62,567 nt of DNA from the NCBI GenBank assembly GCA_017438945.1, contig JAFRUI010000023.1, positions 1-62,567 on the forward strand. Direction: 5' to 3'. The position numbers and the translations under genes were made by a program. The notes below the pieces were generated by a model. That model had not been told where the DNA came from, made no database searches, and was given only the letters and a program-made list of their open reading frames with translations. Shown here one piece after another: positions 1 to 62,567 of the stretch. Source of the DNA: Bacteroidales bacterium (GTDB taxonomy: Bacteria; Bacteroidota; Bacteroidia; Bacteroidales; WCHB1-69). Numbering within the stretch: position 1 is the stretch's first letter; each line of letters starts with the position of its first letter.

Positions 1-162
1 TAACCAGAGCATTTGCCGTTATCAAGAGAGAAGCTCCTTACGTGAATTTCATGAGATACACGGCCTAATATTACCAGTTGATATTATTGTTGATAACTTT
101 CTGTATATACTCTTGTTTTTAACCTATAATACAGCACGCTGATTTCGTGGCCGATACGCTCA

Positions 163-213
163 CCCCACACTACAGTGTGGGGTTATTAGGATTGCGTGCA
201 TCCTGCACGCCTT
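163..213. repeat. Palindromic intergenic repeat (CCCCACAC family)
   Basis: CCCCACACT-AC-AGTGTGGGG is a perfect 9-base inverted repeat. It is followed by TTATTAG and a second inverted repeat, GCGTGCA-TCC-TGCACGC. The same order (CCCCACAC...GTGTGGGG, TTATTAG, GC-rich inverted repeat) recurs at 13952-14000, so this is a dispersed element and not simply a terminator. Confidence 0.7.
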
Positions 214-373
214 GCGGTCGGCAAAAGTAGTAAAACATCCGTTACAACAATCTTGAGGACTCGTCAAAAACCGTCCCAAACTGCACTTTTAACCGATTTT
301 AACACAAGATTGGCGTTTACAAACTCTTTTTTTGCAAAGATTTTCCGCGTCACATCCGCTATCGGAAAAACTT

Positions 374-381
374 TATCTTTG
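374..381 (+). promoter_or_regulatory. Bacteroidota -7 box, sialidase promoter
   Basis: TATCTTTG matches the TAnnTTTG consensus. It ends only 14 bases before the first ATG, so the leader would be very short. No clear -33 TTTG is seen at the usual distance. Confidence 0.4.
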
Positions 382-395
382 CATTTTCAAATATC

Positions 396-2033
396 ATGTC
401 AATGTCTAATCGGGAATACCCTTTCATACTCGCGCTGCTGATCACCTTGTCCTGCTGGACCAGTATAGCGCAACCCGGCGGCGGACTGCAGATCTCCGTT
501 ACGCCCGACACGCGCATGACCGGCCGGTCGAACCACCGAGAGGTGCTGATGCGCATACAGGTGGTGCGCGGCGCGGAGACACCGGAAGCGGAACTTAACT
601 CCTTGACCATAAACCTTCAAGGCACCAAGGCGGGAGATGTCCGCATCTTGGAAGTCCTCTCAACTGGAGATTCCCCGAAGGCCAAAGATATCGGGCCGCG
701 AAGTCTCTATCAGGAGTGCACGACCTACGACCCTGCTCCAGCTCCCCGTTCCCGCTCCCTCCAGACAGTGCTCGTCCACGACTTGGATGCTACCCTTGCC
801 AAGGATGTCCACATCCTGCTGCACTATCGTCTTACCACGGACACATCTTACCTCTGGATCACCGCCGACATCACCGACACCGCCCAAGAAGGCAACCGTA
901 TAGTCTTGACATTAAAAGATTTACGAACCGACAAAGAGATCTACCCGATTGACATAACGTCCGAAAGAGAGATTCTGCTGCGCCGGAAGGTGCTCTACCA
1001 ACCCGGCGACTTCGACTCGCAGTTTTTCCGCATCCCCGCTCTCATCACCGCCAAGGACGGCAGTTTGGTGGCCGCCTGCGACCGCCGCAAATACAGCAAT
1101 GCCGACCTCCCCGAGGACATCGACATCATCCTCAACCGCAGCACTGACGGTGGCCGATTCTGGTCGGGACCGCAGTTCCTCGCCATCGGAAGAGGCAGGG
1201 GGCAAGGGTTCGGCGACTGTGCCTTGGCGCACACCTGCGACGAGGGCGGGCTCATCGCCGTATATCCCGGCGGTGTCGGCTTCTGGCAGTCGCGGCCCGA
1301 TGAACCTCTCCGCATCTACTGCCGGCGCAGCACCGACAACGGCCTTTCGTGGTCGCCGGCCGAGGACATCACCCACTACCTTTACGGTCCCGACTGCGTG
1401 GATTCCGTCCGCCGACAATGGTGGGGGGCTTTCTGCGCTTCCGGCAATGGGCTGCTCACCTCCACCGGCCGCATTATGTTCGTGGCTGCCGTGCGCGAGG
1501 GCGAGGCGTGGTCGGCCAACGACTACGTGCTCTACTCCGACGACAACGGCAAGACCTGGCAATGCTCGCAACGCGCCTGCAAAGGTGGCGACGAGGCCAA
1601 GGTCGTGGAACTCCGCGACGGCCGTATCCTGATGAGCATCCGCCACAACGGTGAGCGGTGGTTCAACATCTCCGAGGACGGCGGCGTCACGTGGCGCGAC
1701 ACTGCCTTCGCGACGAATTTTCCCGCAGCACCAGCCTGCAATGGCGACATCATCCGCTATGACCGCGAGGACGGCACCAGCGTACTGCTCCACTCCCTGC
1801 CTTTAGGCGACAAACGGGAAAATGTGGCGGTGATGCTCAGCTACGACGAGGGCAAAAGCTGGTCCATCGGGCGTGTAATCGTGCCCTACAACTCCGCCTA
1901 TTCCTCCCTCTGCCTCCTTCCCGACGGCACCATCGGCATGTACGTGGAAGAAGACCCCAAGGGCGGCGATCATTACGAAATGGTGTTTTATAATTTCAAT
2001 TTGGAATGGTTAGAGGAGCATCTCAAACCTTGA
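396..2033 (+). CDS. Secreted exo-alpha-sialidase (GH33)
   Basis: Removes terminal sialic acids from host glycoconjugates. A signal peptide (about residues 1-26, ending SIAQ) is followed by a beta-sandwich domain typical of Bacteroidota sialidases (about 28-185) and a six-bladed propeller. The FRIP motif with the first arginine of the triad lies near residue 211. Five Asp-box repeats are visible: STDGGRFW, STDNGLSW, SDDNGKTW, SEDGGVTW and SYDEGKSW. An acidic segment just after FRIP (AACDRR...DLPEDID) holds the likely acid/base Asp. EAKVVEL...SIRHNGER supplies the glutamate and a second arginine, and NSAYSSL the likely nucleophilic tyrosine. At 545 residues it is of normal length. It has no type IX sorting domain, so it is probably periplasmic or exported by another signal. 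A second in-frame ATG at 402 is equally possible as start. The next gene downstream, on the same strand, is an adhesin. Confidence 0.93.
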   Translation: MSMSNREYPFILALLITLSCWTSIAQPGGGLQISVTPDTRMTGRSNHREVLMRIQVVRGAETPEAELNSLTINLQGTKAGDVRILEVLSTGDSPKAKDIGPRSLYQECTTYDPAPAPRSRSLQTVLVHDLDATLAKDVHILLHYRLTTDTSYLWITADITDTAQEGNRIVLTLKDLRTDKEIYPIDITSEREILLRRKVLYQPGDFDSQFFRIPALITAKDGSLVAACDRRKYSNADLPEDIDIILNRSTDGGRFWSGPQFLAIGRGRGQGFGDCALAHTCDEGGLIAVYPGGVGFWQSRPDEPLRIYCRRSTDNGLSWSPAEDITHYLYGPDCVDSVRRQWWGAFCASGNGLLTSTGRIMFVAAVREGEAWSANDYVLYSDDNGKTWQCSQRACKGGDEAKVVELRDGRILMSIRHNGERWFNISEDGGVTWRDTAFATNFPAAPACNGDIIRYDREDGTSVLLHSLPLGDKRENVAVMLSYDEGKSWSIGRVIVPYNSAYSSLCLLPDGTIGMYVEEDPKGGDHYEMVFYNFNLEWLEEHLKP

Positions 2034-2102
2034 AAGCCTTCAAACACTGCAGTGCAATTATTTGTTTTACAATAATTTATGTAAAAAAAAACGTCATTTT
2101 CA

Positions 2103-5100
2103 ATGAAAAAAACACGACTGTTAGTCCTCATTTGTTTCATATTTTGCATCCCGCTTCTCCTTAATGCGCAGTCACCCTGCAATACCGGCGGTGATGTTTC
2201 CATAGGGAGCGGTACGGAATCCTATTCCGTAGCCAATCACCGCACCTCCTTTATGGAAGAGATCTACACAGCTGCAGAGATGGGCGGCGGACGCAAATTA
2301 CATTCTCTCAGTCTTTTTTCCAACACGGGAGGCTACACTCGGAACTTGGCTGTCTATCTGATGCATGTCGAACAGCCCACCTTAGAGCAATACATCAGTC
2401 TGGACAGCACCGCCGTGAAGGTTTTCGACGGCAACATCAACATACAGTCCGGCTGGTTCACTTTTCCGTTTGACACCGTCTTTGATTACGACGGTAAGAG
2501 CAATCTCCTTTTGGTCATTGACAACAACACAAATGATGTCACCACTTGGAGCCAAGCAAACTCCTGCCGCATATTCGACAACCATTCGGGCACCATGCTT
2601 CGCATCACCGGATATTACTGGGACTTCAATCCCTACTCCACCGAAAGTTACAACGAGCACGAGAACAATCACACCTACTATTACCGCCATCAGGTGGTGT
2701 TCGGCGATGCGTGTGACAGTTCCATCACCTGCCTGGTCACGAACCTTCAAATCAGCGGGCTCACCGACACCTCCGCCGTCTTGACGTGGAGTGCTGTCAG
2801 CCCCAGTCAAAGTTTTGTCGTGGAATATCGTTCTGACCATGACGCAAACTGGTTGTCCGACACTGTCTCACAACCCTCATACACCCTTTCCAGACTTATA
2901 CCCGGCACTGGGTACACCTTCCGTGTGGCACCGCTCTGTGACAGCGGGACTTACTGGAAAACCTGCTATTTCAAGACTTTGTGCAGCACAATGTCCACGA
3001 TTCCTTTTTTCGAAGATTTCGAGCATAATGTCATTTTTGCCGGGGCGGACAAATTCTTTGAATGCTGGTCCCGACAAACCTCGCAGGATGGCGTTCCTGT
3101 GACGGCAGGGACAAGCATTCCCGAAGCCCACAGCGGGCAGCACTTCCTCCTCTTCCCTGACACCACGGGCGCAACAAGTACCGCTGTGCTTCCCGCCTTG
3201 GACAGTTCCATCATCGTCAACAATCTGCTTTTAGAATTTTATGTAAAATCTGATGGGAACAGCATGTTAGAGGTGGGTATCATGACCGATGCCGGCTCTT
3301 CCGACACATTCCAACCTATCGACACCCTCTTCCTCACGGCTTCCGACGTTTACGAAAGAACACTATGCCCGTTAAACCACTATGCCGGCACCGGAAGACA
3401 CATCGCTTTCCGAGTCACCAATGAAGGGAACAGTTCGCTGTACCTTGACGACCTCTTCATAGACTATGCGCCGGAATGCCTCACCCCCACCCATCTCACA
3501 CTTGACGACCTGAGTGCCTTTACCGCCACGCTTTCTTGGCAGGAGGCGGGCAGTGCCAGCCAATGGGACATTGAATACGGGCCTGTGGGATTCACGTCCG
3601 GCACTGGCGTTTCCGTGTCCACTGATACATGCGCCATCACGATTACGGGGTTGCAGGCCGACCATCTCTATGAATTCCATCTGCGCAGTCATTGTGATTC
3701 GCTCTTTCAAAGCGACTGGACGGACTTGTTCACCTTTCAAACCCCATGCTATGAAATAGATTCGTTCCCTTTCTTGGAAGACTTCAGCACTCCAGCTTCC
3801 GGTGTCCACAGCAGCAGCACCATCTGGCAAATGCCCGAATGTTGGCACAGAATCAACTCCTGCAGTATCTGGAGCGGGTATATGGAACTCCAATGCGGGA
3901 GCAGCTATGAGAAAGCATACGCCATCATGCCGAAATTAGCCGACCACGATGAGAACGGCGATACCATTGACATACGTTACCTTCAATTGGCTTTCAAAGG
4001 CTATTTTGCTTACGGAGAAGAAGGAAGCATCTCCATTGGGGTGATGAGCGACCCGTCGAACACAAACACCTTCCAGGCCGTCAAAACATTCAAAGAAGAT
4101 GGTAATCATTCAGGAAACTTTTATGATACAGCCTACTTCTATTCCTATATGGGAAATGGACGTTATATTGCTCTGAAGGCTAACGAGCATGTGATGATAC
4201 TTATGGATGATTTCATCTTGAGCCGCACTGATGGCACTTGCGCACCGCCCGAAAACCTTACCGTCAGCCAAATCCAAGGTGCATCCGCAATTATCAACTG
4301 GACCGAGGGGCCTTACGGCGAGAGTGTCGAATACACGCTTCAATACTCCGAATTGGGTCAGGAGAACTGGCAAACCATCACGCACATCACTGACAATCAA
4401 GTTTTTATTAGCGGATTGGAGCCTATGACCGATTACGATGTCCGCGTGAGGGCGTTCTGCGCCGACAGCACCGACGGTAGTTGGGCGACGACCTCTTTCC
4501 GCACCACCTGTCTCAACGGAGACACCGTCAATTGTGACACGACATTCACCTGCACCCCTCCGAATATGTTCGTGGACAATATCACCGGCAACGAAGCCAC
4601 GGTCTTCTGGGTGCCCGGCTATCATGAGGATTCCTGGGAGATGGAGTACAAACGAGTGGAAGATGCGGTTTGGACGGTGGTTAGCCTTCCCGTCGGCGGG
4701 CAACGGACCCTGACCGGACTGCAACTCCTCTCCGAATACACGCTACGCATGCGTTCGATATGCGCCCCTACAGATACCAGCGACTGGGCTTACTGCTCAT
4801 TTTCCACCGCTTGCGGTCGCATTGCCCAGATTCCTTATTATACTGATTTTGAGAGCTTTGAATACTACGCCAGCAACTCGCGTTTCCCCAAGTGCTGGGC
4901 ACGCAGCGGAAACCACGTGAACGTTGATTTATTCAATGAAGGCACTACTCCGGGATTGTCTGACAATCACTGTATAACCTTCACGCACAGCACCGCCAAT
5001 CCCAATCCCACAGCCATTTTACCGGAAATCAACAACAGCATTCCCATTTCCGGACTGGCTCTTTACTTCTACCGTAAAATCCCGACGGCTACTTGCTCCC

Positions 5101-6584
5101 TGGTTGTTGGTGTCATGAGCGACCCCGACGACATCTCAACCTTTGTCCCTGTGGATACGCTTACGCAAGAAGGCAACGGCTGGATCCAGGGCTATGTCCC
5201 GCTGGCTTCCTACACGGGGACGGGGAGATTCATTGCCCTGCGGACCCTTTGCACCAGCGCATCGGGCACCCTCTACATTGATGACCTCGAACTGGTTTAC
5301 AACACCGACTGTTCCAGACCTATCAACCTGACCATAAAGCACATCTCGCAAGAGACCGCTGAACTATCCTGGGAATCGTCCACTTCGACGGACAATTTCA
5401 CGGTGGAATACGGCATGGCAGGATTCCTCCCTGGCACTGGTGTCGAAATCCTCATCACGGATACAACCCTCACCCTCCAAAACCTTTTGTCCGGGACTGA
5501 GTATGACGTATATGTATATTCCCTCTGCGGTGGAGTTCGAAGCGAACCGTCAAAAGTCTCCTTCACCACTTCTTGTGAAAGAATGTATGCGCCAACAAGC
5601 GAGAACTTTAATTCTTCCGACTCATTTCCTGCATGTTGGACTGAGGAACATTTGGCTGGAAACCTTGGATGGATAGTGACCACACCAACCTCCTCGCCCT
5701 CATACGCGCATAGCGGCCCATACGCAATATGCCTCAAAAACCGTAGCAACACATCCAATATCACCCTTCTGATCACTCCGGAATTAGACCTTTCACAAGT
5801 ATATCAGCCACATTTGCAGTTCTGGCTATTCCAAGCCCCTTGGTCCGGCGACCAAGACACGTTGGCAATACTCTACAGGACTTCACCCGACAGCACATGG
5901 ATATTCCTGAATTCTTACTCACAATCCACCATGTACTGGCAACAGATTGATTTAGAACTCCCTACCCCCAGCACAGACTACCAAATCGCCTTTGAAGGCA
6001 CTGCGAAATATGGCTTCGGAATTTATCTGGACGACATCAGCGTGAACCATGGGGCGACACTACCTCCCTGTGACACAGTCACCGATCTCACAGTTACTGA
6101 AACCGGCAACCACCATATCACGCTCAATTGGTCGCCCAACGATGCGGCAGAATATTGGGAAGTCCGCTACCACAATATAGATTCCACCGCATGGGACACT
6201 CTTACGACCATAGTCCCAACTGTCACACTTGAAAACCTGCCTGGTCTAAGCACATTTGAAATCCTGGTTACCGCCCACTGTCAGTACAGCACTGTATCTG
6301 CAACCTCGTCCATCACCACTTCCACCACCAATGTCGGCATTTCCCGATTGGAAAGCGACATTACCCTGCACCCCAACCCCACCACTGGTCTGTTGACCAT
6401 CACTTCGTCGCAGGACATTGTCACCAGTGTCGAAATCCTTGACCTCACAGGACGAACCGTATCAATTCAGAAAGCAAAAGAAAACACCGTCAGGGTGGAT
6501 ATTTCCGAATTCCCCAATGGTGTCTATTTCGCAAAAATAGTGACCGAACATGGACAAGCCGTCCGCAAGGTCATCAAAAAATAA
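2103..6584 (+). CDS. Giant FN3/cleaved-adhesin protein with type IX sorting domain
   Basis: Predicted outer-surface or secreted adhesin-like protein, 1493 residues. Layout: signal peptide 1-22; an unnamed N-terminal beta-sandwich 24-205 that recurs in the other giant proteins; FN3 about 207-295; gingipain-type cleaved adhesin domain 298-455; FN3 456-545; adhesin domain 549-710; two FN3 712-900; adhesin domain 904-1065; FN3 1069-1155; adhesin/MAM-like domain 1158-1315; FN3 1318-1405; sorting domain 1418-1493, with HPNPTTG at its start and an RKVIKK end. The FN3 modules show SAxLTW strands and CxPxxLxV starts. Unlike the paralogues at 26-57 kb, its sorting domain contains no 7-base repeat array. 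It ends 6 bases before the convergent kinase gene. The ligand is unknown. Confidence 0.88.
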   Translation: MKKTRLLVLICFIFCIPLLLNAQSPCNTGGDVSIGSGTESYSVANHRTSFMEEIYTAAEMGGGRKLHSLSLFSNTGGYTRNLAVYLMHVEQPTLEQYISLDSTAVKVFDGNINIQSGWFTFPFDTVFDYDGKSNLLLVIDNNTNDVTTWSQANSCRIFDNHSGTMLRITGYYWDFNPYSTESYNEHENNHTYYYRHQVVFGDACDSSITCLVTNLQISGLTDTSAVLTWSAVSPSQSFVVEYRSDHDANWLSDTVSQPSYTLSRLIPGTGYTFRVAPLCDSGTYWKTCYFKTLCSTMSTIPFFEDFEHNVIFAGADKFFECWSRQTSQDGVPVTAGTSIPEAHSGQHFLLFPDTTGATSTAVLPALDSSIIVNNLLLEFYVKSDGNSMLEVGIMTDAGSSDTFQPIDTLFLTASDVYERTLCPLNHYAGTGRHIAFRVTNEGNSSLYLDDLFIDYAPECLTPTHLTLDDLSAFTATLSWQEAGSASQWDIEYGPVGFTSGTGVSVSTDTCAITITGLQADHLYEFHLRSHCDSLFQSDWTDLFTFQTPCYEIDSFPFLEDFSTPASGVHSSSTIWQMPECWHRINSCSIWSGYMELQCGSSYEKAYAIMPKLADHDENGDTIDIRYLQLAFKGYFAYGEEGSISIGVMSDPSNTNTFQAVKTFKEDGNHSGNFYDTAYFYSYMGNGRYIALKANEHVMILMDDFILSRTDGTCAPPENLTVSQIQGASAIINWTEGPYGESVEYTLQYSELGQENWQTITHITDNQVFISGLEPMTDYDVRVRAFCADSTDGSWATTSFRTTCLNGDTVNCDTTFTCTPPNMFVDNITGNEATVFWVPGYHEDSWEMEYKRVEDAVWTVVSLPVGGQRTLTGLQLLSEYTLRMRSICAPTDTSDWAYCSFSTACGRIAQIPYYTDFESFEYYASNSRFPKCWARSGNHVNVDLFNEGTTPGLSDNHCITFTHSTANPNPTAILPEINNSIPISGLALYFYRKIPTATCSLVVGVMSDPDDISTFVPVDTLTQEGNGWIQGYVPLASYTGTGRFIALRTLCTSASGTLYIDDLELVYNTDCSRPINLTIKHISQETAELSWESSTSTDNFTVEYGMAGFLPGTGVEILITDTTLTLQNLLSGTEYDVYVYSLCGGVRSEPSKVSFTTSCERMYAPTSENFNSSDSFPACWTEEHLAGNLGWIVTTPTSSPSYAHSGPYAICLKNRSNTSNITLLITPELDLSQVYQPHLQFWLFQAPWSGDQDTLAILYRTSPDSTWIFLNSYSQSTMYWQQIDLELPTPSTDYQIAFEGTAKYGFGIYLDDISVNHGATLPPCDTVTDLTVTETGNHHITLNWSPNDAAEYWEVRYHNIDSTAWDTLTTIVPTVTLENLPGLSTFEILVTAHCQYSTVSATSSITTSTTNVGISRLESDITLHPNPTTGLLTITSSQDIVTSVEILDLTGRTVSIQKAKENTVRVDISEFPNGVYFAKIVTEHGQAVRKVIKK

Positions 6585-6590
6585 GGCAAA

Positions 6591-7409
6591 TTAACGAGAC
6601 AGCTCGTCAAAGTGGCGTTCGATGGGAATGCCGTTGTCCTGTCTGAGAAAGTGCTGGTTGGCTTCAATGACGTGAGCCACGAATTTCATCGCCTTCAAGA
6701 CACTGTCTTCCAATGTATTTCCTTTCAGATACTGACCGATAGTCACGGAAGAGAAGACATCGCCTGTGCCGGAGAACTGTGCCGCCACCTGACGGTACGG
6801 AAGCACAATCGTCTTGTCTAATCCTTTGTCGAACAGCATCGTGCAGGTCTGTCCGTCCATCACCATACTGGAGATAATCACCGAATTGTCTCCCAATTTG
6901 TGCAGTGTCTGTATTAAATCCTGCGCCTCATCGAAACTCAGGGATTCTTTATCTAAATACTTGTTTGCCAAAAATTTAGCTTCCGTCACATTCGGCACAA
7001 TCAAGTCAGCAATACGGCAAACGCTCCGCATGTACTCCACCGTCTCAGCTGTCGCGCCGTTGTAGAGTTTTCCGTCATCCGCCATAATAGGATCGACGAA
7101 GATAAACGATCCCCGCGCCTTCAGTTTCCGACAGTATTCTGTCACAATCCGCGTCTGCTCTGCGGAAACGAGATAGCCCGTGCAGACCGCGTCCACGTTG
7201 AAACCCTGTTCCTCCCAGATGTCGATGCTTTGGCGCATATATTCCGTAGTGTCCAGCACTGCGAACTTGCCGTAGCTGAAGTTATTGGAAACCATGGAGG
7301 ATGGAAGCCGATATATCTCATAACCAAGGTGGGACAAAATCGGGGTCATCACCGACATGCCCAAGTTGCCGTAACCGACAATGTCGCCTATAAGGAGGAT
7401 GCTGCTCAT
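6591..7409 (-). CDS. Pyridoxal/pyridoxamine kinase-like PfkB-superfamily enzyme
   Basis: Likely phosphorylates vitamin B6 vitamers in the cytoplasm (PdxY/PdxK-like salvage). It starts with a glycine-rich strand (GDIVGYGNLGMSV) near residue 8. In the middle are FVDPIMADDGKLY and the PNVTEA motif typical of ribokinase-type kinases. The FSGTGDVFSS signature with the catalytic aspartate lies near residue 215. The length of 272 residues fits pyridoxamine kinases. It converges with the adhesin gene and lies just downstream of the GTPase gene, on the same strand but about 100 bases away across a repeat. Other B6 or hydroxymethylpyrimidine kinases of the superfamily cannot be excluded from sequence alone. 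Confidence 0.82.
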   Translation of the reverse strand: MSSILLIGDIVGYGNLGMSVMTPILSHLGYEIYRLPSSMVSNNFSYGKFAVLDTTEYMRQSIDIWEEQGFNVDAVCTGYLVSAEQTRIVTEYCRKLKARGSFIFVDPIMADDGKLYNGATAETVEYMRSVCRIADLIVPNVTEAKFLANKYLDKESLSFDEAQDLIQTLHKLGDNSVIISSMVMDGQTCTMLFDKGLDKTIVLPYRQVAAQFSGTGDVFSSVTIGQYLKGNTLEDSVLKAMKFVAHVIEANQHFLRQDNGIPIERHFDELSR

Positions 7410-7417
7410 GATATAAG

Positions 7418-7437
7418 TTTCAGGTTTCAGGATTCAA
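7418..7437. repeat. Short heptamer array
   Basis: Units GTTTCAG, GTTTCAG and GATTCAA lie directly upstream of the kinase start codon. This is one of many 7-base-period arrays in the window. Confidence 0.5.
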
Positions 7438-7460
7438 AACACAAAAGTCATTATAAAAAA

Positions 7461-7500
7461 CATTTTCCTTGAACAGCCCCGAAGGGGCAAGAACTCGGTA
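7461..7500. repeat. Dispersed hairpin repeat (CTTGCCCC family)
   Basis: Read on the minus strand, it contains CTTGCCCCTTCGGGGCTGTT followed by CAAGGAAAATG. GCCCC-TTC-GGGGC forms a short hairpin. Near-identical copies occur at about 14000-14035, 16630-16665 and 17355-17391. Confidence 0.75.
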
Positions 7501-7508
7501 GAACAGGT

Positions 7509-8819
7509 TCAGTCTTCGAGGCAGTTGTCTAATTCGCGGGTGAGTTGAGGGATGTCCATGTGTTGACCGATGAAGACGATTTTGATCATGCGGTCTCCGT
7601 ATTCGGGATCCCAGTCGCGCATAAAGGAGGGGTCTTCCTGCATCAGCTGCACCAGATCTTCCTGCGGGGCGGTGGCGTACCACAAGCCCGCCTCCGTGAG
7701 CTTCTGCTGCACGCCTGCTTGCTCGTAAAGATACGACATATCGCGATATTCCTTGAAATAGCACACGCCCTTGGCCCGGATGATATTCTTCGGACGTTTC
7801 TTCGAGAGAAACTTATTGAACTCGCTGATTTTAAATGCTTTGCGGCGGTAATACACAAATGTGGAGATACCGTATTCTTCCACCTCCCCACCCTCATGGT
7901 CGTGGTGGTGGTGATGGTGATGCCCATGGTGTTCGTCTTCATCATCGTCATGATGGTGATGCTCGTGCTCATCATCGTCATCATCATGATAGTGATGATG
8001 ATCGCCATGCTCGTGATGGTCATCGGTGTCCTCGTCGTGATGATGGTGATGGTCGGCGCGTGCCTCGCGTTCTTCCTCCTCGGTGGTCTCGCGTTCCAAC
8101 TCGCGCACCCAACCCGTAGAGACAGAAACACGCTCATAGTCAAAGGCTTTCGTGCCCACAATGCGGTCCAAGTCCACTTGGGCATAGTCGGTCTCAATAA
8201 TTTCCGCACCGGGATTCAGATGGCGGATAATCTCCTTGACACGCTCCATCTCGTCCTCCGTGACTTCCGACACCTTGTTGAGCAGCACGATGTTGCAGAA
8301 CTCTATCTGTTGGACAAGCAGGTTTTCAATATCCTCCTCTTCAATATCCTCGCGTTCGAGATCGCCGCCGCAGGAGAACTCGCTTTGCATCCGCAGAGCA
8401 TCCACCACGGTGACAATGCAGTCGAGGCGCGGGGTGCCGGCCTCCGTGTATTTCGGGTTCATTCTCGGAATCGTGGAAATCGTGCGGGCGATGGGTTCGG
8501 GCTCGCAGATGCCGCTGGCCTCGATGACGATGTAGTCGAACTGCTGTGTTTTGACCAAATCGGACAGTTGATCGACCAGATTCATCTTGAGGGTGCAGCA
8601 AATGCAGCCGTTCTGCAGGGCCACCAGACTGTCGTCCTTCTCAGCCACAACACCACCCTTCTGGATCAGCGAAGCATCAACATTCACCTCGCCTATATCG
8701 TTGACTATCACCGCAAATTTGATTCCCTTACGATTCGTCAGAATATGATTCACCAACGTTGTCTTTCCGCTTCCCAAATAGCCTGTCAGCAGTAACACCG
8801 GCACATCTTTCTTCATCAT
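7509..8819 (-). CDS. COG0523 (CobW/G3E) GTPase with polyhistidine insert
   Basis: Putative GTP-dependent metal chaperone of the cytoplasm. Walker A (GYLGSGKTT) is at residues 13-21 and the family metal-binding motif GCICC at 71-75. A G3E-type NDIGEVNVD follows strand 2. The guanine-specificity motif reads NKVS instead of NKxD. Between the GTPase core and the C-terminal CobW_C domain lies a stretch of 52 residues, starting near residue 250, with 27 histidines interspersed with Asp and Glu. This is a probable zinc or other transition-metal store. The length of 436 residues is long for the family because of this insert. A TACCTTTG box on the minus strand lies about 22 bases upstream of the start. 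No nickel, cobalt or zinc transport gene is adjacent, so the metal is unresolved. Confidence 0.9.
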   Translation of the reverse strand: MMKKDVPVLLLTGYLGSGKTTLVNHILTNRKGIKFAVIVNDIGEVNVDASLIQKGGVVAEKDDSLVALQNGCICCTLKMNLVDQLSDLVKTQQFDYIVIEASGICEPEPIARTISTIPRMNPKYTEAGTPRLDCIVTVVDALRMQSEFSCGGDLEREDIEEEDIENLLVQQIEFCNIVLLNKVSEVTEDEMERVKEIIRHLNPGAEIIETDYAQVDLDRIVGTKAFDYERVSVSTGWVRELERETTEEEEREARADHHHHHDEDTDDHHEHGDHHHYHDDDDDEHEHHHHDDDEDEHHGHHHHHHHDHEGGEVEEYGISTFVYYRRKAFKISEFNKFLSKKRPKNIIRAKGVCYFKEYRDMSYLYEQAGVQQKLTEAGLWYATAPQEDLVQLMQEDPSFMRDWDPEYGDRMIKIVFIGQHMDIPQLTRELDNCLED

Positions 8820-8841
8820 AATGTCTCAATTTTTCGGGGCG

Positions 8842-8849
8842 CAAAGGTA
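8842..8849 (-). promoter_or_regulatory. Bacteroidota -7 box, COG0523 gene
   Basis: TACCTTTG on the minus strand matches TAnnTTTG. It lies 22 bases upstream of the GTPase ATG and 10 bases from the end of the polyketide-type operon. Confidence 0.6.
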
Positions 8850-8858
8850 CAAAAAATT

Positions 8859-8908
8859 GCTATTGGCTGTTGGCTATTTGCGGTTGGTTTTTAGCGGTTG
8901 GCAATTTG
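8859..8908. repeat. Heptamer array at the 3' end of the MMPL gene
   Basis: Units of the GCTATTG/GCTGTTG/GCTATTT/GCGGTTG type form the array. It is mostly coding: read on the minus strand it gives the last residues of the MMPL-PlsC protein (TAKNQPQIANSQ) and its TAG stop. Related units occur at 24377-24418 and 25954-25985. Confidence 0.75.
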
Positions 8909-11900
8909 TAATACTCTTGGTATTTCCGGATGAAGCGCCAGTATTCCGGGGTTTCAATCTTGGCGCATAATGCGGCGTAATGCTCCTGATAATAGTGCCG
9001 CATCTGTTTGGTAACCAGACGGTCACGCTCGCTGTCGGTATCCGCGTGCACCTCCTCATACGGGCGCATTCGCTCTCCCACCTCGAGATACATTTCGCCA
9101 GCGCGGAACATCAACTCTTCCTTGGGCAGCACATGGCCGATCCCGTGCAGGAACACAGGCAGGATGTCGGCATCCAGCTCGCGGGCCAAAGCAAAGGCAC
9201 CCTTATGGAAACGCAGAATCTCACAATTCGGGGAGCGCGTACCCTCGGGGAACACACAGATGGAATACCCACGTTCGTACAAATCCTTCAATCTCGGCAA
9301 GTTACGCTCCATTCCATCTCTGACAGGATAATATTCGGCCTTTCGGATGACCAGCCCGTAAAATGGATTCCGCCACACCCAGTCGTTCGTCAAGAAGACT
9401 ATCTTCGGCGAAAGCGCCATCATGCACAGCAAGTCAAAATGGCTCTGATGGTTCGAAATAATAACCGCAGGCTTCTCGAAACTCTCACCTGCAATATTAT
9501 TCATAACAAACTTTATATGAGGAAGATGGTGTACAAAAAACACCGCCATTTTATACAAAAACGTGTGATAACGCAGGCGTTTTTCTTCCGTTTCCTTGCC
9601 TATCAAAAAGAAAATGGCCGTGAAGGGTATCAGGAACAGGAAGAGCAACAAGAAACAGAAACCGCAAAATAACGTGTATGCAAAACGTTTGAGTGTTACA
9701 GGAGTTTCTCTCGGCTTCCCGTTTTTCTTCGTCAGCAGGTCAAAAATGACGGGCGGCAGGAAGGAAGCCATCATCACCACGATGGCCATTCCGACAATGG
9801 TGACCAGAGCCAGTGAACGAAGCGCAGGATGTCTGGCTACAATCAGGCAGCCGATGCCCGCAAACATGATCAATGCGGATATGACTACGCTGTGCTTGTA
9901 GGAAGCCAAGCGCGGCTTGCCTGTCGTGTATTCGTATAAAAGTCCTTCCGTGATGAATATCGTGTAGTCATCGCCTTGTCCGAAAATAAAGGTGGCCAAT
10001 ATAATATTGACGATATTGAACTGGATACCTGTCAGTTGCATTATACCCAATATCCAAATCCAGCCAACCGCCAATGGCAGAAACGCCAGCAGAGCCAACT
10101 CTATTCTTCTGAATGAGACAAGTAGGAAGACAAACACCACGATGCTGCACACAAGTCCGATGTAATTGAACGAGCCGCGAAGCATGTCCACCAGCTGACG
10201 TCCCACATCATTGCCCGAAAAGGCGAACATGGCCTTATCCCCGTCATCCAGAAGGGCGTGCACCGCCTCAGGGTCAGAGGTCCTGACATAATTGACGATA
10301 CGCCAACCTCCATCATAAGAGTAAAGATATTTGCCCGTGAACGGTTCGACAATATCGTCAAAATCTTCGATGTCAGAAACATCCCACGTTTTCGAAGTCA
10401 TTTCCAAAAAAGGCAGGAAAGCGTTGTCTTGGAAACCATGGGCGGAAGCTTTCTGTTCAAATTCCTCAAGGTATTTCCGGACGGGACCGCTTTGCCAAAA
10501 TGCATTCCAGCGGGTGGCAGCTTCTTTTTGAGAGGTTTGCGAAGGAAGCATCTCCCCCACTCCGCTGACACTCTTCACTGCGTCACACCCCTTCAGCTCG
10601 TCCACCAAAACGGCATTGCGATTCACAGCCTCCTGTAACGTGGAGCCTTCCACCACGGCGTACATCATATCGGAGGACTGTACTTTGGACAGAATCTCCA
10701 GATTTTCCCGCTGTACCGGCGTCATGTAGTTAATATGGGAGAGGTCGCTGTCAAAGGAGATTTCTCGGGAATAGTAGCCCAATACGAGTGTCACCACCAG
10801 GCCGGCAAGCACAATCCACGGACTTGCCTTGCTGCGGGAGAGCTGTAAACCGGCAAGCTTTCCAAAGAGCTGGTGTTCTGATGGTTTCGGGCGATGACGC
10901 ATAAACTGAGGCAGGAATATGAGTACGAAAAAGATCGTGCCAACCAGCATAAGGGAGGCGAAGAGGCCGAGGTCGCGCATAGCCTGGGCATCGAGCCACA
11001 GAAGGCAGCAGAAGGCGGCCACCGTGGTCAGATTGCCGATGAAGAGTGGCAGTACCATCTCGCGCAACGCTTCGCGGCGGCTGCCGCTTTCCTTATACGC
11101 ATCGAGGAAATGCAACGGATAGTTGGCGACTATGCCCACGATAACCGAACCGATGCCCAACACGATGACAGAGATTCCGCCACGGAAAATGGCGACTCCT
11201 GCGAGGGCGAAAAGCGCCCCGAAGAGTATTGAGCCCCCCACCCACAGGATATCCGACAGGCGACGATAATGCAACAACAGAATAGCCAAAATCAAGACCA
11301 GGGCGATGGAGACCGCCAAGATGGAGTCTCTCTTGATTTGCTCCGCATTGGTGGCGGCAATCAGCGGGGCGCCCACAGCCGCGATTTCAACACCCGGAAC
11401 CTCAGCCTGAACGGCCGCTGTCTTCTCCTCCAGAAACTTGGACAAGAGACCATTGTTGTAACTCTCATTGGAGCCAAAAGGGCTGTCAAAGGTGATGATC
11501 CCGTGTTGCCCGTCGGCAGTGAACAGATAACCATCCAAGACTTGGAATGCATCGTTAAGCTTCAGCGAGTTAAGGCGTTGGAGCACAGGTGTAAAAAGCT
11601 GCAGCGGATCATTCGACATACTCTGGCGGAAGATGCCAGAAGTGGGGAACATCAGCATCTTATTAATCGCATCCAAACGGTCGTCAACAAGGCCAGGGGT
11701 CTTCAGCAAAGAATCAACACGTTCATAATCAGCCTCTTCCATAAGATAAGGCAGATGAGCGTACACGGCATTCATCAAATCCAGAAACTGCATCTCATCT
11801 ACCGTAACATTCAGATTCTCCACCATTTCCTGATCGGCGAGGCTGTCGCCAAGGCGCTGCATGGCGTCTTCCATCGCGTTTATGTCGAAACTGTCAACAG

Positions 11901-12123
11901 CGGAAAATACGAGCACAATCCGATTTTGCGCCGCAAACTGCTGATACACCTCCTGATACTTCCTGCTCTCGTCATCGCGGGGCAGGAACTTGGCAATGTC
12001 CTCCTCATAGCGCACGCGGGAAGCGAGGAAAGCGAAAACAGCAGTGAGAACCAACGCCAAAGCGATGGTCAGCCCTCGCCGCTTTTCCAAGAAGTCGTAT
12101 ATCCGCAAAAAGAATCCAGTCAT
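8860..12123 (-). CDS. MMPL/RND-family exporter fused to PlsC-type acyltransferase
   Basis: Predicted inner-membrane lipid exporter of the polyketide-type operon. Residues 1-790 have the MMPL layout: one transmembrane helix near the N-terminus, a large periplasmic loop (about 35-270), a bundle of membrane helices, a second loop (about 470-640) and a second bundle. Residues about 850-1060 form a 1-acylglycerol-3-phosphate acyltransferase-like domain with NHQSHFD (HX4D, near residue 890) and FPEGTRSPN (near 960). The 1087-residue fusion couples transfer of an acyl chain to a lipid with export, which fits assembly of a lipid-linked polyene. The gene starts 2 bases after the glycosyltransferase stop. 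Its last dozen residues come from a heptamer repeat and are unlikely to be functional. Confidence 0.85.
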   Translation of the reverse strand: MTGFFLRIYDFLEKRRGLTIALALVLTAVFAFLASRVRYEEDIAKFLPRDDESRKYQEVYQQFAAQNRIVLVFSAVDSFDINAMEDAMQRLGDSLADQEMVENLNVTVDEMQFLDLMNAVYAHLPYLMEEADYERVDSLLKTPGLVDDRLDAINKMLMFPTSGIFRQSMSNDPLQLFTPVLQRLNSLKLNDAFQVLDGYLFTADGQHGIITFDSPFGSNESYNNGLLSKFLEEKTAAVQAEVPGVEIAAVGAPLIAATNAEQIKRDSILAVSIALVLILAILLLHYRRLSDILWVGGSILFGALFALAGVAIFRGGISVIVLGIGSVIVGIVANYPLHFLDAYKESGSRREALREMVLPLFIGNLTTVAAFCCLLWLDAQAMRDLGLFASLMLVGTIFFVLIFLPQFMRHRPKPSEHQLFGKLAGLQLSRSKASPWIVLAGLVVTLVLGYYSREISFDSDLSHINYMTPVQRENLEILSKVQSSDMMYAVVEGSTLQEAVNRNAVLVDELKGCDAVKSVSGVGEMLPSQTSQKEAATRWNAFWQSGPVRKYLEEFEQKASAHGFQDNAFLPFLEMTSKTWDVSDIEDFDDIVEPFTGKYLYSYDGGWRIVNYVRTSDPEAVHALLDDGDKAMFAFSGNDVGRQLVDMLRGSFNYIGLVCSIVVFVFLLVSFRRIELALLAFLPLAVGWIWILGIMQLTGIQFNIVNIILATFIFGQGDDYTIFITEGLLYEYTTGKPRLASYKHSVVISALIMFAGIGCLIVARHPALRSLALVTIVGMAIVVMMASFLPPVIFDLLTKKNGKPRETPVTLKRFAYTLFCGFCFLLLFLFLIPFTAIFFLIGKETEEKRLRYHTFLYKMAVFFVHHLPHIKFVMNNIAGESFEKPAVIISNHQSHFDLLCMMALSPKIVFLTNDWVWRNPFYGLVIRKAEYYPVRDGMERNLPRLKDLYERGYSICVFPEGTRSPNCEILRFHKGAFALARELDADILPVFLHGIGHVLPKEELMFRAGEMYLEVGERMRPYEEVHADTDSERDRLVTKQMRHYYQEHYAALCAKIETPEYWRFIRKYQEYYKLPTAKNQPQIANSQ

Positions 12124-12125
12124 TC

Positions 12126-12902
12126 TTACTTCTTAATTCTAATTTTTAATTTCCGTAGTATCCTTACTGGCAAGTAATAAAACAAGGCTCCGAAGGTGAG
12201 CACGCTATTGAGCACGCTGATCCGGAAAAAATCCCAGAACGGCCGGAAGTGGCTCACGCGCTCTCCTTCAGGTGGATAATAGACGCGCACAGGCACCGAT
12301 ACCACCGGCACACCCCGCCACGCCGAAAAGACCAACAGTTCCAGCTCCGCCTCATAACGCGGGGTGATAGGCCAACGTAAGTTAATGGCTTCCAGCGGAT
12401 AAAGCCGGTAACCGCTCTGCGTGTCCTCCAACGGAATGCCCGTCTGCAGACGAAACCAGAAATTGGAGAACTTGTTGGCGAAGGTGTTTTTCGAAGGCAT
12501 ATTATCCGCTGTCAGATTGCGGGAGCCGACAATCAACGAACCCTTATGTTGCAGGAAGCAATCCATCAAAACCGGGATATCCTCAGGAAAATGTTGTCCG
12601 TCGGAGTCGATGGTGACGGCGTAGCGGTAGCCGAGTTCCAACGCCCGGCGGAAGCCCTGCATCAGCGCATAACCCTTGCCTTTGTTGGGGGTATAATCCA
12701 CGATTTCAGGAAGTTCCGAAGCATCAAAAACGGCAGTGAGGACCGCCATCGTTTCGGGTGTGCTTCCATCGTTCACCACGATGATGTTACGGGTATAGGC
12801 TTGGATACGCCGCAGCACGTCCACAATGGTCTTCTCGTTGTTGTACGTCGGTACAATCACACACGTATGTTCCTCGTCAAAAACCTTCTGCCATTCCATC
12901 AT
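12126..12902 (-). CDS. Family 2 glycosyltransferase (dolichol-phosphate-mannose-synthase-like)
   Basis: A GT-A fold transferase that probably glycosylates the lipid product or a polyprenyl carrier at the cytoplasmic membrane face. VIVPTYNNEKTI lies near residue 17. NKGKGYALMQGFRRAL and TIDSDGQHFPEDI (the DxD-type motif, near 100) follow, and DTQSGYRLYP is in the second half. The 258 residues contain a possible membrane-associated C-terminal helix (SVLNSVLTFGALFYYL). It overlaps the upstream dehydratase gene by 4 bases. Its basic tail (KLKIRIKK) is encoded by an AT-rich 7-base-period stretch at 12126-12154. Confidence 0.85.
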   Translation of the reverse strand: MMEWQKVFDEEHTCVIVPTYNNEKTIVDVLRRIQAYTRNIIVVNDGSTPETMAVLTAVFDASELPEIVDYTPNKGKGYALMQGFRRALELGYRYAVTIDSDGQHFPEDIPVLMDCFLQHKGSLIVGSRNLTADNMPSKNTFANKFSNFWFRLQTGIPLEDTQSGYRLYPLEAINLRWPITPRYEAELELLVFSAWRGVPVVSVPVRVYYPPEGERVSHFRPFWDFFRISVLNSVLTFGALFYYLPVRILRKLKIRIKK

Positions 12903-13258
12903 GCCTCTTTGCCAAAAACAAGTGAGAATTTCGTGAATACCCGTCCTCCTGACCTCAACGCGCCTTTTGTAATCACCACATCGCCCTCTTCTTCCAATTT
13001 GTCGAAACTCACTTCGACATCATCCGTGACAGGACGAAATATATCTATGTATTTCAACAATTTAACCTCTTTCAATCGCAATCCGAAGCCGCAAATGTCC
13101 CCTGCCAATTCTTCCACAATCCCCACCTGGCACACGCCGGGTGTCACTGGATTTCCCGGAAAATGACCTTGGTAGATCGCACACTCCGGCAACAACCGGA
13201 TTCTCGCGACTTTATCGTTTATCTCAACAATCGTATATAATTCGTCTTGCAATTTCAT
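12899..13258 (-). CDS. Hot-dog fold 3-hydroxyacyl-ACP dehydratase (FabZ/ApeI-like)
   Basis: Likely dehydrates ACP-bound 3-hydroxyacyl chains to make conjugated double bonds. YQGHFPGNPVTPGVCQ (residues 29-44) is the FabZ/FabA active-site loop with catalytic His32. At the place where FabZ has its catalytic Glu (His+14) this protein has Gly46, with Glu49 and Glu50 close by. A PGVxQ form of the loop is, as I recall, typical of ApeI-like enzymes. At 119 residues it is a single hot-dog domain. It overlaps the glycosyltransferase by 4 bases and follows the LolA-like gene by 14 bases. Confidence 0.82.
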   Translation of the reverse strand: MKLQDELYTIVEINDKVARIRLLPECAIYQGHFPGNPVTPGVCQVGIVEELAGDICGFGLRLKEVKLLKYIDIFRPVTDDVEVSFDKLEEEGDVVITKGALRSGGRVFTKFSLVFGKEA

Positions 13259-13272
13259 CTTCTTTCATCGCA

Positions 13273-13938
13273 TCAGTTAAACACCGAATCCGCAATCTTC
13301 TCGTTCAATTTTGTGTTGGCAAAAGTAATCGTGGTGGTATCCCCACTTGCCTCTTTCATCTCCACTTTCGTCACGGCGTTGTGCTTGTCATTGAAATAGA
13401 GGTGGATACAAGTAAACATTTTTTTCAGTTTCGCCTGTTTCGGGGTGAGTTTGGCAACCCATTGGTCGCCCAAGGTGTACATTTCGACGGTGAACTCATC
13501 GTTGTTGGACAAGGCCGTGCCTGTGACACTGCCCATCACGATCTGCGCAATGCCTTTGAAGAGTTGTCCGCTCTGGCCGTCGGCCTTCCGGGTTTTGCCG
13601 TCCTGTTGCATATAGACCTGTCCATCGGCTTTCACGATGAGGGCATATTTGTTGGGCGACGTGTAGGCCCATTTGAGGTTCTTTCCAGAAAAAAACATCT
13701 GCCCTTTGGAGGTTTGTTTCTCTTTGAGCATGGTCGATTGGCGAACCTGCGTAAAGTCACACTGGATGCTCTTCACGGCGGCGGTGGCCTTCCCCACCGT
13801 CTCCACCATCTTCTTTGACTGTTCGGGGGTGGCTTTCTTGAGGGTTTGGGCGGAAGCCGAGGAGACGAGCAGGAGCAGCATCATGCCCCACACTGCGCCA
13901 CGCACTCTTGCATCGCTGCACCCGCATTCCGAACGCAT
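13273..13938 (-). CDS. LolA-like periplasmic lipid/lipoprotein carrier
   Basis: Predicted to carry the lipidic product between membranes. After a signal peptide (MLLLLVSSASA|Q) comes a LolA-type half-barrel: the FTQVRQSTMLKEKQTSKGQM strand, then FSGKNLKWAYTSPNKYALIV, DGQVYMQQDGKTRK and KKMFTCIHLYFN. The start is uncertain. The frame is open to 14112, but that extension is encoded by dispersed repeats and looks non-native. ATG at 13938 gives 221 residues with a basic n-region (RVR) before the hydrophobic core. GTG at 13905 gives an ordinary short signal peptide, and ATG at 13884 one that is too short. LolA-like genes are regular members of aryl polyene clusters. Confidence 0.8.
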   Translation of the reverse strand: MRSECGCSDARVRGAVWGMMLLLLVSSASAQTLKKATPEQSKKMVETVGKATAAVKSIQCDFTQVRQSTMLKEKQTSKGQMFFSGKNLKWAYTSPNKYALIVKADGQVYMQQDGKTRKADGQSGQLFKGIAQIVMGSVTGTALSNNDEFTVEMYTLGDQWVAKLTPKQAKLKKMFTCIHLYFNDKHNAVTKVEMKEASGDTTTITFANTKLNEKIADSVFN

Positions 13939-13951
13939 GGTCTGTTTCAAG

Positions 13952-14090
13952 CCCCACACTGCGCTGCGCTTGTGTGGGGTTATTAGCGCTTCGCGCGTCT
14001 TGCCCCTTCGGGGCTGCTCAAGGAATATGTTTTGATACCCCCCTGCCCTGCGGGCATCCCCCCTAAAGGGGGAAATGGTGCTTCGATCGT
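13952..14090. repeat. Composite dispersed repeat between LolA-like and EamA-like genes
   Basis: Three blocks follow one another: CCCCACAC...GTGTGGGG (13952-13979), the CTTGCCCC hairpin with GCTGCTCAAGGAA (about 13999-14035), and CCCCTGCCCTGCGGGCATCC followed by CCCCTAAAGGGGG and GGTGCTTCGAYCG (about 14037-14090). Blocks two and three recur together, in the same order, at 16629-16720. The region is open in one frame and would add 58 residues to the LolA-like protein if translated. Confidence 0.75.
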
Positions 14091-14106
14091 TAGATTCGTC
14101 TATCTT

Positions 14107-14144
14107 ATTCATAATTCATAATTCATCATTCATAATTCATCATT
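14107..14144. repeat. Heptamer array (TTCATAA/TTCATCA)
   Basis: About five 7-base units. The TGA stop of the EamA-like gene (14140-14142) lies in the array. Confidence 0.8.
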
Positions 14145-14490
14145 GCGCCACAAAATAACATCCTGCCATGATGAGCAGAACACCAATCCAGCGGGTGGCG
14201 GGCACGGTTTCGTGGAAGATGAGCACGGCGGCGAGCATGCCAAAGACGTAGCTCAGCGAGATGAGCGGGTAGGCGCGAGAAAACGGGTAGTTCTTGAGGA
14301 TGTACATCCAGAGGACGGCGCCGGCACCATAGGCAGCACCGCAGCCAAGCCACCACCAATTGGTGAGCTGCGCCAAGAAAAACGAGCCCTTCCAAGCGAA
14401 AGTACCCATCTTCTGGAGCGCGAATTTCAGAAACACCTGTCCGGAACATAAAAGAACCGACTGGATAACAGCCAAAACGATTAGTCTCAT
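14140..14490 (-). CDS. Small EamA/DMT-type four-helix membrane protein
   Basis: A 116-residue hydrophobic protein with four predicted membrane helices (about 3-22, 38-58, 70-90 and 97-115). Its features, such as GQVFLKFAL near the start, AYPLISLSYVFG and a C-terminal TRWIGVLLIMAGCYFV, are typical of half-size EamA or ArnE/F-like flippase subunits. It may translocate a lipid-linked intermediate for the operon, perhaps as a dimer. The start overlaps the stop of the ketosynthase-like gene by 4 bases, so translational coupling is likely. Confidence 0.75.
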   Translation of the reverse strand: MRLIVLAVIQSVLLCSGQVFLKFALQKMGTFAWKGSFFLAQLTNWWWLGCGAAYGAGAVLWMYILKNYPFSRAYPLISLSYVFGMLAAVLIFHETVPATRWIGVLLIMAGCYFVAQ

Positions 14491-15107
14491 AGCGTTTTTT
14501 TTATGATTTCGGCACGGTCCTCCGCACCTTTTTGGTGAATAACTCGCACGGCTTCAATCTCGTAGAGCGGATTCTCACCCGGTTCCACGGACAGCATCCA
14601 CGCCTCAGAGCGGTTGTGAACCTCCAATTGCCCGAAGAAGTGGGGGTGCTGTAGTTGCAACTCCGTGAGTTCGTCGTTCGCGCATACGAGCGCGGTGCGC
14701 AGCCTGCCCGTTCGCAGCCGCAGGAAAGCGTCCTGCAACGCCAACTCGAACGAAACGGTCCGGTGCGAATAGGTGTTGTTGTAACCGTGGTTTTTCGTGT
14801 AAATCGCCATCATCGAGGCCACGGTGTTGTGGGTCGATTGCATGAAACAGGTGGGCATGTTCATCGTCTCGCCTTCAGCCGCCAGAGCGTTGAGCATCTG
14901 CACGGTGTTCTCCATGCAACCCATCGCAGTGCCGTTGAGGATGGCATCGGGTTCCCCTATCCCGCTGATTTCCATCGCTTTGAGTGCCGTCGCCAAAGCA
15001 CGTTTCTGCAACTTGCCCATGCGGCGCGCCTTCATCGGTGGTATGTAACGGCTATATTCCTCCGACGGAACGTCTTTCACGATTGCGGTGACATACACTC
15101 TATTCAT
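14487..15107 (-). CDS. Small ketosynthase-like protein, possible chain length factor
   Basis: A 206-residue protein resembling only the N-terminal half of a ketosynthase. At the place of the catalytic-cysteine loop (TACSS in true ketosynthases) it reads PTCFMQSTHNTVAS (residues 85-98). This is the form seen in the 'beta-ketoacyl synthase, N-terminal, chain-length-factor-like' family. It carries no C-terminal half and no HGTGT motif. By analogy with the ApeO:ApeC pair of aryl polyene pathways, it probably pairs with one of the two full ketosynthases and sets product length. Its start overlaps the end of the ketosynthase at 15100 by 8 bases. Confidence 0.75.
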   Translation of the reverse strand: MNRVYVTAIVKDVPSEEYSRYIPPMKARRMGKLQKRALATALKAMEISGIGEPDAILNGTAMGCMENTVQMLNALAAEGETMNMPTCFMQSTHNTVASMMAIYTKNHGYNNTYSHRTVSFELALQDAFLRLRTGRLRTALVCANDELTELQLQHPHFFGQLEVHNRSEAWMLSVEPGENPLYEIEAVRVIHQKGAEDRAEIIKKTL

Positions 15108-16281
15108 AGCGCGACAGGATTATGGACGAATCGTTGCCCCCGAATCCGAAAGCGTTGCACATCACGTGACGCAGATCGGCACGCGGGCACTCCTTTCCAG
15201 AGACAGGAACAACACATTGCTCGTCAAAATTTTGGTATTCAGATTGATACGGCAGAAAACCGTTGCGCATCGCCAATAGGCAGAAGACCGCCTCGATGGA
15301 GCCCGACGCGCTGGTGGTGTGCCCCGTACAGGATTTCGTGGAGGAGACAGGCGGCAGCTTTTCGCCAAACACGCGTTTCAGCGCAGTGCTCTCCGAAGCG
15401 TCGTTGTTGGAAGTGCCCGTACCATGTGCATTCACGTAGCCGATGTCAGAAGGGGATAATTTTGCATCTGCTATAGCTTGTTTCATAGCCAAGTAAGCCC
15501 CTTCCCCATCTTCCGAGGAAGCCGTCTGGTGGTGCGCGTCGCAGGCATTCCCGCCCCCGCTGAGCACCGCAAGGATCTTCGCGCCGCGCTGCAACGCCGA
15601 TTCTTCGCTCTCCAGTACCAAATAGGCCGCCCCTTCGCCCAAGTTCAGTCCCGCCCGGGTCTGGTCGAACGGGCGACAACGTTCCCTATCCAAAATCATC
15701 AGCGACTTGAAGCCGTTGAGATGGAACAGCGAAAGCGCTTCCGAGCCGCCCGCCATCACGATATCCCGTTCCCCACTTTCTACCAGCAACTTGCCCATTA
15801 TCAAAGCGTTCATAGCGGATGAGCACGCCGTGGAAACGGTACTGGTAAAGTCGAAATCGCCACAACAGTCGGCAATGTCATTCGTGGATGCGCCACAATC
15901 GTGAACATCGGGCATTCCCATGGGTAGTGGCTCCGGATAAAGGTGTTCGGTGACGTCCATACCGCCGACAGTGGTACCGGAAATCAACGCCAGACCTTTG
16001 TGACCTTGCAACTTGGCTTGTGCCAACGCTTCTTGTAGAGCCGCCACACCGAGCAGATGCGTGCGCGAGTACAAACGGCCAGAAAGCAGCCCCAACGATT
16101 TCATGAGCTCTTCGTTAGACACCGGTACTTCGCCAACCGGGAACTCGCTATGTTCCGTAAGCAAATAGCGAGCCTCTCTGATGCCGGAAATCCCGTTCAT
16201 CAGGGCTGCTGCATTCGCTTCCGCACCCACACCGAGCGCGGAAACGACTCCCATACCGGTTATGACGACTTTCGGATGCAT
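15100..16281 (-). CDS. Beta-ketoacyl-ACP synthase (FabF/KAS II type)
   Basis: Condenses malonyl-ACP with the growing chain. The complete Cys-His-His triad is present: Cys153 in VSTACSSAMNAL, His286 in NAHGTGTSNNDASE and His321 in KSCTGHTTSASGS. GLNLGEGAAYLVLE precedes the C-terminal thiolase half. At 393 residues it is slightly shorter than FabF. Its ATG overlaps the stop of the ACP gene by one base (TAATG), so the carrier protein and synthase are probably translationally coupled. It is likely the partner of the small ketosynthase-like protein encoded next. Confidence 0.92.
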   Translation of the reverse strand: MHPKVVITGMGVVSALGVGAEANAAALMNGISGIREARYLLTEHSEFPVGEVPVSNEELMKSLGLLSGRLYSRTHLLGVAALQEALAQAKLQGHKGLALISGTTVGGMDVTEHLYPEPLPMGMPDVHDCGASTNDIADCCGDFDFTSTVSTACSSAMNALIMGKLLVESGERDIVMAGGSEALSLFHLNGFKSLMILDRERCRPFDQTRAGLNLGEGAAYLVLESEESALQRGAKILAVLSGGGNACDAHHQTASSEDGEGAYLAMKQAIADAKLSPSDIGYVNAHGTGTSNNDASESTALKRVFGEKLPPVSSTKSCTGHTTSASGSIEAVFCLLAMRNGFLPYQSEYQNFDEQCVVPVSGKECPRADLRHVMCNAFGFGGNDSSIILSRYE

Positions 16282-16538
16282 TATTTCGTACGGTTCGCGG
16301 CCACGTAGTCAGCCATCGTGCGCACAGAGGCGAAGATCTCCTTGCCCTGTTTCGGGTCGGCAATCTTGATGCCGTAGTTGCGTTCCAAGAGTACGATCAG
16401 TTCAAGCACATCGATGGAATCGAGGCCGAGGCCTTCGTCGCCGAACAGCGGCGCGTTATCATCGATGTCCGCCGGTGTCATCTCTTCGAGGTTCAACGCC
16501 TCGATCATTTTGGTCTTTAATTCTTCTATCAGTTCCAT
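16281..16538 (-). CDS. Acyl carrier protein
   Basis: An 85-residue four-helix carrier with the 4'-phosphopantetheine site LGLDSIDVLEL (Ser41). The acidic helix II and the phrase FGDEGLGLDSID are typical of carriers of aryl polyene-like clusters. It lies directly upstream of its presumed ketosynthase (1-base overlap) and downstream of a 199-base repeat-filled gap. Confidence 0.92.
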   Translation of the reverse strand: MELIEELKTKMIEALNLEEMTPADIDDNAPLFGDEGLGLDSIDVLELIVLLERNYGIKIADPKQGKEIFASVRTMADYVAANRTK

Positions 16539-16574
16539 ATTGTTTGGTTTTTATTCCTTTGACTATTATCACTA

Positions 16575-16720
16575 CTCTCGCAGGGGTGGCGGCGCTCGTG
16601 CCTCGCGCCTTACCCCTGGCTACCAAGCTCTTGCCCCTTCGGGGCTGCTCAAGGAAGATGTTTTTATCCCCCTGCCCTGCGGGCATCCCCCCTAAAGGGG
16701 GGAATGGTGCTTCGACCGTA
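16575..16720. repeat. Composite dispersed repeat between ACP and KS-like genes
   Basis: A GC-rich block with AGGGGTGGCGGCGCTCG and CTCGCGCCTTACCCCTGG (inverted AGGGGT/ACCCCT ends) is followed by the CTTGCCCC hairpin, GCTGCTCAAGGAAGATG and the CCCCTGCCCTGCGGGCATCC block. The last two blocks match 13999-14090 closely. No gene lies in this gap. Confidence 0.75.
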
Positions 16721-16730
16721 TTATTCTACA

Positions 16731-16757
16731 TACTTCATTATGAATTATGAATTAAAA
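16731..16757. repeat. Short heptamer array (TTATGAA)
   Basis: TTATGAATTATGAATT, units of the reverse orientation of the TTCATAA array at 14107. Read on the minus strand it encodes the last residues (LIHNS) and the stop of the KS-like gene. Confidence 0.65.
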
Positions 16758-17298
16758 AATCCGCTTCGTACTCCGTTTCCGAAACAGCCTCCACCCATCC
16801 GGTCAGCACGCTGGTCGTTTCGGAATCGAGAAACGCGCGCTCAATTGCCTGGTTCATTGTCTCTCCCGATTTCTCGGGCAGGAGGACGAAACTGCTCTCT
16901 CCATGGTATTTGTTACGGATGGCAATCTCGCCGGTGACGATGTTGGGCAGCGTATAGACGAACACCGCCGGCGACGGGTAAAACTCCTCAGAATCGGCAA
17001 TCGTCCGCTGGAACGTGCGGTCAGCATTCAGCGAGGAATGGCGGTTGAAGAGAATCACGGCACGGTCGGCGCGGGGCACAAAACGTTCGCCACCTTCGGT
17101 CTCCAACAGAATCTCCGATGCGATGAACCCAACCTTGCACAGTACATCCATCTTGAAGAACTTCGGATAATCCATCTTGTACTTGCGGTACAACTGCGTC
17201 AAAAACGATTCCACCGCAACGGCCTCCGCCACGCACTTCCCGTCCACCACCAAACTCCTCGGCGTCAATTTAACCCTATGTGTTACCTTCGGTTCCAT
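16738..17298 (-). CDS. Second small ketosynthase-like protein (no catalytic cysteine)
   Basis: A 186-residue protein that I assign to the ketosynthase-like proteins of Bacteroidota pigment clusters. DRAVILFNRHSSLNADRTFQ is followed by YPSPAVFVYTLPNIVTGEIA (about 108-127). This resembles the ketosynthase dimer-interface and active-site loop, but it lacks the cysteine and the histidine motifs. A non-catalytic partner (chain length factor) role is an inference. It lies between the ACP and the second ketosynthase, separated on both sides by repeats. Its last five residues come from a heptamer array. Confidence 0.65.
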   Translation of the reverse strand: MEPKVTHRVKLTPRSLVVDGKCVAEAVAVESFLTQLYRKYKMDYPKFFKMDVLCKVGFIASEILLETEGGERFVPRADRAVILFNRHSSLNADRTFQRTIADSEEFYPSPAVFVYTLPNIVTGEIAIRNKYHGESSFVLLPEKSGETMNQAIERAFLDSETTSVLTGWVEAVSETEYEADFLIHNS

Positions 17299-17346
17299 CT
17301 TTTTTTCCGTCCATTGATCAATTATATTCTATAAACATTCTTTTTT

Positions 17347-17391
17347 GCTACCGAGCTCTTGTCCCTACCGGGACTGCTCAAGGAAAAAACA
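17347..17391. repeat. Diverged copy of the CTTGCCCC hairpin repeat
   Basis: GCTCTTGTCCCTACCGGGAC followed by TGCTCAAGGAA. Relative to the copies at 14000 and 16630, both hairpin arms changed together (GCCCC/GGGGC to GTCCC/GGGAC), so pairing is kept. Confidence 0.7.
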
Positions 17392-17392
17392 T

Positions 17393-17445
17393 CAATAACC
17401 AATAACCAATAACCCTCAATAACCAATAACCTATAACCTATAACC
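17393..17445. repeat. Heptamer array (CAATAAC/CTATAAC)
   Basis: About seven 7-base units. Read on the minus strand its end encodes the last residues (NGYRL) and the TAG stop of the second ketosynthase. Confidence 0.82.
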
Positions 17446-18585
17446 ATTACAAAAAGCAGCGGCGGCGTTGCACCCGCCAAAACCCGACAACAACTTCACA
17501 AATGCCCTCTTCTGGGTAGCCATGGCTTCAGATGACAATTGCACCGGCATGGTCACGCCCAATTCGTCGAAACCGCGGGTGGCGGGTACTTTACCGTCCT
17601 CCAAAGCACGCATCGTGAGCAGCGTTTCCAAAACGCCGGCTGCACCGAGCGTATGTCCGTAATAGCCCTTCATGGCATTCACGGGCACGGAGTTCAGACC
17701 CGCACGGTTGATGGCAATAGCCTCCATCTCGTCATTGTACATCGTAGAGGTTCCATGCACGTTAAGGCAGGCCAAGTCGTTGGCAGTCAAGCCACTATCG
17801 GCAAGTACTGTCATCAAGGCGCGGTAGCTGCCCTCGCCTGTGCGCGAAGGTCCGGAGATGTGGTTGGCATCGTTGCGGACAGCTCCGGCCAACATCCGCC
17901 AGCCGTCTGCATGATCGTCCGCGACCTGATAGACCACAGTAGCGGCGGCCTCGCCCAAATTCAGCCCTTTGCGGTTCGCGCTGAACGGCCGGCATTGCTC
18001 GTCCGACAGGGCTTTCAGCGACTGGAATCCCGCCACGATGAACGGCGATAGCACGTCCGCTCCGATAACCACGGCGGTGTCGTACTGCCCGGACATCAGG
18101 CAACGATGCGCCTCAATTTGCGCGCACAGTCCTGAAATACAAGCATTTGAAACCGTCAAAGGCACATTAGGATTTCCGAAATAGTCAGCCACCTTTTTGG
18201 CGGTATAGGCAGGGGTAACGCACTCTAAATCCGGATTCTCCTCCGCCAGCAATTCCACATTGCCTTTAGTGGAAGAAAGGATAAAGACAACGCGTGCTGA
18301 CTTAGCGTCTATACCACTCTGTTTCACTGCTTTAATCGCAGAAAGCAGGGTTGTTTTCTCAAATTTTGTGCGTAGCGAAGGGATCTGGGAGGCGTCCACT
18401 TCTTGGCAAAATTCCGCATCCAACCGTTCATCGGGAATCAGCGACACAAAGCATGGGAATGGCATCCCCCACAACGACTCATAACGACGCAGAGCAGACT
18501 TCCCCGCCATCACGGCTGAAAAATTCTCCTCGACCGAAAAGCCGAGTGGTGACACGATGCTTTCTCCTATCTTCTTGACTATCAT
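17431..18585 (-). CDS. Beta-ketoacyl-ACP synthase, second copy
   Basis: A full-length ketosynthase of 384 residues with Cys149 (VSNACISGLCAQ), His277 (NVHGTSTMYND) and His311 (KGYYGHTLGAAG). The cysteine loop NACIS differs from TACSS of the other ketosynthase, and the HGT motif is followed by STMYND, so the two are not recent duplicates. It could initiate the chain or be the second elongating enzyme, as ApeR is beside ApeO. The start overlaps the dehydratase-like gene by 4 bases (ATGA). The C-terminal five residues derive from a heptamer array. Confidence 0.9.
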   Translation of the reverse strand: MIVKKIGESIVSPLGFSVEENFSAVMAGKSALRRYESLWGMPFPCFVSLIPDERLDAEFCQEVDASQIPSLRTKFEKTTLLSAIKAVKQSGIDAKSARVVFILSSTKGNVELLAEENPDLECVTPAYTAKKVADYFGNPNVPLTVSNACISGLCAQIEAHRCLMSGQYDTAVVIGADVLSPFIVAGFQSLKALSDEQCRPFSANRKGLNLGEAAATVVYQVADDHADGWRMLAGAVRNDANHISGPSRTGEGSYRALMTVLADSGLTANDLACLNVHGTSTMYNDEMEAIAINRAGLNSVPVNAMKGYYGHTLGAAGVLETLLTMRALEDGKVPATRGFDELGVTMPVQLSSEAMATQKRAFVKLLSGFGGCNAAAAFCNGYRL

Positions 18586-19019
18586 GCTTCTCTCCTTTCT
18601 CCTGACAAGGCTATCGTCAACTCTGCCACGGCAATCCGATGATTGTTCACAAAAGATTCGGTGGTCACCAATTTCATGTCTCCAAAATCCTCCACCACCT
18701 CCATGCGGGTGCGCAACGTCTCCCCCACACGAGGGGAAGCATCAATCTGCATCCGCTTGACGGAACCTATATATCCGATTCTCACATCGTCATGTCCGTT
18801 GACATAGACATCCGCATAGCCCAACTGCGCCGCGCAGGTCTGCGCCATATTCTCGATAATCGCGTATGCTTTCAACATACCGTTTGCCACGAAGATATTG
18901 TCAGCCCGGACAAGCAGCTCGGTTTCCGCCTGTTTGTCATCGGCAGACAGAAGACGATCGACCATCAATATCGGCGGCCGCTGTGGCAAAAGTTCCTGTA
19001 TGTCTATTTCACTAATCAC
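18582..19019 (-). CDS. Hot-dog dehydratase-like protein (ApeP/FabA-like) lacking the usual histidine
   Basis: A 145-residue hot-dog protein with the family's N-terminal LPQRPPILMVDRLL and helix AIIENMAQTCAA. In active relatives a histidine stands about 15 residues before the helix glutamate (HPFF...IE). Here the equivalent segment reads NIFVANGMLKAYAIIE, with Asn at that place. It may be a non-catalytic or structural partner of the other dehydratase, or may use a different residue. The only plausible start is GTG at 19019, inside a CACTAAT heptamer array that encodes the first residues (M/V-ISE). It overlaps the second ketosynthase by 4 bases. Confidence 0.75.
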   Translation of the reverse strand: MISEIDIQELLPQRPPILMVDRLLSADDKQAETELLVRADNIFVANGMLKAYAIIENMAQTCAAQLGYADVYVNGHDDVRIGYIGSVKRMQIDASPRVGETLRTRMEVVEDFGDMKLVTTESFVNNHRIAVAELTIALSGERREA

Positions 19020-19054
19020 TAATCACTATTCACTAATCACTATTCACTATTCAC
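19008..19054. repeat. Heptamer array (CACTAAT/CACTATT)
   Basis: Six to seven tandem 7-base units. The array spans the junction of two operon genes. It supplies the probable GTG start of the dehydratase-like gene and the TAG stop of the acyltransferase gene. Confidence 0.85.
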
Positions 19055-19928
19055 CCCAAAATTCATAATAGTTAAACCATTGCTCGGGGTATAGGTGCAG
19101 CACCTCTTCCAGATGTCCGACATACTGGCGGACGTAGGCGTTAATGCGTTCCTCCTTTGTTGTGCCCTCTTTCTCCAAGCGGTTGACATATACCTTATAG
19201 CGTTTGGCTGACGTTTTCATCACATTCACAGTGAGGACGGGCAGATCGCGTTGCACAGCGAGGGCGAAGGAGCCCATCGGGAATTTCGCGGGCGCACCCA
19301 GGAACTCGCATTCCACGGTTCGTTGTTTTCCCAAGAGACGGTCGCTCGGGAAGCTGACGCTTTCACCGTTATCGAGGGCGTTGTTGATGGCAAACAGGTG
19401 CGACAGGTCTTCCTTCACGGGGATGATGCGGATGTTGGTGTCGTTAAACAGCCGCTGCCGGTTCTCCACGATGGCTTCGGCTTCTTCGCCGAAAGCGAGC
19501 GCGTTGAACCGTTTCTTCGTCGCCACCAATGAAAAGCCGGCCAGCTCGTAGTTGCCGACATGGGCGCTCAAAATCATGAAACCGGGTTCCCCCTCCGCCA
19601 ATTCTTGGTAAAGATGATAGTTTTCGACATCCACATCGAATTTTCCGCCGCCGAACATATAGAAACGGTCTAGGATGACCTGCGAAAAGCGGGAGAAATT
19701 GCGGTACACTCCAGCAAAGGCTTTTAGAGAACCGTAACCCAGACGACGGTTAAAATAATGGTACATAGGCTTATAGCCCTTTGAGAACACAAAATAGAAA
19801 GGTACCACAAAGAGAGCCACAAAACCGTACATCAGTCGCAACGGCACGTGGCGGACGATACGCACGAGCGTCTTGTGCATCCACGAGGTCCCATCGGTAC
19901 CGCCTTGCCAAGCCCGTTCCTGCGCCAT
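19047..19928 (-). CDS. LpxL/HtrB-like lysophospholipid acyltransferase
   Basis: A membrane-associated acyltransferase of 293 residues. A transmembrane helix is at about 30-50, and the HX4E-type catalytic motif SAHVGNYELAG (His123, Glu128) is followed by FPSDRLLGKQRTVECEFLG and GAPAKFPMGSFALA, as in lipid A secondary acyltransferases. Acyltransferases of this type occur in aryl polyene clusters and are thought to move the polyene acyl group from ACP to a lipid. It lies 10 bases downstream of the first ACP gene. Its stop codon lies in a heptamer array. Confidence 0.85.
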   Translation of the reverse strand: MAQERAWQGGTDGTSWMHKTLVRIVRHVPLRLMYGFVALFVVPFYFVFSKGYKPMYHYFNRRLGYGSLKAFAGVYRNFSRFSQVILDRFYMFGGGKFDVDVENYHLYQELAEGEPGFMILSAHVGNYELAGFSLVATKKRFNALAFGEEAEAIVENRQRLFNDTNIRIIPVKEDLSHLFAINNALDNGESVSFPSDRLLGKQRTVECEFLGAPAKFPMGSFALAVQRDLPVLTVNVMKTSAKRYKVYVNRLEKEGTTKEERINAYVRQYVGHLEEVLHLYPEQWFNYYEFWGE

Positions 19929-19938
19929 GCGTGAGGTT

Positions 19939-20181
19939 TTACGCCACCTTGGAGGCTACATAATCGTAGAATTGCGTGAGGGTCTTCACCGACTTCATCT
20001 CGTCAGGTTTGATCTTGAAGCCGAAAAGCTTCTCCACAATCACCACTATATCCACAAAGTCGAGACTGTCGATGCCCAGATCCTCTTTCAGGCGAGCCTC
20101 AGGCTTCAACTTTTCCTCGTCAATCTCCAGCTCGTCAAGCAAAAAGGCGTTCACTTTTTCTTCTATTTCGTTTCTATCCAT
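19939..20181 (-). CDS. Acyl carrier protein, first gene of the operon
   Basis: An 80-residue carrier with DLGIDSLDFVDIVVIVEKLF (Ser39 is the phosphopantetheine site). The frame stays open to 20262, but the ATG at 20181 (MDRNEIEEK) gives the normal ACP length and the preceding residues do not look native. It is the first gene of the 13-gene minus-strand operon. A second ACP at 16281 suggests separate starter and extender carriers, as with ApeE and ApeF. Confidence 0.92.
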   Translation of the reverse strand: MDRNEIEEKVNAFLLDELEIDEEKLKPEARLKEDLGIDSLDFVDIVVIVEKLFGFKIKPDEMKSVKTLTQFYDYVASKVA

Positions 20182-20231
20182 ATTGATTTGCAAACAATTA
20201 TCCAAATAACAGAGTCTAAAAATTTCGGCGG

Positions 20232-20239
20232 CAAAAATA
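20232..20239 (-). promoter_or_regulatory. Candidate -7 box of the polyketide-type operon
   Basis: TATTTTTG on the minus strand, 50 bases upstream of the first ACP gene. It lies in a 133-base divergent region shared with the C10 peptidase promoter. The -33 element is weak. Confidence 0.45.
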
Positions 20240-20286
20240 AGTAAAAATAACGAAATCTCCATTTTATTTTTTTATCAAGAAAAATG

Positions 20287-20294
20287 TATCTTTG
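20287..20294 (+). promoter_or_regulatory. Bacteroidota -7 box, C10 peptidase gene
   Basis: TATCTTTG matches TAnnTTTG and lies 20 bases before the ATG. Confidence 0.6.
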
Positions 20295-20314
20295 CGGTTT
20301 TAATCATCATTCTT

Positions 20315-22369
20315 ATGAGAAAGATATACCTGTTCGTTTTATTCATCTCATCCTTCAGCATAGGACTGGCGCAGTCGGTTTCCCAAGAGGAGGCTGCCGT
20401 TGTTGCCAACCGTTTTTTCGAGTCACAAGGGAAAACATTCGTGCGTTGCGCCAAAGTCGTCCAAAACGGGCAAGAAGACCCGCTTCTCTTTTTCTTCAAC
20501 GCGGAGAACGGCTTCGTGGTGATTTCCGGCGACAAGAGCGCTCCGCCAGTGCTCTCCTTCTCCGACCACCAGCTCTATAACGACAGCGATGTGGTACCGC
20601 CATTCGAGATGTGGATCAACCATTACGCCGACCAGATCAAGGAAATCAAGAAACAGCATATCATTCAGCCACAATATGTCAGCCAATGGGAGGACATCCT
20701 GTCGGGTGCGCCCGTTTTCCGCTCAGGCGACGAAGTGGAGCCGCTGATGCTGTCGAAGTGGGATCAGGGCGAATATTACAACTACTACTGTCCGCGGGAT
20801 GCGGCGGGCGACAACGGACGGGTGGTGACGGGCTGCGTGGCCACCGCCATGGCACAGCTCATTTACTATTACCGCTTCCCTGAAACCGGCACCGGCAGCT
20901 ATTCCTACACCGACGAGCACTATGGTGTGCAGTCGGCAGACTACGGCAATGCCACCTACAACTACAATGCCATGTGCGACGAACCGACCTCCATCAACAC
21001 CGAGATCGCCAAGTTGATTTACCATTTCGGCGTGGGCGTGGACATGCATTACGGTCCCGACGGCTCCGGCATGTTCAATCACAGCGCGGCGAGAGTGCTC
21101 CGCACCTATTTCAAGTACTCTCCCGAAACCGAATACCTCTACCGCGACTCCACAGACCTCAACTGGGACAGCGTGATTGTAAGCCACTTGAACCGCAAGA
21201 TGCCGTTGTACTACGCCGGCTGGAGCGTTCCCAACATCAACGGTCACGGGTTCATCTGCGACGGATACAAGACGATGGACAGCAGCTACTATTTCCACTT
21301 CAACTTCGGGTGGAGCGGTTATATGGACAACTACTACTACACCAACTCCCTGTTTGTGGGATCCAGCAATTTCAACCTTGCCCAAGAGTTGATCATCAAC
21401 GCCTATCCGGACACCACGCAATACACCTACCCCACCCCGCAACCGCTGACCGGAAGCATGCTGCTGACAGCTGACGAGGGGACATTCACCGACGGCAGCC
21501 TGACCTACGAGCATTGCGCCGCCGGCATAGACTACATCTGGAACATCGAACCGGAACCGACCAACCTGGAAAAGGTCACCCTCAACATGAAATACAGCCT
21601 CGCTGCCGGCGACACGCTCTACGTGACCAATCCCACCGTGAACACCTTCGAGATGCGGACGGCTGACACGGGCACGTTGTCTGTCGATTGGGGCACACCA
21701 ACCCTGACTGTCCACCTCATCACCCATTCTTCGGCCAGCGAAGGTTTCCGTGCGCATTATACCGCGCATCGCACAAAGTTCTGCAGCGGAACAAAAATAT
21801 TCTCTAGCCTATCCGGCCATATTGAGGACGGAAGCGGGGACCACGGCTATAACAACCTGACAACTTGCAGCTACAAAATCGTATTGGGCCCCTATTCCGC
21901 CATCCATGTAGACATCAACTCCCTGGATTTAGAAGAAGGCAAGGACTTCCTCTACTTTTACGACAACCAGATGGCCGACGACCATCATCTGCTCACGCTG
22001 ACCGGCAACATGACCAATGCGAGCTACACCTTTGAGACGCGGCGTCTGCTGATGGTTTTGGAAACCGACGAAACCGGCAATGGCGACGGATTCTCCCTCG
22101 ACTACGAAGGCGGCCACGTGGGCCTTGAGGAGCTGCCGAAGCAGGAAATCATGATGTACCCCAATCCTGCGAAAGACCAGCTTCACATCACCAACACCAC
22201 CCCCGTCTTGCAAGTGGACATTTACAACGTCGAAGGGGAACGCATCCACAGTGAAGCACCCGAATCGGAAGAGTCCGTGCTGAACATCGGCCACCTTCCC
22301 GCCGGAATCTACATCGTGAGAATGACAACGGGAGAACAGGTTTTCACCAGAAAATTCGTGAAATTATAA
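20315..22369 (+). CDS. Secreted C10 (streptopain-like) cysteine peptidase with CUB-like modules and sorting domain
   Basis: An extracellular cysteine protease related to SpeB, PrtT and interpain. Layout of 684 residues: signal peptide 1-19; C10 propeptide (EAAVVANRFFESQG onwards) to about 145; catalytic domain about 148-365 with the cysteine in VVTGCVATAMAQ (about Cys174), the histidine in NGHGFICDGY (about 311) and the FNFGWSG motif; two CUB-like beta domains (about 375-485 and 487-600); type IX sorting domain 604-684 (MMYPNPAKDQ, ending TRKFVKL). It is probably activated by cleavage of the propeptide outside the cell. It is transcribed divergently from the ACP-first operon and converges with the unknown gene at 22395. 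Confidence 0.93.
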   Translation: MRKIYLFVLFISSFSIGLAQSVSQEEAAVVANRFFESQGKTFVRCAKVVQNGQEDPLLFFFNAENGFVVISGDKSAPPVLSFSDHQLYNDSDVVPPFEMWINHYADQIKEIKKQHIIQPQYVSQWEDILSGAPVFRSGDEVEPLMLSKWDQGEYYNYYCPRDAAGDNGRVVTGCVATAMAQLIYYYRFPETGTGSYSYTDEHYGVQSADYGNATYNYNAMCDEPTSINTEIAKLIYHFGVGVDMHYGPDGSGMFNHSAARVLRTYFKYSPETEYLYRDSTDLNWDSVIVSHLNRKMPLYYAGWSVPNINGHGFICDGYKTMDSSYYFHFNFGWSGYMDNYYYTNSLFVGSSNFNLAQELIINAYPDTTQYTYPTPQPLTGSMLLTADEGTFTDGSLTYEHCAAGIDYIWNIEPEPTNLEKVTLNMKYSLAAGDTLYVTNPTVNTFEMRTADTGTLSVDWGTPTLTVHLITHSSASEGFRAHYTAHRTKFCSGTKIFSSLSGHIEDGSGDHGYNNLTTCSYKIVLGPYSAIHVDINSLDLEEGKDFLYFYDNQMADDHHLLTLTGNMTNASYTFETRRLLMVLETDETGNGDGFSLDYEGGHVGLEELPKQEIMMYPNPAKDQLHITNTTPVLQVDIYNVEGERIHSEAPESEESVLNIGHLPAGIYIVRMTTGEQVFTRKFVKL

Positions 22370-22394
22370 CGGAAATCCCGCTGCAATTTCTAAA

Positions 22395-23054
22395 TTAAAA
22401 AAAGGAAACATCATGGATCTCAACCAACCTCATAAATTCCGATGAGGGTTGAATTTGATATACATGCTTGTCGTTCTGAAGATAATAGTGTTTGTTATAA
22501 TGGATCAAATAGACCTCATTAGGCTTTAATCCTTTTATTTTCAAAACATTACCGTCAAACTGATATACAATCTTATTTTGGAAAGGAGTGCTCCAGAACT
22601 GCACCTCCATCAATTTCGGGGCATTGGCTGCAGCCGCCACCGCATTTCTGTTGGCATCGAAATATAGAACAGGAGCCTCATATTTGGATATCAACTTTTC
22701 GGATGTGACATTGGTCTCTTCTTTCCAATTGTGAGCCTGATAATCGTCATCATCCAACATGTAATCCATGGAATAATCCTCAACAAAAGCCGAATCCGCC
22801 GACAGGGAATCGGAGTCCGGATATACGACCTCATCCTCCGGAATCCGGTCATATTGATGTACAATATATTGGTATACCGTATCTTTCTCCGCGGGTGTTG
22901 AGGGCATCGGGAGAATCTTCACCTCGGAAGGGGATTTGAGATTGAGCCTTTGCACCAGCACGAAAGCAACAAGCAAGCCGGCCAGGAGCCCGATGATGAC
23001 ACCGAGCAGCAGGACAAGTCCTTTCTTTGTGGGCTGGTTGGATTGATTTTCCAT
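22395..23054 (-). CDS. Membrane-anchored protein of unknown function
   Basis: I do not recognise this 219-residue protein. After a short basic cytoplasmic end (MENQSNQPTKKG) there is one transmembrane helix (about 13-35, rich in Leu, Gly and Val). An acidic, probably disordered stretch (about 70-105, DSDSLSADS and LDDDDY) follows, then a compact C-terminal domain (about 120-219) with YNKHYYLQNDKHVYQI. The helix lacks a cleavage site, so the bulk is probably periplasmic. It lies between the convergent C10 peptidase and the divergent oxidoreductase. Its start is 86 bases from that gene's ATG, so their promoters overlap. Confidence 0.7.
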   Translation of the reverse strand: MENQSNQPTKKGLVLLLGVIIGLLAGLLVAFVLVQRLNLKSPSEVKILPMPSTPAEKDTVYQYIVHQYDRIPEDEVVYPDSDSLSADSAFVEDYSMDYMLDDDDYQAHNWKEETNVTSEKLISKYEAPVLYFDANRNAVAAAANAPKLMEVQFWSTPFQNKIVYQFDGNVLKIKGLKPNEVYLIHYNKHYYLQNDKHVYQIQPSSEFMRLVEIHDVSFF

Positions 23055-23109
23055 CTTTTAAATGCTGTAAAACAAGTGCGCAAAAATACATTTTTTTCAA
23101 TAATTTTCG

Positions 23110-23117
23110 TATTTTTG
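23110..23117 (+). promoter_or_regulatory. Bacteroidota -7 box, aldo-keto reductase gene
   Basis: TATTTTTG, 23 bases before the ATG at 23141. Its position supports the long, signal-peptide-bearing start. Confidence 0.5.
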
Positions 23118-23140
23118 CCTTTTCAATAAATCCGTTTAGT

Positions 23141-24385
23141 ATGAAGAGACTTTTCCTTCCGTTTTTGATTGTTTTGGTGGCCGCGTTTTTCGTTTCCTGC
23201 CATCCGAAACAGACCTTCAAAGAGAACCCTGACATGGCCTACCGCACACTGGGCAGCACTGGCATCCGCGTGGGCGAAATCGGCATCGGCTGCGGCGCCT
23301 TCGGCAAGTTGGACACTGCCGAGTCGCGCAAACTGATGGCTTACGCCCTTAACCATGGCGTGAACTATATCGACATCTACGACGCCGACCCCAAGGTGCG
23401 CAGCAACATCGGCTACGCCCTCAAAGGCCGCCGCGACGAGATGGTGATCCAAGGCCACGTGGGCTGCTGGTGGAACGGTGAGAGCTACGAGCGCACCCGC
23501 GACGTGGAAAAGTGCAAGATCGGGTTCAACGATCTGCTTGAACGCCTTGGCACCGACCACATTGAGGTGGGCATGGTCCACATCATCGATAACATGGAAG
23601 ATTGGAACGCCCTGGAAGGCAGTCCCTACCTTGAATACGTGAAAAGTCTTAAAAAGCAGGGCAAAGTGGAGCATCTGGGCATCAGCAGCCACAACGCGGA
23701 AGTGGCTTTGGAAGCCGCCAAGAGCGGTCTGTTCGAGGTCATCATGTTCAGTCTGAATCCGGCCTTCGACCGCGTGCTTTCGGGCAACAACCCGTGGGAC
23801 CCGGCCAGTTTCGAGAACATGCTGCCCGGCATCGACCCCGTTCGCGTGGAGCTCTACGACTACTGCGCCCAGCATGACATCGCCATCACGGTGATGAAGG
23901 TCTTCGGTGGCGGCGGCAAGCTGCTCGAAGCGGACAAATCGCCTTTGAAAGTCGCCCTCACTCCCGTGCAGTGCATCGCCTACTCGCTCGCGAAACCGTG
24001 CGTGGCCGTGGCTATCTGCGGCGCTGACAACATCGAGGAACTCGAAGCCGACCTGAAGTACCTCAAGGCCACCGACGAAGAGAAAGACTACAATACTGTC
24101 CTCAGCAAACAGACCGCGAAGGCCGAAAGCGGGAGCACCGGCTGCACCTACTGCAAACACTGCGCCCCCTGCCCCGTAGGCATTGACATCGCCGCCGTCA
24201 ACGAACTGCTCGACGAAGTACAACAGAACGGCGGCGTGGTAAGCGACGAAATCGCCGCCAAATACAAGAAACTCGAGCATCACGCCAGCGACTGCGTCGG
24301 CTGCGGCCAGTGCGAAGACCGCTGCCCCTTCGGCGTGCCCGTGAGGGAGAAGATGGACGAGGCGCAAACGGCGTTTGGCTATTAG
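23141..24385 (+). CDS. Aldo/keto reductase with C-terminal 4Fe-4S motifs and lipoprotein-like signal
   Basis: A TIM-barrel oxidoreductase of the iron-sulfur AKR group. AYRTLGSTGIRVGEIGIGCG opens the barrel, and NYIDIYDADPKVRSNIG holds the likely catalytic Asp and Tyr. The C-terminus carries two cysteine clusters, CTYCKHCAPCP and CVGCGQCEDRCP. The first 20 residues (MKRLFLPFLIVLVAAFFVSC) form a signal peptide ending in a lipobox-like FVSC. This would anchor the enzyme in an envelope membrane, which is unexpected for a Sec-exported Fe-S protein. An alternative ATG at 23234 (MAYRTLG) gives a standard cytoplasmic 383-residue form. Its TAG stop lies in a heptamer array. The substrate is unknown. 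Confidence 0.85.
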   Translation: MKRLFLPFLIVLVAAFFVSCHPKQTFKENPDMAYRTLGSTGIRVGEIGIGCGAFGKLDTAESRKLMAYALNHGVNYIDIYDADPKVRSNIGYALKGRRDEMVIQGHVGCWWNGESYERTRDVEKCKIGFNDLLERLGTDHIEVGMVHIIDNMEDWNALEGSPYLEYVKSLKKQGKVEHLGISSHNAEVALEAAKSGLFEVIMFSLNPAFDRVLSGNNPWDPASFENMLPGIDPVRVELYDYCAQHDIAITVMKVFGGGGKLLEADKSPLKVALTPVQCIAYSLAKPCVAVAICGADNIEELEADLKYLKATDEEKDYNTVLSKQTAKAESGSTGCTYCKHCAPCPVGIDIAAVNELLDEVQQNGGVVSDEIAAKYKKLEHHASDCVGCGQCEDRCPFGVPVREKMDEAQTAFGY

Positions 24386-24513
24386 CTGTTAGCTGTTGGC
24401 TGTTAGCTATTGGCTGTTCACTTACGAGAAACTATTGGCTATGACTATGACTATAACTATGACTTTTGATCACTGAACTTTGAACTTTGAACCTTGAACT
24501 TTAAACTTTAAAC
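24377..24513. repeat. Three adjoining heptamer arrays with unrelated units
   Basis: GCTGTTA/GCTATTG units (24377-24418), TGACTAT/AACTATG-like units (about 24431-24473) and GAACTTT/GAACCTT/AAACTTT units (24473-24513) follow one another and fill the whole gap between the oxidoreductase and dipeptidase genes. The first array supplies the oxidoreductase stop codon. Confidence 0.85.
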
Positions 24514-24521
24514 CCCAAAAT

Positions 24522-25880
24522 ATGAACATCAAAAATTACATCGAAGAGAACGAAACCCGATTTTTAGACGAACTTTTCAGTCTGTTGCGCATCCCGTCCA
24601 TCAGCTCGGAGAGCGAGCACAAGGACGACATGGTGCGCTGCGCCGAGCGTTGGAAAGAGCTGATCATGGCTGCCGGCGCCGACAAGTGCGAAGTCTATCC
24701 CACCGAGGGCAACCCCATCGTAGTGGGTCAGAAAATCATCGACCCCGCCGCCAAGACCGTGCTGGTCTACGGCCACTATGACGTGATGCCCGTGGATCCC
24801 ATCGAACTTTGGAACACCGAGCCATTCGAACCCGTCATCAAGGAGGGCAAGATTTGGGGACGTGGTGCCGATGACGACAAAGGACAATCTTTCATGCACG
24901 CCAAGGCATTTGAGTACATGGTGAAGTCTGGTAGTCTGAAGTGCAACGTCAAGTTCATGCTTGAGGGCGAGGAGGAGATCGGCAGCACACAGCTCTACAG
25001 CTTCTGCGAGCAGCACAAAGACCTGCTCAAGTGCGATGTCATCCTCGTTTCCGACACGGGCATGATCGCCACCGACACGCCTTCCATCACCGCCGGTCTG
25101 CGCGGCCTCTGCAACATGATCGTGAAGGTCACCGGTCCGAACCGCGACCTCCACTCCGGCATCTTCGGCGGTGCCGTGGCCAATCCCATCAATGTGCTCT
25201 GCGACCTCATCAGCGGCCTCATCAACGACAAGGGCGAAGTCACCATCCCCGGCTTCTACGACGATGTGGTGGTGCTCTCCAAAGAGGAGCGCGAACTCAT
25301 CGCACAAGCCCCGTTCAACGAGGAAGAGTACAAGAAATCTTTGGATGTCAAAGCGTTGTATGGCGAAGAGGGCTACAGCACCATCGAGCGCACGGGCATT
25401 CGTCCGAACTTGGGCGTGTGCGGCATCGAGGGCGGCTATACCGGCGAGGGTTTCAAGACTGTGCTCCCGGCCACCGCTTCCGCAAACATCTCCATGCGCT
25501 TGGTCGCCAACCAGGATTCCCACAAGATTGCGGAGCTGTTCCAGAAACATTTCGAGAACATCGCGCCCGATTACGTGAAGGTGGAGGTGATCTCCGCCCA
25601 CGGCGGGGAAGCTTACCGCTGCGGCGTGGATGTGCCCGCCTACCAGGCAGCTGAGAAGGCTTACATGGACGTCTATGGCAAGCGCCCCATTCCAACTTAT
25701 AGCGGCGGCAGCATCCCGATTGTGGCGCACTTCGAGAAGGTTCTCGGCGTGAAGTCCATCCTCTGCGGCTTCGGCCTCGCCGAGGACAACATCCACTCCC
25801 CGAACGAGAACTACAAACTCGAGCACTTCCGCCGCGGCATCGAAGTGATCACCCACTTCTACGAACACTTCTGCGAGTAG
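24522..25880 (+). CDS. M20 family metallo-dipeptidase
   Basis: A cytoplasmic di-zinc peptidase of the carnosinase-like M20 group (452 residues), releasing amino acids from dipeptides. Metal ligands are visible in VYGHYDVMP (about His85), GRGADDDKG (bridging Asp), EGEEEIGS (catalytic and metal Glu), SDTGM (Asp) and, near the end, DNIHSPNENY (His). The dimerisation domain contains NRDLHSGIFGG. There is no signal peptide. It begins 9 bases after a heptamer array and is followed by a strong terminator. Peptides released by the secreted peptidase could be substrates, but this is inference. Confidence 0.9.
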   Translation: MNIKNYIEENETRFLDELFSLLRIPSISSESEHKDDMVRCAERWKELIMAAGADKCEVYPTEGNPIVVGQKIIDPAAKTVLVYGHYDVMPVDPIELWNTEPFEPVIKEGKIWGRGADDDKGQSFMHAKAFEYMVKSGSLKCNVKFMLEGEEEIGSTQLYSFCEQHKDLLKCDVILVSDTGMIATDTPSITAGLRGLCNMIVKVTGPNRDLHSGIFGGAVANPINVLCDLISGLINDKGEVTIPGFYDDVVVLSKEERELIAQAPFNEEEYKKSLDVKALYGEEGYSTIERTGIRPNLGVCGIEGGYTGEGFKTVLPATASANISMRLVANQDSHKIAELFQKHFENIAPDYVKVEVISAHGGEAYRCGVDVPAYQAAEKAYMDVYGKRPIPTYSGGSIPIVAHFEKVLGVKSILCGFGLAEDNIHSPNENYKLEHFRRGIEVITHFYEHFCE

Positions 25881-25908
25881 TCATTTAGAAACTGGCACTC
25901 ATAAATAG

Positions 25909-25937
25909 AAAGAGACGGGAAACTCCGTCTCTTTTTT
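25909..25937 (+). terminator. Rho-independent terminator after the dipeptidase gene
   Basis: AAAGAGACGG-GAAACT-CCGTCTCTTT followed by T residues. The stem is perfect. Confidence 0.85.
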
Positions 25938-25953
25938 GTTTGGATGTTTCGGA

Positions 25954-25985
25954 TATTGGCTTTTGGCTTTTAGCTATTGGCATTT
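25954..25985. repeat. Heptamer array (TTTGGCT/TTAGCTA type)
   Basis: Units of the TATTGGC, TTTTGGC, TTTTAGC and TATTGGC series, related to the arrays at 8859 and 24377. Confidence 0.65.
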
Positions 25986-26009
25986 TCCGCCTTGGCAAGA
26001 ATCATTCAT

Positions 26010-26049
26010 CTTAGACTTAGGCCATTCTTAAGTCTTAAGTCCTTAGTCC
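26010..26049. repeat. Heptamer array (CTTAAGT/CTTAGAC)
   Basis: CTTAAGT, CTTAAGT, CCTTAGT and flanking CTTAGAC/CTTAGGC units lie in the 283-base gap between the dipeptidase and the convergent adhesin gene. Confidence 0.65.
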
Positions 26050-26053
26050 AACC

Positions 26054-26092
26054 AAAAAAAGGCCGCCGCCATAGTTGGCAACGGCCTTTTTT
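26054..26092. terminator. Bidirectional hairpin terminator
   Basis: AAAAAAAGGCCG and CGGCCTTTTTT flank a 16-base loop. It can terminate the minus-strand giant gene ending at 26164 and any read-through from the plus strand. Confidence 0.75.
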
Positions 26093-26099
26093 CGGTTTT

Positions 26100-26163
26100 C
26101 GATTTACGATTTGCGGTTTACGATATTCGCAAATCGTAAACTGTAAATCGCAAATCGTAAATC
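26100..26163. repeat. Inverted pair of heptamer arrays (CGATTTA/CGATTTG)
   Basis: Left half: CGATTTA, CGATTTG, CGGTTTA and CGATATT. Right half: the reverse complement series AAATCGC, AAATCGT and AAACTGT. Together they can fold into a long imperfect hairpin directly next to the stop of the 2364-residue adhesin gene. Confidence 0.75.
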
Positions 26164-29100
26164 CTACTTCTTGACGAACGTCTTCGTCGCCACACCCTGT
26201 TCGGTGGTCACGCGCACGAAATACATGCCATTGGCAAGATTCGAGACGTTGATGCGGGTCGGGTTGTCAATCACGTTCACCTTGTTGATCAGTTTGCCAT
26301 AAACATCGATCACCTCAATGGATTGAACCTGGAACATTGAACTTTGAACATTGACAACGTCGTTGGCAGGGTTCGGGAACAACGTGATGCTGTTCTCCAG
26401 ATAGTTCACGATGCCCACATCGGTGGTCTGCGCCGTGATGGAGGCGCTCCAGTCGCTGAGGTTGCCGTCACCGCAGTTGGCCTGCACCTGGATCTCGTAG
26501 TTGGTCTTGCCCGTGAGATTGGTGATGGTGTAGCTGTTGGTGTTGACGGTCACCTGCGTCCACTGACCGCCCGCTGCCGGACGATACTGGACGTTCCAGC
26601 TGTTCACGTTGGCATTGGAGTTCCAGGTGATGGAGATAGACTCGTTCTGGATGTCGGTGGTGTGCAGGTTGGTGGGCACGTCACACGGTTGCACATCCTC
26701 GGGCAGCGTGGTGAAGGTCATCTCACTGCCATAGACGGTTTGGCCGTTGAAGGTGATGAACGCCTTGTAGGTGTAACCCGTGTTGGCGGTCAGGCCGGTG
26801 AGGTTGTAGGTGAGGTTGTTGCCCGTCACCGTCACAGGAGCGTAGGTGCCGCCTGCGGTAGCCTTCCACTCGAAGCCCTTGGCCGTGATGGCCACATTAT
26901 CGGGATTGGTAATCGCACCGTTGAGCGTGGCGCCCGTCTGCGTGATGCTGGTGGCCGCCGTGGTGGCTACCGTCGGGTCGGTGATGACAGGGCCGGCACC
27001 GTTTACCACAACACTAATATTGTCGAGACTCAAATAGTAATTGTTGTTGGTACCTCCCGTATATTTGAAGACGATGTAGGCATTGCTGACCGTACTCGGA
27101 ACATTACTGAAATCAACCGTATCGGCCGTCAATGAGGAAATCTGCGGGAACGTGGAGACCTCAGTGAATGTCGTGGCATCGCTGGGATTAGTCATATAAC
27201 CCACAGAAAGCGTACCATTGGAAGAGGTAGTGCCCTCATTCCGATAGGTGAAATACAGGGAGAGCGTCTGAATGTCATCCGTGAATTCCGGCAGGATAGC
27301 GTATAACGGCGTGCTGCTGCTCGACTTGAAGAAGAGGCAGTTACCGGAAACGGCGTATGAGGAGGAAGAAGTGAGGAAAGCCTGAGGATAGCTACCGCTT
27401 ACCGTACTGCAGTTCAGGAACGACCAGCAGTTGGGCATGATGGTGTTGGGATAGTTGGAAGGAGTAGTCGTGGATGTGGAAGAAGCGGCATAGCTGTCGA
27501 AATTTTCCGAATAAGGTGCAGTGAAAGCCTCACAGTTTGTATTATACGTAATCGGTTCGCTCCAGGTGCTATAGTCGGTAGCAGTACACAGAGCACGAAC
27601 ATAAAACTCATACGAAGTGGAAGCGTTCAAGTTCGTCACTGTGAACGGGTTACTGTTCGCAGCTATGGGTGTAGCGGTTTCGACATCGAAGCCCGGTGCG
27701 CCGTAAACAACCTCCCAGGCAGTCTCGTCACCCGCCTCCCACGTCAGGGTGACAGAGGAAGTGGTGGCACCGGTGACTGAAAGATCCGTAGGACGCGGAC
27801 AAGTAGGAATGATCTCCACGTAAATATTGTCAAGGCCCAAATAGTAGTTGTTATTGGAACCGCCCGTATATTTGAAGGCGAGATATGACGCGGAATCAGG
27901 CAGGGAATTCAAAACCTCCGTGATTTCCGTATGGGTGGTCGTCTGCGGATAAGTAGCCAGCTCCACAAAGGTGTTGGCATCCATATTGTCCGTCATATAG
28001 CCTAAAGAGAGGGTACCGTTGTAAGTGGAAACACCTTCATTACGGTAGGTGAACGTGATCTGCGCCGTGTTCAAGGCATCCGTGAATGCCGGAAGCACTG
28101 CATAGATAGGGGTCGTGTTGCTCGACTTGAAGAAGAGGCAGTTGCCTGAAACCGCATACGTGGAAGAGGAGGAGACATAGGCAATCGGATAGGTGGAGCT
28201 GCTCGTGCTTCTGTTCAGGAACGTCCAACAGAGCGGCATGATATCATCCGGATAGTTGCTCGGTGCCGAAGTAGTGGCAGTAGTCGTGTAGGCGTTGAAA
28301 TTTTCTGTATAAGGCAGATCTATCAAATCACATGCCGTAGAAGCTTGCTTGGGCGCACTCCAAGCACTTTGATCGAAACCGTCACATATCGCACGCACAT
28401 AGAACTGATAAACTGTAGAGGTATTCAAACCCGAAACCTCAAAAGGAACCGAGTAGGCCGTCACCACATCCGTGGTGGAATCGGGATCAAAGCCAGGCAG
28501 ACCGTAAGCAATTTCCCATTCGGTTTCCTCGCCCTGGGCAGTCCACGTCAGCGTAACTGAGGAGGTAGTGGCAGACGTAGCTTCCAATTCGATGGGTTTG
28601 ACACACGACGGACGTTCCTCAAGGGTGACGTCATCAATGTAAACATAGTTATAAGCAGAACTGGTGACCACGTTGCGTAACGCGATGAAACCATTTTCAC
28701 CCGTGTAGTTGGTGAACACTACGGTATAAGCGTCAGTAGGATGGCTGGTGGTCAGCGGGATGCTTTGCACCAACGTGAAGGTGCTCGCATTGTTCGGGTC
28801 TGTCATCACACCCACTTCCAAGGCAGGGTTGCCCGAGGTGGAAGAAGCTTTGGCATAGAACGACAACTGCAGGTCATGAATGTCAATGACACTGTTGTCG
28901 AGATTAGGCAGAATGGCGTACGAATTGGCGTAGCTGTTGTAGAAATAGAGGACGTAGGAGCCGCTGTGGGCATTGGAGCTTGAACTATAGACATACGGAT
29001 AGAGCGTGGAGGTGCTGGTGGAGATTCTGCTCCAGCATTCCGGCAGCGGGTAGGAAGCGGTGCCTCCCGGGTTGTTGCCGTCGAAATTCCATGTGTAAGG

Positions 29101-32100
29101 GACAGAGTCAAGTCCGGTACAAGGCGTGGTGAAGGTGGCCTCATTGCTGGTCAGATTGGAGTCTGCACAGACAGCCTCCACATACCACAGGTAAGTGGTG
29201 GAAGGTGTGAGGTTGCTCAAGGTATATACCCCGTTCTCGTCAAGAGTCACGCCAAATTCCTGAATCCACTCATTGTCAGAAGAGGCCTTATAATACAAAT
29301 CAAAGGACGAGGCGTTGGAGTTCCATGTCAAATCGGCTTCCGTGGCATCAAGACGCGCCACACTAAGACCAACGGGTTTCATACAGTCAGGCATGTCACT
29401 GACCACCACATTGTCAAGGGCCAAATAGTAACCGTCGTTCGGGGCGTTTCTTCTCACAAAGGCGATGTAACGGTTTCCGGAATATCCGGCAAGCGAGACT
29501 TCGTATTGTTGGAAAGCGCCGGCCGGGATGTCCGTCTGGAAGAGCTCCGTGAATCCGGGCAGCGGATCAACGGTGCTGGCCGGAGCGGCAAGATCGACAT
29601 CCTCGTCCGAAATCCAAATGGAGATTTCATCGGGTTCCGACGTGGTTGCGGTGGCACGCTGGGCGTAGAAGGAGACCATCTGGTTGCCATCTAATTGGAT
29701 CAACGGAGTAACCAGCCAATCGTTATGGTTCGAGGTTGCATAATCGGTATAGCAGGCGGCCGAACCACTTCCCTCATACACACGGCCGGCTGTGGTGTTA
29801 TGGCGCCAGTTCCAGTTGTAGGAGGTGGAGGTGGCACCACCGTTATAGACCTTCCAACAGTTGGGAGCGTCATTGTTTTGGTCAAAGGCGGAAACCGGGA
29901 TCCATCCGGCTTCAAACCCTTCAGCCCAAGGCAACTCCGTCACTATGTCGCAGACGGTGCTGAAGGTGGAGAAGGTACTCGTGGCCACCGTTCCATCATC
30001 ACAATTGGCGGCCACGTACCAATCGAAATTGGAAGAAGCGGGAAGGTCTGTCAATGTGTAGGTGCTGTCAGCATCCAACATGACATTCTCCACAGCCGTA
30101 TAATTGTTATCAGACACAGCTTTGTAATATAGTGTGTAGCTTGAAGCATCTGAATTCCAGGTCAGCGTGGCAGAGCTTGTGCTGGAGGTGACCATGGCCA
30201 AATCCGTGGGTTGAGAACATAAAGGAGCGACTTCCAGCGTCATGTCATCCACGCGAAGCCAATAAGCTCCGTCGTTCCGTTGGAACTGGATGGCAATGTG
30301 TTGGCCTTCTCCTGTATATTGGTTGAAATGGAGCGTATATTGCTCATATTGCCCACCGGCTGCTCCAATCACGGATATGGAGTCCACCTGTTCGAAAGTG
30401 GAGGCATCCTCGGGGTCGGTCATCACGCCACCCTTCACAGTCACATCCCAATAGTCATAGGAATCCGAATTCTTGGCAAAGAAGGTGAGCTGCAGTGTGT
30501 TTACTGGATAGGTGGTCGCGTCGAATTCAGGCAATACCAATGTAGTGAGCGGGGTTGCATGATAAAGATAAAGGTGTCCGCTGCCATGGTAGGAATCGGA
30601 AGAGTTCAGGTTGACTTTTGTGTTTGTAGTGAGATTCAAGGCTGACCAACAAAGAGGGAGAGTCGTAATCGGATTGCGAGCCTCAAAATCCCAAGTATAA
30701 GGCAGCTGTGTAATCATCTCGCAGCCCGTGACGAAGGAACCCGTGCTATTAGAGGGGACCTCAGTGCCGTCTGGGCAGATGGAGGCCACATACCATTCGT
30801 AGCCTGTGGCGCTTTCCAATCCGCTCAACAAATACCCGTCCTCGCCAAGGGAGACATTGTCTACCATCGTGTAGGCGGAGTCCCCCACCACACGGTAATA
30901 GAGGTTATAGGTGCCCACATTGCCCGCCCAAGAGAGGTTTGCACTGTTCGACGTGATGTCGGAAACAGACAAGGTGTTCGGGGCTGCGCATTCGGGGATG
31001 TCGGCCACTGTCACATTGTCTAATGCTAACCAATAGCCGTTATACGGTTCATTTCTGCGGACGAAGGCAATGTATCGGTTTCCGGTATAGTTGGCCAAAG
31101 AGACCTCGTAGAGCTGGAATGCTCCAGCCGGAATGTCGGTTTGAAACACTTCTGTGAAGCCTGGAAGTGGTGCGTCGGAGCTGTCGGGTGCAGTCAAAAC
31201 GGCATCCTCGTCCGAAATCCAGATGGAAATCTCATCAGGCTCGGAAGTGCTGGCCGTGGCGCGCTGGGCGTAGAAGGAGAGCATCTTGTTGCCGTCCAGT
31301 TGCAACAGCGGAGACACTAACCAGTCGTTGTGTGCGGCTGTGGCATAGTCAGTGTAGCAAGCCGCTGAGCTGTTGCCCTCGTACACGCGACCGGCCGTGG
31401 TGTTGTAACGCCATTTCCAATCATAGGAGCTGGAGGTGGCACCACCATCGTATATCTTCCAACAATTAGGTGCCGGATTGTTCTGATCGAATGCTGAAAC
31501 AGCGACCCAGCTTTCTTCAAAGCCTTCCGACCACGGGAATTCGGTGACGACACCGCATTCGGTATTGAAATTACCAGTACCGAAACTGCTGATTTCCGTG
31601 CCATCGTCACACAAGGCCGTCACGTACCATTCGTAGATGCTGGAAGCAGTAAGATTGTCAAGCGTATAAGTGTTGTCCGCATCCAACGAAATGTTCTCCA
31701 CATCCGTGAACTCGGTGTCGGATGCCATTTTGTAGTGTAACGTGAAGAGCGAAGCGGTGGATTCCCAAGTCAGCGTAGCGGAAGTTTCCGTGGAAGAGAC
31801 CATGGCCAACGAGGAAGGACGCGTGCAATCCGGTATCAGGTTGACTTCTATATTGTCCAAACAACCAGCGTTGTAGCTTGACGCTGGCTGGGGAGCCATC
31901 AGAGCGATGTAGTTACCGGTTCCTTCATAGTCGGAAAGTTGGATTTCATAAAAGCCGTACGCGTTGGATGAGGTTGTGATGGTGTCAACAGGCACGAAGG
32001 TGGTCTTGTCACCAGGATTGGTCATGACACCCACCACAATCGTCAGGGTGTAGGTTGAATAACGTATTGCGCCAAAACTGACCTGCAAGGTGTTGATAGG

Positions 32101-33258
32101 ATACATGGTGACATCAATGGGCGGCAGGATGGCGATCTGGTCGTCATACGAGCCTGCGGTTGAATAGGTGTAGAAGCGCAAGCAATTGCTGCCCGAAAAG
32201 GCATACGTGGAACTGTTGTACACGATGGGATAACCCGCGTAAGTACTGGAGGTCCCGTTGTTGAGATAATTCCAGCAGATGGGCAGATTGTTCGTGGTTC
32301 CGGATGTAGTTCCTGCCACATTGTCGAAATCAACCGACAGAGGAAGTTCCGTAATTTCCTCACAGGATGTGGTGAACGTGATTGAGCGCCACACACTCGT
32401 ATCGCCGCTACCGCATAAGCTGGCCACACGCACATCGTAAGCGGTGGAAGTTGTCAAGGCGTATAAATCAACGGTGGTGTCAGAAGTGATGACCTCAAAG
32501 GCATTTTCATCCCACGGCTGGTTGGCCTCTTTATATTGCACAACATAGTTGATTGCGCTTATGCTGCTTTGCCAAGTGAGCGTTGCCTCGGTGGAGGTCA
32601 CACTGGTTGTGGAGAGATTTTTCACGGCATAGCAGAAGTCGCTCGACATCGGGGCGATCGTTAATTGCAAATTAGGCAGATAGCTGCTTTTTGTACCTGT
32701 GGCGTTGCCCGGATGATCGGCGTAACTCTGATCCGAATCGTTCCCTCGATACAGGGCAGCGTCGGTGGTCGAAGTGTAGTGGAATTTCAAGGAACTCGTA
32801 TAGTTGTCCATCTTCTTGCTGATCACAATGACCAGATTATCAATACCGTCATACGGGAAAGGGTTGTCCAAAGGGATGGTCAACCAGCCGGTGTCAGCGG
32901 GCAGCGGTCCATTCGTGGCAGAAAACACTTCCGTGAGATCCGCCAAAGGAAGCCATGAGGAGGAATTCGCATGGGTCAACGATTGGGTCGTGCCCAAATA
33001 GATGTGCAAGTCATTGAATTGCATAGGAGAGGCAGGCACATCGGAAACATGAAATCCGATAGACGTGATGATGCCCGGATCTGTGATGGCAGATGCCGGA
33101 TAAATCATCTGTGTCCAGGAATTTTTCCACCAATTGCCAAAAGGAAGGTAATAGGTGGTGGTGGTTCCATTACCGATGGTAATGGTGGTTTCGTTTTGCG
33201 CGAAACCGCCCATGCTCATTATCATGAGCATAAGCATAAAAAATAATTTTTCTCTCAT
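26164..33258 (-). CDS. Giant FN3/cleaved-adhesin protein with type IX sorting domain (2364 residues)
   Basis: Predicted cell-surface adhesin. MREKLFFMLMLMIMSMGGFAQ (start at 33258) is a good signal peptide. The frame is open to 33387, but the extra 43 residues are basic and AT-encoded. Layout: unnamed N-terminal sandwich 22-195; FN3; then seven alternating cleaved-adhesin (choice-of-anchor J) and FN3 pairs, adhesin domains beginning near 299, 569, 848, 1103, 1379, 1644 and 1909; a threonine-rich FN3-like domain near 2090; FN3 near 2190; sorting domain 2290-2364 (LFPNPANDVV, ending KTFVKK). Domains 2 and 4 (starting NNPAPNCWKIY and NNDAPNCWKVY) are close copies, as are 6 and 7. The sorting domain contains an in-frame heptamer array. 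Confidence 0.88.
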   Translation of the reverse strand: MREKLFFMLMLMIMSMGGFAQNETTITIGNGTTTTYYLPFGNWWKNSWTQMIYPASAITDPGIITSIGFHVSDVPASPMQFNDLHIYLGTTQSLTHANSSSWLPLADLTEVFSATNGPLPADTGWLTIPLDNPFPYDGIDNLVIVISKKMDNYTSSLKFHYTSTTDAALYRGNDSDQSYADHPGNATGTKSSYLPNLQLTIAPMSSDFCYAVKNLSTTSVTSTEATLTWQSSISAINYVVQYKEANQPWDENAFEVITSDTTVDLYALTTSTAYDVRVASLCGSGDTSVWRSITFTTSCEEITELPLSVDFDNVAGTTSGTTNNLPICWNYLNNGTSSTYAGYPIVYNSSTYAFSGSNCLRFYTYSTAGSYDDQIAILPPIDVTMYPINTLQVSFGAIRYSTYTLTIVVGVMTNPGDKTTFVPVDTITTSSNAYGFYEIQLSDYEGTGNYIALMAPQPASSYNAGCLDNIEVNLIPDCTRPSSLAMVSSTETSATLTWESTASLFTLHYKMASDTEFTDVENISLDADNTYTLDNLTASSIYEWYVTALCDDGTEISSFGTGNFNTECGVVTEFPWSEGFEESWVAVSAFDQNNPAPNCWKIYDGGATSSSYDWKWRYNTTAGRVYEGNSSAACYTDYATAAHNDWLVSPLLQLDGNKMLSFYAQRATASTSEPDEISIWISDEDAVLTAPDSSDAPLPGFTEVFQTDIPAGAFQLYEVSLANYTGNRYIAFVRRNEPYNGYWLALDNVTVADIPECAAPNTLSVSDITSNSANLSWAGNVGTYNLYYRVVGDSAYTMVDNVSLGEDGYLLSGLESATGYEWYVASICPDGTEVPSNSTGSFVTGCEMITQLPYTWDFEARNPITTLPLCWSALNLTTNTKVNLNSSDSYHGSGHLYLYHATPLTTLVLPEFDATTYPVNTLQLTFFAKNSDSYDYWDVTVKGGVMTDPEDASTFEQVDSISVIGAAGGQYEQYTLHFNQYTGEGQHIAIQFQRNDGAYWLRVDDMTLEVAPLCSQPTDLAMVTSSTSSATLTWNSDASSYTLYYKAVSDNNYTAVENVMLDADSTYTLTDLPASSNFDWYVAANCDDGTVATSTFSTFSTVCDIVTELPWAEGFEAGWIPVSAFDQNNDAPNCWKVYNGGATSTSYNWNWRHNTTAGRVYEGSGSAACYTDYATSNHNDWLVTPLIQLDGNQMVSFYAQRATATTSEPDEISIWISDEDVDLAAPASTVDPLPGFTELFQTDIPAGAFQQYEVSLAGYSGNRYIAFVRRNAPNDGYYLALDNVVVSDMPDCMKPVGLSVARLDATEADLTWNSNASSFDLYYKASSDNEWIQEFGVTLDENGVYTLSNLTPSTTYLWYVEAVCADSNLTSNEATFTTPCTGLDSVPYTWNFDGNNPGGTASYPLPECWSRISTSTSTLYPYVYSSSSNAHSGSYVLYFYNSYANSYAILPNLDNSVIDIHDLQLSFYAKASSTSGNPALEVGVMTDPNNASTFTLVQSIPLTTSHPTDAYTVVFTNYTGENGFIALRNVVTSSAYNYVYIDDVTLEERPSCVKPIELEATSATTSSVTLTWTAQGEETEWEIAYGLPGFDPDSTTDVVTAYSVPFEVSGLNTSTVYQFYVRAICDGFDQSAWSAPKQASTACDLIDLPYTENFNAYTTTATTSAPSNYPDDIMPLCWTFLNRSTSSSTYPIAYVSSSSTYAVSGNCLFFKSSNTTPIYAVLPAFTDALNTAQITFTYRNEGVSTYNGTLSLGYMTDNMDANTFVELATYPQTTTHTEITEVLNSLPDSASYLAFKYTGGSNNNYYLGLDNIYVEIIPTCPRPTDLSVTGATTSSVTLTWEAGDETAWEVVYGAPGFDVETATPIAANSNPFTVTNLNASTSYEFYVRALCTATDYSTWSEPITYNTNCEAFTAPYSENFDSYAASSTSTTTPSNYPNTIMPNCWSFLNCSTVSGSYPQAFLTSSSSYAVSGNCLFFKSSSSTPLYAILPEFTDDIQTLSLYFTYRNEGTTSSNGTLSVGYMTNPSDATTFTEVSTFPQISSLTADTVDFSNVPSTVSNAYIVFKYTGGTNNNYYLSLDNISVVVNGAGPVITDPTVATTAATSITQTGATLNGAITNPDNVAITAKGFEWKATAGGTYAPVTVTGNNLTYNLTGLTANTGYTYKAFITFNGQTVYGSEMTFTTLPEDVQPCDVPTNLHTTDIQNESISITWNSNANVNSWNVQYRPAAGGQWTQVTVNTNSYTITNLTGKTNYEIQVQANCGDGNLSDWSASITAQTTDVGIVNYLENSITLFPNPANDVVNVQSSMFQVQSIEVIDVYGKLINKVNVIDNPTRINVSNLANGMYFVRVTTEQGVATKTFVKK
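26319..26357 (-). repeat. In-frame heptamer array inside the sorting domain
   Basis: On the minus strand five units read CAATGTT, CAAAGTT, CAATGTT, CCAGGTT and CAATCCA, encoding VNVQSSMFQVQSI in the type IX sorting domain. It sits at the same place as the CAATGTA arrays in three paralogues. Confidence 0.75.
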
Positions 33259-33587
33259 AACGGTTATTTTTTTAGTGAATGAACTCTTTTTTTTTACTAT
33301 CCTACTTTTTTTCAGACCACGAAAATACAAAAAAACAACATATATTCCATTGAATATTTTATCAACACTTACTTTTCCTTTTTTCAACTCTATGTCAACA
33401 CGTTAACAATTCCTCTCAAAAGATTATCAACAATGGAACAATATTGGACTACAGGAAAAAAGCAACTAAAAAAGCATTTGCATTGGTCAAAGGTCATAAA
33501 TTGAGAATCGTATTCGACAGGGCAAAAAAACAACACGGGTGAGTTATTTGAGAATTTTGTGTACCTTTGCCGCTTCAATTTACAACA
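33259..33587. other. Divergent intergenic region between giant adhesin and helicase genes
   Basis: AT-rich and without a gene. It contains TTATCAACA near 33360 and again near 33424, and a -7 box for the helicase gene at 33562. A possible -7 box for the adhesin gene is TATTTTCG on the minus strand near 33320. I see no repeat array here. Confidence 0.5.
33562..33569 (+). promoter_or_regulatory. Bacteroidota -7 box, helicase gene
   Basis: TACCTTTG matches TAnnTTTG, 18 bases before the ATG at 33588. It argues against the TTG at 33567 as start. Confidence 0.6.
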
Positions 33588-35030
33588 ATGGACAGAAGCA
33601 GGAGCGTATTCCAGAAGCAGTTCCAACAGAACTTCGGTTTCGAGCCGACGGGCAGCCAGGCCGAGGCCATGGAGAAGCTCACAGAGTTTATCTACGGCAA
33701 AGGGGAGAACTTTCTTTTCCAGCTGTCCGGATATGCCGGCACGGGCAAGACCAGTCTGGTGAGCGCCTTGGTGAACACCCTGTCCGACATCGGCGTACAC
33801 ATCGTGATGCTCGCCCCCACCGGCCGCGCCGCGAAGGTGCTCTCCCAATACTCGGGCCGAAAGGCATACACTATCCACAAATGGATCTACCGTGTCTATA
33901 GCAAAGACGGTGTCCGCAAGTTCGTGCGCCGCGAGAACAAGGACAGCCACACGCTCTTCATCGTCGATGAAGCCTCGATGATTTCGGCACAGGGTTCTCT
34001 TAACGACCTGGTGGGCAACAGCTTGCTGGACGACCTGATGGAGTTCGTCTTCCTCGGCGACAGCAACCGGCTGCTCTTCGTGGGCGATGACGCCCAGCTG
34101 CCGCCCGTCCATGCCGACGAAAGTCCTGCCCTTGACGCCGACTACCTCAAAAGGGCCTACAACGTGCAGGTTTTCGGGGCGCGGCTCACCGATGTGGTGC
34201 GGCAGTCTCTGGATTCGGGTATCCTCTACAACGCCACGCAGGTGCGCGACAAAATCAATGGCGGCGACTATTCCCTGCCGATTTTCAGCGGCCGTCCGTT
34301 CGAGGATTTCCGGCGTGTCCAAGGCGGTGAAATGGAGGAGCTTCTCAACACGCTTTACAACAACCACGACAGCGACGAAATTGTGCTGGTGACCCGTTCC
34401 AACAAACGGGCTTTCCAATTCAACAACGCGGTGAGAAGCCGGGTGCTGTTCCGCGAAAACGTCATTGCCACTGGTGATTACATCATGGCGGTGAAGAACA
34501 ACTACTACTGGTTAGACGAGTTGTCGGAGGCGGGTTTCCTGGCCAACGGCGACATTATGGAAATCATGTCCATAAACAAGCAGCAGGAGCTTTACGGATT
34601 CCATTTCGCAGACGTGACCGTGCGGCTGTGCGACTATCCCGACCACCCGAACGTCGATATCAAAATCATCCTCGAAAGTCTGGACTGCGACGGACCATCA
34701 CTCTCCAACGAAGCCAACCAGAAGCTGTATTATGCCGTGGCCGAAGATTATATGGACATCCTGAATCCGCGCGCCCGTTTCATGAAAATCAAGAACGACC
34801 CTTTTTTGAACGCCGTGCAGGTGAAGTTCGCCTATGCGCTGACCTGCCACAAGACGCAAGGCGGCCAATGGAAGCACGTGCTCATCGACCAAGGTTACCT
34901 GCCCGACAACACCATCGACAAAGAGTATCTCCGTTGGATGTACACTGCCGTTACACGAAGCACAGAAAAGGTGTACTTGCTCAATTTCAAGGAGGAGATG
35001 TTTGACGCAAACAGTGATGAGGCTAATTGA
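33588..35030 (+). CDS. RecD-like superfamily 1 DNA helicase / AAA ATPase
   Basis: A cytoplasmic ATP-dependent helicase-like protein of 480 residues. Walker A is in GYAGTGKTSLV (about residues 47-57), followed by LAPTGRAAKVL (motif Ia), LFIVDEASMIS (Walker B), LLFVGDDAQLPPV (motif III) and, near the C-terminus, YALTCHKTQGGQW and YTAVTRSTEKVYL (motifs V and VI of the UvrD/RecD C-terminal domain). No nuclease domain and no RecD2 N-terminal extension are seen, so it is a short, stand-alone member of the kind common in Bacteroidota. It is isolated among adhesin genes, with no functional link visible. Confidence 0.9.
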   Translation: MDRSRSVFQKQFQQNFGFEPTGSQAEAMEKLTEFIYGKGENFLFQLSGYAGTGKTSLVSALVNTLSDIGVHIVMLAPTGRAAKVLSQYSGRKAYTIHKWIYRVYSKDGVRKFVRRENKDSHTLFIVDEASMISAQGSLNDLVGNSLLDDLMEFVFLGDSNRLLFVGDDAQLPPVHADESPALDADYLKRAYNVQVFGARLTDVVRQSLDSGILYNATQVRDKINGGDYSLPIFSGRPFEDFRRVQGGEMEELLNTLYNNHDSDEIVLVTRSNKRAFQFNNAVRSRVLFRENVIATGDYIMAVKNNYYWLDELSEAGFLANGDIMEIMSINKQQELYGFHFADVTVRLCDYPDHPNVDIKIILESLDCDGPSLSNEANQKLYYAVAEDYMDILNPRARFMKIKNDPFLNAVQVKFAYALTCHKTQGGQWKHVLIDQGYLPDNTIDKEYLRWMYTAVTRSTEKVYLLNFKEEMFDANSDEAN

Positions 35031-35112
35031 GATGAAGAATATTCTAATGACAAGATGATTGTTTGTTAACATTTATTCATAAAAAAAACTATCAAATGCA
35101 TTAAGAATATTG

Positions 35113-35120
35113 TAATTTTG
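35113..35120 (+). promoter_or_regulatory. Bacteroidota -7 box, 1662-residue adhesin gene
   Basis: TAATTTTG matches TAnnTTTG, 72 bases before the chosen ATG at 35193. It therefore leaves an AT-rich leader and excludes the upstream start at 35118. Confidence 0.55.
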
Positions 35121-35192
35121 CCGATTGATATAATCATCCATCTCACGCAATTGCTTATTGTTAAAAAAATTATAATCACCAAATTCAAACAA

Positions 35193-38100
35193 ATGAAAAA
35201 GACATTACTGCTTTTGCCATTATTATTGGCACTGTTTTCTTTCTCTGTCAAAGCCCAGATTACCTTTTTCAGTGAGGATTTCGAAGGATACGGACTTCCC
35301 ACGGGATGGACTGTCCTCGACATGGACGGAGACGGGGAGAGCTGGATGCACAATTCTTTAAGTATGTCGTATATGGGCGGACACGAGAGCGAAGGCTCCT
35401 TCTTGTCGCACTCATACGATTTTGAAGAATACTCACCCTTGACCCCTGACAACTGGCTGGTCTCCCCGGCCATCACATTGTCGGGGAACAGCACCTTGAC
35501 TTTCTGGCGGATGGTTTCCTTCTTCAATTCCGCCGACCATTATGCTGTTTACATTTCCACCACCTCGGCGACCGACACCTCGGCGTTCACGATGCTGTAC
35601 GAGGAGACCTGTTCTTCCCAAAGCTACGCATGGGCCAGTCGTTCGGTGGATTTGAGCGAATATACCGGCAACACGGTTCACATCGCGTTCCGCCACTTCA
35701 ACTGTTCGCAACGGCTTATTGCCATTGACGACATCGTGATTAGCGGATCCACGAACGCCCCCCTCATCACGACAGCTCCCAGCAGCTTGCACTTTGTGAA
35801 TGTCCCCACAGGCACCACCTCAGCCGCCCAAGCGGTGAGGGTGTACACCTACAACGTCACCGATCCTGTGAGCGCATCGGTGCCCGTTCCTTTCGAAGTT
35901 TCCGCAGACAACTCCAACTTCTCCACTTCTGCCACCATGGCTCTTTCGGACACCATGCTTTACGTCAGGTACTCCCCCACCGCGGAAGGTTTCGACAGCA
36001 CATCGATGACCCTCACCAGCGGTACCGCCATCACGGAAGTCCCCTTGATCGGAAGTAGTGTTTACTGCAATGTGGATCTGCCATACGAGCAAAACTTCAA
36101 CAGCGCCCCCGAATACGGATTCCCCACATGTTGGTCACAAATCAACCCGTTCGACGGCTATCCCAAAACCACGGACGATTACACTTCTCCGGGCGACAAT
36201 GTGTTGATGTTCAAATGTGACTTCAACAACTATCAGCCCATTTTCGCAGTGATGCCGCAGATGCCGGCCGACCTCTCCAATTTGCAGATTTCCTTCTCCA
36301 CTTTCCGTGAAGGATCTTATTCCGGCACACTCAGCGTAGGTTACGTCACCAATGTCGCCGACAGCAGCACTTTTGTTCCGGTATGGTCCATCAATGCCGC
36401 ACAGATTGGCGACAACAACCCGCACCCGTATTTGGTCACTTTCGAGAATGTGGTCACCGACCCCGATATCAACTATTACATCACGTTCAAATACGAGACA
36501 TCGAGCAACTGGTACTGGTTCGTGGACGATGTCGTTGTGGAGGAGCTTGCTCCCTGCAGCATGCCCACCGGCTTGGAAGTCAGCCTGGTGACCAGCACTT
36601 CCGCCACAGTTTCCTGGGGTGGTAGCGCGAGCAGCTATTTCCTGTATTACAAATCGCAATATGACACTGGATACACTGAAATCCAGAACGTGTTGCCGGG
36701 CGAAAACGGCTACACCATAGAAGAATTGCTGCCAGTCACCACCTACACGTGGTATGTGGCCTCCGTTTGTGACGACGGCTCCACCGTCAACAGTCTGGAG
36801 ATTTCCTCCTTCACCACGGAATGCAGCACCTACTCCACCCCCTTCGTCCAGAACTTTGACGGTTCCACCAACGTCCCGCTATGCTGGAACCGCTATAACG
36901 GTTGGGCCAGCGATGTGTTTGCGGGTGGCACCCTCACCACCACCACCAGCGGATGGGTGTTCAACAGCACCCTCGTTTTCGGCGCCAGCCACCCGAAGGT
37001 GAACATTTACGGAGCTTCCTGCAACAGATGGCTGGTGTCGCCGCCCATTGATCTGGGTGATCTGACCAACCCTGTTCTGACCTTCGACCTTGCCCTCACG
37101 TCGTGGAACACCACCAACGCCATTTCCGACCCCAACGGTCAACCTGACGACAAGTTCATGGTCATCGTCTCTACTGACTTCGGCGCCACCTGGAGTGCCG
37201 CCAACGCCACAGTATGGAGCAATGACGGCAATGGCGACTATGTCTTCAACCAGATTCCCGCCGCCGGACAGGAAGTCAGCATCTCCCTTTCCGATTATGA
37301 GAGCCAGACGGTCATGATCGCCTTCTACGGTGAGTCCTCCACCGCCAATGGCGACAACGACCTGCACCTCGACAATGTGGTGGTAAGCAATGCCACTTCT
37401 TGCACGAAGCCGACCAGCCTGAGTGTGGTTGCCGTCAGCGGGAACTCCGTCACGCTGGGCTGGATCGAAAGCGGCAACGCCACCTCCTGGAACATCGAGT
37501 ACGGTCCCGCAGGTTACCAACAGGGATCTTCTGTCGCCACCGTGGTGGAAGCGAACACGAATCCTTATACCATCAACAATCTGTCTGCCAACACCTACGA
37601 CTTTTACGTTCAGTCAGACTGTGGCGCAGATCAGAGCCTCTGGGTTGGGCCTATCTCGGCGACACCGGGTTCGTTCAACATGGGCGTCACCGGTTACGAC
37701 TCACTGACCACATGCTCCCTGATCATCTACGACAACGGTGGTCCCAACGGCAACTACAGCGCCAGCTGCGACTACACGCTGGTGCTCTATCCTGAGACGG
37801 AAGGCGCTGCTGTTTCGGTTTCTGGTTCTTACGCCACCGAAAACAACTGGGATTTCCTCCGTATCTACGACGGAGTCGGCACCGGTGGTTCACTGCTTGG
37901 CGAGTTCAGCGGTAACGGCACTGTCCCCACGACCGTCTCTTCGAGCGGCCCGCTGACCGTCAGATTCACCTCTGACGCCGGCATGCAATACGCCGGTTTC
38001 ATGCTGACCGCCTCGTGCACCTCTTGTTCGCCTGCCGGCAACCTCACCGTTTCCGACCTCACAGACAACTCTGCGGAGATAACCTGGACGGGCATGGCTT

Positions 38101-40181
38101 CCTCCTACAAGTTCGAGTACAAAGCCGCCAGTGCCACCGAATGGAATACGGTCATCCTCACTGACACCTCCTATACCCTCAACAACCTTGTGGCTTCCAC
38201 CCCTTACCTGGTGAATGTTTACGCAGACTGCGGCGACGTATTCTCCCCCGCCGTCTCCATCACTTTCAATACAACCATGCACGCTGTGGATATCCCGTAC
38301 AGCACAGACTTCAGCGACCTCAACGATCAATACTGGCAGCTGAACAACGGGGCATGCAACAACTACTGGTCGATCGGCACCCTCAACGACTCCACCAGTG
38401 CGCTCTTCATCACCAACAACGGCACCACCCCGGGATACAACGTGAACTCATTCTCCGCGGTCTCTGCCGAAAAACTCTTCACCGTCGGAGAAGCAGCCGA
38501 TCTGATGATCAACTTCAATGTGAAGATAGGCGGTGAAGAGTCGTATGACTATCTGAAGGTCTTCCTTGCCCCCGCAGATGCCTCTTATCCAGCCACCAAC
38601 ACCAACGCTGATTACACTACCACAGAATACTCCTTGTATGCCGTTAATTTCAGCGACTTCATGCAGTATTCATCCTTCACTTCTTATCCTTACAAATTCA
38701 ATTTGACAAATGACAGCACGGTCAACGTGAGTGTGGTCATGGCCAACCCGAACGACAACCCCACCTCCACCTCCACTGCCAAATTAGTTTTCTTGTGGAA
38801 AAACGACAGCTCCGCCGGCGATCAACCCGGAGCCATCGTCTATGATGTGTCCATTGAAGCACTTTCCTGCACACCGCCTACCGATCTGACGATTGACAAC
38901 CTCATCTCCACGGATGCGGATATCTCCTGGACTCCCGGCGACCAAGAGGAGACTTGGAATCTGGAATACCGCGAGGCCTCCACTCCCGCATGGACGTCGG
39001 TTGAGGTCACGGGCACCCCTGAGTACCATCTCTCCGGGCTGGTCTCCGGCACCACCTACTTCGTCCGTGTGCAGGCTGACTGCGGCGGCGGACAATCCCT
39101 GTGGCTTACCGAGAGCTTCTACACCCCGTGCCTCGACGCCATCAACGAGTTCCCCTACAACGAAGGATTCGAGAATAGCGGCAACATGCCGAATTGCTGG
39201 CATCAGGAATATGTCACCGGCAGCGTGAACTGGACGTTCCAAGCCGGTGGCGACAGTCACGGCAATGTGAACAACGCCCATAGTGGCAACTACAACGCGT
39301 TCCTTTTCGACGAGAGCACCATTTTCAACACCACACGTCTGGTTTCACCCATCTTCGACCTCTCCTCTCTGACAAACCCGTACATCTCCTTCTGGTACGC
39401 CCAGCAAGCGTGGGGTAACGGTCAGGACCGTCTGAACGTTTATTACCGCACCTCCGCTTCTGACGAATGGCAGGAGCTGACTCAATACTATGGTTCCGTG
39501 GCCGTATGGACCATGGATTCCATCGCCTTGCCCAACCCGTCTGCCACCTACCAGATCGCTTTCTCCGGCATCGTCAACTATGGATATGGCGTTTTGCTGG
39601 ATGACATCACCATCGCTGAAGGTTATGTCGCTCCTGAGCCGTGCGATGTGCCCACCAATCTGCACACCACCGACATCCAGAACGAATCCATCTCCGTTGC
39701 TTGGGATGCCCACGCAGGCGTGAGCAGCTGGAACATCCAGTACCGTCCGGCAACCGCCGATCAGTGGTCGCTCGTGAACGTCAACACCAACAGCTACACC
39801 ATCACCAATCTCACGGGCAAAACGTTGTACGAAATCCAGGTGCAGGCCAACTGCGCTGACGAACAGACCAGCGACTGGAGCAGCTCCATCACGGCACAAA
39901 CCACCGATGTGGGTATCGTGAACTACCTGGAGAACAGCATCTCCTTGTTCCCGAACCCCGCCAACGACGTTGTCAATGTACAATGTACAATGAACAATGT
40001 ACAATTGGAGGGTATCGAAGTAATTGACGTTTATGGAAAGGTCGTCCGCACCGTTGTAGGGGCGAATAATGATTCGCCCATGCCCATCCGCATCAACGTC
40101 AGCGGTCTCGCCAACGGCATGTATTTCGTGCGCGTGACCACCGACGAGGGCGTCGTGACGAAGACCTTCGTGAAGAGATAG
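35193..40181 (+). CDS. Giant gingipain-adhesin-like protein with CUB-like and sorting domains (1662 residues)
   Basis: Predicted secreted adhesin. Signal peptide 1-21 (ATG at 35193, MKKTLLLLPLLL). Residues 23-190 are the closest in the window to gingipain hemagglutinin domains (FEGYGLPTGWTVLDMDGDGE, LTPDNWLVSPAI, DHYAVYIST). An Ig-like domain follows (190-290), then adhesin domain 292-455, FN3, adhesin domain 544-735, FN3, CUB-like domain 838-945 (TCSLIIYDNGGPNGNYS), FN3, a MAM/adhesin-like domain 1030-1225, FN3, adhesin domain 1316-1480, FN3 1483-1575 and sorting domain 1580-1662. The last FN3 and sorting domain are nearly the same as in three paralogues. Two repeats are embedded in frame in the sorting domain. 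A strong terminator follows. Confidence 0.88.
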   Translation: MKKTLLLLPLLLALFSFSVKAQITFFSEDFEGYGLPTGWTVLDMDGDGESWMHNSLSMSYMGGHESEGSFLSHSYDFEEYSPLTPDNWLVSPAITLSGNSTLTFWRMVSFFNSADHYAVYISTTSATDTSAFTMLYEETCSSQSYAWASRSVDLSEYTGNTVHIAFRHFNCSQRLIAIDDIVISGSTNAPLITTAPSSLHFVNVPTGTTSAAQAVRVYTYNVTDPVSASVPVPFEVSADNSNFSTSATMALSDTMLYVRYSPTAEGFDSTSMTLTSGTAITEVPLIGSSVYCNVDLPYEQNFNSAPEYGFPTCWSQINPFDGYPKTTDDYTSPGDNVLMFKCDFNNYQPIFAVMPQMPADLSNLQISFSTFREGSYSGTLSVGYVTNVADSSTFVPVWSINAAQIGDNNPHPYLVTFENVVTDPDINYYITFKYETSSNWYWFVDDVVVEELAPCSMPTGLEVSLVTSTSATVSWGGSASSYFLYYKSQYDTGYTEIQNVLPGENGYTIEELLPVTTYTWYVASVCDDGSTVNSLEISSFTTECSTYSTPFVQNFDGSTNVPLCWNRYNGWASDVFAGGTLTTTTSGWVFNSTLVFGASHPKVNIYGASCNRWLVSPPIDLGDLTNPVLTFDLALTSWNTTNAISDPNGQPDDKFMVIVSTDFGATWSAANATVWSNDGNGDYVFNQIPAAGQEVSISLSDYESQTVMIAFYGESSTANGDNDLHLDNVVVSNATSCTKPTSLSVVAVSGNSVTLGWIESGNATSWNIEYGPAGYQQGSSVATVVEANTNPYTINNLSANTYDFYVQSDCGADQSLWVGPISATPGSFNMGVTGYDSLTTCSLIIYDNGGPNGNYSASCDYTLVLYPETEGAAVSVSGSYATENNWDFLRIYDGVGTGGSLLGEFSGNGTVPTTVSSSGPLTVRFTSDAGMQYAGFMLTASCTSCSPAGNLTVSDLTDNSAEITWTGMASSYKFEYKAASATEWNTVILTDTSYTLNNLVASTPYLVNVYADCGDVFSPAVSITFNTTMHAVDIPYSTDFSDLNDQYWQLNNGACNNYWSIGTLNDSTSALFITNNGTTPGYNVNSFSAVSAEKLFTVGEAADLMINFNVKIGGEESYDYLKVFLAPADASYPATNTNADYTTTEYSLYAVNFSDFMQYSSFTSYPYKFNLTNDSTVNVSVVMANPNDNPTSTSTAKLVFLWKNDSSAGDQPGAIVYDVSIEALSCTPPTDLTIDNLISTDADISWTPGDQEETWNLEYREASTPAWTSVEVTGTPEYHLSGLVSGTTYFVRVQADCGGGQSLWLTESFYTPCLDAINEFPYNEGFENSGNMPNCWHQEYVTGSVNWTFQAGGDSHGNVNNAHSGNYNAFLFDESTIFNTTRLVSPIFDLSSLTNPYISFWYAQQAWGNGQDRLNVYYRTSASDEWQELTQYYGSVAVWTMDSIALPNPSATYQIAFSGIVNYGYGVLLDDITIAEGYVAPEPCDVPTNLHTTDIQNESISVAWDAHAGVSSWNIQYRPATADQWSLVNVNTNSYTITNLTGKTLYEIQVQANCADEQTSDWSSSITAQTTDVGIVNYLENSISLFPNPANDVVNVQCTMNNVQLEGIEVIDVYGKVVRTVVGANNDSPMPIRINVSGLANGMYFVRVTTDEGVVTKTFVKR
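39974..40008 (+). repeat. In-frame heptamer array inside the sorting domain
   Basis: CAATGTA, CAATGTA, CAATGAA, CAATGTA and CAATTGG: five units, 35 bases, read as the VQCTMNNVQLE segment. Confidence 0.85.
40056..40079 (+). repeat. Palindromic repeat read in frame in the sorting domain
   Basis: GTAGGGGCGAATAATGATTC followed by GCCC. GGGCGAAT and ATTCGCCC are inverted. It encodes VGANNDSP, absent from the sorting domain of the 2364-residue paralogue. Confidence 0.75.
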
Positions 40182-40204
40182 CCTTTGTCAGTTCGCCATT
40201 ATCC

Positions 40205-40245
40205 AAAAGGACGTCAGTTCGGTTTTCGAATTGACGTCCTTTTTC
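40205..40245 (+). terminator. Rho-independent terminator after the 1662-residue adhesin gene
   Basis: AAAAGGACGTCA and TGACGTCCTTTTT form a 12-base stem extended by GTTCG/CGAAT. It may also serve the convergent AraC gene. Confidence 0.85.
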
Positions 40246-40282
40246 GTATGGGGGCAAGAGTTTTTTGATGCGAAAAAGGTTT

Positions 40283-41149
40283 TTAGTGCACCTCGCTCTC
40301 TTCCCGATATTGCAGAGGGGTCTTGTTGGTCTCTTTTTTGAAGAACTTGCAGAAAGAGGATGGGGTCGAGAAGTTCAGTTGTTCGGAAATCTCACCAACC
40401 GGCATATCGCTATACATTAAAAGAAGTTTGGCTTGCTGGATGATGCGACGGTGAATCCAATCCTGCACCGTCATTCCAGTGGTTTCCCGAATGGTGGTGC
40501 CCAGATGGTTGGGCGTCAGGCACAGCCGGTCGGCATAGAATGCGATGTTGTGTTCCTTGTCGGCATATTGGTTGACCAAATTTGCGAAATGGTGGAAGAT
40601 TGTCTCCTTCCTTCCCGCGACTTTATAGTCTTCCTCCTCTTTTCCCTTTTTGATGATATTCTGAAGCTCAGACATCAGTGAGGACTGCAGAAATCGGATA
40701 GCTTTCAGAGACAGTGGCTGGCGGTTGAGAGTGTGCCGCAGGAGTTGGTAGTATTCGCCCATAAGATTCCAGTCATCTTCTGACAGGTGAAAAACGGTGC
40801 ACTCTTTGAAAACGACCTCGTCGGGCAGGTCGCGGAAAGAGAAAATCTGAAAGTCGAATTCCTTGTCCTTTTCCTCGATTTCCATAATAGAATCGGCCGG
40901 GAAAACCAGCATTGTTCCGGCTGAAAGACGGTATGGTTTCATGTTAACGATTATCAGGGCGTTGCCTGAGATAATCCTCAGCACCCTTCCGTCCTCCACC
41001 CGGTAGGGCTGACCATCATGCATGAAGTTCATGCCGAATTGTATGGCGCTCATGACCATCAGCAGTTGGTTTCCGAGGTATTCCCCATGCCCTTTCCCAG
41101 CCATTCGGCCCATTTCCTCCAAAGTGAGTTCTTTTATCTTTCTTTCCAT
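40283..41149 (-). CDS. AraC-family transcriptional regulator
   Basis: A cytoplasmic DNA-binding regulator of 288 residues. The N-terminal half (about 20-130) looks like a cupin-type sensor (LSAGTMLVFPADSIMEI). The C-terminal 100 residues hold two helix-turn-helix motifs: IAFYADRLCLTPNHLGTTIR (about 205-225) and VGEISEQLNFSTPSSFCKFF (about 252-272), followed by the family's KKETNKTPLQYR. It is transcribed divergently from the 2608-residue adhesin gene across a 179-base region and may control it, which is inferred from position only. Confidence 0.9.
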   Translation of the reverse strand: MERKIKELTLEEMGRMAGKGHGEYLGNQLLMVMSAIQFGMNFMHDGQPYRVEDGRVLRIISGNALIIVNMKPYRLSAGTMLVFPADSIMEIEEKDKEFDFQIFSFRDLPDEVVFKECTVFHLSEDDWNLMGEYYQLLRHTLNRQPLSLKAIRFLQSSLMSELQNIIKKGKEEEDYKVAGRKETIFHHFANLVNQYADKEHNIAFYADRLCLTPNHLGTTIRETTGMTVQDWIHRRIIQQAKLLLMYSDMPVGEISEQLNFSTPSSFCKFFKKETNKTPLQYREESEVH

Positions 41150-41245
41150 AATCGTTGTTTTGGAACATTATTACAACACAAAGGACAACGTAATGTTTGA
41201 GGAAAAATTGTTTATTTGCAAGTTTTCTGAAAGATTTATAGAAAG

Positions 41246-41273
41246 TTGGCTATGTGTAGTTTCCTTAAATTTG
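41246..41273 (+). promoter_or_regulatory. Candidate promoter of the 2608-residue adhesin gene
   Basis: TTGG (41246-41249) and TAAATTTG (41266-41273), 16 bases apart, resemble the Bacteroidota -33 and -7 elements. The region is shared with the divergent AraC gene. Confidence 0.4.
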
Positions 41274-41328
41274 TTATATCCTATTAAACACAGAATTTAT
41301 TATTCAATTTACCAATACAAGTATGCTT

Positions 41329-44300
41329 ATGAAAAAATTTTACATCATTGCAGTGATGTGCCTTGTCGCCCTGATGGGTTTCAAGCCCACGCTGCAAGCG
41401 CAGACCATTTGGGACGGTACCTCGGACATTTCGTGGTACGACGCTTCCGAAACGTCGTTCGACATTTCCACGCCGGAACAGCTGGCGGGCTTGGCTTCGT
41501 TGGTGAACACGGGCACCTCCTTCAACGGGGTGACCTTGAACCTCACCGATGACATCTGGCTCAACAGCACGGGCGACAGCACCAACAACTGGGTGCCCAT
41601 CGGCGGCGGCTCCCCGACGAGCGAGTCGCCAAGCACCGGCAATGCCTTCAAAGGCAACTTCAACGGTCATGGCCATGCCATCTACAATCTTTACTGCGAC
41701 AAGGGAAGCACCTTCCACGCGGGACTTTTCTGCGCTTTGGAGAATCCTTGTACAATTGACTCCCTGGTGATGGTCAACCCTGTGTTGAAGTCACGAGGCA
41801 TGATGGGCTGCATCGCCGGTTATCCGAGAGGCAGCTCTTCCGTTTATGTCCGCTACTGCTTAGTGATCAACGCCCGCATCGAGGGTGAGAACACCTCCGG
41901 CAGCAACAACATCGGCGGCATTTTCGGGGCCACCTACCCGAACAACGGCAGCACCTACATCGAGAACTGCGGCGTCACCGGCAGCATCACGGGATACTAT
42001 CCCGCCGGTATGTCAGGCAACGCCGAACGCTCCTACACCACAAACTTCTACTTCGCGGGTACTCTTTACTCCTACGGCACGAACTACGGCGGTGTTGCGG
42101 CTCACGGCGGCAGCTTCACGAACTGCTATTCTTACACGCAAGTGTTGAGCTCCACCTCCCAATCCTCAGCATCCTCCGATGGTATTCAGGTCACGCAGGA
42201 CGAGATGCAGTCTGAAGGCATGATCACCCTCCTGGGTGACGCTTTCAAGATGGACAACGGCATGAACGATGGCTATCCAGTCATGTCCTACATGCCCGGA
42301 ATATCCCCTTCGGCCGTCAACATTTGCATGAACGAGTCGGTCACGCTGACCGCCTCGGGTTATGATTCCTACGTTTGGAACACGGGAGCGACCACGGAAA
42401 GCATCACCGTCTCTCCCTCCACCACCACGGTTTACACGCTGACAGGCACCCTGAACGGGACCACCTACACCAACACCGCTACGGTGACTGTGTTTCAGCA
42501 AGCGGAGATCACGGCCATGGTTATGGCAAGCAGCGACGGTTTGGTACACGGCACCGTGACGCCGGAGACCTCCACGGTTGCCTGCGGCAGCTCCGAAAGC
42601 ATCACCTTGACGGTGACCCCGGACGAGGGTTACCGTGTGGAGCTGGTAACCTTGAACGGCGAAGAGGTCTATGGCGACGAATTCGGTCCCGGCGAGCAGT
42701 ACATCACCATCAATCCGAACGGCATGCTTGGCGCAGTGAAGATCTATATGTCAAAGTGCGCCATTTTATCCCTGCCCTTCACGGATGATCTCGAGAGCTA
42801 TGCCTCCTCGCAGGTTCCGGAGTGCTACAACCGTATCTCCCCCAGCAGCTATCCTTACATATACAACTACAGCAGCTACGCGCATTCCGGTTCCAACTGT
42901 ATATATGCCTATATGTACAGCACCTCGGACAATTACATCATGGTACTGCCCAAGATGTTCGACCTGAACACTTATCCCATGGAATCGCTGATGGTCAACT
43001 TCTGGGCGAGAACTTCCAATGCCAGCAACAGCGTGACAGTGGGTGTGATGACCGATCCTACAGATGCCAGCACATTCACCCCGATGCAGACCTTCACGTT
43101 TGCCGCTACGGGCACTTATGAGCAGTTCACTGCCTATTTCGGCGCCGCCGCCCAAGAGAAGCCCTATATCGCTTTCAAGTATAACTGTGGTTCCACTTAC
43201 ACCTATATTTATATGGATGACATCACTGTCAATGTGGCGCCTACTTGCTCACCCGTGATCAACCTGACGGTCGACAATGTATATGGCACGAACGCCTCTC
43301 TGCACTGGCTTCCCAACACCGTCGGCGAGACTGTGGAGTACGTCATCACCGTGACTGACGCCTCCGGATCTTCCTTTACCGAGACAACCACGGAGACCGA
43401 CTACATCCTTTCCGGTTTGAACGAGCAAACCGCTTACACGGTGACCGTGCAACCCGACTGCGGTGGCGGTGACCTCGGCGAAGTGGTGGCGGTCAGCTTC
43501 ACCACACCGTGCGTCGCTCCTGTCGTGGCGGTGAACAACAGCTACCCGACCTCCACATACAGCACGGAGGGCAACCACTTCCCGATGTCCAACCATTACC
43601 TCAACTCCTTCACGGAGCAGATTTACCTGCCGAGCGACTTCGACAACGTTTCGGCCGAGTTCAGCGGCATGTCGTTCCAGTACAACGATGGTCAGGTGAT
43701 CACCCGCACGCTGGACATCTATTTGGCACACACTGCAGACAACGAGTTCGTGCAGAACGTGTGGGCGACCCCGACGGACGGTTATGTACACGTCTATTCC
43801 GGTCCGGTCACGTTCAGCACCGCCGGCACCGACCGCTGGGTCGATATTGCCTTCGACACCAACTTCTACTACAACGGCTACGACAACCTGCTGCTGATTG
43901 TCAACGACATCACGGGCAGCGAGGTGAACAACAGCAATGCCAAGTTCTACACGATGAACACCAACGGAAACCGCTCGCAGTGCGAATACAGCCATGATGC
44001 GGATGCCAACTGGAGCATCACGAATATGCCGGCGACCGGCCGTTTGAAGACACAGGTCGACAACATCCGTCTGACCGCTTGCGACGAGGTGTCCTGCATT
44101 GCGCCGAACACCCTTGCCGTGGGCACCACCGATGCCACTTCCGGCGAAATCTCCTGGTTCAACCCGAACGCTTCCCAAAGCTGCGAAATCGAGTACAAGG
44201 CCGTTTCCGATGCCGATTGGACTTCCATGGGCACTGTTTCCGGCAACTCCTACACACTTTCTGGGTTGGACGCCAACACGCAGTATCAGGTGCGCGTGCG

Positions 44301-47300
44301 TGCACTGTGCGGTAACAACAGCGAGAGCAACTGGTCGGAGACCATCTCCTTCCGCACCGAGTGCGACGCCATCACGACCCTGCCTTACGTCCAGAATTTC
44401 GACACCGACACTTACGGCTCCGGCACCGATGCCTACATCTACTGCTGGGACCGCTACACCACAGACCCTGCCAAGCCGGTTCAAATGTATCCGACTTCCG
44501 CGGCGCACACCACCCCCAACGCCATCCGTTTCTATGACGGCGCCAACGTCACCAACATCGCCATCATGCCGAAAGTGGACGAGAGCATCAGTTTGAACCA
44601 ATTGCAGCTCTCCTTCTGGGTGCGCAGCACCTCCTCCACCGCTCCGGTGATCATGGAGCTGGGTGTGATGACCGACAAGAGCGACCCTACCTCGTTCGAG
44701 GTTTTGGACACCATTCCGACTCCCTATTTGCCGAATAATGAATACACCCTCGTGGAGTATTCTCTCGCCAACTATATGGGATACGGTCAATACATCGCTT
44801 TCCGTGCCAGCAAAGGCAATGGCGGCAACAACCTCCGTCTGGATGATGTGACCCTGGACTACATCCCGATGTGCCAGCACCCGGTTGATTTGGTTGTGGA
44901 TGTCGTGACCTCCGACGAAGTGAACTTCCACTGGTCTGAGGTGGGCGATGCCTCCTCTTGGTACGTCGAATACGGCCCTGCCGGCTTCACTCCCGGCGAG
45001 GGCACGGTGGAGAACGCCTACGACACCTTCTACACCATCTACGGTCTGAACCCGAACACCCAATACGACGTTTATGTTTGGTCTGACTGCGGCGGTTTGG
45101 AGAGCACAGCCATTTCCACCTCCTTCCGCACCGACTGCGGTCCGATCGTGGAGCTGCCTTTCTTCGAGGATTTCGAGAGCGGCGTTTACAACACGGGCAT
45201 GTACAATTCTTCCGGCCAACAGGATTATATTGTTTGCTGGAACCGTTACGCTTCCGACAACGGTCACCATTTCTACATCCCGACCGGCACCACCTATTCT
45301 CACAGCGGCTCGCACTATTTGGATGCCCACTGGACCTCCAACTGCTTCAACATCGCCATTGCGCCCGCATTGGACCAGAGCTTCGACGTGAGCCAGCTGA
45401 TGGTTCACTTCTGGGCTTGCAGAACAGGTTCTTCCGGCATGCTGGAGGTGGGTATTATGGATAATCCTGCTGCGGACACCACCTTCTTCCCGATTGACAC
45501 CATCGACCTCTCCTACATGAACACCTACGCATACGACGAAAAGTATGTGAAGTTCAACAACTACGCGGGCAACGGCAAGTATATCGCCTTCCGTGTTTCC
45601 AATGCATCGAGTTGCGGTTATTACATTGACGATGTGACGATTGACTATGCGCCCGAGTGCTCATCGGTGAGCGATTTAGAGCTTTCCGACATCACCGGCA
45701 CTTCCGCTGTCGTAAGCTGGCAACCCGGCTTCTTCGGAACCGTCAACAGCTACACGCTCGAATATGCCGAAGGCGGCACGGAGAACTGGGTAACCGTGGA
45801 GAACATCACGGAAACTTCTTATCTCTTGAGCGGATTGACCCACTCCACGTACTATGACGTGCGGGTGAAGACCAACTGCTCGGACGCCACGAATGGCGAC
45901 TGGGTGACAGTGACTTTCCGCACCAACTGTCTGGTGGGCGGTGACGTGGCCATCGGCGAAGGCACCTCCACGAACAGCTACCTGCCTACATACAGCACCT
46001 ACAATTATTCTTACACGCAACAGCTCTTCCTCGCCTCCGAGATGGGCCAGCCGAAGAGCATCGAGTCTGTCACGTTTGACATGGCGAACTACACGGTAAA
46101 CCGTAACATCAAGATTTATCTGATGCACACTCCTGAGACCAGCGTTTCCAGCTGGATTGACGCTTCCAACGCCCAACTGGTGTTCGATGCCCCGCAACAG
46201 TTGCATACCGGTCTCAACACCTTCCAGTTCTCCACGCCGTTCACATACAACGGGTCGGACAACCTGTTGTTGATCGTCTTGGACATGACCGGTTCATGGA
46301 CTTCCGGCAACACCTGGCGTTCACACACAGCCTTCTCCAATGCTTCCCGCTACATCTACCAGGATGCCAGCGCCTACAGCACCTCTTCCATCCCTGCTTC
46401 CTCTGGCACCGGCACCTCCTCCCGTAGCAACGTCATCTTCGGTTCCCCGTGCGACACCACCACGACCTGTGTGGCTCCACTCCTGAGTATCTCCAACATT
46501 ACCAGCGATGGCGCAACGGTGAACTGGGTGGCCGGTTTCATGGAGTCCGCTTGGGAGATGGAATACCGTCCCCTTTCCGACACCAACTGGGTCAGTGTGG
46601 GTACCGTTTATTCCTTGTCGGAAATCATTACCGGTTTGAACCCGAACACTGCCTACAAGGTGCGCATGCGCTCCGTCTGCGGTGGCGGCGAATACAGCTT
46701 CTGGAACGAGATCACCTTCACCACGGCCTGCGGTGCCTTCACCGTCACCCAGGACAACCCGTGGACCGAGAGTTTCGAGGACAATACCACAATGGCTTGT
46801 TTCGACACTCCTGTCACCTACACGAACAGCAGCGGAAGCACTTATCCCAAGATGCTGCTGAACTACGGCGTAGCAGCCCATTCCGGCGGCAATTCGGCCG
46901 AGTTCAAGGGCACGAGCAACATGTTGGTGCTGCCTGAGTTCACCAATGACATTCACGACCTGCGCATGTCGTTCTGGGCCACCTCCTGGGGCGTGACCAC
47001 CACGGCAGTTGTCGGTGTGATCACCGACATGGATGACCCGAGTTCTTTCGAGACGTTGGGCGATGCCGGCACGCCCGGTCCGCGCGGTGGCTCTGGCGGC
47101 GGCAACGGCAACTACATGGGTCCGTTCGACTTCAACGGCGTGCAGGCCACTTCCGGCCGTATCGCCATCCTCTTCTCCGGCACAACCTCCAGTGACGCCG
47201 GCTGGAACTTGGACGACTTCACCGTGGAGTTGACTCCGAACTGTCCGTCTCCCGTCAAGACCAGTGTGACAGTGACGGGTGTGACCAGCAACTCTGCGGA

Positions 47301-49155
47301 TGTCTATTGGGTGGACAACGATGCCACGCACAATTCCTGGACTGTCTATTACAAGCCGAGTTATGCTGATGAGAACAGCTGGCAGACGCAGGTTGCCAAC
47401 CAAATCCCTGCAACCCTGACAGGTCTGAGCAGCAGCACGGATTACCAAGTGTATGTGATCACCAACTGTTCGGTGTCTGACCCTGTGGCCGACGCCACCC
47501 AAACGGTGACCTTCACCACGCTGGTTTCCTGCCCTGCCCCCATTTCCATCTCCTTCTCGAACGTTGTCACCGATGCGGCCGACGTCTCCTGGGTGTCGCT
47601 CGGCGACGCCGCTGAATGGGAAATCGAATACGGTTTGCATGGCTTTACCTTAGGCTCGGGAACCACGGCGACGGTCTATTCCCAGAGCTACACGCTCCAG
47701 AACCTGATGGCCAGCTCGCAATATGATGTGTACGTCCGTTCTATCTGCGGGGCTGGTGACAACAGCACCTGGACAGGTCCTGCCTCCTTCTCCACTGCCT
47801 GCGGTCCGATTTCCGTGGCCACCACACCGTGGAGCACCGATTTCGAGGGCACTGACGCCGAGTTGCTCAACTGCTGGGTCTCCGCCTCCACAGGTTACTA
47901 TAACGGGAACACCTTCCCGCATATCACAAACGCTTCGATCATCGCCCACTCCGGCACGCGCGCCTTGGAGATTGCCTTCGGTGACATCGTGACCGCCCTG
48001 CCGCTCTTCGTGGAAGACCTCAGCGACCTGCAGATCTCCTTCTGGGCTAAACACAACAATTACAGCAGCGACAACCCCACGATGGAGTTGGGCTATGTGA
48101 CCGACCCGTACGATGGTTCCACTTTCGTCACATTGGAGACCCTGACCGGCACCACCTACACGCAGACGACGAGAACCTTCGCCGACCTCGCCGGTCAGAA
48201 CCTGCCAAGCACCACACGCATCGCCTTCCGTTATACCCGTCCGACCAGCTCATCACTCAGCTCTTGGTATGTTGACGATATTGTGGTGGAATATGTTGGC
48301 GGCACTCCTGTGATTACCGATCCGACCGTATCCACCAACGCTGCCACCAACATCACACAGACGGGCGCCACGCTGAACGGCACCGTCACGAACCCCGATG
48401 GCGTGACCATCACGGCCAAGGGCTTCGAATGGAAGGCTACCTCGGGCGGCACCTACACACCGGTGGTGGTGACGAGCTCCTCTCTGACCCACAACCTCAC
48501 CGGCCTCACCGCCAACACGGGTTACACCTTCAAGGCGTTCATCACCTTCAACGGCCAAACCGTCTATGGCAGCGAGATGACCTTCAACACGCTGCCGGAG
48601 GATACTCCCGAGCCGTGTGACGTGCCCACCAACCTGCACACCACCGACATCCAGAACGAGTCTATCTCCATTGCATGGGACGCAAACGCCAACGTGAACA
48701 GCTGGAACGTCCAATACCGTCCGGCCGCGGGCGGTCAGTGGACCCAGGTGACCGTCAGCACCAACAGCTACACCATCACCAACCTCACCGGCAAGACCGA
48801 CTACGAGATCCAGGTGCAGGCTAACTGCGGCGACGGCAACCTCAGCGACTGGAGCGCCTCCGTCACGGCACAGACCACCGATGTGGGTATCGTGAACTAT
48901 TTGGAGAACAGCATTACCTTGTTCCCGAACCCTGCCAACGACGTTGTCAATGTACAATGTACAATGAACAATGTACAATTGGAGAATGTCGTAGTAATTG
49001 ACGTTTATGGAAAGGTCGTCCGCACCGTTGTAGGGGCGAATAATTATTCGCCCATGCCCACCCGCATCAACGTCAGCGGTCTGGCCAACGGCATGTATTT
49101 CTTGCGCGTGACCACCGACGAGGGCGTGGCGACGAAGACCTTCATCAAGAAATAA
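41329..49155 (+). CDS. Giant adhesin with GLUG/beta-helix N-terminus and sorting domain (2608 residues)
   Basis: Predicted surface protein. Signal peptide 1-24 (MKKFYIIAVMCLVALMGF; an ATG two codons upstream at 41323 is possible). Residues 26-310 form a repetitive beta-helix-like domain (STPEQLAGLASLVN, NFNGHGHAIYNLYC, GGIFGAT), as in GLUG-motif proteins. Next come an Ig-like domain (about 323-395) and an InlB-like repeat (395-480), then cleaved-adhesin domains near 479, 1013, 1270, 1802 and 2159 alternating with FN3. Two copies of the unnamed sandwich module are near 731 and 1536. The FN3 pair 2324-2520 and sorting domain 2527-2608 close the protein. The N-terminal 400 residues closely match the next gene, so the two are duplicates with diverged middles. 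Confidence 0.88.
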   Translation: MKKFYIIAVMCLVALMGFKPTLQAQTIWDGTSDISWYDASETSFDISTPEQLAGLASLVNTGTSFNGVTLNLTDDIWLNSTGDSTNNWVPIGGGSPTSESPSTGNAFKGNFNGHGHAIYNLYCDKGSTFHAGLFCALENPCTIDSLVMVNPVLKSRGMMGCIAGYPRGSSSVYVRYCLVINARIEGENTSGSNNIGGIFGATYPNNGSTYIENCGVTGSITGYYPAGMSGNAERSYTTNFYFAGTLYSYGTNYGGVAAHGGSFTNCYSYTQVLSSTSQSSASSDGIQVTQDEMQSEGMITLLGDAFKMDNGMNDGYPVMSYMPGISPSAVNICMNESVTLTASGYDSYVWNTGATTESITVSPSTTTVYTLTGTLNGTTYTNTATVTVFQQAEITAMVMASSDGLVHGTVTPETSTVACGSSESITLTVTPDEGYRVELVTLNGEEVYGDEFGPGEQYITINPNGMLGAVKIYMSKCAILSLPFTDDLESYASSQVPECYNRISPSSYPYIYNYSSYAHSGSNCIYAYMYSTSDNYIMVLPKMFDLNTYPMESLMVNFWARTSNASNSVTVGVMTDPTDASTFTPMQTFTFAATGTYEQFTAYFGAAAQEKPYIAFKYNCGSTYTYIYMDDITVNVAPTCSPVINLTVDNVYGTNASLHWLPNTVGETVEYVITVTDASGSSFTETTTETDYILSGLNEQTAYTVTVQPDCGGGDLGEVVAVSFTTPCVAPVVAVNNSYPTSTYSTEGNHFPMSNHYLNSFTEQIYLPSDFDNVSAEFSGMSFQYNDGQVITRTLDIYLAHTADNEFVQNVWATPTDGYVHVYSGPVTFSTAGTDRWVDIAFDTNFYYNGYDNLLLIVNDITGSEVNNSNAKFYTMNTNGNRSQCEYSHDADANWSITNMPATGRLKTQVDNIRLTACDEVSCIAPNTLAVGTTDATSGEISWFNPNASQSCEIEYKAVSDADWTSMGTVSGNSYTLSGLDANTQYQVRVRALCGNNSESNWSETISFRTECDAITTLPYVQNFDTDTYGSGTDAYIYCWDRYTTDPAKPVQMYPTSAAHTTPNAIRFYDGANVTNIAIMPKVDESISLNQLQLSFWVRSTSSTAPVIMELGVMTDKSDPTSFEVLDTIPTPYLPNNEYTLVEYSLANYMGYGQYIAFRASKGNGGNNLRLDDVTLDYIPMCQHPVDLVVDVVTSDEVNFHWSEVGDASSWYVEYGPAGFTPGEGTVENAYDTFYTIYGLNPNTQYDVYVWSDCGGLESTAISTSFRTDCGPIVELPFFEDFESGVYNTGMYNSSGQQDYIVCWNRYASDNGHHFYIPTGTTYSHSGSHYLDAHWTSNCFNIAIAPALDQSFDVSQLMVHFWACRTGSSGMLEVGIMDNPAADTTFFPIDTIDLSYMNTYAYDEKYVKFNNYAGNGKYIAFRVSNASSCGYYIDDVTIDYAPECSSVSDLELSDITGTSAVVSWQPGFFGTVNSYTLEYAEGGTENWVTVENITETSYLLSGLTHSTYYDVRVKTNCSDATNGDWVTVTFRTNCLVGGDVAIGEGTSTNSYLPTYSTYNYSYTQQLFLASEMGQPKSIESVTFDMANYTVNRNIKIYLMHTPETSVSSWIDASNAQLVFDAPQQLHTGLNTFQFSTPFTYNGSDNLLLIVLDMTGSWTSGNTWRSHTAFSNASRYIYQDASAYSTSSIPASSGTGTSSRSNVIFGSPCDTTTTCVAPLLSISNITSDGATVNWVAGFMESAWEMEYRPLSDTNWVSVGTVYSLSEIITGLNPNTAYKVRMRSVCGGGEYSFWNEITFTTACGAFTVTQDNPWTESFEDNTTMACFDTPVTYTNSSGSTYPKMLLNYGVAAHSGGNSAEFKGTSNMLVLPEFTNDIHDLRMSFWATSWGVTTTAVVGVITDMDDPSSFETLGDAGTPGPRGGSGGGNGNYMGPFDFNGVQATSGRIAILFSGTTSSDAGWNLDDFTVELTPNCPSPVKTSVTVTGVTSNSADVYWVDNDATHNSWTVYYKPSYADENSWQTQVANQIPATLTGLSSSTDYQVYVITNCSVSDPVADATQTVTFTTLVSCPAPISISFSNVVTDAADVSWVSLGDAAEWEIEYGLHGFTLGSGTTATVYSQSYTLQNLMASSQYDVYVRSICGAGDNSTWTGPASFSTACGPISVATTPWSTDFEGTDAELLNCWVSASTGYYNGNTFPHITNASIIAHSGTRALEIAFGDIVTALPLFVEDLSDLQISFWAKHNNYSSDNPTMELGYVTDPYDGSTFVTLETLTGTTYTQTTRTFADLAGQNLPSTTRIAFRYTRPTSSSLSSWYVDDIVVEYVGGTPVITDPTVSTNAATNITQTGATLNGTVTNPDGVTITAKGFEWKATSGGTYTPVVVTSSSLTHNLTGLTANTGYTFKAFITFNGQTVYGSEMTFNTLPEDTPEPCDVPTNLHTTDIQNESISIAWDANANVNSWNVQYRPAAGGQWTQVTVSTNSYTITNLTGKTDYEIQVQANCGDGNLSDWSASVTAQTTDVGIVNYLENSITLFPNPANDVVNVQCTMNNVQLENVVVIDVYGKVVRTVVGANNYSPMPTRINVSGLANGMYFLRVTTDEGVATKTFIKK
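48948..48982 (+). repeat. In-frame heptamer array inside the sorting domain
   Basis: Five units identical to those at 39974-40008 (CAATGTA, CAATGTA, CAATGAA, CAATGTA, CAATTGG). Confidence 0.85.
49030..49053 (+). repeat. Palindromic repeat read in frame in the sorting domain
   Basis: GTAGGGGCGAATAATTATTC followed by GCCC, a nearly perfect palindrome (GGGCGAATAATTATTCGCCC). It encodes VGANNYSP. Confidence 0.78.
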
Positions 49156-49159
49156 TCCC

Positions 49160-49240
49160 GTAGGGGCGTATCGCATACGCCCGTATCGCATACGCCCGTA
49201 TCGCATACGCCCCTATCGCATACGCCCCTATCGCATACCC
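49160..49240. repeat. Tandem 15-base palindromic repeat downstream of the adhesin gene
   Basis: Begins GTAGGGGCGTATCGCATACG and continues as about five units of CGTATCGCATACGCC (the last two start CCTATC). Each unit holds the inverted repeat GGCGTAT-CGC-ATACGCC. A four-unit relative lies downstream of the next adhesin gene. Confidence 0.85.
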
Positions 49241-49245
49241 CCTTT

Positions 49246-49273
49246 GTAGAGACGTTTCAGGAAACGTCTCTAC
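49246..49273. repeat. GTAGAGACGTTTC inverted repeat
   Basis: GTAGAGACGTTTC-AG-GAAACGTCTCTAC is a perfect 13-base inverted repeat, recurring slightly degraded at 56659-56685. Confidence 0.8.
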
Positions 49274-49287
49274 GGCACTGACCAACC

Positions 49288-49320
49288 AAGGCCGTCCGGA
49301 TTTCGGGCGGCCTTTTTTTC
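49288..49320 (+). terminator. Rho-independent terminator after the 2608-residue adhesin gene
   Basis: AAGGCCGTCC-GGATTTC-GGGCGGCCTTTTTTT. It is nearly the same as the terminator at 56700. Confidence 0.8.
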
Positions 49321-49361
49321 AACAAGTTATCAACAACCGACTTTTCACAAGTAAAGTTTTG

Positions 49362-49369
49362 TACTTTTG
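49362..49369 (+). promoter_or_regulatory. Bacteroidota -7 box, 2381-residue adhesin gene
   Basis: TACTTTTG, followed by an AT-rich 68-base leader. TTATCAACA lies upstream at about 49327. Confidence 0.5.
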
Positions 49370-49437
49370 CGGCAAATTATCTTAAAAAAAATAGTATATT
49401 AAAAGGCAAAAATAGTTACTCACTAAAATCATTCAGT

Positions 49438-52400
49438 ATGAAAAAAATTTTATTATTGATGCTGACACTGATAACGTTAGGCTTTACTGCCGCGCCAGTG
49501 TCGGCGCAGACCATTTGGGACGGTACCGCGGATATTTCGTGGTACGATGCTTCCGAGACATCGTTCGACATCTCCACGCCGGAGCAGCTGGCGGGTGTGG
49601 CGCAGCTGGTGAACAGCGGGGCCACCACCTTCAACGGCATAACGTTGAATCTGACGGCTGATCTCTGGTTGAATGCCGACAACGACTCCACCAACAACTG
49701 GACTCCTATCGGCGGCAGCGCGACGGCAACGGGCGAGGAACAGTCCTCCGGAAATGCTTTCAGAGGCGTGTTCAATGCCCATGGCCATTCGATTTACAAC
49801 CTCTACTGCGAAAAAAGCAGCTATTTCCACGCCGGTCTTTTCGGCTGTATCCAGAATCCTTGCACGATTGATTCTTTGGTGATGATGAATCCCGTCGTCA
49901 AATCCCAGGGTATGATGGGCGCCATCACGGGTATGACCCGCAGCGGCGGCACTATCTACATTCGTTACTGTCTGGTTATCAATGGTCGTCTGCAAGGCGG
50001 CAGCGGAAACAACATTGGTTTCATGGTGGGTGCCAACTACCCGAACTCTTCCGGCACTCAGATACAGAATTGCGGCGCCACAGGTACCATAACGGGCAAC
50101 TATGTCGGCGGCTTGGGCGGTAACAGCCAAAACGAGACCTTCACAAACTGCTATTTCGCAGGCTCCATTTCTGGATCTCCAGCGGGCGGCATTGCCGCAT
50201 ATTCCGGTACCATCAACAACTGCTACTCTTATGTCACGAACCAGCCTTCATCCGGCAACGGCACAGTGGTCACGGACGAAGAGATGCAATCCGAAGAGAT
50301 GATCACCAACCTTGGCGACGCCTTCAAGATGGACAACGGGGTGAACAACGGCTACCCTATCATGTCTTACATGGCCGGTGTGGATCCCATCGCCGCGGAA
50401 ATCTGCCAGGGCGAGAGCATTACCATCACGGCATTCGGTTATGACTCCTACGCGTGGAGCACGGGGGCGACCACGGAAAGCATCACTGTATCACCCACCA
50501 CTACCTCCACTTATACGGTCACTTGTACATCCAACGGTGTTGCCACCACGCTGACCTCCACCATCACCGTATATCCTCAAGCCATCATCACCGCTTCCGT
50601 GGTGCCTTCCGCTGACGGGCAGGCACATGCCACCCTCAACGCGGAGAGCTTCACGGTGGGCTGCGGCAGCAGCGACAACATCACGTTGGTCGTGACTCCC
50701 GACCCCAACTACCGTGTATATCGTGTGACGTTGAATGGTGCTGAGATATATGGAGACGACTTCGGCGAAGGCCAGGTGAGCATTTCTGTCAACCCTGGCG
50801 GCACACTAGGCGAAGTGAAAGTTTTCGTCTCCAATGAGTATCATGTGAACATCCTTGAACTTTTGGACACGGGCGACACCATCCATGTCTCATCCCTGGT
50901 CCAACCTTACGGCTCCAATGGCGTTTACACCGTCTTGGCCGGCAACGATCAGACCTTCGTTTTCAACAACACCGCTCGCTACGTCCTCGTCGATGCTGAA
51001 ATTGACGGGGCATCCCAAGGGGTCATCGCCTCGTATGAGTTCAACAACATTCATGAGAACCATCAGATTGTGGTGACCTACGCGGACAGCTGCGGTATTT
51101 TTGCACTGCCTTTCTTCGAAGGTTTCGAATCTGTGTCGAGCGGACTTCCGGAATGTTATGATAAGAACCATGCAAACTCATCCTATCCGACGGTGAACAA
51201 CTATTATCCCTACCAAGGAAATTCCATTTATGTCTATAACTATTCTTACTCCGAGAGCTCCAACGAAGTTCCCTGTCTGATCCTGCCCAAAGTGGACAAT
51301 CAGATTAACATTTCCGAACTGATGGTGCAATTCTATGGACGGGCCAATTCCGCTGACGGTTACTTCGTGGTGGGTGTGATGAGCGACCCCACGGACATGT
51401 CCACCTTCACGTCCGTTCAAGCCATCAATCCCACAAACACCTCCGGAACGTATCAACAATACACCGCTTATCTTGGCAACTATGATGGTGAAGGCCATTA
51501 TATCGCCATCAAGATGCCGGTGAATGCTTACTGTCTGCTGGGCATCGACAATCTCACGGTCGATTATGCCCCGCTGTGTTCCCCTGTTACCGGTCTGAGC
51601 ACCTCTGATGTTTACGGTTCCAATGCCACTTTGACATGGAATCCCACCACGGTGGGCGAGGTGTCCGAATACAATGTTTACGTATATGACAATGTCACTG
51701 AAACGGAAGTCACCTACACCACAACGGAGACCTCCTATCTTTTGACGGATTTGAACGAGCTGACTTCCTACACCGTCGGCGTTTTCACCTCCTGCACCAA
51801 CGGTCAGACCAGTGACACCATGTTTGTCAGCTTCATGACCCCGTGTAACAATCCCGTGAACTATTCTGTGGGCGAATCCACCACCACCAACAGCTACCTG
51901 CCCACTTACATATACTACGGAAACACTTACTCACAACAAATCGTGACAGCTGACGTTTTCGAGTCCACGCCCAATGACTTTGCCAGCATTTCTCTCAAAG
52001 ACAACACGAACTCCCCGACAGTCCGCTCCTGCGACATCTATTTGGCTCACGTGCCCGCCGACACAACATTGTCTAATGGATGGATTTTACCCGACCCTGC
52101 AAACGACTTCTATTTCACACAAGTCTTTTCAGGTGATGTGCAGTTCGGCTCGGGCAGCTGGGTGAAGATTGATTTCGACACCGTTTTCCCATATAACGGC
52201 ACAGACAATGTGTTGGTGGTTTTCAACGACCACACCAACTCTTATACCTCATCCCACACTTATGATGTGATTGGCAACTCCAACACCAACGCTATGGCTC
52301 GTTATGCATACCGTGATAACACACCCTACGATGTCTCCAACCCGAATGTCACCGGTACCTTGCTGAACGTAGTGAACACCTTCCGTTTCAGCTACTGTGA

Positions 52401-55400
52401 CGAGAGCAGCTGTATCAGTCCGAACACGTTGACCACATCCAACGTGACAGAAAACTCCGTAGACCTCAACTGGGTGTCTGTCGGCAGTGAAAATTCTTGG
52501 GAAGTGGAATACAAGACCGCCGATGAAACAGAATGGACCTCCGCCGGTTATGTCTCTTCCACCTCAACTACCTTGACCGATTTGGAGTCCAACACGGTGT
52601 ACAGCGTCCGCGTACGTGCATTGTGCAGCAGCTCAGAGTCGAGTCCTTGGAGTGAATCCGTCAGCTTCCGGACCCAATGCGACGCCATCTCCTCATTGCC
52701 TTACAGCACCTCTTTCGAGGATGTGATCGGCGACTATGTGTATTGCTGGTCCCGTCTCGCTTCTGATCCTTCCCATATGGTCTATCGTTACAACTCCTCC
52801 ACATACGCGCACACCGGCAATGGCTGTCTTGACTTCTCCTACACGCCGAATTGCTGGACCGTGGCCATCATGCCCGCTTTTGACGGCAGCATTCCCGTGA
52901 ACAGTCTGATGTTAGACTTTTGGCTTGACAAAACCGGAAACAGCGGTTATTTCGAGGTAGGCGTGATGACCGACCCCGAAGACGGCTCCACGTTTGAAGT
53001 GGTTGACACGATTGAAAGCACGATCATCGGCAACAGCGCCGACTATTTTGAGCACATCATCATCTCTTTGGAGAACTACAGCGGCAGCGGACAATATGTC
53101 GCCTTCCGTGCGTCAAACGCTGCGGGTTGCGGTTACAGAATGGACGACCTCCTTGTTTCTGAGATCCCCACCTGTATGTACCCCACAAACTTGCAAGCTC
53201 TTTCCTCCACCAACGAATCAGTGACATTGTCTTGGACAGAGATGGGCGATGCAACTGCTTGGAACATCATGTATGGTGAAACGGGATTCGACCCTGAAGA
53301 GGGTGGCGATATCGCTATTGCCGATGCGGAAACGTTCACTGTCACCGGGTTGACGAATGTCACCACTTACGATTTCTACGTGCAAGCCGACTGCGGTGGT
53401 TTGCAGAGCCAGTGGGTGGGACCGGTCACCATGACCACAGGCACCTACACCTTCGGGACCAACGGTAGCGATACGTTGACCACATGTAGCGTGGTTCTCT
53501 ACGATGATGGCGGTGCGAACGGCGATTATAGCTTGTCCAGCAACTACACCGTGGTCATCTATCCTGAGACGGAAGGCAGCGGTCTCTCCATCTCTGGCAC
53601 GGTGAACACATACGGCAGTTACTCCTACTATAATGGTGTTGTGACCATTTATGGCGGCGTAGGTACTTTTGGCACTGTGCTGGGCACTTATAGCGGCACG
53701 CAGACAGTGAACCTCGCCTATGGCGGCCCAGTCACCATCAATTTCACCACAGGCAGCTACTACAATTATCCCGGATTCGAGCTGTTGGTGCAGTGCACCG
53801 AATGTTTCCCGCCGAGCGATGTCACGATGTCCGATCAGACGCTTGACGGAGTCACGGTCTCCTGGAACGGTAATGCCGACAGCTATGCTATTTATTTGAG
53901 CGGCGCGATGAGCGGATATTATACCACTACTGGCAACAGCTACACCTTTACCGGCCTGAACAGCAGTTCCTCTTACAGCGTGCAGGTGCGTGCCCTTTGC
54001 GGCAGCGATTCCTCCCTGCTCTCCCCTGCGGTGAACTTCAACACCGCCTGCGGTGCTATCACCATCACAGCCGAAAACCCGTGGTTCGAAGACTTCGAGG
54101 GTTACACCGGCGGTGGCGCACAGCCGTTTGTCTGTTGGGATACTCCGATCACTGAAGTGGTTGATAATGGCACCTCCCCGTTCGTCTATTGCGGTCACAG
54201 CCCGTCATGCCATTCCGGCTCTAACTCTGCTGAGCTGAAAGGCACGAGCAACATGGTTGTCTTGCCTGAATTCACCAACGATCTCCATGATTTGCGTCTC
54301 TCCTTCTGGGCAACGACCACCAACACCTCCAACTATGGCACGGTTGAGATCGGTGTCGTAACCGATGTCTTCGACCCCACCTCCTTCGAGTTGTTAGGCC
54401 CTGCCGGCACACCCGGTCCGCGCGGCAGCTCCGGCTCTGGTCACGGCAACTACATGGGACCGTTCGATTTCAACGGAGTGCAAGCCACTTCAGGGCGTAT
54501 CGCCATCAAGTTCACTGGCTATTCCGGTCTCTCCTGGAACTTGGATGACTTCACGGTCGAACTCGTTCCCGGATGTCCTTCTCCTGTGAAGACCAGCGTG
54601 ACGGCCACCAACATCGATGGTCACAACGCCACCATCTCCTTCACCGACAACGATCCCGACCACAGTTCCTGGACGGTTTACTACAGAGAGCATAATGCTG
54701 CTGCTGACGATCCTTGGATGTCGGTTGTCACAAGCACCACCACGGTGGACTTGAACAGTCTTGATCCAGAGACGACCTACGATGTGTATGTCATCACCAA
54801 CTGCGCAGTTCCTGATGAAGTAGCTGACGCCACGAACACCATCCAGTTCACCACGCTGGTTGCATGTCCTGCTCCGCAGAACATCACGGTTTCCAACATC
54901 GGCATGACCAGTGCAACACTCTCTTGGTTCAGCAATGCCGATTCTTTCACGATTGAATATGGTGAGAGCGGCTTCACACAGGGTAACGGCACCATTGTCA
55001 ACGTCACCACCACCACCTACGATCTGACAGGTCTGACATCAGGCACCTCCTATACGGTCTATGTGACGGCTGACTGTGGTACCGACGGCAGCTCCACTTC
55101 CGCTTCCGTGAACTTCAACACCAACCTTTGTGAGGTGGCCGACCAGTGTGTGTACACCTTCAACCTCACCGACAGTTACGGCGATGGCTGGAATGGCGGT
55201 TATTTGACTGTCCAACAGAATGGTATCACGGTAACTACCGTGGGTATGACCTCTGGCAGCTCTTCCACCGTTAATGTCACTTTGTGCGACAATGCATCCA
55301 CATCTCTCCTTTGGAACACAGGTAGTTTCGATGCAGAGCCTGGTTTCACTTTGGTGGCACCTGATGGCACAGAATTGTACACTGTTTCAGGAATGAGCGG

Positions 55401-56583
55401 CTACAGCCCTTACATGTTCACCACTGATTGCGGTGGCTCTGGTCCTGTCATCACCGACCCGACCGTGACCACTGGTGCAGCCTCCAACATCGCCCAGACC
55501 ACTGCCACGCTGAACGGCACCATCAACAACCCTGACAACGTGACCATCACGGCCAAGGGCTTCGAGTGGAAGACCACTGTTGGCGGCACCTACACTCCTG
55601 TGACGGTGACGGGCAACAACCTCACCTACGACCTCACCAACCTCACCGCCAACACCGGTTACACCTACAAGGCGTTCATCACCTTCAACGGCACCACCGT
55701 CTATGGCGACGAGGTCACCTTCACCACGCTGGAGCAAGGCCAGCTGACGGAGCCTTCCGCCACGACCAACCCGGCCACCAACGTGACCCAAACGACTGCC
55801 ACGCTGAACGGCGCCATCACCAATCCTGACAACGTGACCATCACGGCACAAGGTTTCGAATGGAAAGCCGCTTCCGCTTCCACTTACACCGTGCTGAACG
55901 CTACCGGCTCCACCATGAGCTCCACGCTCAACAACCTGACCGCCAACACGGACTACACTTACCGTGCGTTCGTGACCACAGCCAACGGCACGCATTACGG
56001 CAGCGACGTGACCTTCACCACACTGCCGGAAGAGGTGGAACCGTGTGATGTGCCCACCAACCTGCACGCCACCGACATCCAGAACGAGTCTATCGCCATT
56101 GCATGGGATGCCAACGCCAACGTGAACAGCTGGAACGTCCAATACCGTCCGGCTGAAAACGGACAATGGACCCAGGTGACCGTCAACACCAACAGCCACA
56201 CCATCACCAATCTCACCGGCAAGACCAACTACGAGATCCAGGTGCAGGCCAACTGCGGTGACGGCAATCTCAGCGACTGGAGTGCCTCCATCACGGCGCA
56301 GACCACCGATGTGGGCATCGTGAACTACCTGGAGAACAGCATCACTCTGTTCCCGAACCCTGCCAACGACGTTGTCAATGTACAATGTACAATGAACAAT
56401 GTACAATTGGAGAGTGTCGAAGTAATTGACGTTTATGGAAAGGTTGTCCGCAGCGTTGTATGGGCGAATAATTATTCACCCATGCCCATCCGCATCAACG
56501 TCAGCGGTCTCGCCAACGGCATGTATTTCGTGCGCGTGACCACCGACGAGGGCGTGGCAACGAAGACCTTCATCAAGAAATAA
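49438..56583 (+). CDS. Giant adhesin paralogue with beta-helix N-terminus, CUB-like and sorting domains (2381 residues)
   Basis: Predicted surface protein, duplicate of the preceding gene at both ends. Signal peptide 1-23 (MKKILLLMLTLITLGF). Beta-helix domain 25-310 (STPEQLAGVAQLVN, NAHGHSIYNLYC), Ig-like domain, InlB-like repeat and a second small repeat (about 460-545). Cleaved-adhesin domains are near 552, 1081 and 1537, interleaved with FN3. The unnamed sandwich module is near 802, a CUB-like domain near 1346-1450 (TCSVVLYDDGGANGDYS), and a DSYGDGWNGGY domain near 1900. Two threonine-rich FN3-like domains (2000, 2102), FN3 (2200) and sorting domain 2299-2381 close it. An embedded heptamer array and a degraded palindromic repeat lie in the sorting domain. 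Confidence 0.88.
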   Translation: MKKILLLMLTLITLGFTAAPVSAQTIWDGTADISWYDASETSFDISTPEQLAGVAQLVNSGATTFNGITLNLTADLWLNADNDSTNNWTPIGGSATATGEEQSSGNAFRGVFNAHGHSIYNLYCEKSSYFHAGLFGCIQNPCTIDSLVMMNPVVKSQGMMGAITGMTRSGGTIYIRYCLVINGRLQGGSGNNIGFMVGANYPNSSGTQIQNCGATGTITGNYVGGLGGNSQNETFTNCYFAGSISGSPAGGIAAYSGTINNCYSYVTNQPSSGNGTVVTDEEMQSEEMITNLGDAFKMDNGVNNGYPIMSYMAGVDPIAAEICQGESITITAFGYDSYAWSTGATTESITVSPTTTSTYTVTCTSNGVATTLTSTITVYPQAIITASVVPSADGQAHATLNAESFTVGCGSSDNITLVVTPDPNYRVYRVTLNGAEIYGDDFGEGQVSISVNPGGTLGEVKVFVSNEYHVNILELLDTGDTIHVSSLVQPYGSNGVYTVLAGNDQTFVFNNTARYVLVDAEIDGASQGVIASYEFNNIHENHQIVVTYADSCGIFALPFFEGFESVSSGLPECYDKNHANSSYPTVNNYYPYQGNSIYVYNYSYSESSNEVPCLILPKVDNQINISELMVQFYGRANSADGYFVVGVMSDPTDMSTFTSVQAINPTNTSGTYQQYTAYLGNYDGEGHYIAIKMPVNAYCLLGIDNLTVDYAPLCSPVTGLSTSDVYGSNATLTWNPTTVGEVSEYNVYVYDNVTETEVTYTTTETSYLLTDLNELTSYTVGVFTSCTNGQTSDTMFVSFMTPCNNPVNYSVGESTTTNSYLPTYIYYGNTYSQQIVTADVFESTPNDFASISLKDNTNSPTVRSCDIYLAHVPADTTLSNGWILPDPANDFYFTQVFSGDVQFGSGSWVKIDFDTVFPYNGTDNVLVVFNDHTNSYTSSHTYDVIGNSNTNAMARYAYRDNTPYDVSNPNVTGTLLNVVNTFRFSYCDESSCISPNTLTTSNVTENSVDLNWVSVGSENSWEVEYKTADETEWTSAGYVSSTSTTLTDLESNTVYSVRVRALCSSSESSPWSESVSFRTQCDAISSLPYSTSFEDVIGDYVYCWSRLASDPSHMVYRYNSSTYAHTGNGCLDFSYTPNCWTVAIMPAFDGSIPVNSLMLDFWLDKTGNSGYFEVGVMTDPEDGSTFEVVDTIESTIIGNSADYFEHIIISLENYSGSGQYVAFRASNAAGCGYRMDDLLVSEIPTCMYPTNLQALSSTNESVTLSWTEMGDATAWNIMYGETGFDPEEGGDIAIADAETFTVTGLTNVTTYDFYVQADCGGLQSQWVGPVTMTTGTYTFGTNGSDTLTTCSVVLYDDGGANGDYSLSSNYTVVIYPETEGSGLSISGTVNTYGSYSYYNGVVTIYGGVGTFGTVLGTYSGTQTVNLAYGGPVTINFTTGSYYNYPGFELLVQCTECFPPSDVTMSDQTLDGVTVSWNGNADSYAIYLSGAMSGYYTTTGNSYTFTGLNSSSSYSVQVRALCGSDSSLLSPAVNFNTACGAITITAENPWFEDFEGYTGGGAQPFVCWDTPITEVVDNGTSPFVYCGHSPSCHSGSNSAELKGTSNMVVLPEFTNDLHDLRLSFWATTTNTSNYGTVEIGVVTDVFDPTSFELLGPAGTPGPRGSSGSGHGNYMGPFDFNGVQATSGRIAIKFTGYSGLSWNLDDFTVELVPGCPSPVKTSVTATNIDGHNATISFTDNDPDHSSWTVYYREHNAAADDPWMSVVTSTTTVDLNSLDPETTYDVYVITNCAVPDEVADATNTIQFTTLVACPAPQNITVSNIGMTSATLSWFSNADSFTIEYGESGFTQGNGTIVNVTTTTYDLTGLTSGTSYTVYVTADCGTDGSSTSASVNFNTNLCEVADQCVYTFNLTDSYGDGWNGGYLTVQQNGITVTTVGMTSGSSSTVNVTLCDNASTSLLWNTGSFDAEPGFTLVAPDGTELYTVSGMSGYSPYMFTTDCGGSGPVITDPTVTTGAASNIAQTTATLNGTINNPDNVTITAKGFEWKTTVGGTYTPVTVTGNNLTYDLTNLTANTGYTYKAFITFNGTTVYGDEVTFTTLEQGQLTEPSATTNPATNVTQTTATLNGAITNPDNVTITAQGFEWKAASASTYTVLNATGSTMSSTLNNLTANTDYTYRAFVTTANGTHYGSDVTFTTLPEEVEPCDVPTNLHATDIQNESIAIAWDANANVNSWNVQYRPAENGQWTQVTVNTNSHTITNLTGKTNYEIQVQANCGDGNLSDWSASITAQTTDVGIVNYLENSITLFPNPANDVVNVQCTMNNVQLESVEVIDVYGKVVRSVVWANNYSPMPIRINVSGLANGMYFVRVTTDEGVATKTFIKK
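56376..56410 (+). repeat. In-frame heptamer array inside the sorting domain
   Basis: Five units, identical in sequence to those at 39974 and 48948. Confidence 0.85.
56458..56481 (+). repeat. Degraded palindromic repeat in the sorting domain
   Basis: GTATGGGCGAATAATTATTC followed by ACCC: two changes relative to 49030-49053, so it is the same element but decaying (encodes VWANNYSP). Confidence 0.7.
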
Positions 56584-56587
56584 TCCC

Positions 56588-56655
56588 GTAGAGGCGTATC
56601 GCATACGCCCGTATCGCATACGCCCCTATCGCATACGCCCCTATCGCATACGCCC
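56588..56655. repeat. Tandem 15-base palindromic repeat, second locus
   Basis: GTAGAGGCGTATCGCATACG, then CCGTATCGCATACGC and CCCTATCGCATACGC units. It has fewer units than the array at 49160, and the flanking gene ends and terminators also match. Confidence 0.85.
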
Positions 56656-56658
56656 TTT

Positions 56659-56685
56659 GCAGAGACGTTTCAGAAACGTCTCTAC
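56659..56685. repeat. GCAGAGACGTTTC inverted repeat, second copy
   Basis: GCAGAGACGTTTC-A-GAAACGTCTCTAC. It matches 49246-49273 except for two small changes. Confidence 0.75.
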
Positions 56686-56699
56686 AGCACCGACAAACC

Positions 56700-56732
56700 A
56701 AGGCCGTCCGAATTCCGGGCGGCCTTTTTTTC
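56700..56732 (+). terminator. Rho-independent terminator after the 2381-residue adhesin gene
   Basis: AAGGCCGTCC-GAATTCC-GGGCGGCCTTTTTTT, a near copy of 49288-49320. Confidence 0.8.
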
Positions 56733-56784
56733 TTGCAAATTTTCAACAATTTATCAACAATCGGGTTTTAATAAAAATTAATCG

Positions 56785-56792
56785 TAACTTTG
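56785..56792 (+). promoter_or_regulatory. Bacteroidota -7 box, last adhesin gene
   Basis: TAACTTTG, with TTTT about 17 bases upstream as a weak -33. The ATG follows 66 bases downstream. Confidence 0.55.
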
Positions 56793-56858
56793 TTGCTTGC
56801 TTTTAAAGCTGGAAATTCTATTATTAATAAACTATAATATTCACAAAATCAAAACAGT

Positions 56859-59800
56859 ATGAAAAAATTTATCGTTTTCCTGCTGACATTAATGATGGGA
56901 TTCTGCACCCTGAATTTGTCAGCGCAGCAAACTGTAGAGATTGGAACCGGCACAGGTACCACGTACTATGGCCCTTACAATTCTCTATGGGGCTACTCTT
57001 TTGTGGAACAGATTTATACTGCCGAAGAAATTGACATGGCCGGCAGTATAACATCCATCAGTTTCAACAACTCGAGTAGCGGTCAGACCAACAACATCAC
57101 GGTTTACATGAAGCTTGTGAACAGGACTTCCTTTTCGTCCAGCTCCGACTACGAGACGGTGACAGCCGCCGACGTGGTTTACACTGGATCCCACACTTTC
57201 TCCAGCGGTTGGAGCACCATCACCCTGGACACCCCGTTCGACTATGATGGTGTCAGCAACCTTATGATTGCCGTACACGAATACACCAGTGGGTACTCCA
57301 CTCAGTATTTCTATTACACCTCCACCCCTAATGCGTTGATTTCATTCCATAGCGACAACGCCAATCCCGATCCTTACAATTTGGGATCCTACAGCGGAAC
57401 CGTATATACGCAATCCTACCGCAACAACATCCAATTGGAAATCATGCCCTCTGGCAACAACTGTTACGCTCCCCTCGCTCCCGCCGTCTCTGACGTTACC
57501 GCTTACGAAGCCACCTTGTCATGGACGCCACGCGAAGGCCAAAGTTCATGGGAGGTTTACTGCGGCACCGGTGTCGTCGACCTGGAACAAGTTTCCTGGA
57601 CTCCTGTCACCGACACTTTCTACACCTTTACGAGTTTGACTCCCGCCACCAACTACACGGCTTATGTGCGCAACGTTTGCGATGCAGAAGTCAGCAATCC
57701 TCGCCAGGTGCCTTTCACCACGGAAGCCACCTGTTCCAGTGTACCCAGCGCCGTCACGGTGAGCAACATCACGGCCACCACGGCGGATGTGAACTGGGCG
57801 GTCGGTGAAGACGATTACGCATGGGAAGTCGTGGTGGTTCCCGCCAACGAAATTCCTGAAAGCGGAACAATCGAGCAGACCAGCGCTCATCCCTATACGC
57901 TTACCGAATTGGAAGACAACACCCAATACAAAGTGTATGTGCGTACCGACTGCGGTGATGGCGACCACAGCTACTGGTCAAGTCCCGCCACTTTCACCAC
58001 TCTCCCGCATTGTTCTTCCCCGCTGAATGTCACGGTCAGCCAGATCACTGCCAGTTCCGCATTGGTAACCTGGCAACCCGCTGTCTTTGGCGCCACCAGC
58101 TATGTTGTTGAATACTCTTTGGCCAGTGAAGAGAACTGGAACGTGGTGCCCGTTGACGGCACTCAGCTCATGCTGTCCGGTCTTGAGCCCGACTCCGCCT
58201 ACAATGTGATGGTTTACAGCATCTGCGACCTTGGCACTGCGGACACGATACACAAAGACTTCATCACCCGCCACTGTTTGGTGGGAGGAGACCTGCAAAT
58301 CGGAGAAGGCACGGCCACCACTAACTTGTTCCCCACTAACAGTTGCTACAACTACAGTTATACGCAACAGATTTTCCTCTCCAGCGAAATGAATGGAGCT
58401 GCAGACATCCACTCGATTGCTTTCGATGTCAACTCCGTCGCCTACAGTTCCCGTAATATCAGTATCTATATGATGCACACCACGGCGGCTTCCAGCGACT
58501 GGCTCAACGCCACCACGGCGCAACTGGTCTTCAACGGCGTCGTCAATCTTGTTGAAGGATGGAACACGGTTGTTTTCACCACCCCGTTCCAATACAACGG
58601 CACGGAAAACCTGGCGCTGATTATCATTGACTCCACCGGTTCCTACAGCTGTTCCAACTACTACAACAGCCACACCACAAGTTCCGCGCTTGCCCACTGC
58701 CAGTATCAGGACACTGCTCCTTACAGTATCAACAGCATCCCGACAAGCGGTAACACCAGTGCCACTGCCGACCGCTGCAACGTCATATTTGGCGTTGACT
58801 GCGACGAGGATTTCACTTGTGTGAGACCGAACGTGTATGTGACAGAAACCACCCCCACAAGTGTTACTTTGGACTGGGCTCCCGGTTACAACGAAAACGA
58901 ATGGGATGTTGAATATACCATAGACAACAACACTTGGGAATCTGCCGGCACCGCTAACGCGCATCCTTACGAAGTGGGCAACCTTAACGTTGACACCAGA
59001 TACTACTTCCGTGTCCGTTCCAACTGTGGCAGCGATCAGAGCGACTGGTCTGGTGCCTCTGCCAGAACCGAATGCGGACCTATCACCAATCTGCCTTATT
59101 TCAACAATTTTGACGAAGTGATTTCCGACAACGGCACCGCTTTCGTCACCTGCTGGAGCCGTTACACCACCAACCCCGACCGCGTGGTCCGTTGCTACGG
59201 CAGCGCCACCCACAGCGGTCCGTGTTCCCTTGACTTCAACTACTCTCCTTCCTGTACCACGGCAGCCGTCACCCCGATGATTGACCCCAGCATCCCGCTG
59301 AACACGTTGATGCTTGACTTCTGGGCTTACAGCAGTCTTGGCCAAGGTTGGATGGAAGTGGGCACGATGAGTGACCCCAATGATTTTTCGACCTACGAGT
59401 TCTACGACACTGTACGTCTGAGCTCACCCAGCACATGGGAGAATGTGATGATCAGCTTCGAGAACTACACCGGCAGCAACAATTACATTGCTTTCCTTGA
59501 AATCGATGGTACTTCCACCTCCTATATCTTCGATGACTTCACTATCGACTATATCCCCAACTGTATACACCCCAGCAATCTGTCAGTAGATGCTTTCACC
59601 AGCACCACGGTCACGCTTTCTTGGACTGAGGTGGGTAACGCCTCCACATGGGCTATTGAATATGGTCCTGCCGGCTTCACTCTGGGCGAAGGCACCTTGG
59701 TCACAGCATACGAGAACCCCTTCACGATTGAAGACCTGACCCCGGCCACCACTTACGATTTCTATGTGTATTCCGATTGTGGCGGTCTCTTGTCCGACGC

Positions 59801-62567
59801 CTTCGGACCTATTTCTGCCACTCCCGGACAGTACACCTTTGGCATCACCGGCAGTGACACACTCACCACCTGCGGCGTGATGCTTTACGACAATGGCGGT
59901 CCCAACGGGAACTACAGCACCAACTGCAACTTCACTTTGGTGCTCTACCCTGAGAACCCGGATGCCATGATGGCAGTCGTCGGCACTATCACCACCGAAG
60001 GTATCTCTTGGGACTACCTGACCATTTATGACGGTGTAGGTACTTCCACACAATTGGCGAAATTGGGCGGCTCTACCCAAACGGTGAACGTCATGTCACA
60101 GAGCGGTCCTCTGACCCTCGTCTTCCATACCGACGGAAGCGTTGTCGATGCCGGTTTTGCCATTTCTGCCACTTGCGTGACCTGCTTCCCGCCTTCCAAC
60201 ATCGCTGCCACTAGCACATCGTTGGACGGCGCCACTTTGACTTGGAGCGGCGTTGGCGACAGCTACGTCCTTTTCCTCAACGGCGACATGACCACCGGAT
60301 ATGACGCCTACGACACGACCTACACCTTCACAGGACTTAACAGCAGCAGCGTTTACAGCGTTCAGGTTGCCGCCATCTGCAACGGCGACACCTCCATGCT
60401 TTCTTCCGCCGCTACATTCACCACCTCCTGCGACGCCATCACCATCACAGAAGGCGCTCCATGGACAGAGAACTTTGAAAACTATGCCGGCGGCGGCGTA
60501 CAACCGTTCGTTTGTTGGGAAACGCCCGTCACCGAAGTGGTTGATAACGGCACCTCTCCGTTCGTTTATTGCGGTTATGGCCAGTCATGTCATTCCGGCC
60601 AGAACTCTGCAGAACTGAAAGGAACCAGCAATATGCTTGTGTTGCCTGAGTTCACCAATGACATTGCTGAGCTCCGCCTTTCTTTCTGGGCCACCACCAC
60701 CAGCACTTCAAATCCCGGAAGCCTTGATATCGGCTACATCACTGATATAACAGATCCGTCCACATTCGTTTCCCTGGCAGACGCCGGCACCCCTGGTCCC
60801 AGAGGCGGCAGCAACGCCGGTAACGGTAACTACATGGGACCGTTCAACTTCAACGACGTGACGGAAACGGGTGCCAGAATCGCCCTCCGTCTCAACGGTT
60901 ACTCCGGTCTCTCTTGGAACCTTGACGACTTCACCGTGGAGTTGGCCCCCAACTGTGTTTCTCCTGTGAAGACCAGTGTGACGGCTTCCAACATCGGCGG
61001 CCATGTTGCCACCATCACTTGGGTTGACAACGATGACACGCACAACGCTTGGACTGTTTTCTACAAGAAGACCTCTGAAAGCGAATGGAGCACGATGCCG
61101 GCCACCGACACCACGGTCACCCTCACGGGTCTTGATCCGCAGACCGCCTACGATGTGTATGTGATCACCAACTGCGGCACCACCGAAGACAATCCGGATG
61201 CCACCCACACGATCCACTTCACCACCACTGTCGCTTGCCCGGCTCCTACCGGCCTGACACTGGCCAGCGTCTCCACTAACGAGGCCACCATCACCTGGAA
61301 CGGCACCGCCAGCAGCTACAATGTGGAATATGGCGAAACCGGCTTCACACCGGGCGAAGGCACCATTGATGTGGCTTATACCGAGTCCTACACCATGACG
61401 AACCTTACCCCGAGCACAAGCTACACCTTCTTACTGAACAGCGACTGCAGTGACAACGACGACGGTGTGTCCTCCACAGTTTCGTTCACTTTCACTACCA
61501 CGCAGATTCCTGCCGAGCTTCCTTTCTCTACGGATTTCTCTGTTGCCAACGAATGGATTCTGAACAACGGTTCATGCACGAACTACTGGGTCCTTGGCAC
61601 TACGGACACCACCAGTGCATTGTTCGTCACGGATAATGGCACTACACCTAGTTACACCATCAGTTCCACCTCTATTGTGTCTGCCGAGAAATTGTTTACA
61701 ATTGGTAATTCTACGGAGTTTGGCCTCAGCTTCGATGTGCAAGTAGGAGGCGAGGGTACTTCCACTCCTTATGACTATCTGAAAGTGTTCCTGGCACCGG
61801 CCACCAGCGAATTCCCCGCAGCTACCTCTGCTCCCGATTTCGCATCATACAGCTACTCCACCAATGCAGTGGACTTCTCAGACTACCTCTCCCAGACCGG
61901 CAACACCACTTATCCTTACAAACTGAGTCTGACTAACGGGAATACGATTCATGTGGAAGTCTCCATGCCCAACCCGAATGCGGCTCCTGACGCTTCCTCT
62001 ACTGCAAAACTCGTTTTCGTTTGGAAGAACGACCTCAGCCAAGGCACTCAACCTGGCGCCATCATCTACAACGTGTCCCTTTCAGCTCTTGCTTGTCCTA
62101 AACCATCCAACCTGATTGTGTCGAACATCGGAATGAACACCGCCGACCTGAGTTGGACGCCTGGTGGAGATGAAACCTCTTGGAATGTGGAGTACAAAGA
62201 AGCCTCCGAAACCTCTTGGACTACGGTCACGGCTTATTCTCCCAGCTACCAGCTCACCGGTCTGACGGCAGCCACCAGCTACGATGTGCGTGTGCAGGCT
62301 GACTGTGGCAGCGGTAATGCATCCCAGTATGCTTTCGCCTCCTTCCACACCACGATGTGCGAGGCTGCCGACCAGTGCACCTACACCTTCAACCTCACCG
62401 ACAGCTACGGTGACGGTTGGAACGACGGTTATATAGATATCCAGCAAAACGGCATCTCTGTCACCAGCGTCGGATTGTCTAGCGGATCTTCCGCAACGGA
62501 GACCGTACTCCTCTGCGATGGTCTCCAGACCTCTCTCGTGTGGCACTCCGGCAGCTATGATTCAGAA
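56859..62567 (+). CDS. Giant FN3/adhesin protein, 3' end cut by the window (at least 1903 residues)
   Basis: An open frame runs from ATG 56859 to the window edge with no stop seen in the stretches translated by hand. The product starts MKKFIVFLLTLMMGFCTLNL and has a signal peptide cut near SAQ (residue 23). Layout: unnamed sandwich module 24-200; three FN3 (200-470); second sandwich module about 474-645; FN3; cleaved-adhesin domain 737-900; FN3; CUB-like domain about 997-1105 (TCGVMLYDNGGPNGNYS); FN3; adhesin domain 1192-1360; two FN3; a MAM/adhesin-like domain 1550-1740 matching one in the 1662-residue paralogue; FN3; and the start of a DSYGDGWND module (1832 to edge). By analogy with its paralogues a sorting domain is expected beyond the window. 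Confidence 0.87.
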   Translation, partial: MKKFIVFLLTLMMGFCTLNLSAQQTVEIGTGTGTTYYGPYNSLWGYSFVEQIYTAEEIDMAGSITSISFNNSSSGQTNNITVYMKLVNRTSFSSSSDYETVTAADVVYTGSHTFSSGWSTITLDTPFDYDGVSNLMIAVHEYTSGYSTQYFYYTSTPNALISFHSDNANPDPYNLGSYSGTVYTQSYRNNIQLEIMPSGNNCYAPLAPAVSDVTAYEATLSWTPREGQSSWEVYCGTGVVDLEQVSWTPVTDTFYTFTSLTPATNYTAYVRNVCDAEVSNPRQVPFTTEATCSSVPSAVTVSNITATTADVNWAVGEDDYAWEVVVVPANEIPESGTIEQTSAHPYTLTELEDNTQYKVYVRTDCGDGDHSYWSSPATFTTLPHCSSPLNVTVSQITASSALVTWQPAVFGATSYVVEYSLASEENWNVVPVDGTQLMLSGLEPDSAYNVMVYSICDLGTADTIHKDFITRHCLVGGDLQIGEGTATTNLFPTNSCYNYSYTQQIFLSSEMNGAADIHSIAFDVNSVAYSSRNISIYMMHTTAASSDWLNATTAQLVFNGVVNLVEGWNTVVFTTPFQYNGTENLALIIIDSTGSYSCSNYYNSHTTSSALAHCQYQDTAPYSINSIPTSGNTSATADRCNVIFGVDCDEDFTCVRPNVYVTETTPTSVTLDWAPGYNENEWDVEYTIDNNTWESAGTANAHPYEVGNLNVDTRYYFRVRSNCGSDQSDWSGASARTECGPITNLPYFNNFDEVISDNGTAFVTCWSRYTTNPDRVVRCYGSATHSGPCSLDFNYSPSCTTAAVTPMIDPSIPLNTLMLDFWAYSSLGQGWMEVGTMSDPNDFSTYEFYDTVRLSSPSTWENVMISFENYTGSNNYIAFLEIDGTSTSYIFDDFTIDYIPNCIHPSNLSVDAFTSTTVTLSWTEVGNASTWAIEYGPAGFTLGEGTLVTAYENPFTIEDLTPATTYDFYVYSDCGGLLSDAFGPISATPGQYTFGITGSDTLTTCGVMLYDNGGPNGNYSTNCNFTLVLYPENPDAMMAVVGTITTEGISWDYLTIYDGVGTSTQLAKLGGSTQTVNVMSQSGPLTLVFHTDGSVVDAGFAISATCVTCFPPSNIAATSTSLDGATLTWSGVGDSYVLFLNGDMTTGYDAYDTTYTFTGLNSSSVYSVQVAAICNGDTSMLSSAATFTTSCDAITITEGAPWTENFENYAGGGVQPFVCWETPVTEVVDNGTSPFVYCGYGQSCHSGQNSAELKGTSNMLVLPEFTNDIAELRLSFWATTTSTSNPGSLDIGYITDITDPSTFVSLADAGTPGPRGGSNAGNGNYMGPFNFNDVTETGARIALRLNGYSGLSWNLDDFTVELAPNCVSPVKTSVTASNIGGHVATITWVDNDDTHNAWTVFYKKTSESEWSTMPATDTTVTLTGLDPQTAYDVYVITNCGTTEDNPDATHTIHFTTTVACPAPTGLTLASVSTNEATITWNGTASSYNVEYGETGFTPGEGTIDVAYTESYTMTNLTPSTSYTFLLNSDCSDNDDGVSSTVSFTFTTTQIPAELPFSTDFSVANEWILNNGSCTNYWVLGTTDTTSALFVTDNGTTPSYTISSTSIVSAEKLFTIGNSTEFGLSFDVQVGGEGTSTPYDYLKVFLAPATSEFPAATSAPDFASYSYSTNAVDFSDYLSQTGNTTYPYKLSLTNGNTIHVEVSMPNPNAAPDASSTAKLVFVWKNDLSQGTQPGAIIYNVSLSALACPKPSNLIVSNIGMNTADLSWTPGGDETSWNVEYKEASETSWTTVTAYSPSYQLTGLTAATSYDVRVQADCGSGNASQYAFASFHTTMCEAADQCTYTFNLTDSYGDGWNDGYIDIQQNGISVTSVGLSSGSSATETVLLCDGLQTSLVWHSGSYDSE

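Follow-up and report, generated by a model that had tools for sequence, protein, structure and literature searches.

In-frame heptamer arrays and palindromes at fixed sites of type IX sorting domains and of a Vsr endonuclease in Bacteroidales

Tandem arrays of 7-base units lie in frame at one and the same point of several sorting domains of the type IX secretion system (T9SS) encoded on a Bacteroidales contig, which raises the question of how DNA repeats come to occupy a secretion signal and what the protein demands of them. The contig JAFRUI010000023.1 was analysed over its whole length of 62,567 bases and is hereafter called the window; its source genome measures 1.86 Mb and is 63% complete, and the best matches to a window sorting domain in the named public set were Bacteroidales MAGs, many of them labelled as ruminant stomach. 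Six T9SS C-terminal sorting domains (CTDs) were found in the window, all six exceeding the curated cut-off of TIGR04183, and four of them carry a heptamer array (Table 1). PF18962 and fn3 domains were detected in each of the three window CTD proteins scanned, all of them array-bearing (of four such proteins). The DVYGK motif, with the glycine of Lβ3β4, and the FVKK/FIKK-like ends of the C-terminal basic strand are present, outside the repeats, in 4/4 array CTDs. By profile and motif these are T9SS C-terminal sorting domains, with a predicted role in secretion. Directly after two of the CTD genes stand 15-base tandem arrays of similar units (CGTATCGCATACGCC, TATCGCATACGCCCC; 49167-49242 and 56597-56655), and elsewhere in the genome a sorting-domain tail missing its first half lies close to an array-bearing CTD gene (G000:C24:88994-89119, L051).

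Table 1. Features of the window by position, followed by the contents of the Vsr insert site by genome
Feature	Position in window, or genomes	Strand	Remarks
CTD without array	6369..6581	+	Period-7 score 4
Heptamer array TCACTAA at gene boundary	19009..19054		Other units at orthologous place in L318
CTD without array	22154..22363	+	Period-7 score 3
Spacer with two heptamer arrays	24375..24513		GCTATTA-like 24375-24418, GAACTTT-like 24474-24513
CTD gene, 2407 aa	26164..33387; CTD 26167-26382	-	fn3 repeats, Por_Secre_tail (profile scan)
In-frame heptamer array, family CAANGTT	26320..26353	-	CAATGTT CAAAGTT CAATGTT CCAGGTT CAATCC
CTD gene, 1687 aa	35118..40181; CTD 39945-40178	+	Cleaved_Adhesin, MAM, fn3, Por_Secre_tail
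In-frame heptamer array	39974..40005	+	CAATGTA CAATGTA CAATGAA CAATGTA CAATTGG (fifth partial)
In-frame GTAG-type palindrome, CTD loop 2	40056..40079	+	GTAGGGGCGAATAATGATTCGCCC, far end decayed
CTD gene, 2610 aa	41323..49155; CTD 48919-49152	+	CTD profile match
In-frame heptamer array	48948..48979	+	Units identical to array at 39974
In-frame GTAG-type palindrome, CTD loop 2	49030..49053	+	GTAGGGGCGAATAATTATTCGCCC, far end decayed
Intergenic GTAG-type palindrome	49246..49273		GTAGAGACGTTTCAGGAAACGTCTCTAC, 91 bases past CTD gene stop; GTAGAGACG form
CTD gene, 2381 aa	49438..56583; CTD 56347-56580	+	fn3, Por_Secre_tail
In-frame heptamer array	56376..56407	+	Units identical to array at 39974
More decayed copy of loop-2 GTAG-type palindrome	56458..56481	+	
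Vsr insert, CAATGTA array	G000, G020, G012, G026, G015		
Vsr insert, ATAATTC/ATAATGC array	G013, G002		
Vsr insert, AGTTAGT array	G009, G006		
Vsr insert, GAATTAA array	G016		
Vsr insert, GAAATGG array	G008		
Vsr insert, CAGGGAA array	G029, G018		
Vsr insert, irregular heptamer array	G034		
Vsr insert, palindrome	G031, G017, G023, G027, G014, G028		Imperfect in G028; one read by eye
Vsr insert, C-rich/G-rich element	G011, G035		
Vsr insert, unclassified	G022, G037		

The initial annotation had reported same-site, in-frame heptamer arrays in four sorting domains of the window and none in the other two, and both statements were confirmed, with a single codon phase for all four arrays. The division into three arrays of CAATGTA-like units and a fourth of CAATGTT/CAAAGTT was borne out by our unit reading, and the CAAAGTT and CAATGTT units of the latter are, as had been proposed, reverse complements of units of intergenic GAACTTT/GAACATT arrays. 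A length of five units (35 bases) held for four good units; the fifth is only partial, and the period-7 stretch covers 30-32 bases. The array had furthermore been placed after the residues PNPANDVVNVQ. Its first base is in fact the third position of the codon for the second V in DVVNVQ, so that NVQ is encoded by the array and does not precede it. The period-7 arrays exceed chance: at a scan score of at least 14, the window contains ten arrays of period 7, three of period 6 and none of periods 4, 5 or 8-13. Throughout the genome, a period-7 array (score at least 9) occurs in 8 of 59 TIGR04183 matches, which include a few partial or weak CTDs; all eight score at least 12 and all are in frame. 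Besides period 7, period 14 alone (a multiple) appeared in these matches at a score of at least 12, and at a score of at least 9 period 6 was found in two, period 11 in two and period 18 in three.

To this genome we added its relatives, giving 190 distinct CTDs. A period-7 array (score at least 10) was present in 90 of the 190, in the same hairpin throughout, a count that gives no prevalence because most of these CTDs were selected for their resemblance to an array CTD; besides period 7, the periods scanned between 4 and 21 reached this score solely at 14 (84 CTDs), 21 (40) and 18 (8). Measured from the codon that precedes PNP, the array start lies at 25-30 nt in 87 of the 90 CTDs and at 36 nt in one, two being unplaced. 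The frame check returned 101 stretches, two of which are not CTDs; the remaining 99 arrays, all adjoining PNP, keep the frame without exception, with 22-27 codons between PNP and DVYGK. Copy-number variation in steps of 21 bases, which the initial annotation had proposed to look for, was seen in 0/99 arrays. Among 92 tabulated CTD arrays, the first four units read exactly CAATGTA CAATGTA CAATGAA CAATGTA in 33, and the third unit is CAATGAA in 65. Two rewritten unit families were recognized in CTDs, namely CAANGTT (five copies including the window array at 26320) and GAATGTA/GAATGAA (four copies, with Q changed to E, T to R and N to K), and codon phase is identical in all three families.

As the residues NVQCTMNNVQ are common to most array CTDs (amino-acid identity 0.81 in the array block), it could be supposed that the protein requires them and that the DNA period is a by-product, an explanation by ordinary protein conservation that we regard as barely credible. 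Between pairs (86 of the 90 array CTDs) the codons of the array had a synonymous mismatch of 0.126, whereas the four blocks flanking it had 0.43, 0.52, 0.36 and 0.39, some three to four times more. The array codons are almost fixed (GTA, CAA, TGT, ACA), and of the neighbouring asparagines one is written AAC and the next AAT in almost all copies. When synonymous codons were substituted in the 90 array CTDs, just 8 of 18,000 trials attained the period-7 score observed, and identical DNA is also found in a Vsr gene, described below. The same residues written with different codons had been named beforehand as the mark of ordinary protein conservation; what we found is near-fixed codons, and residues that change in the rewritten families. 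The CTD array thus goes beyond ordinary protein conservation.

Published CTD structures are described as 3+4 β-sandwiches in which the motif Lβ3β4 is functionally important, and in the mirolase CTD residues T718-L721 are drawn as part of strand β2, followed by a long and variable β2β3 connector (PMC11285876). Alignment to the mirolase CTD and residue counting place the array residues NVQC on β2 and TMNNVQ on the β2β3 connector; by the same alignment DVYGK corresponds to Lβ3β4. The earlier suggestion of a tolerant loop in the secretion signal is partly upheld, the array spanning, by alignment, strand β2 together with loop β2β3 and not a loop alone. In relatives without an array this position is filled by a stretch about as long, so that the array is a replacement and not an extension. 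A second loop, between DVYGK and RINV and assigned to β4β5, is encoded by a palindrome (score at least 9) in 53 of 149 CTDs or, with the cut set slightly differently, in 52 of 139. Its forms include GTAGGGGCGAATAATNATTCGCCCCTAC, several of the type GTAGAGACG...CGTCTCTAC, GGACGCGATTCATCGCGTCC and others. Hairpin 1 holds a heptamer array in 90 of the same 149 CTDs. In none of the 149 was a heptamer array found in loop 2 or a true palindrome in hairpin 1, where the four scored 'palindromes' are the array itself, and the CTD sites are thus not freely interchangeable in the manner of the Vsr site. The loop-2 form GTAGGGGCGAATAATNATTCGCCCCTAC also stands between genes in L318. The GTAG-type 28-mers have 12-14 pairs, and one family of them has 15 forward sites in the source genome. 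GTAG REP palindromes flank RAYT (Y1) transposase genes, and this genome encodes two Y1_Tnp (IS200-like) genes that could be candidates for such a link (G000:C29:43260-43604, L344; G000:C44:184-528, L345); a GTAGAGACG palindrome lies about 550 bp from one of them, and the other has none of the motifs searched.

An array match outside CTDs in the source genome lies in a Vsr mismatch endonuclease gene (G000:C25:58766-59236, L346; orthologues L347-L369), identified by PF03852 (E 5.8e-33) and by the solved Vsr 1cw0 (E 3.6e-25), in which most of the insert falls as a gap. Vsr matches occurred in 31 of 60 genomes and 25 loci were fetched, six more distant matches and a second G018 copy being left out. 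An in-frame insert is present at one loop, directly after GCFWHGH, in 24 of the 25 loci (own genome, 22 congeners and G037 of another genus), and is absent from the solved E. coli Vsr and from a 53%-identical match in G030. The contents of this single site vary: 14 heptamer arrays, among which at least six unit types are seen, six palindromes, two copies of another repeat-like element and two unclassified inserts. Twelve of the 14 heptamer inserts are equal in length, with five unit types among them, and insert identity is 0.64 compared with 0.83 for the flanks (72 equal-length pairs). In G012 an identical 30-mer, CAATGTACAATGTACAATGAACAATGTACA, is found in Vsr and in a CTD (L092), and the 28-mer GTAGAGACGCGCCATGGCACGTCTCTAC is shared by CTD loops (L229, L232) and Vsr (L351, L356). 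A crude base-shuffle control gave a period-7 score of 9 in 0/4600 and a palindrome score of 9 in 5/4600 trials. Synonymous recoding of twelve heptamer inserts, with two duplicates left out, reached the observed score in 0-8 of 1000 trials for eleven of them and in 33 of 1000 for G029. Vsr, an unrelated gene, offers the strongest evidence for the hosting of repeats.

Eleven of the 15 period-7 stretches of the window (score at least 11) lie in spacers or at gene ends, and the CTD unit families recur in spacers of the window and of its relatives. Among the fetched loci, a CTD-enriched sample with 19 loci of other genera left out, tandem arrays numbered 200 for period 7, 26 for period 8 and at most 7 for each of the remaining periods in the range 4-13; of the 200 period-7 arrays, 122 do not fall within a long open frame. 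Compared with the window, to which their aligned stretches are 84-92% identical, the orthologous spacers in L318, L319 and L320 have gained or lost entire heptamer units and in some cases show another unit, and both arrays of the spacer at 24375 differ in related species. Upstream of one orthologous gene, where 18 of 30 fetched loci (own included) were inspected, the contents are many; as judged by eye, some two thirds of these loci have arrays of heptamers or octamers. Long arrays, such as those of TTAACCC, TAAACCC and TGAAACC, precede the start codon of the orthologue of window 24522 in L262, L264 and L272, and the spacers of L265 and L268 at that place have period 8. The L320 spacer orthologous to window 16270-16760 has a C-rich/G-rich repeat which, judged by eye, is similar to the Vsr insert of G011 and G035.

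Of 393 genomes of the order, 24 contain CAATGTA-like arrays, the source genome being one of them. None lay in a CTD in the 10 fetched loci of other genera, and 0/32 CTDs of other genera (30 loci, 19 genomes) gave a score. One of those ten loci, L329 (G384, of another family, f100), has several in-frame heptamer arrays at about 1440-1620; they belong to one open frame of 808 residues that encodes DNA polymerase III alpha domains, and fall within its helix-hairpin-helix part or directly behind it. This polymerase-like frame is a third gene hosting heptamer arrays, in a single case. A CTD query resembling a heptamer translation hit 2 of the 129 genomes searched in the order, and in L402 (family f34) and L404 (family f3) the point that corresponds to the CTD array has heptamer-like stretches built of other units. 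Recoding reached the observed score in 2 (L402), 39 (L404) and 145 (L403) of 2000 trials. Of the 33 CTDs of the two other-family genomes, 3 reach a score of 10, and these stretches are treated as leads because all three are the query's own matches.

The initial annotation had left two histories side by side, a single entry followed by rewriting of units or separate gains. In a tree of 147 of the 190 CTDs, with the array and loop-2 columns removed, array presence required 14 changes, compared with 41-52 when the labels were shuffled 20 times, the tree being short (56 columns) and its supports moderate. All five CAANGTT arrays group in a single clade (SH-aLRT 87), with two sisters in which decayed CAATGTA-type residues persist. 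These results favour the first history: the array probably entered the CTD once, spread with the domain and was rewritten. It would have been copied along with the sorting domain onto many passengers and rewritten in situ at least twice (CAANGTT, GAATG). That each unit family was instead inserted independently at one CTD point is unlikely in our estimation. The many different contents of the Vsr site and the stretches of L402, L404 and L403, in two other families, would suit such insertions; against them stand the codon phase shared by the three unit families, the single clade with its decayed sisters, and the weakness of the other-family cases, which recoding matches at the rates given above and which come from a query already resembling a heptamer translation. 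An improbable view is that the array serves as a recombination site at which passengers and sorting domains are swapped. In the CTDs with enough flank and clear motifs (79 with and 56 without array, out of 139), left-right distance correlation is weak with the array (0.21-0.35) and better without it (0.42-0.68), and in a single example the G013 orthologue of the 26164 CTD differs in the first half and is alike in the second. Of 96 sharp identity switches in 3081 array-CTD pairs, however, one falls within the stretch from the array to DVYGK, which rules against a hotspot there. The weak correlation is accordingly no proof of one, the greater diversity of array-less CTDs being a confounding factor as well. 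The other switches lie at the domain start (37), in the last part (39) and further upstream (19); array-less pairs had 14 in 1540, ten of them at the domain start. Such clustering is consistent with CTD modules that may move between passengers.

Phase variation, in which slippage by 7 bases would shift the frame and switch secretion on or off, might be suggested by the spacer arrays of close species, which differ by whole units. We consider it very improbable, given that 8/8 arrays of the source genome and 99/99 PNP-adjoining arrays are in frame with no 21-base differences; off-frame copies numbered 0/99 in loci mostly fetched via in-frame protein matches, among which rare off states could be missed. 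The main rival is a nucleic-acid function, such as an RNA- or DNA-binding site or an mRNA element, that keeps heptamers in CTD genes. It would account for the very low synonymous divergence, the largely fixed order of units and the heptamers just upstream of the start codon in many spacers of one gene. Contrary to this, 51 of 59 CTD matches of the source genome have no array, the units are altered to CAANGTT and GAATG in some copies, and unrelated repeats occupy the Vsr site, so that we give this function only a small chance of being right; separate gains come next among the rivals. The strikingly stable CTD variants, with CAATGAA as third unit, are better explained by inheritance from a founder or by selection on the nucleic acid than by free turnover.

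For the occupancy, position, phase, frame and DNA-level conservation observed in CTDs, and the varied contents at one Vsr site, we infer single entry, in-situ rewriting and tolerance, and it is rather likely that certain coding sites act like intergenic spacers, hosting the short repeats of the genome in frame. The CTD would take a heptamer array on strand β2 with loop β2β3 and palindromes in its second loop (β4β5), and one Vsr loop would accept either class. A stop-free 7-base array gives the same cyclic 7-residue peptide in all three frames. The protein appears to require only frame, length and strand-compatible residues, for which reason stop-free arrays and stop-free palindromes would be tolerated, and the hosted repeats may be under selection for frame and length. 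More doubtful is that an active process of these genomes recognises certain sites, including a few in protein genes, and replaces repeats across classes (heptamer array, GTAG palindrome, another element), so that intergenic repeats would continually rewrite the protein loops.

In-frame repeats inside bacterial genes have known counterparts. Rickettsia palindromic elements (RPE, mentioned in PMC3733652) are palindromic repeats inserted in frame in several proteins; these are different elements, of Alphaproteobacteria, and we know of no heptamer arrays alternating with them at one site. Heptanucleotide STRR in cyanobacterial RNase P RNA genes are 7-base tandem repeats in a tolerant place of a functional gene, an RNA gene there and protein genes here. 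Among the matches listed, no title dealt with heptamer arrays or palindromes in sorting domains or Vsr. TAACTGA heptamer direct repeats have been described from Beggiatoaceae, Cyanobacteria and five Bacteroidetes (MacGregor 2015, PMC4679880). As described there, they resemble our arrays: the 7-base units stand in tandem, lie mainly between genes and frequently precede a start codon directly, and some fall inside ORFs, where every frame gives one 7-residue cycle. That account follows one unit, whereas here there are many (CAATGTA, CAANGTT and GAATGTA in CTDs, many others in spacers); its in-frame cases are scattered and mostly at protein ends, whereas here one internal domain site is used in many paralogues and species. 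Our palindromes are like the GTAG-tagged REPs (Di Nocera 2013, PMC3733652) in their terminal GTAG, 20-40 bp length and several copies per genome. Some of the latter are reported in frame inside genes, many of these in replication and repair (uvrA, uvrB, DnaE2), and the GTAG repeats are assigned to Proteobacteria, Cyanobacteria, Chloroflexi and the PVC group, Bacteroidetes being given CGTC repeats (PMC3733652). Unlike here, no fixed site common to other repeat classes is seen in the relevant passages of that paper.

Short repeats in bacterial genes are already known, from scattered cases in the literature examined. In the present genomes, defined coding sites are common to repeat classes that are unrelated, keep the frame and differ between species. 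Their frame, phase and neighbours form a record in which one can read how both heptamer arrays and REP-like palindromes have moved and altered, and point to parts of the secretion signal where sequence seems to be of little importance.
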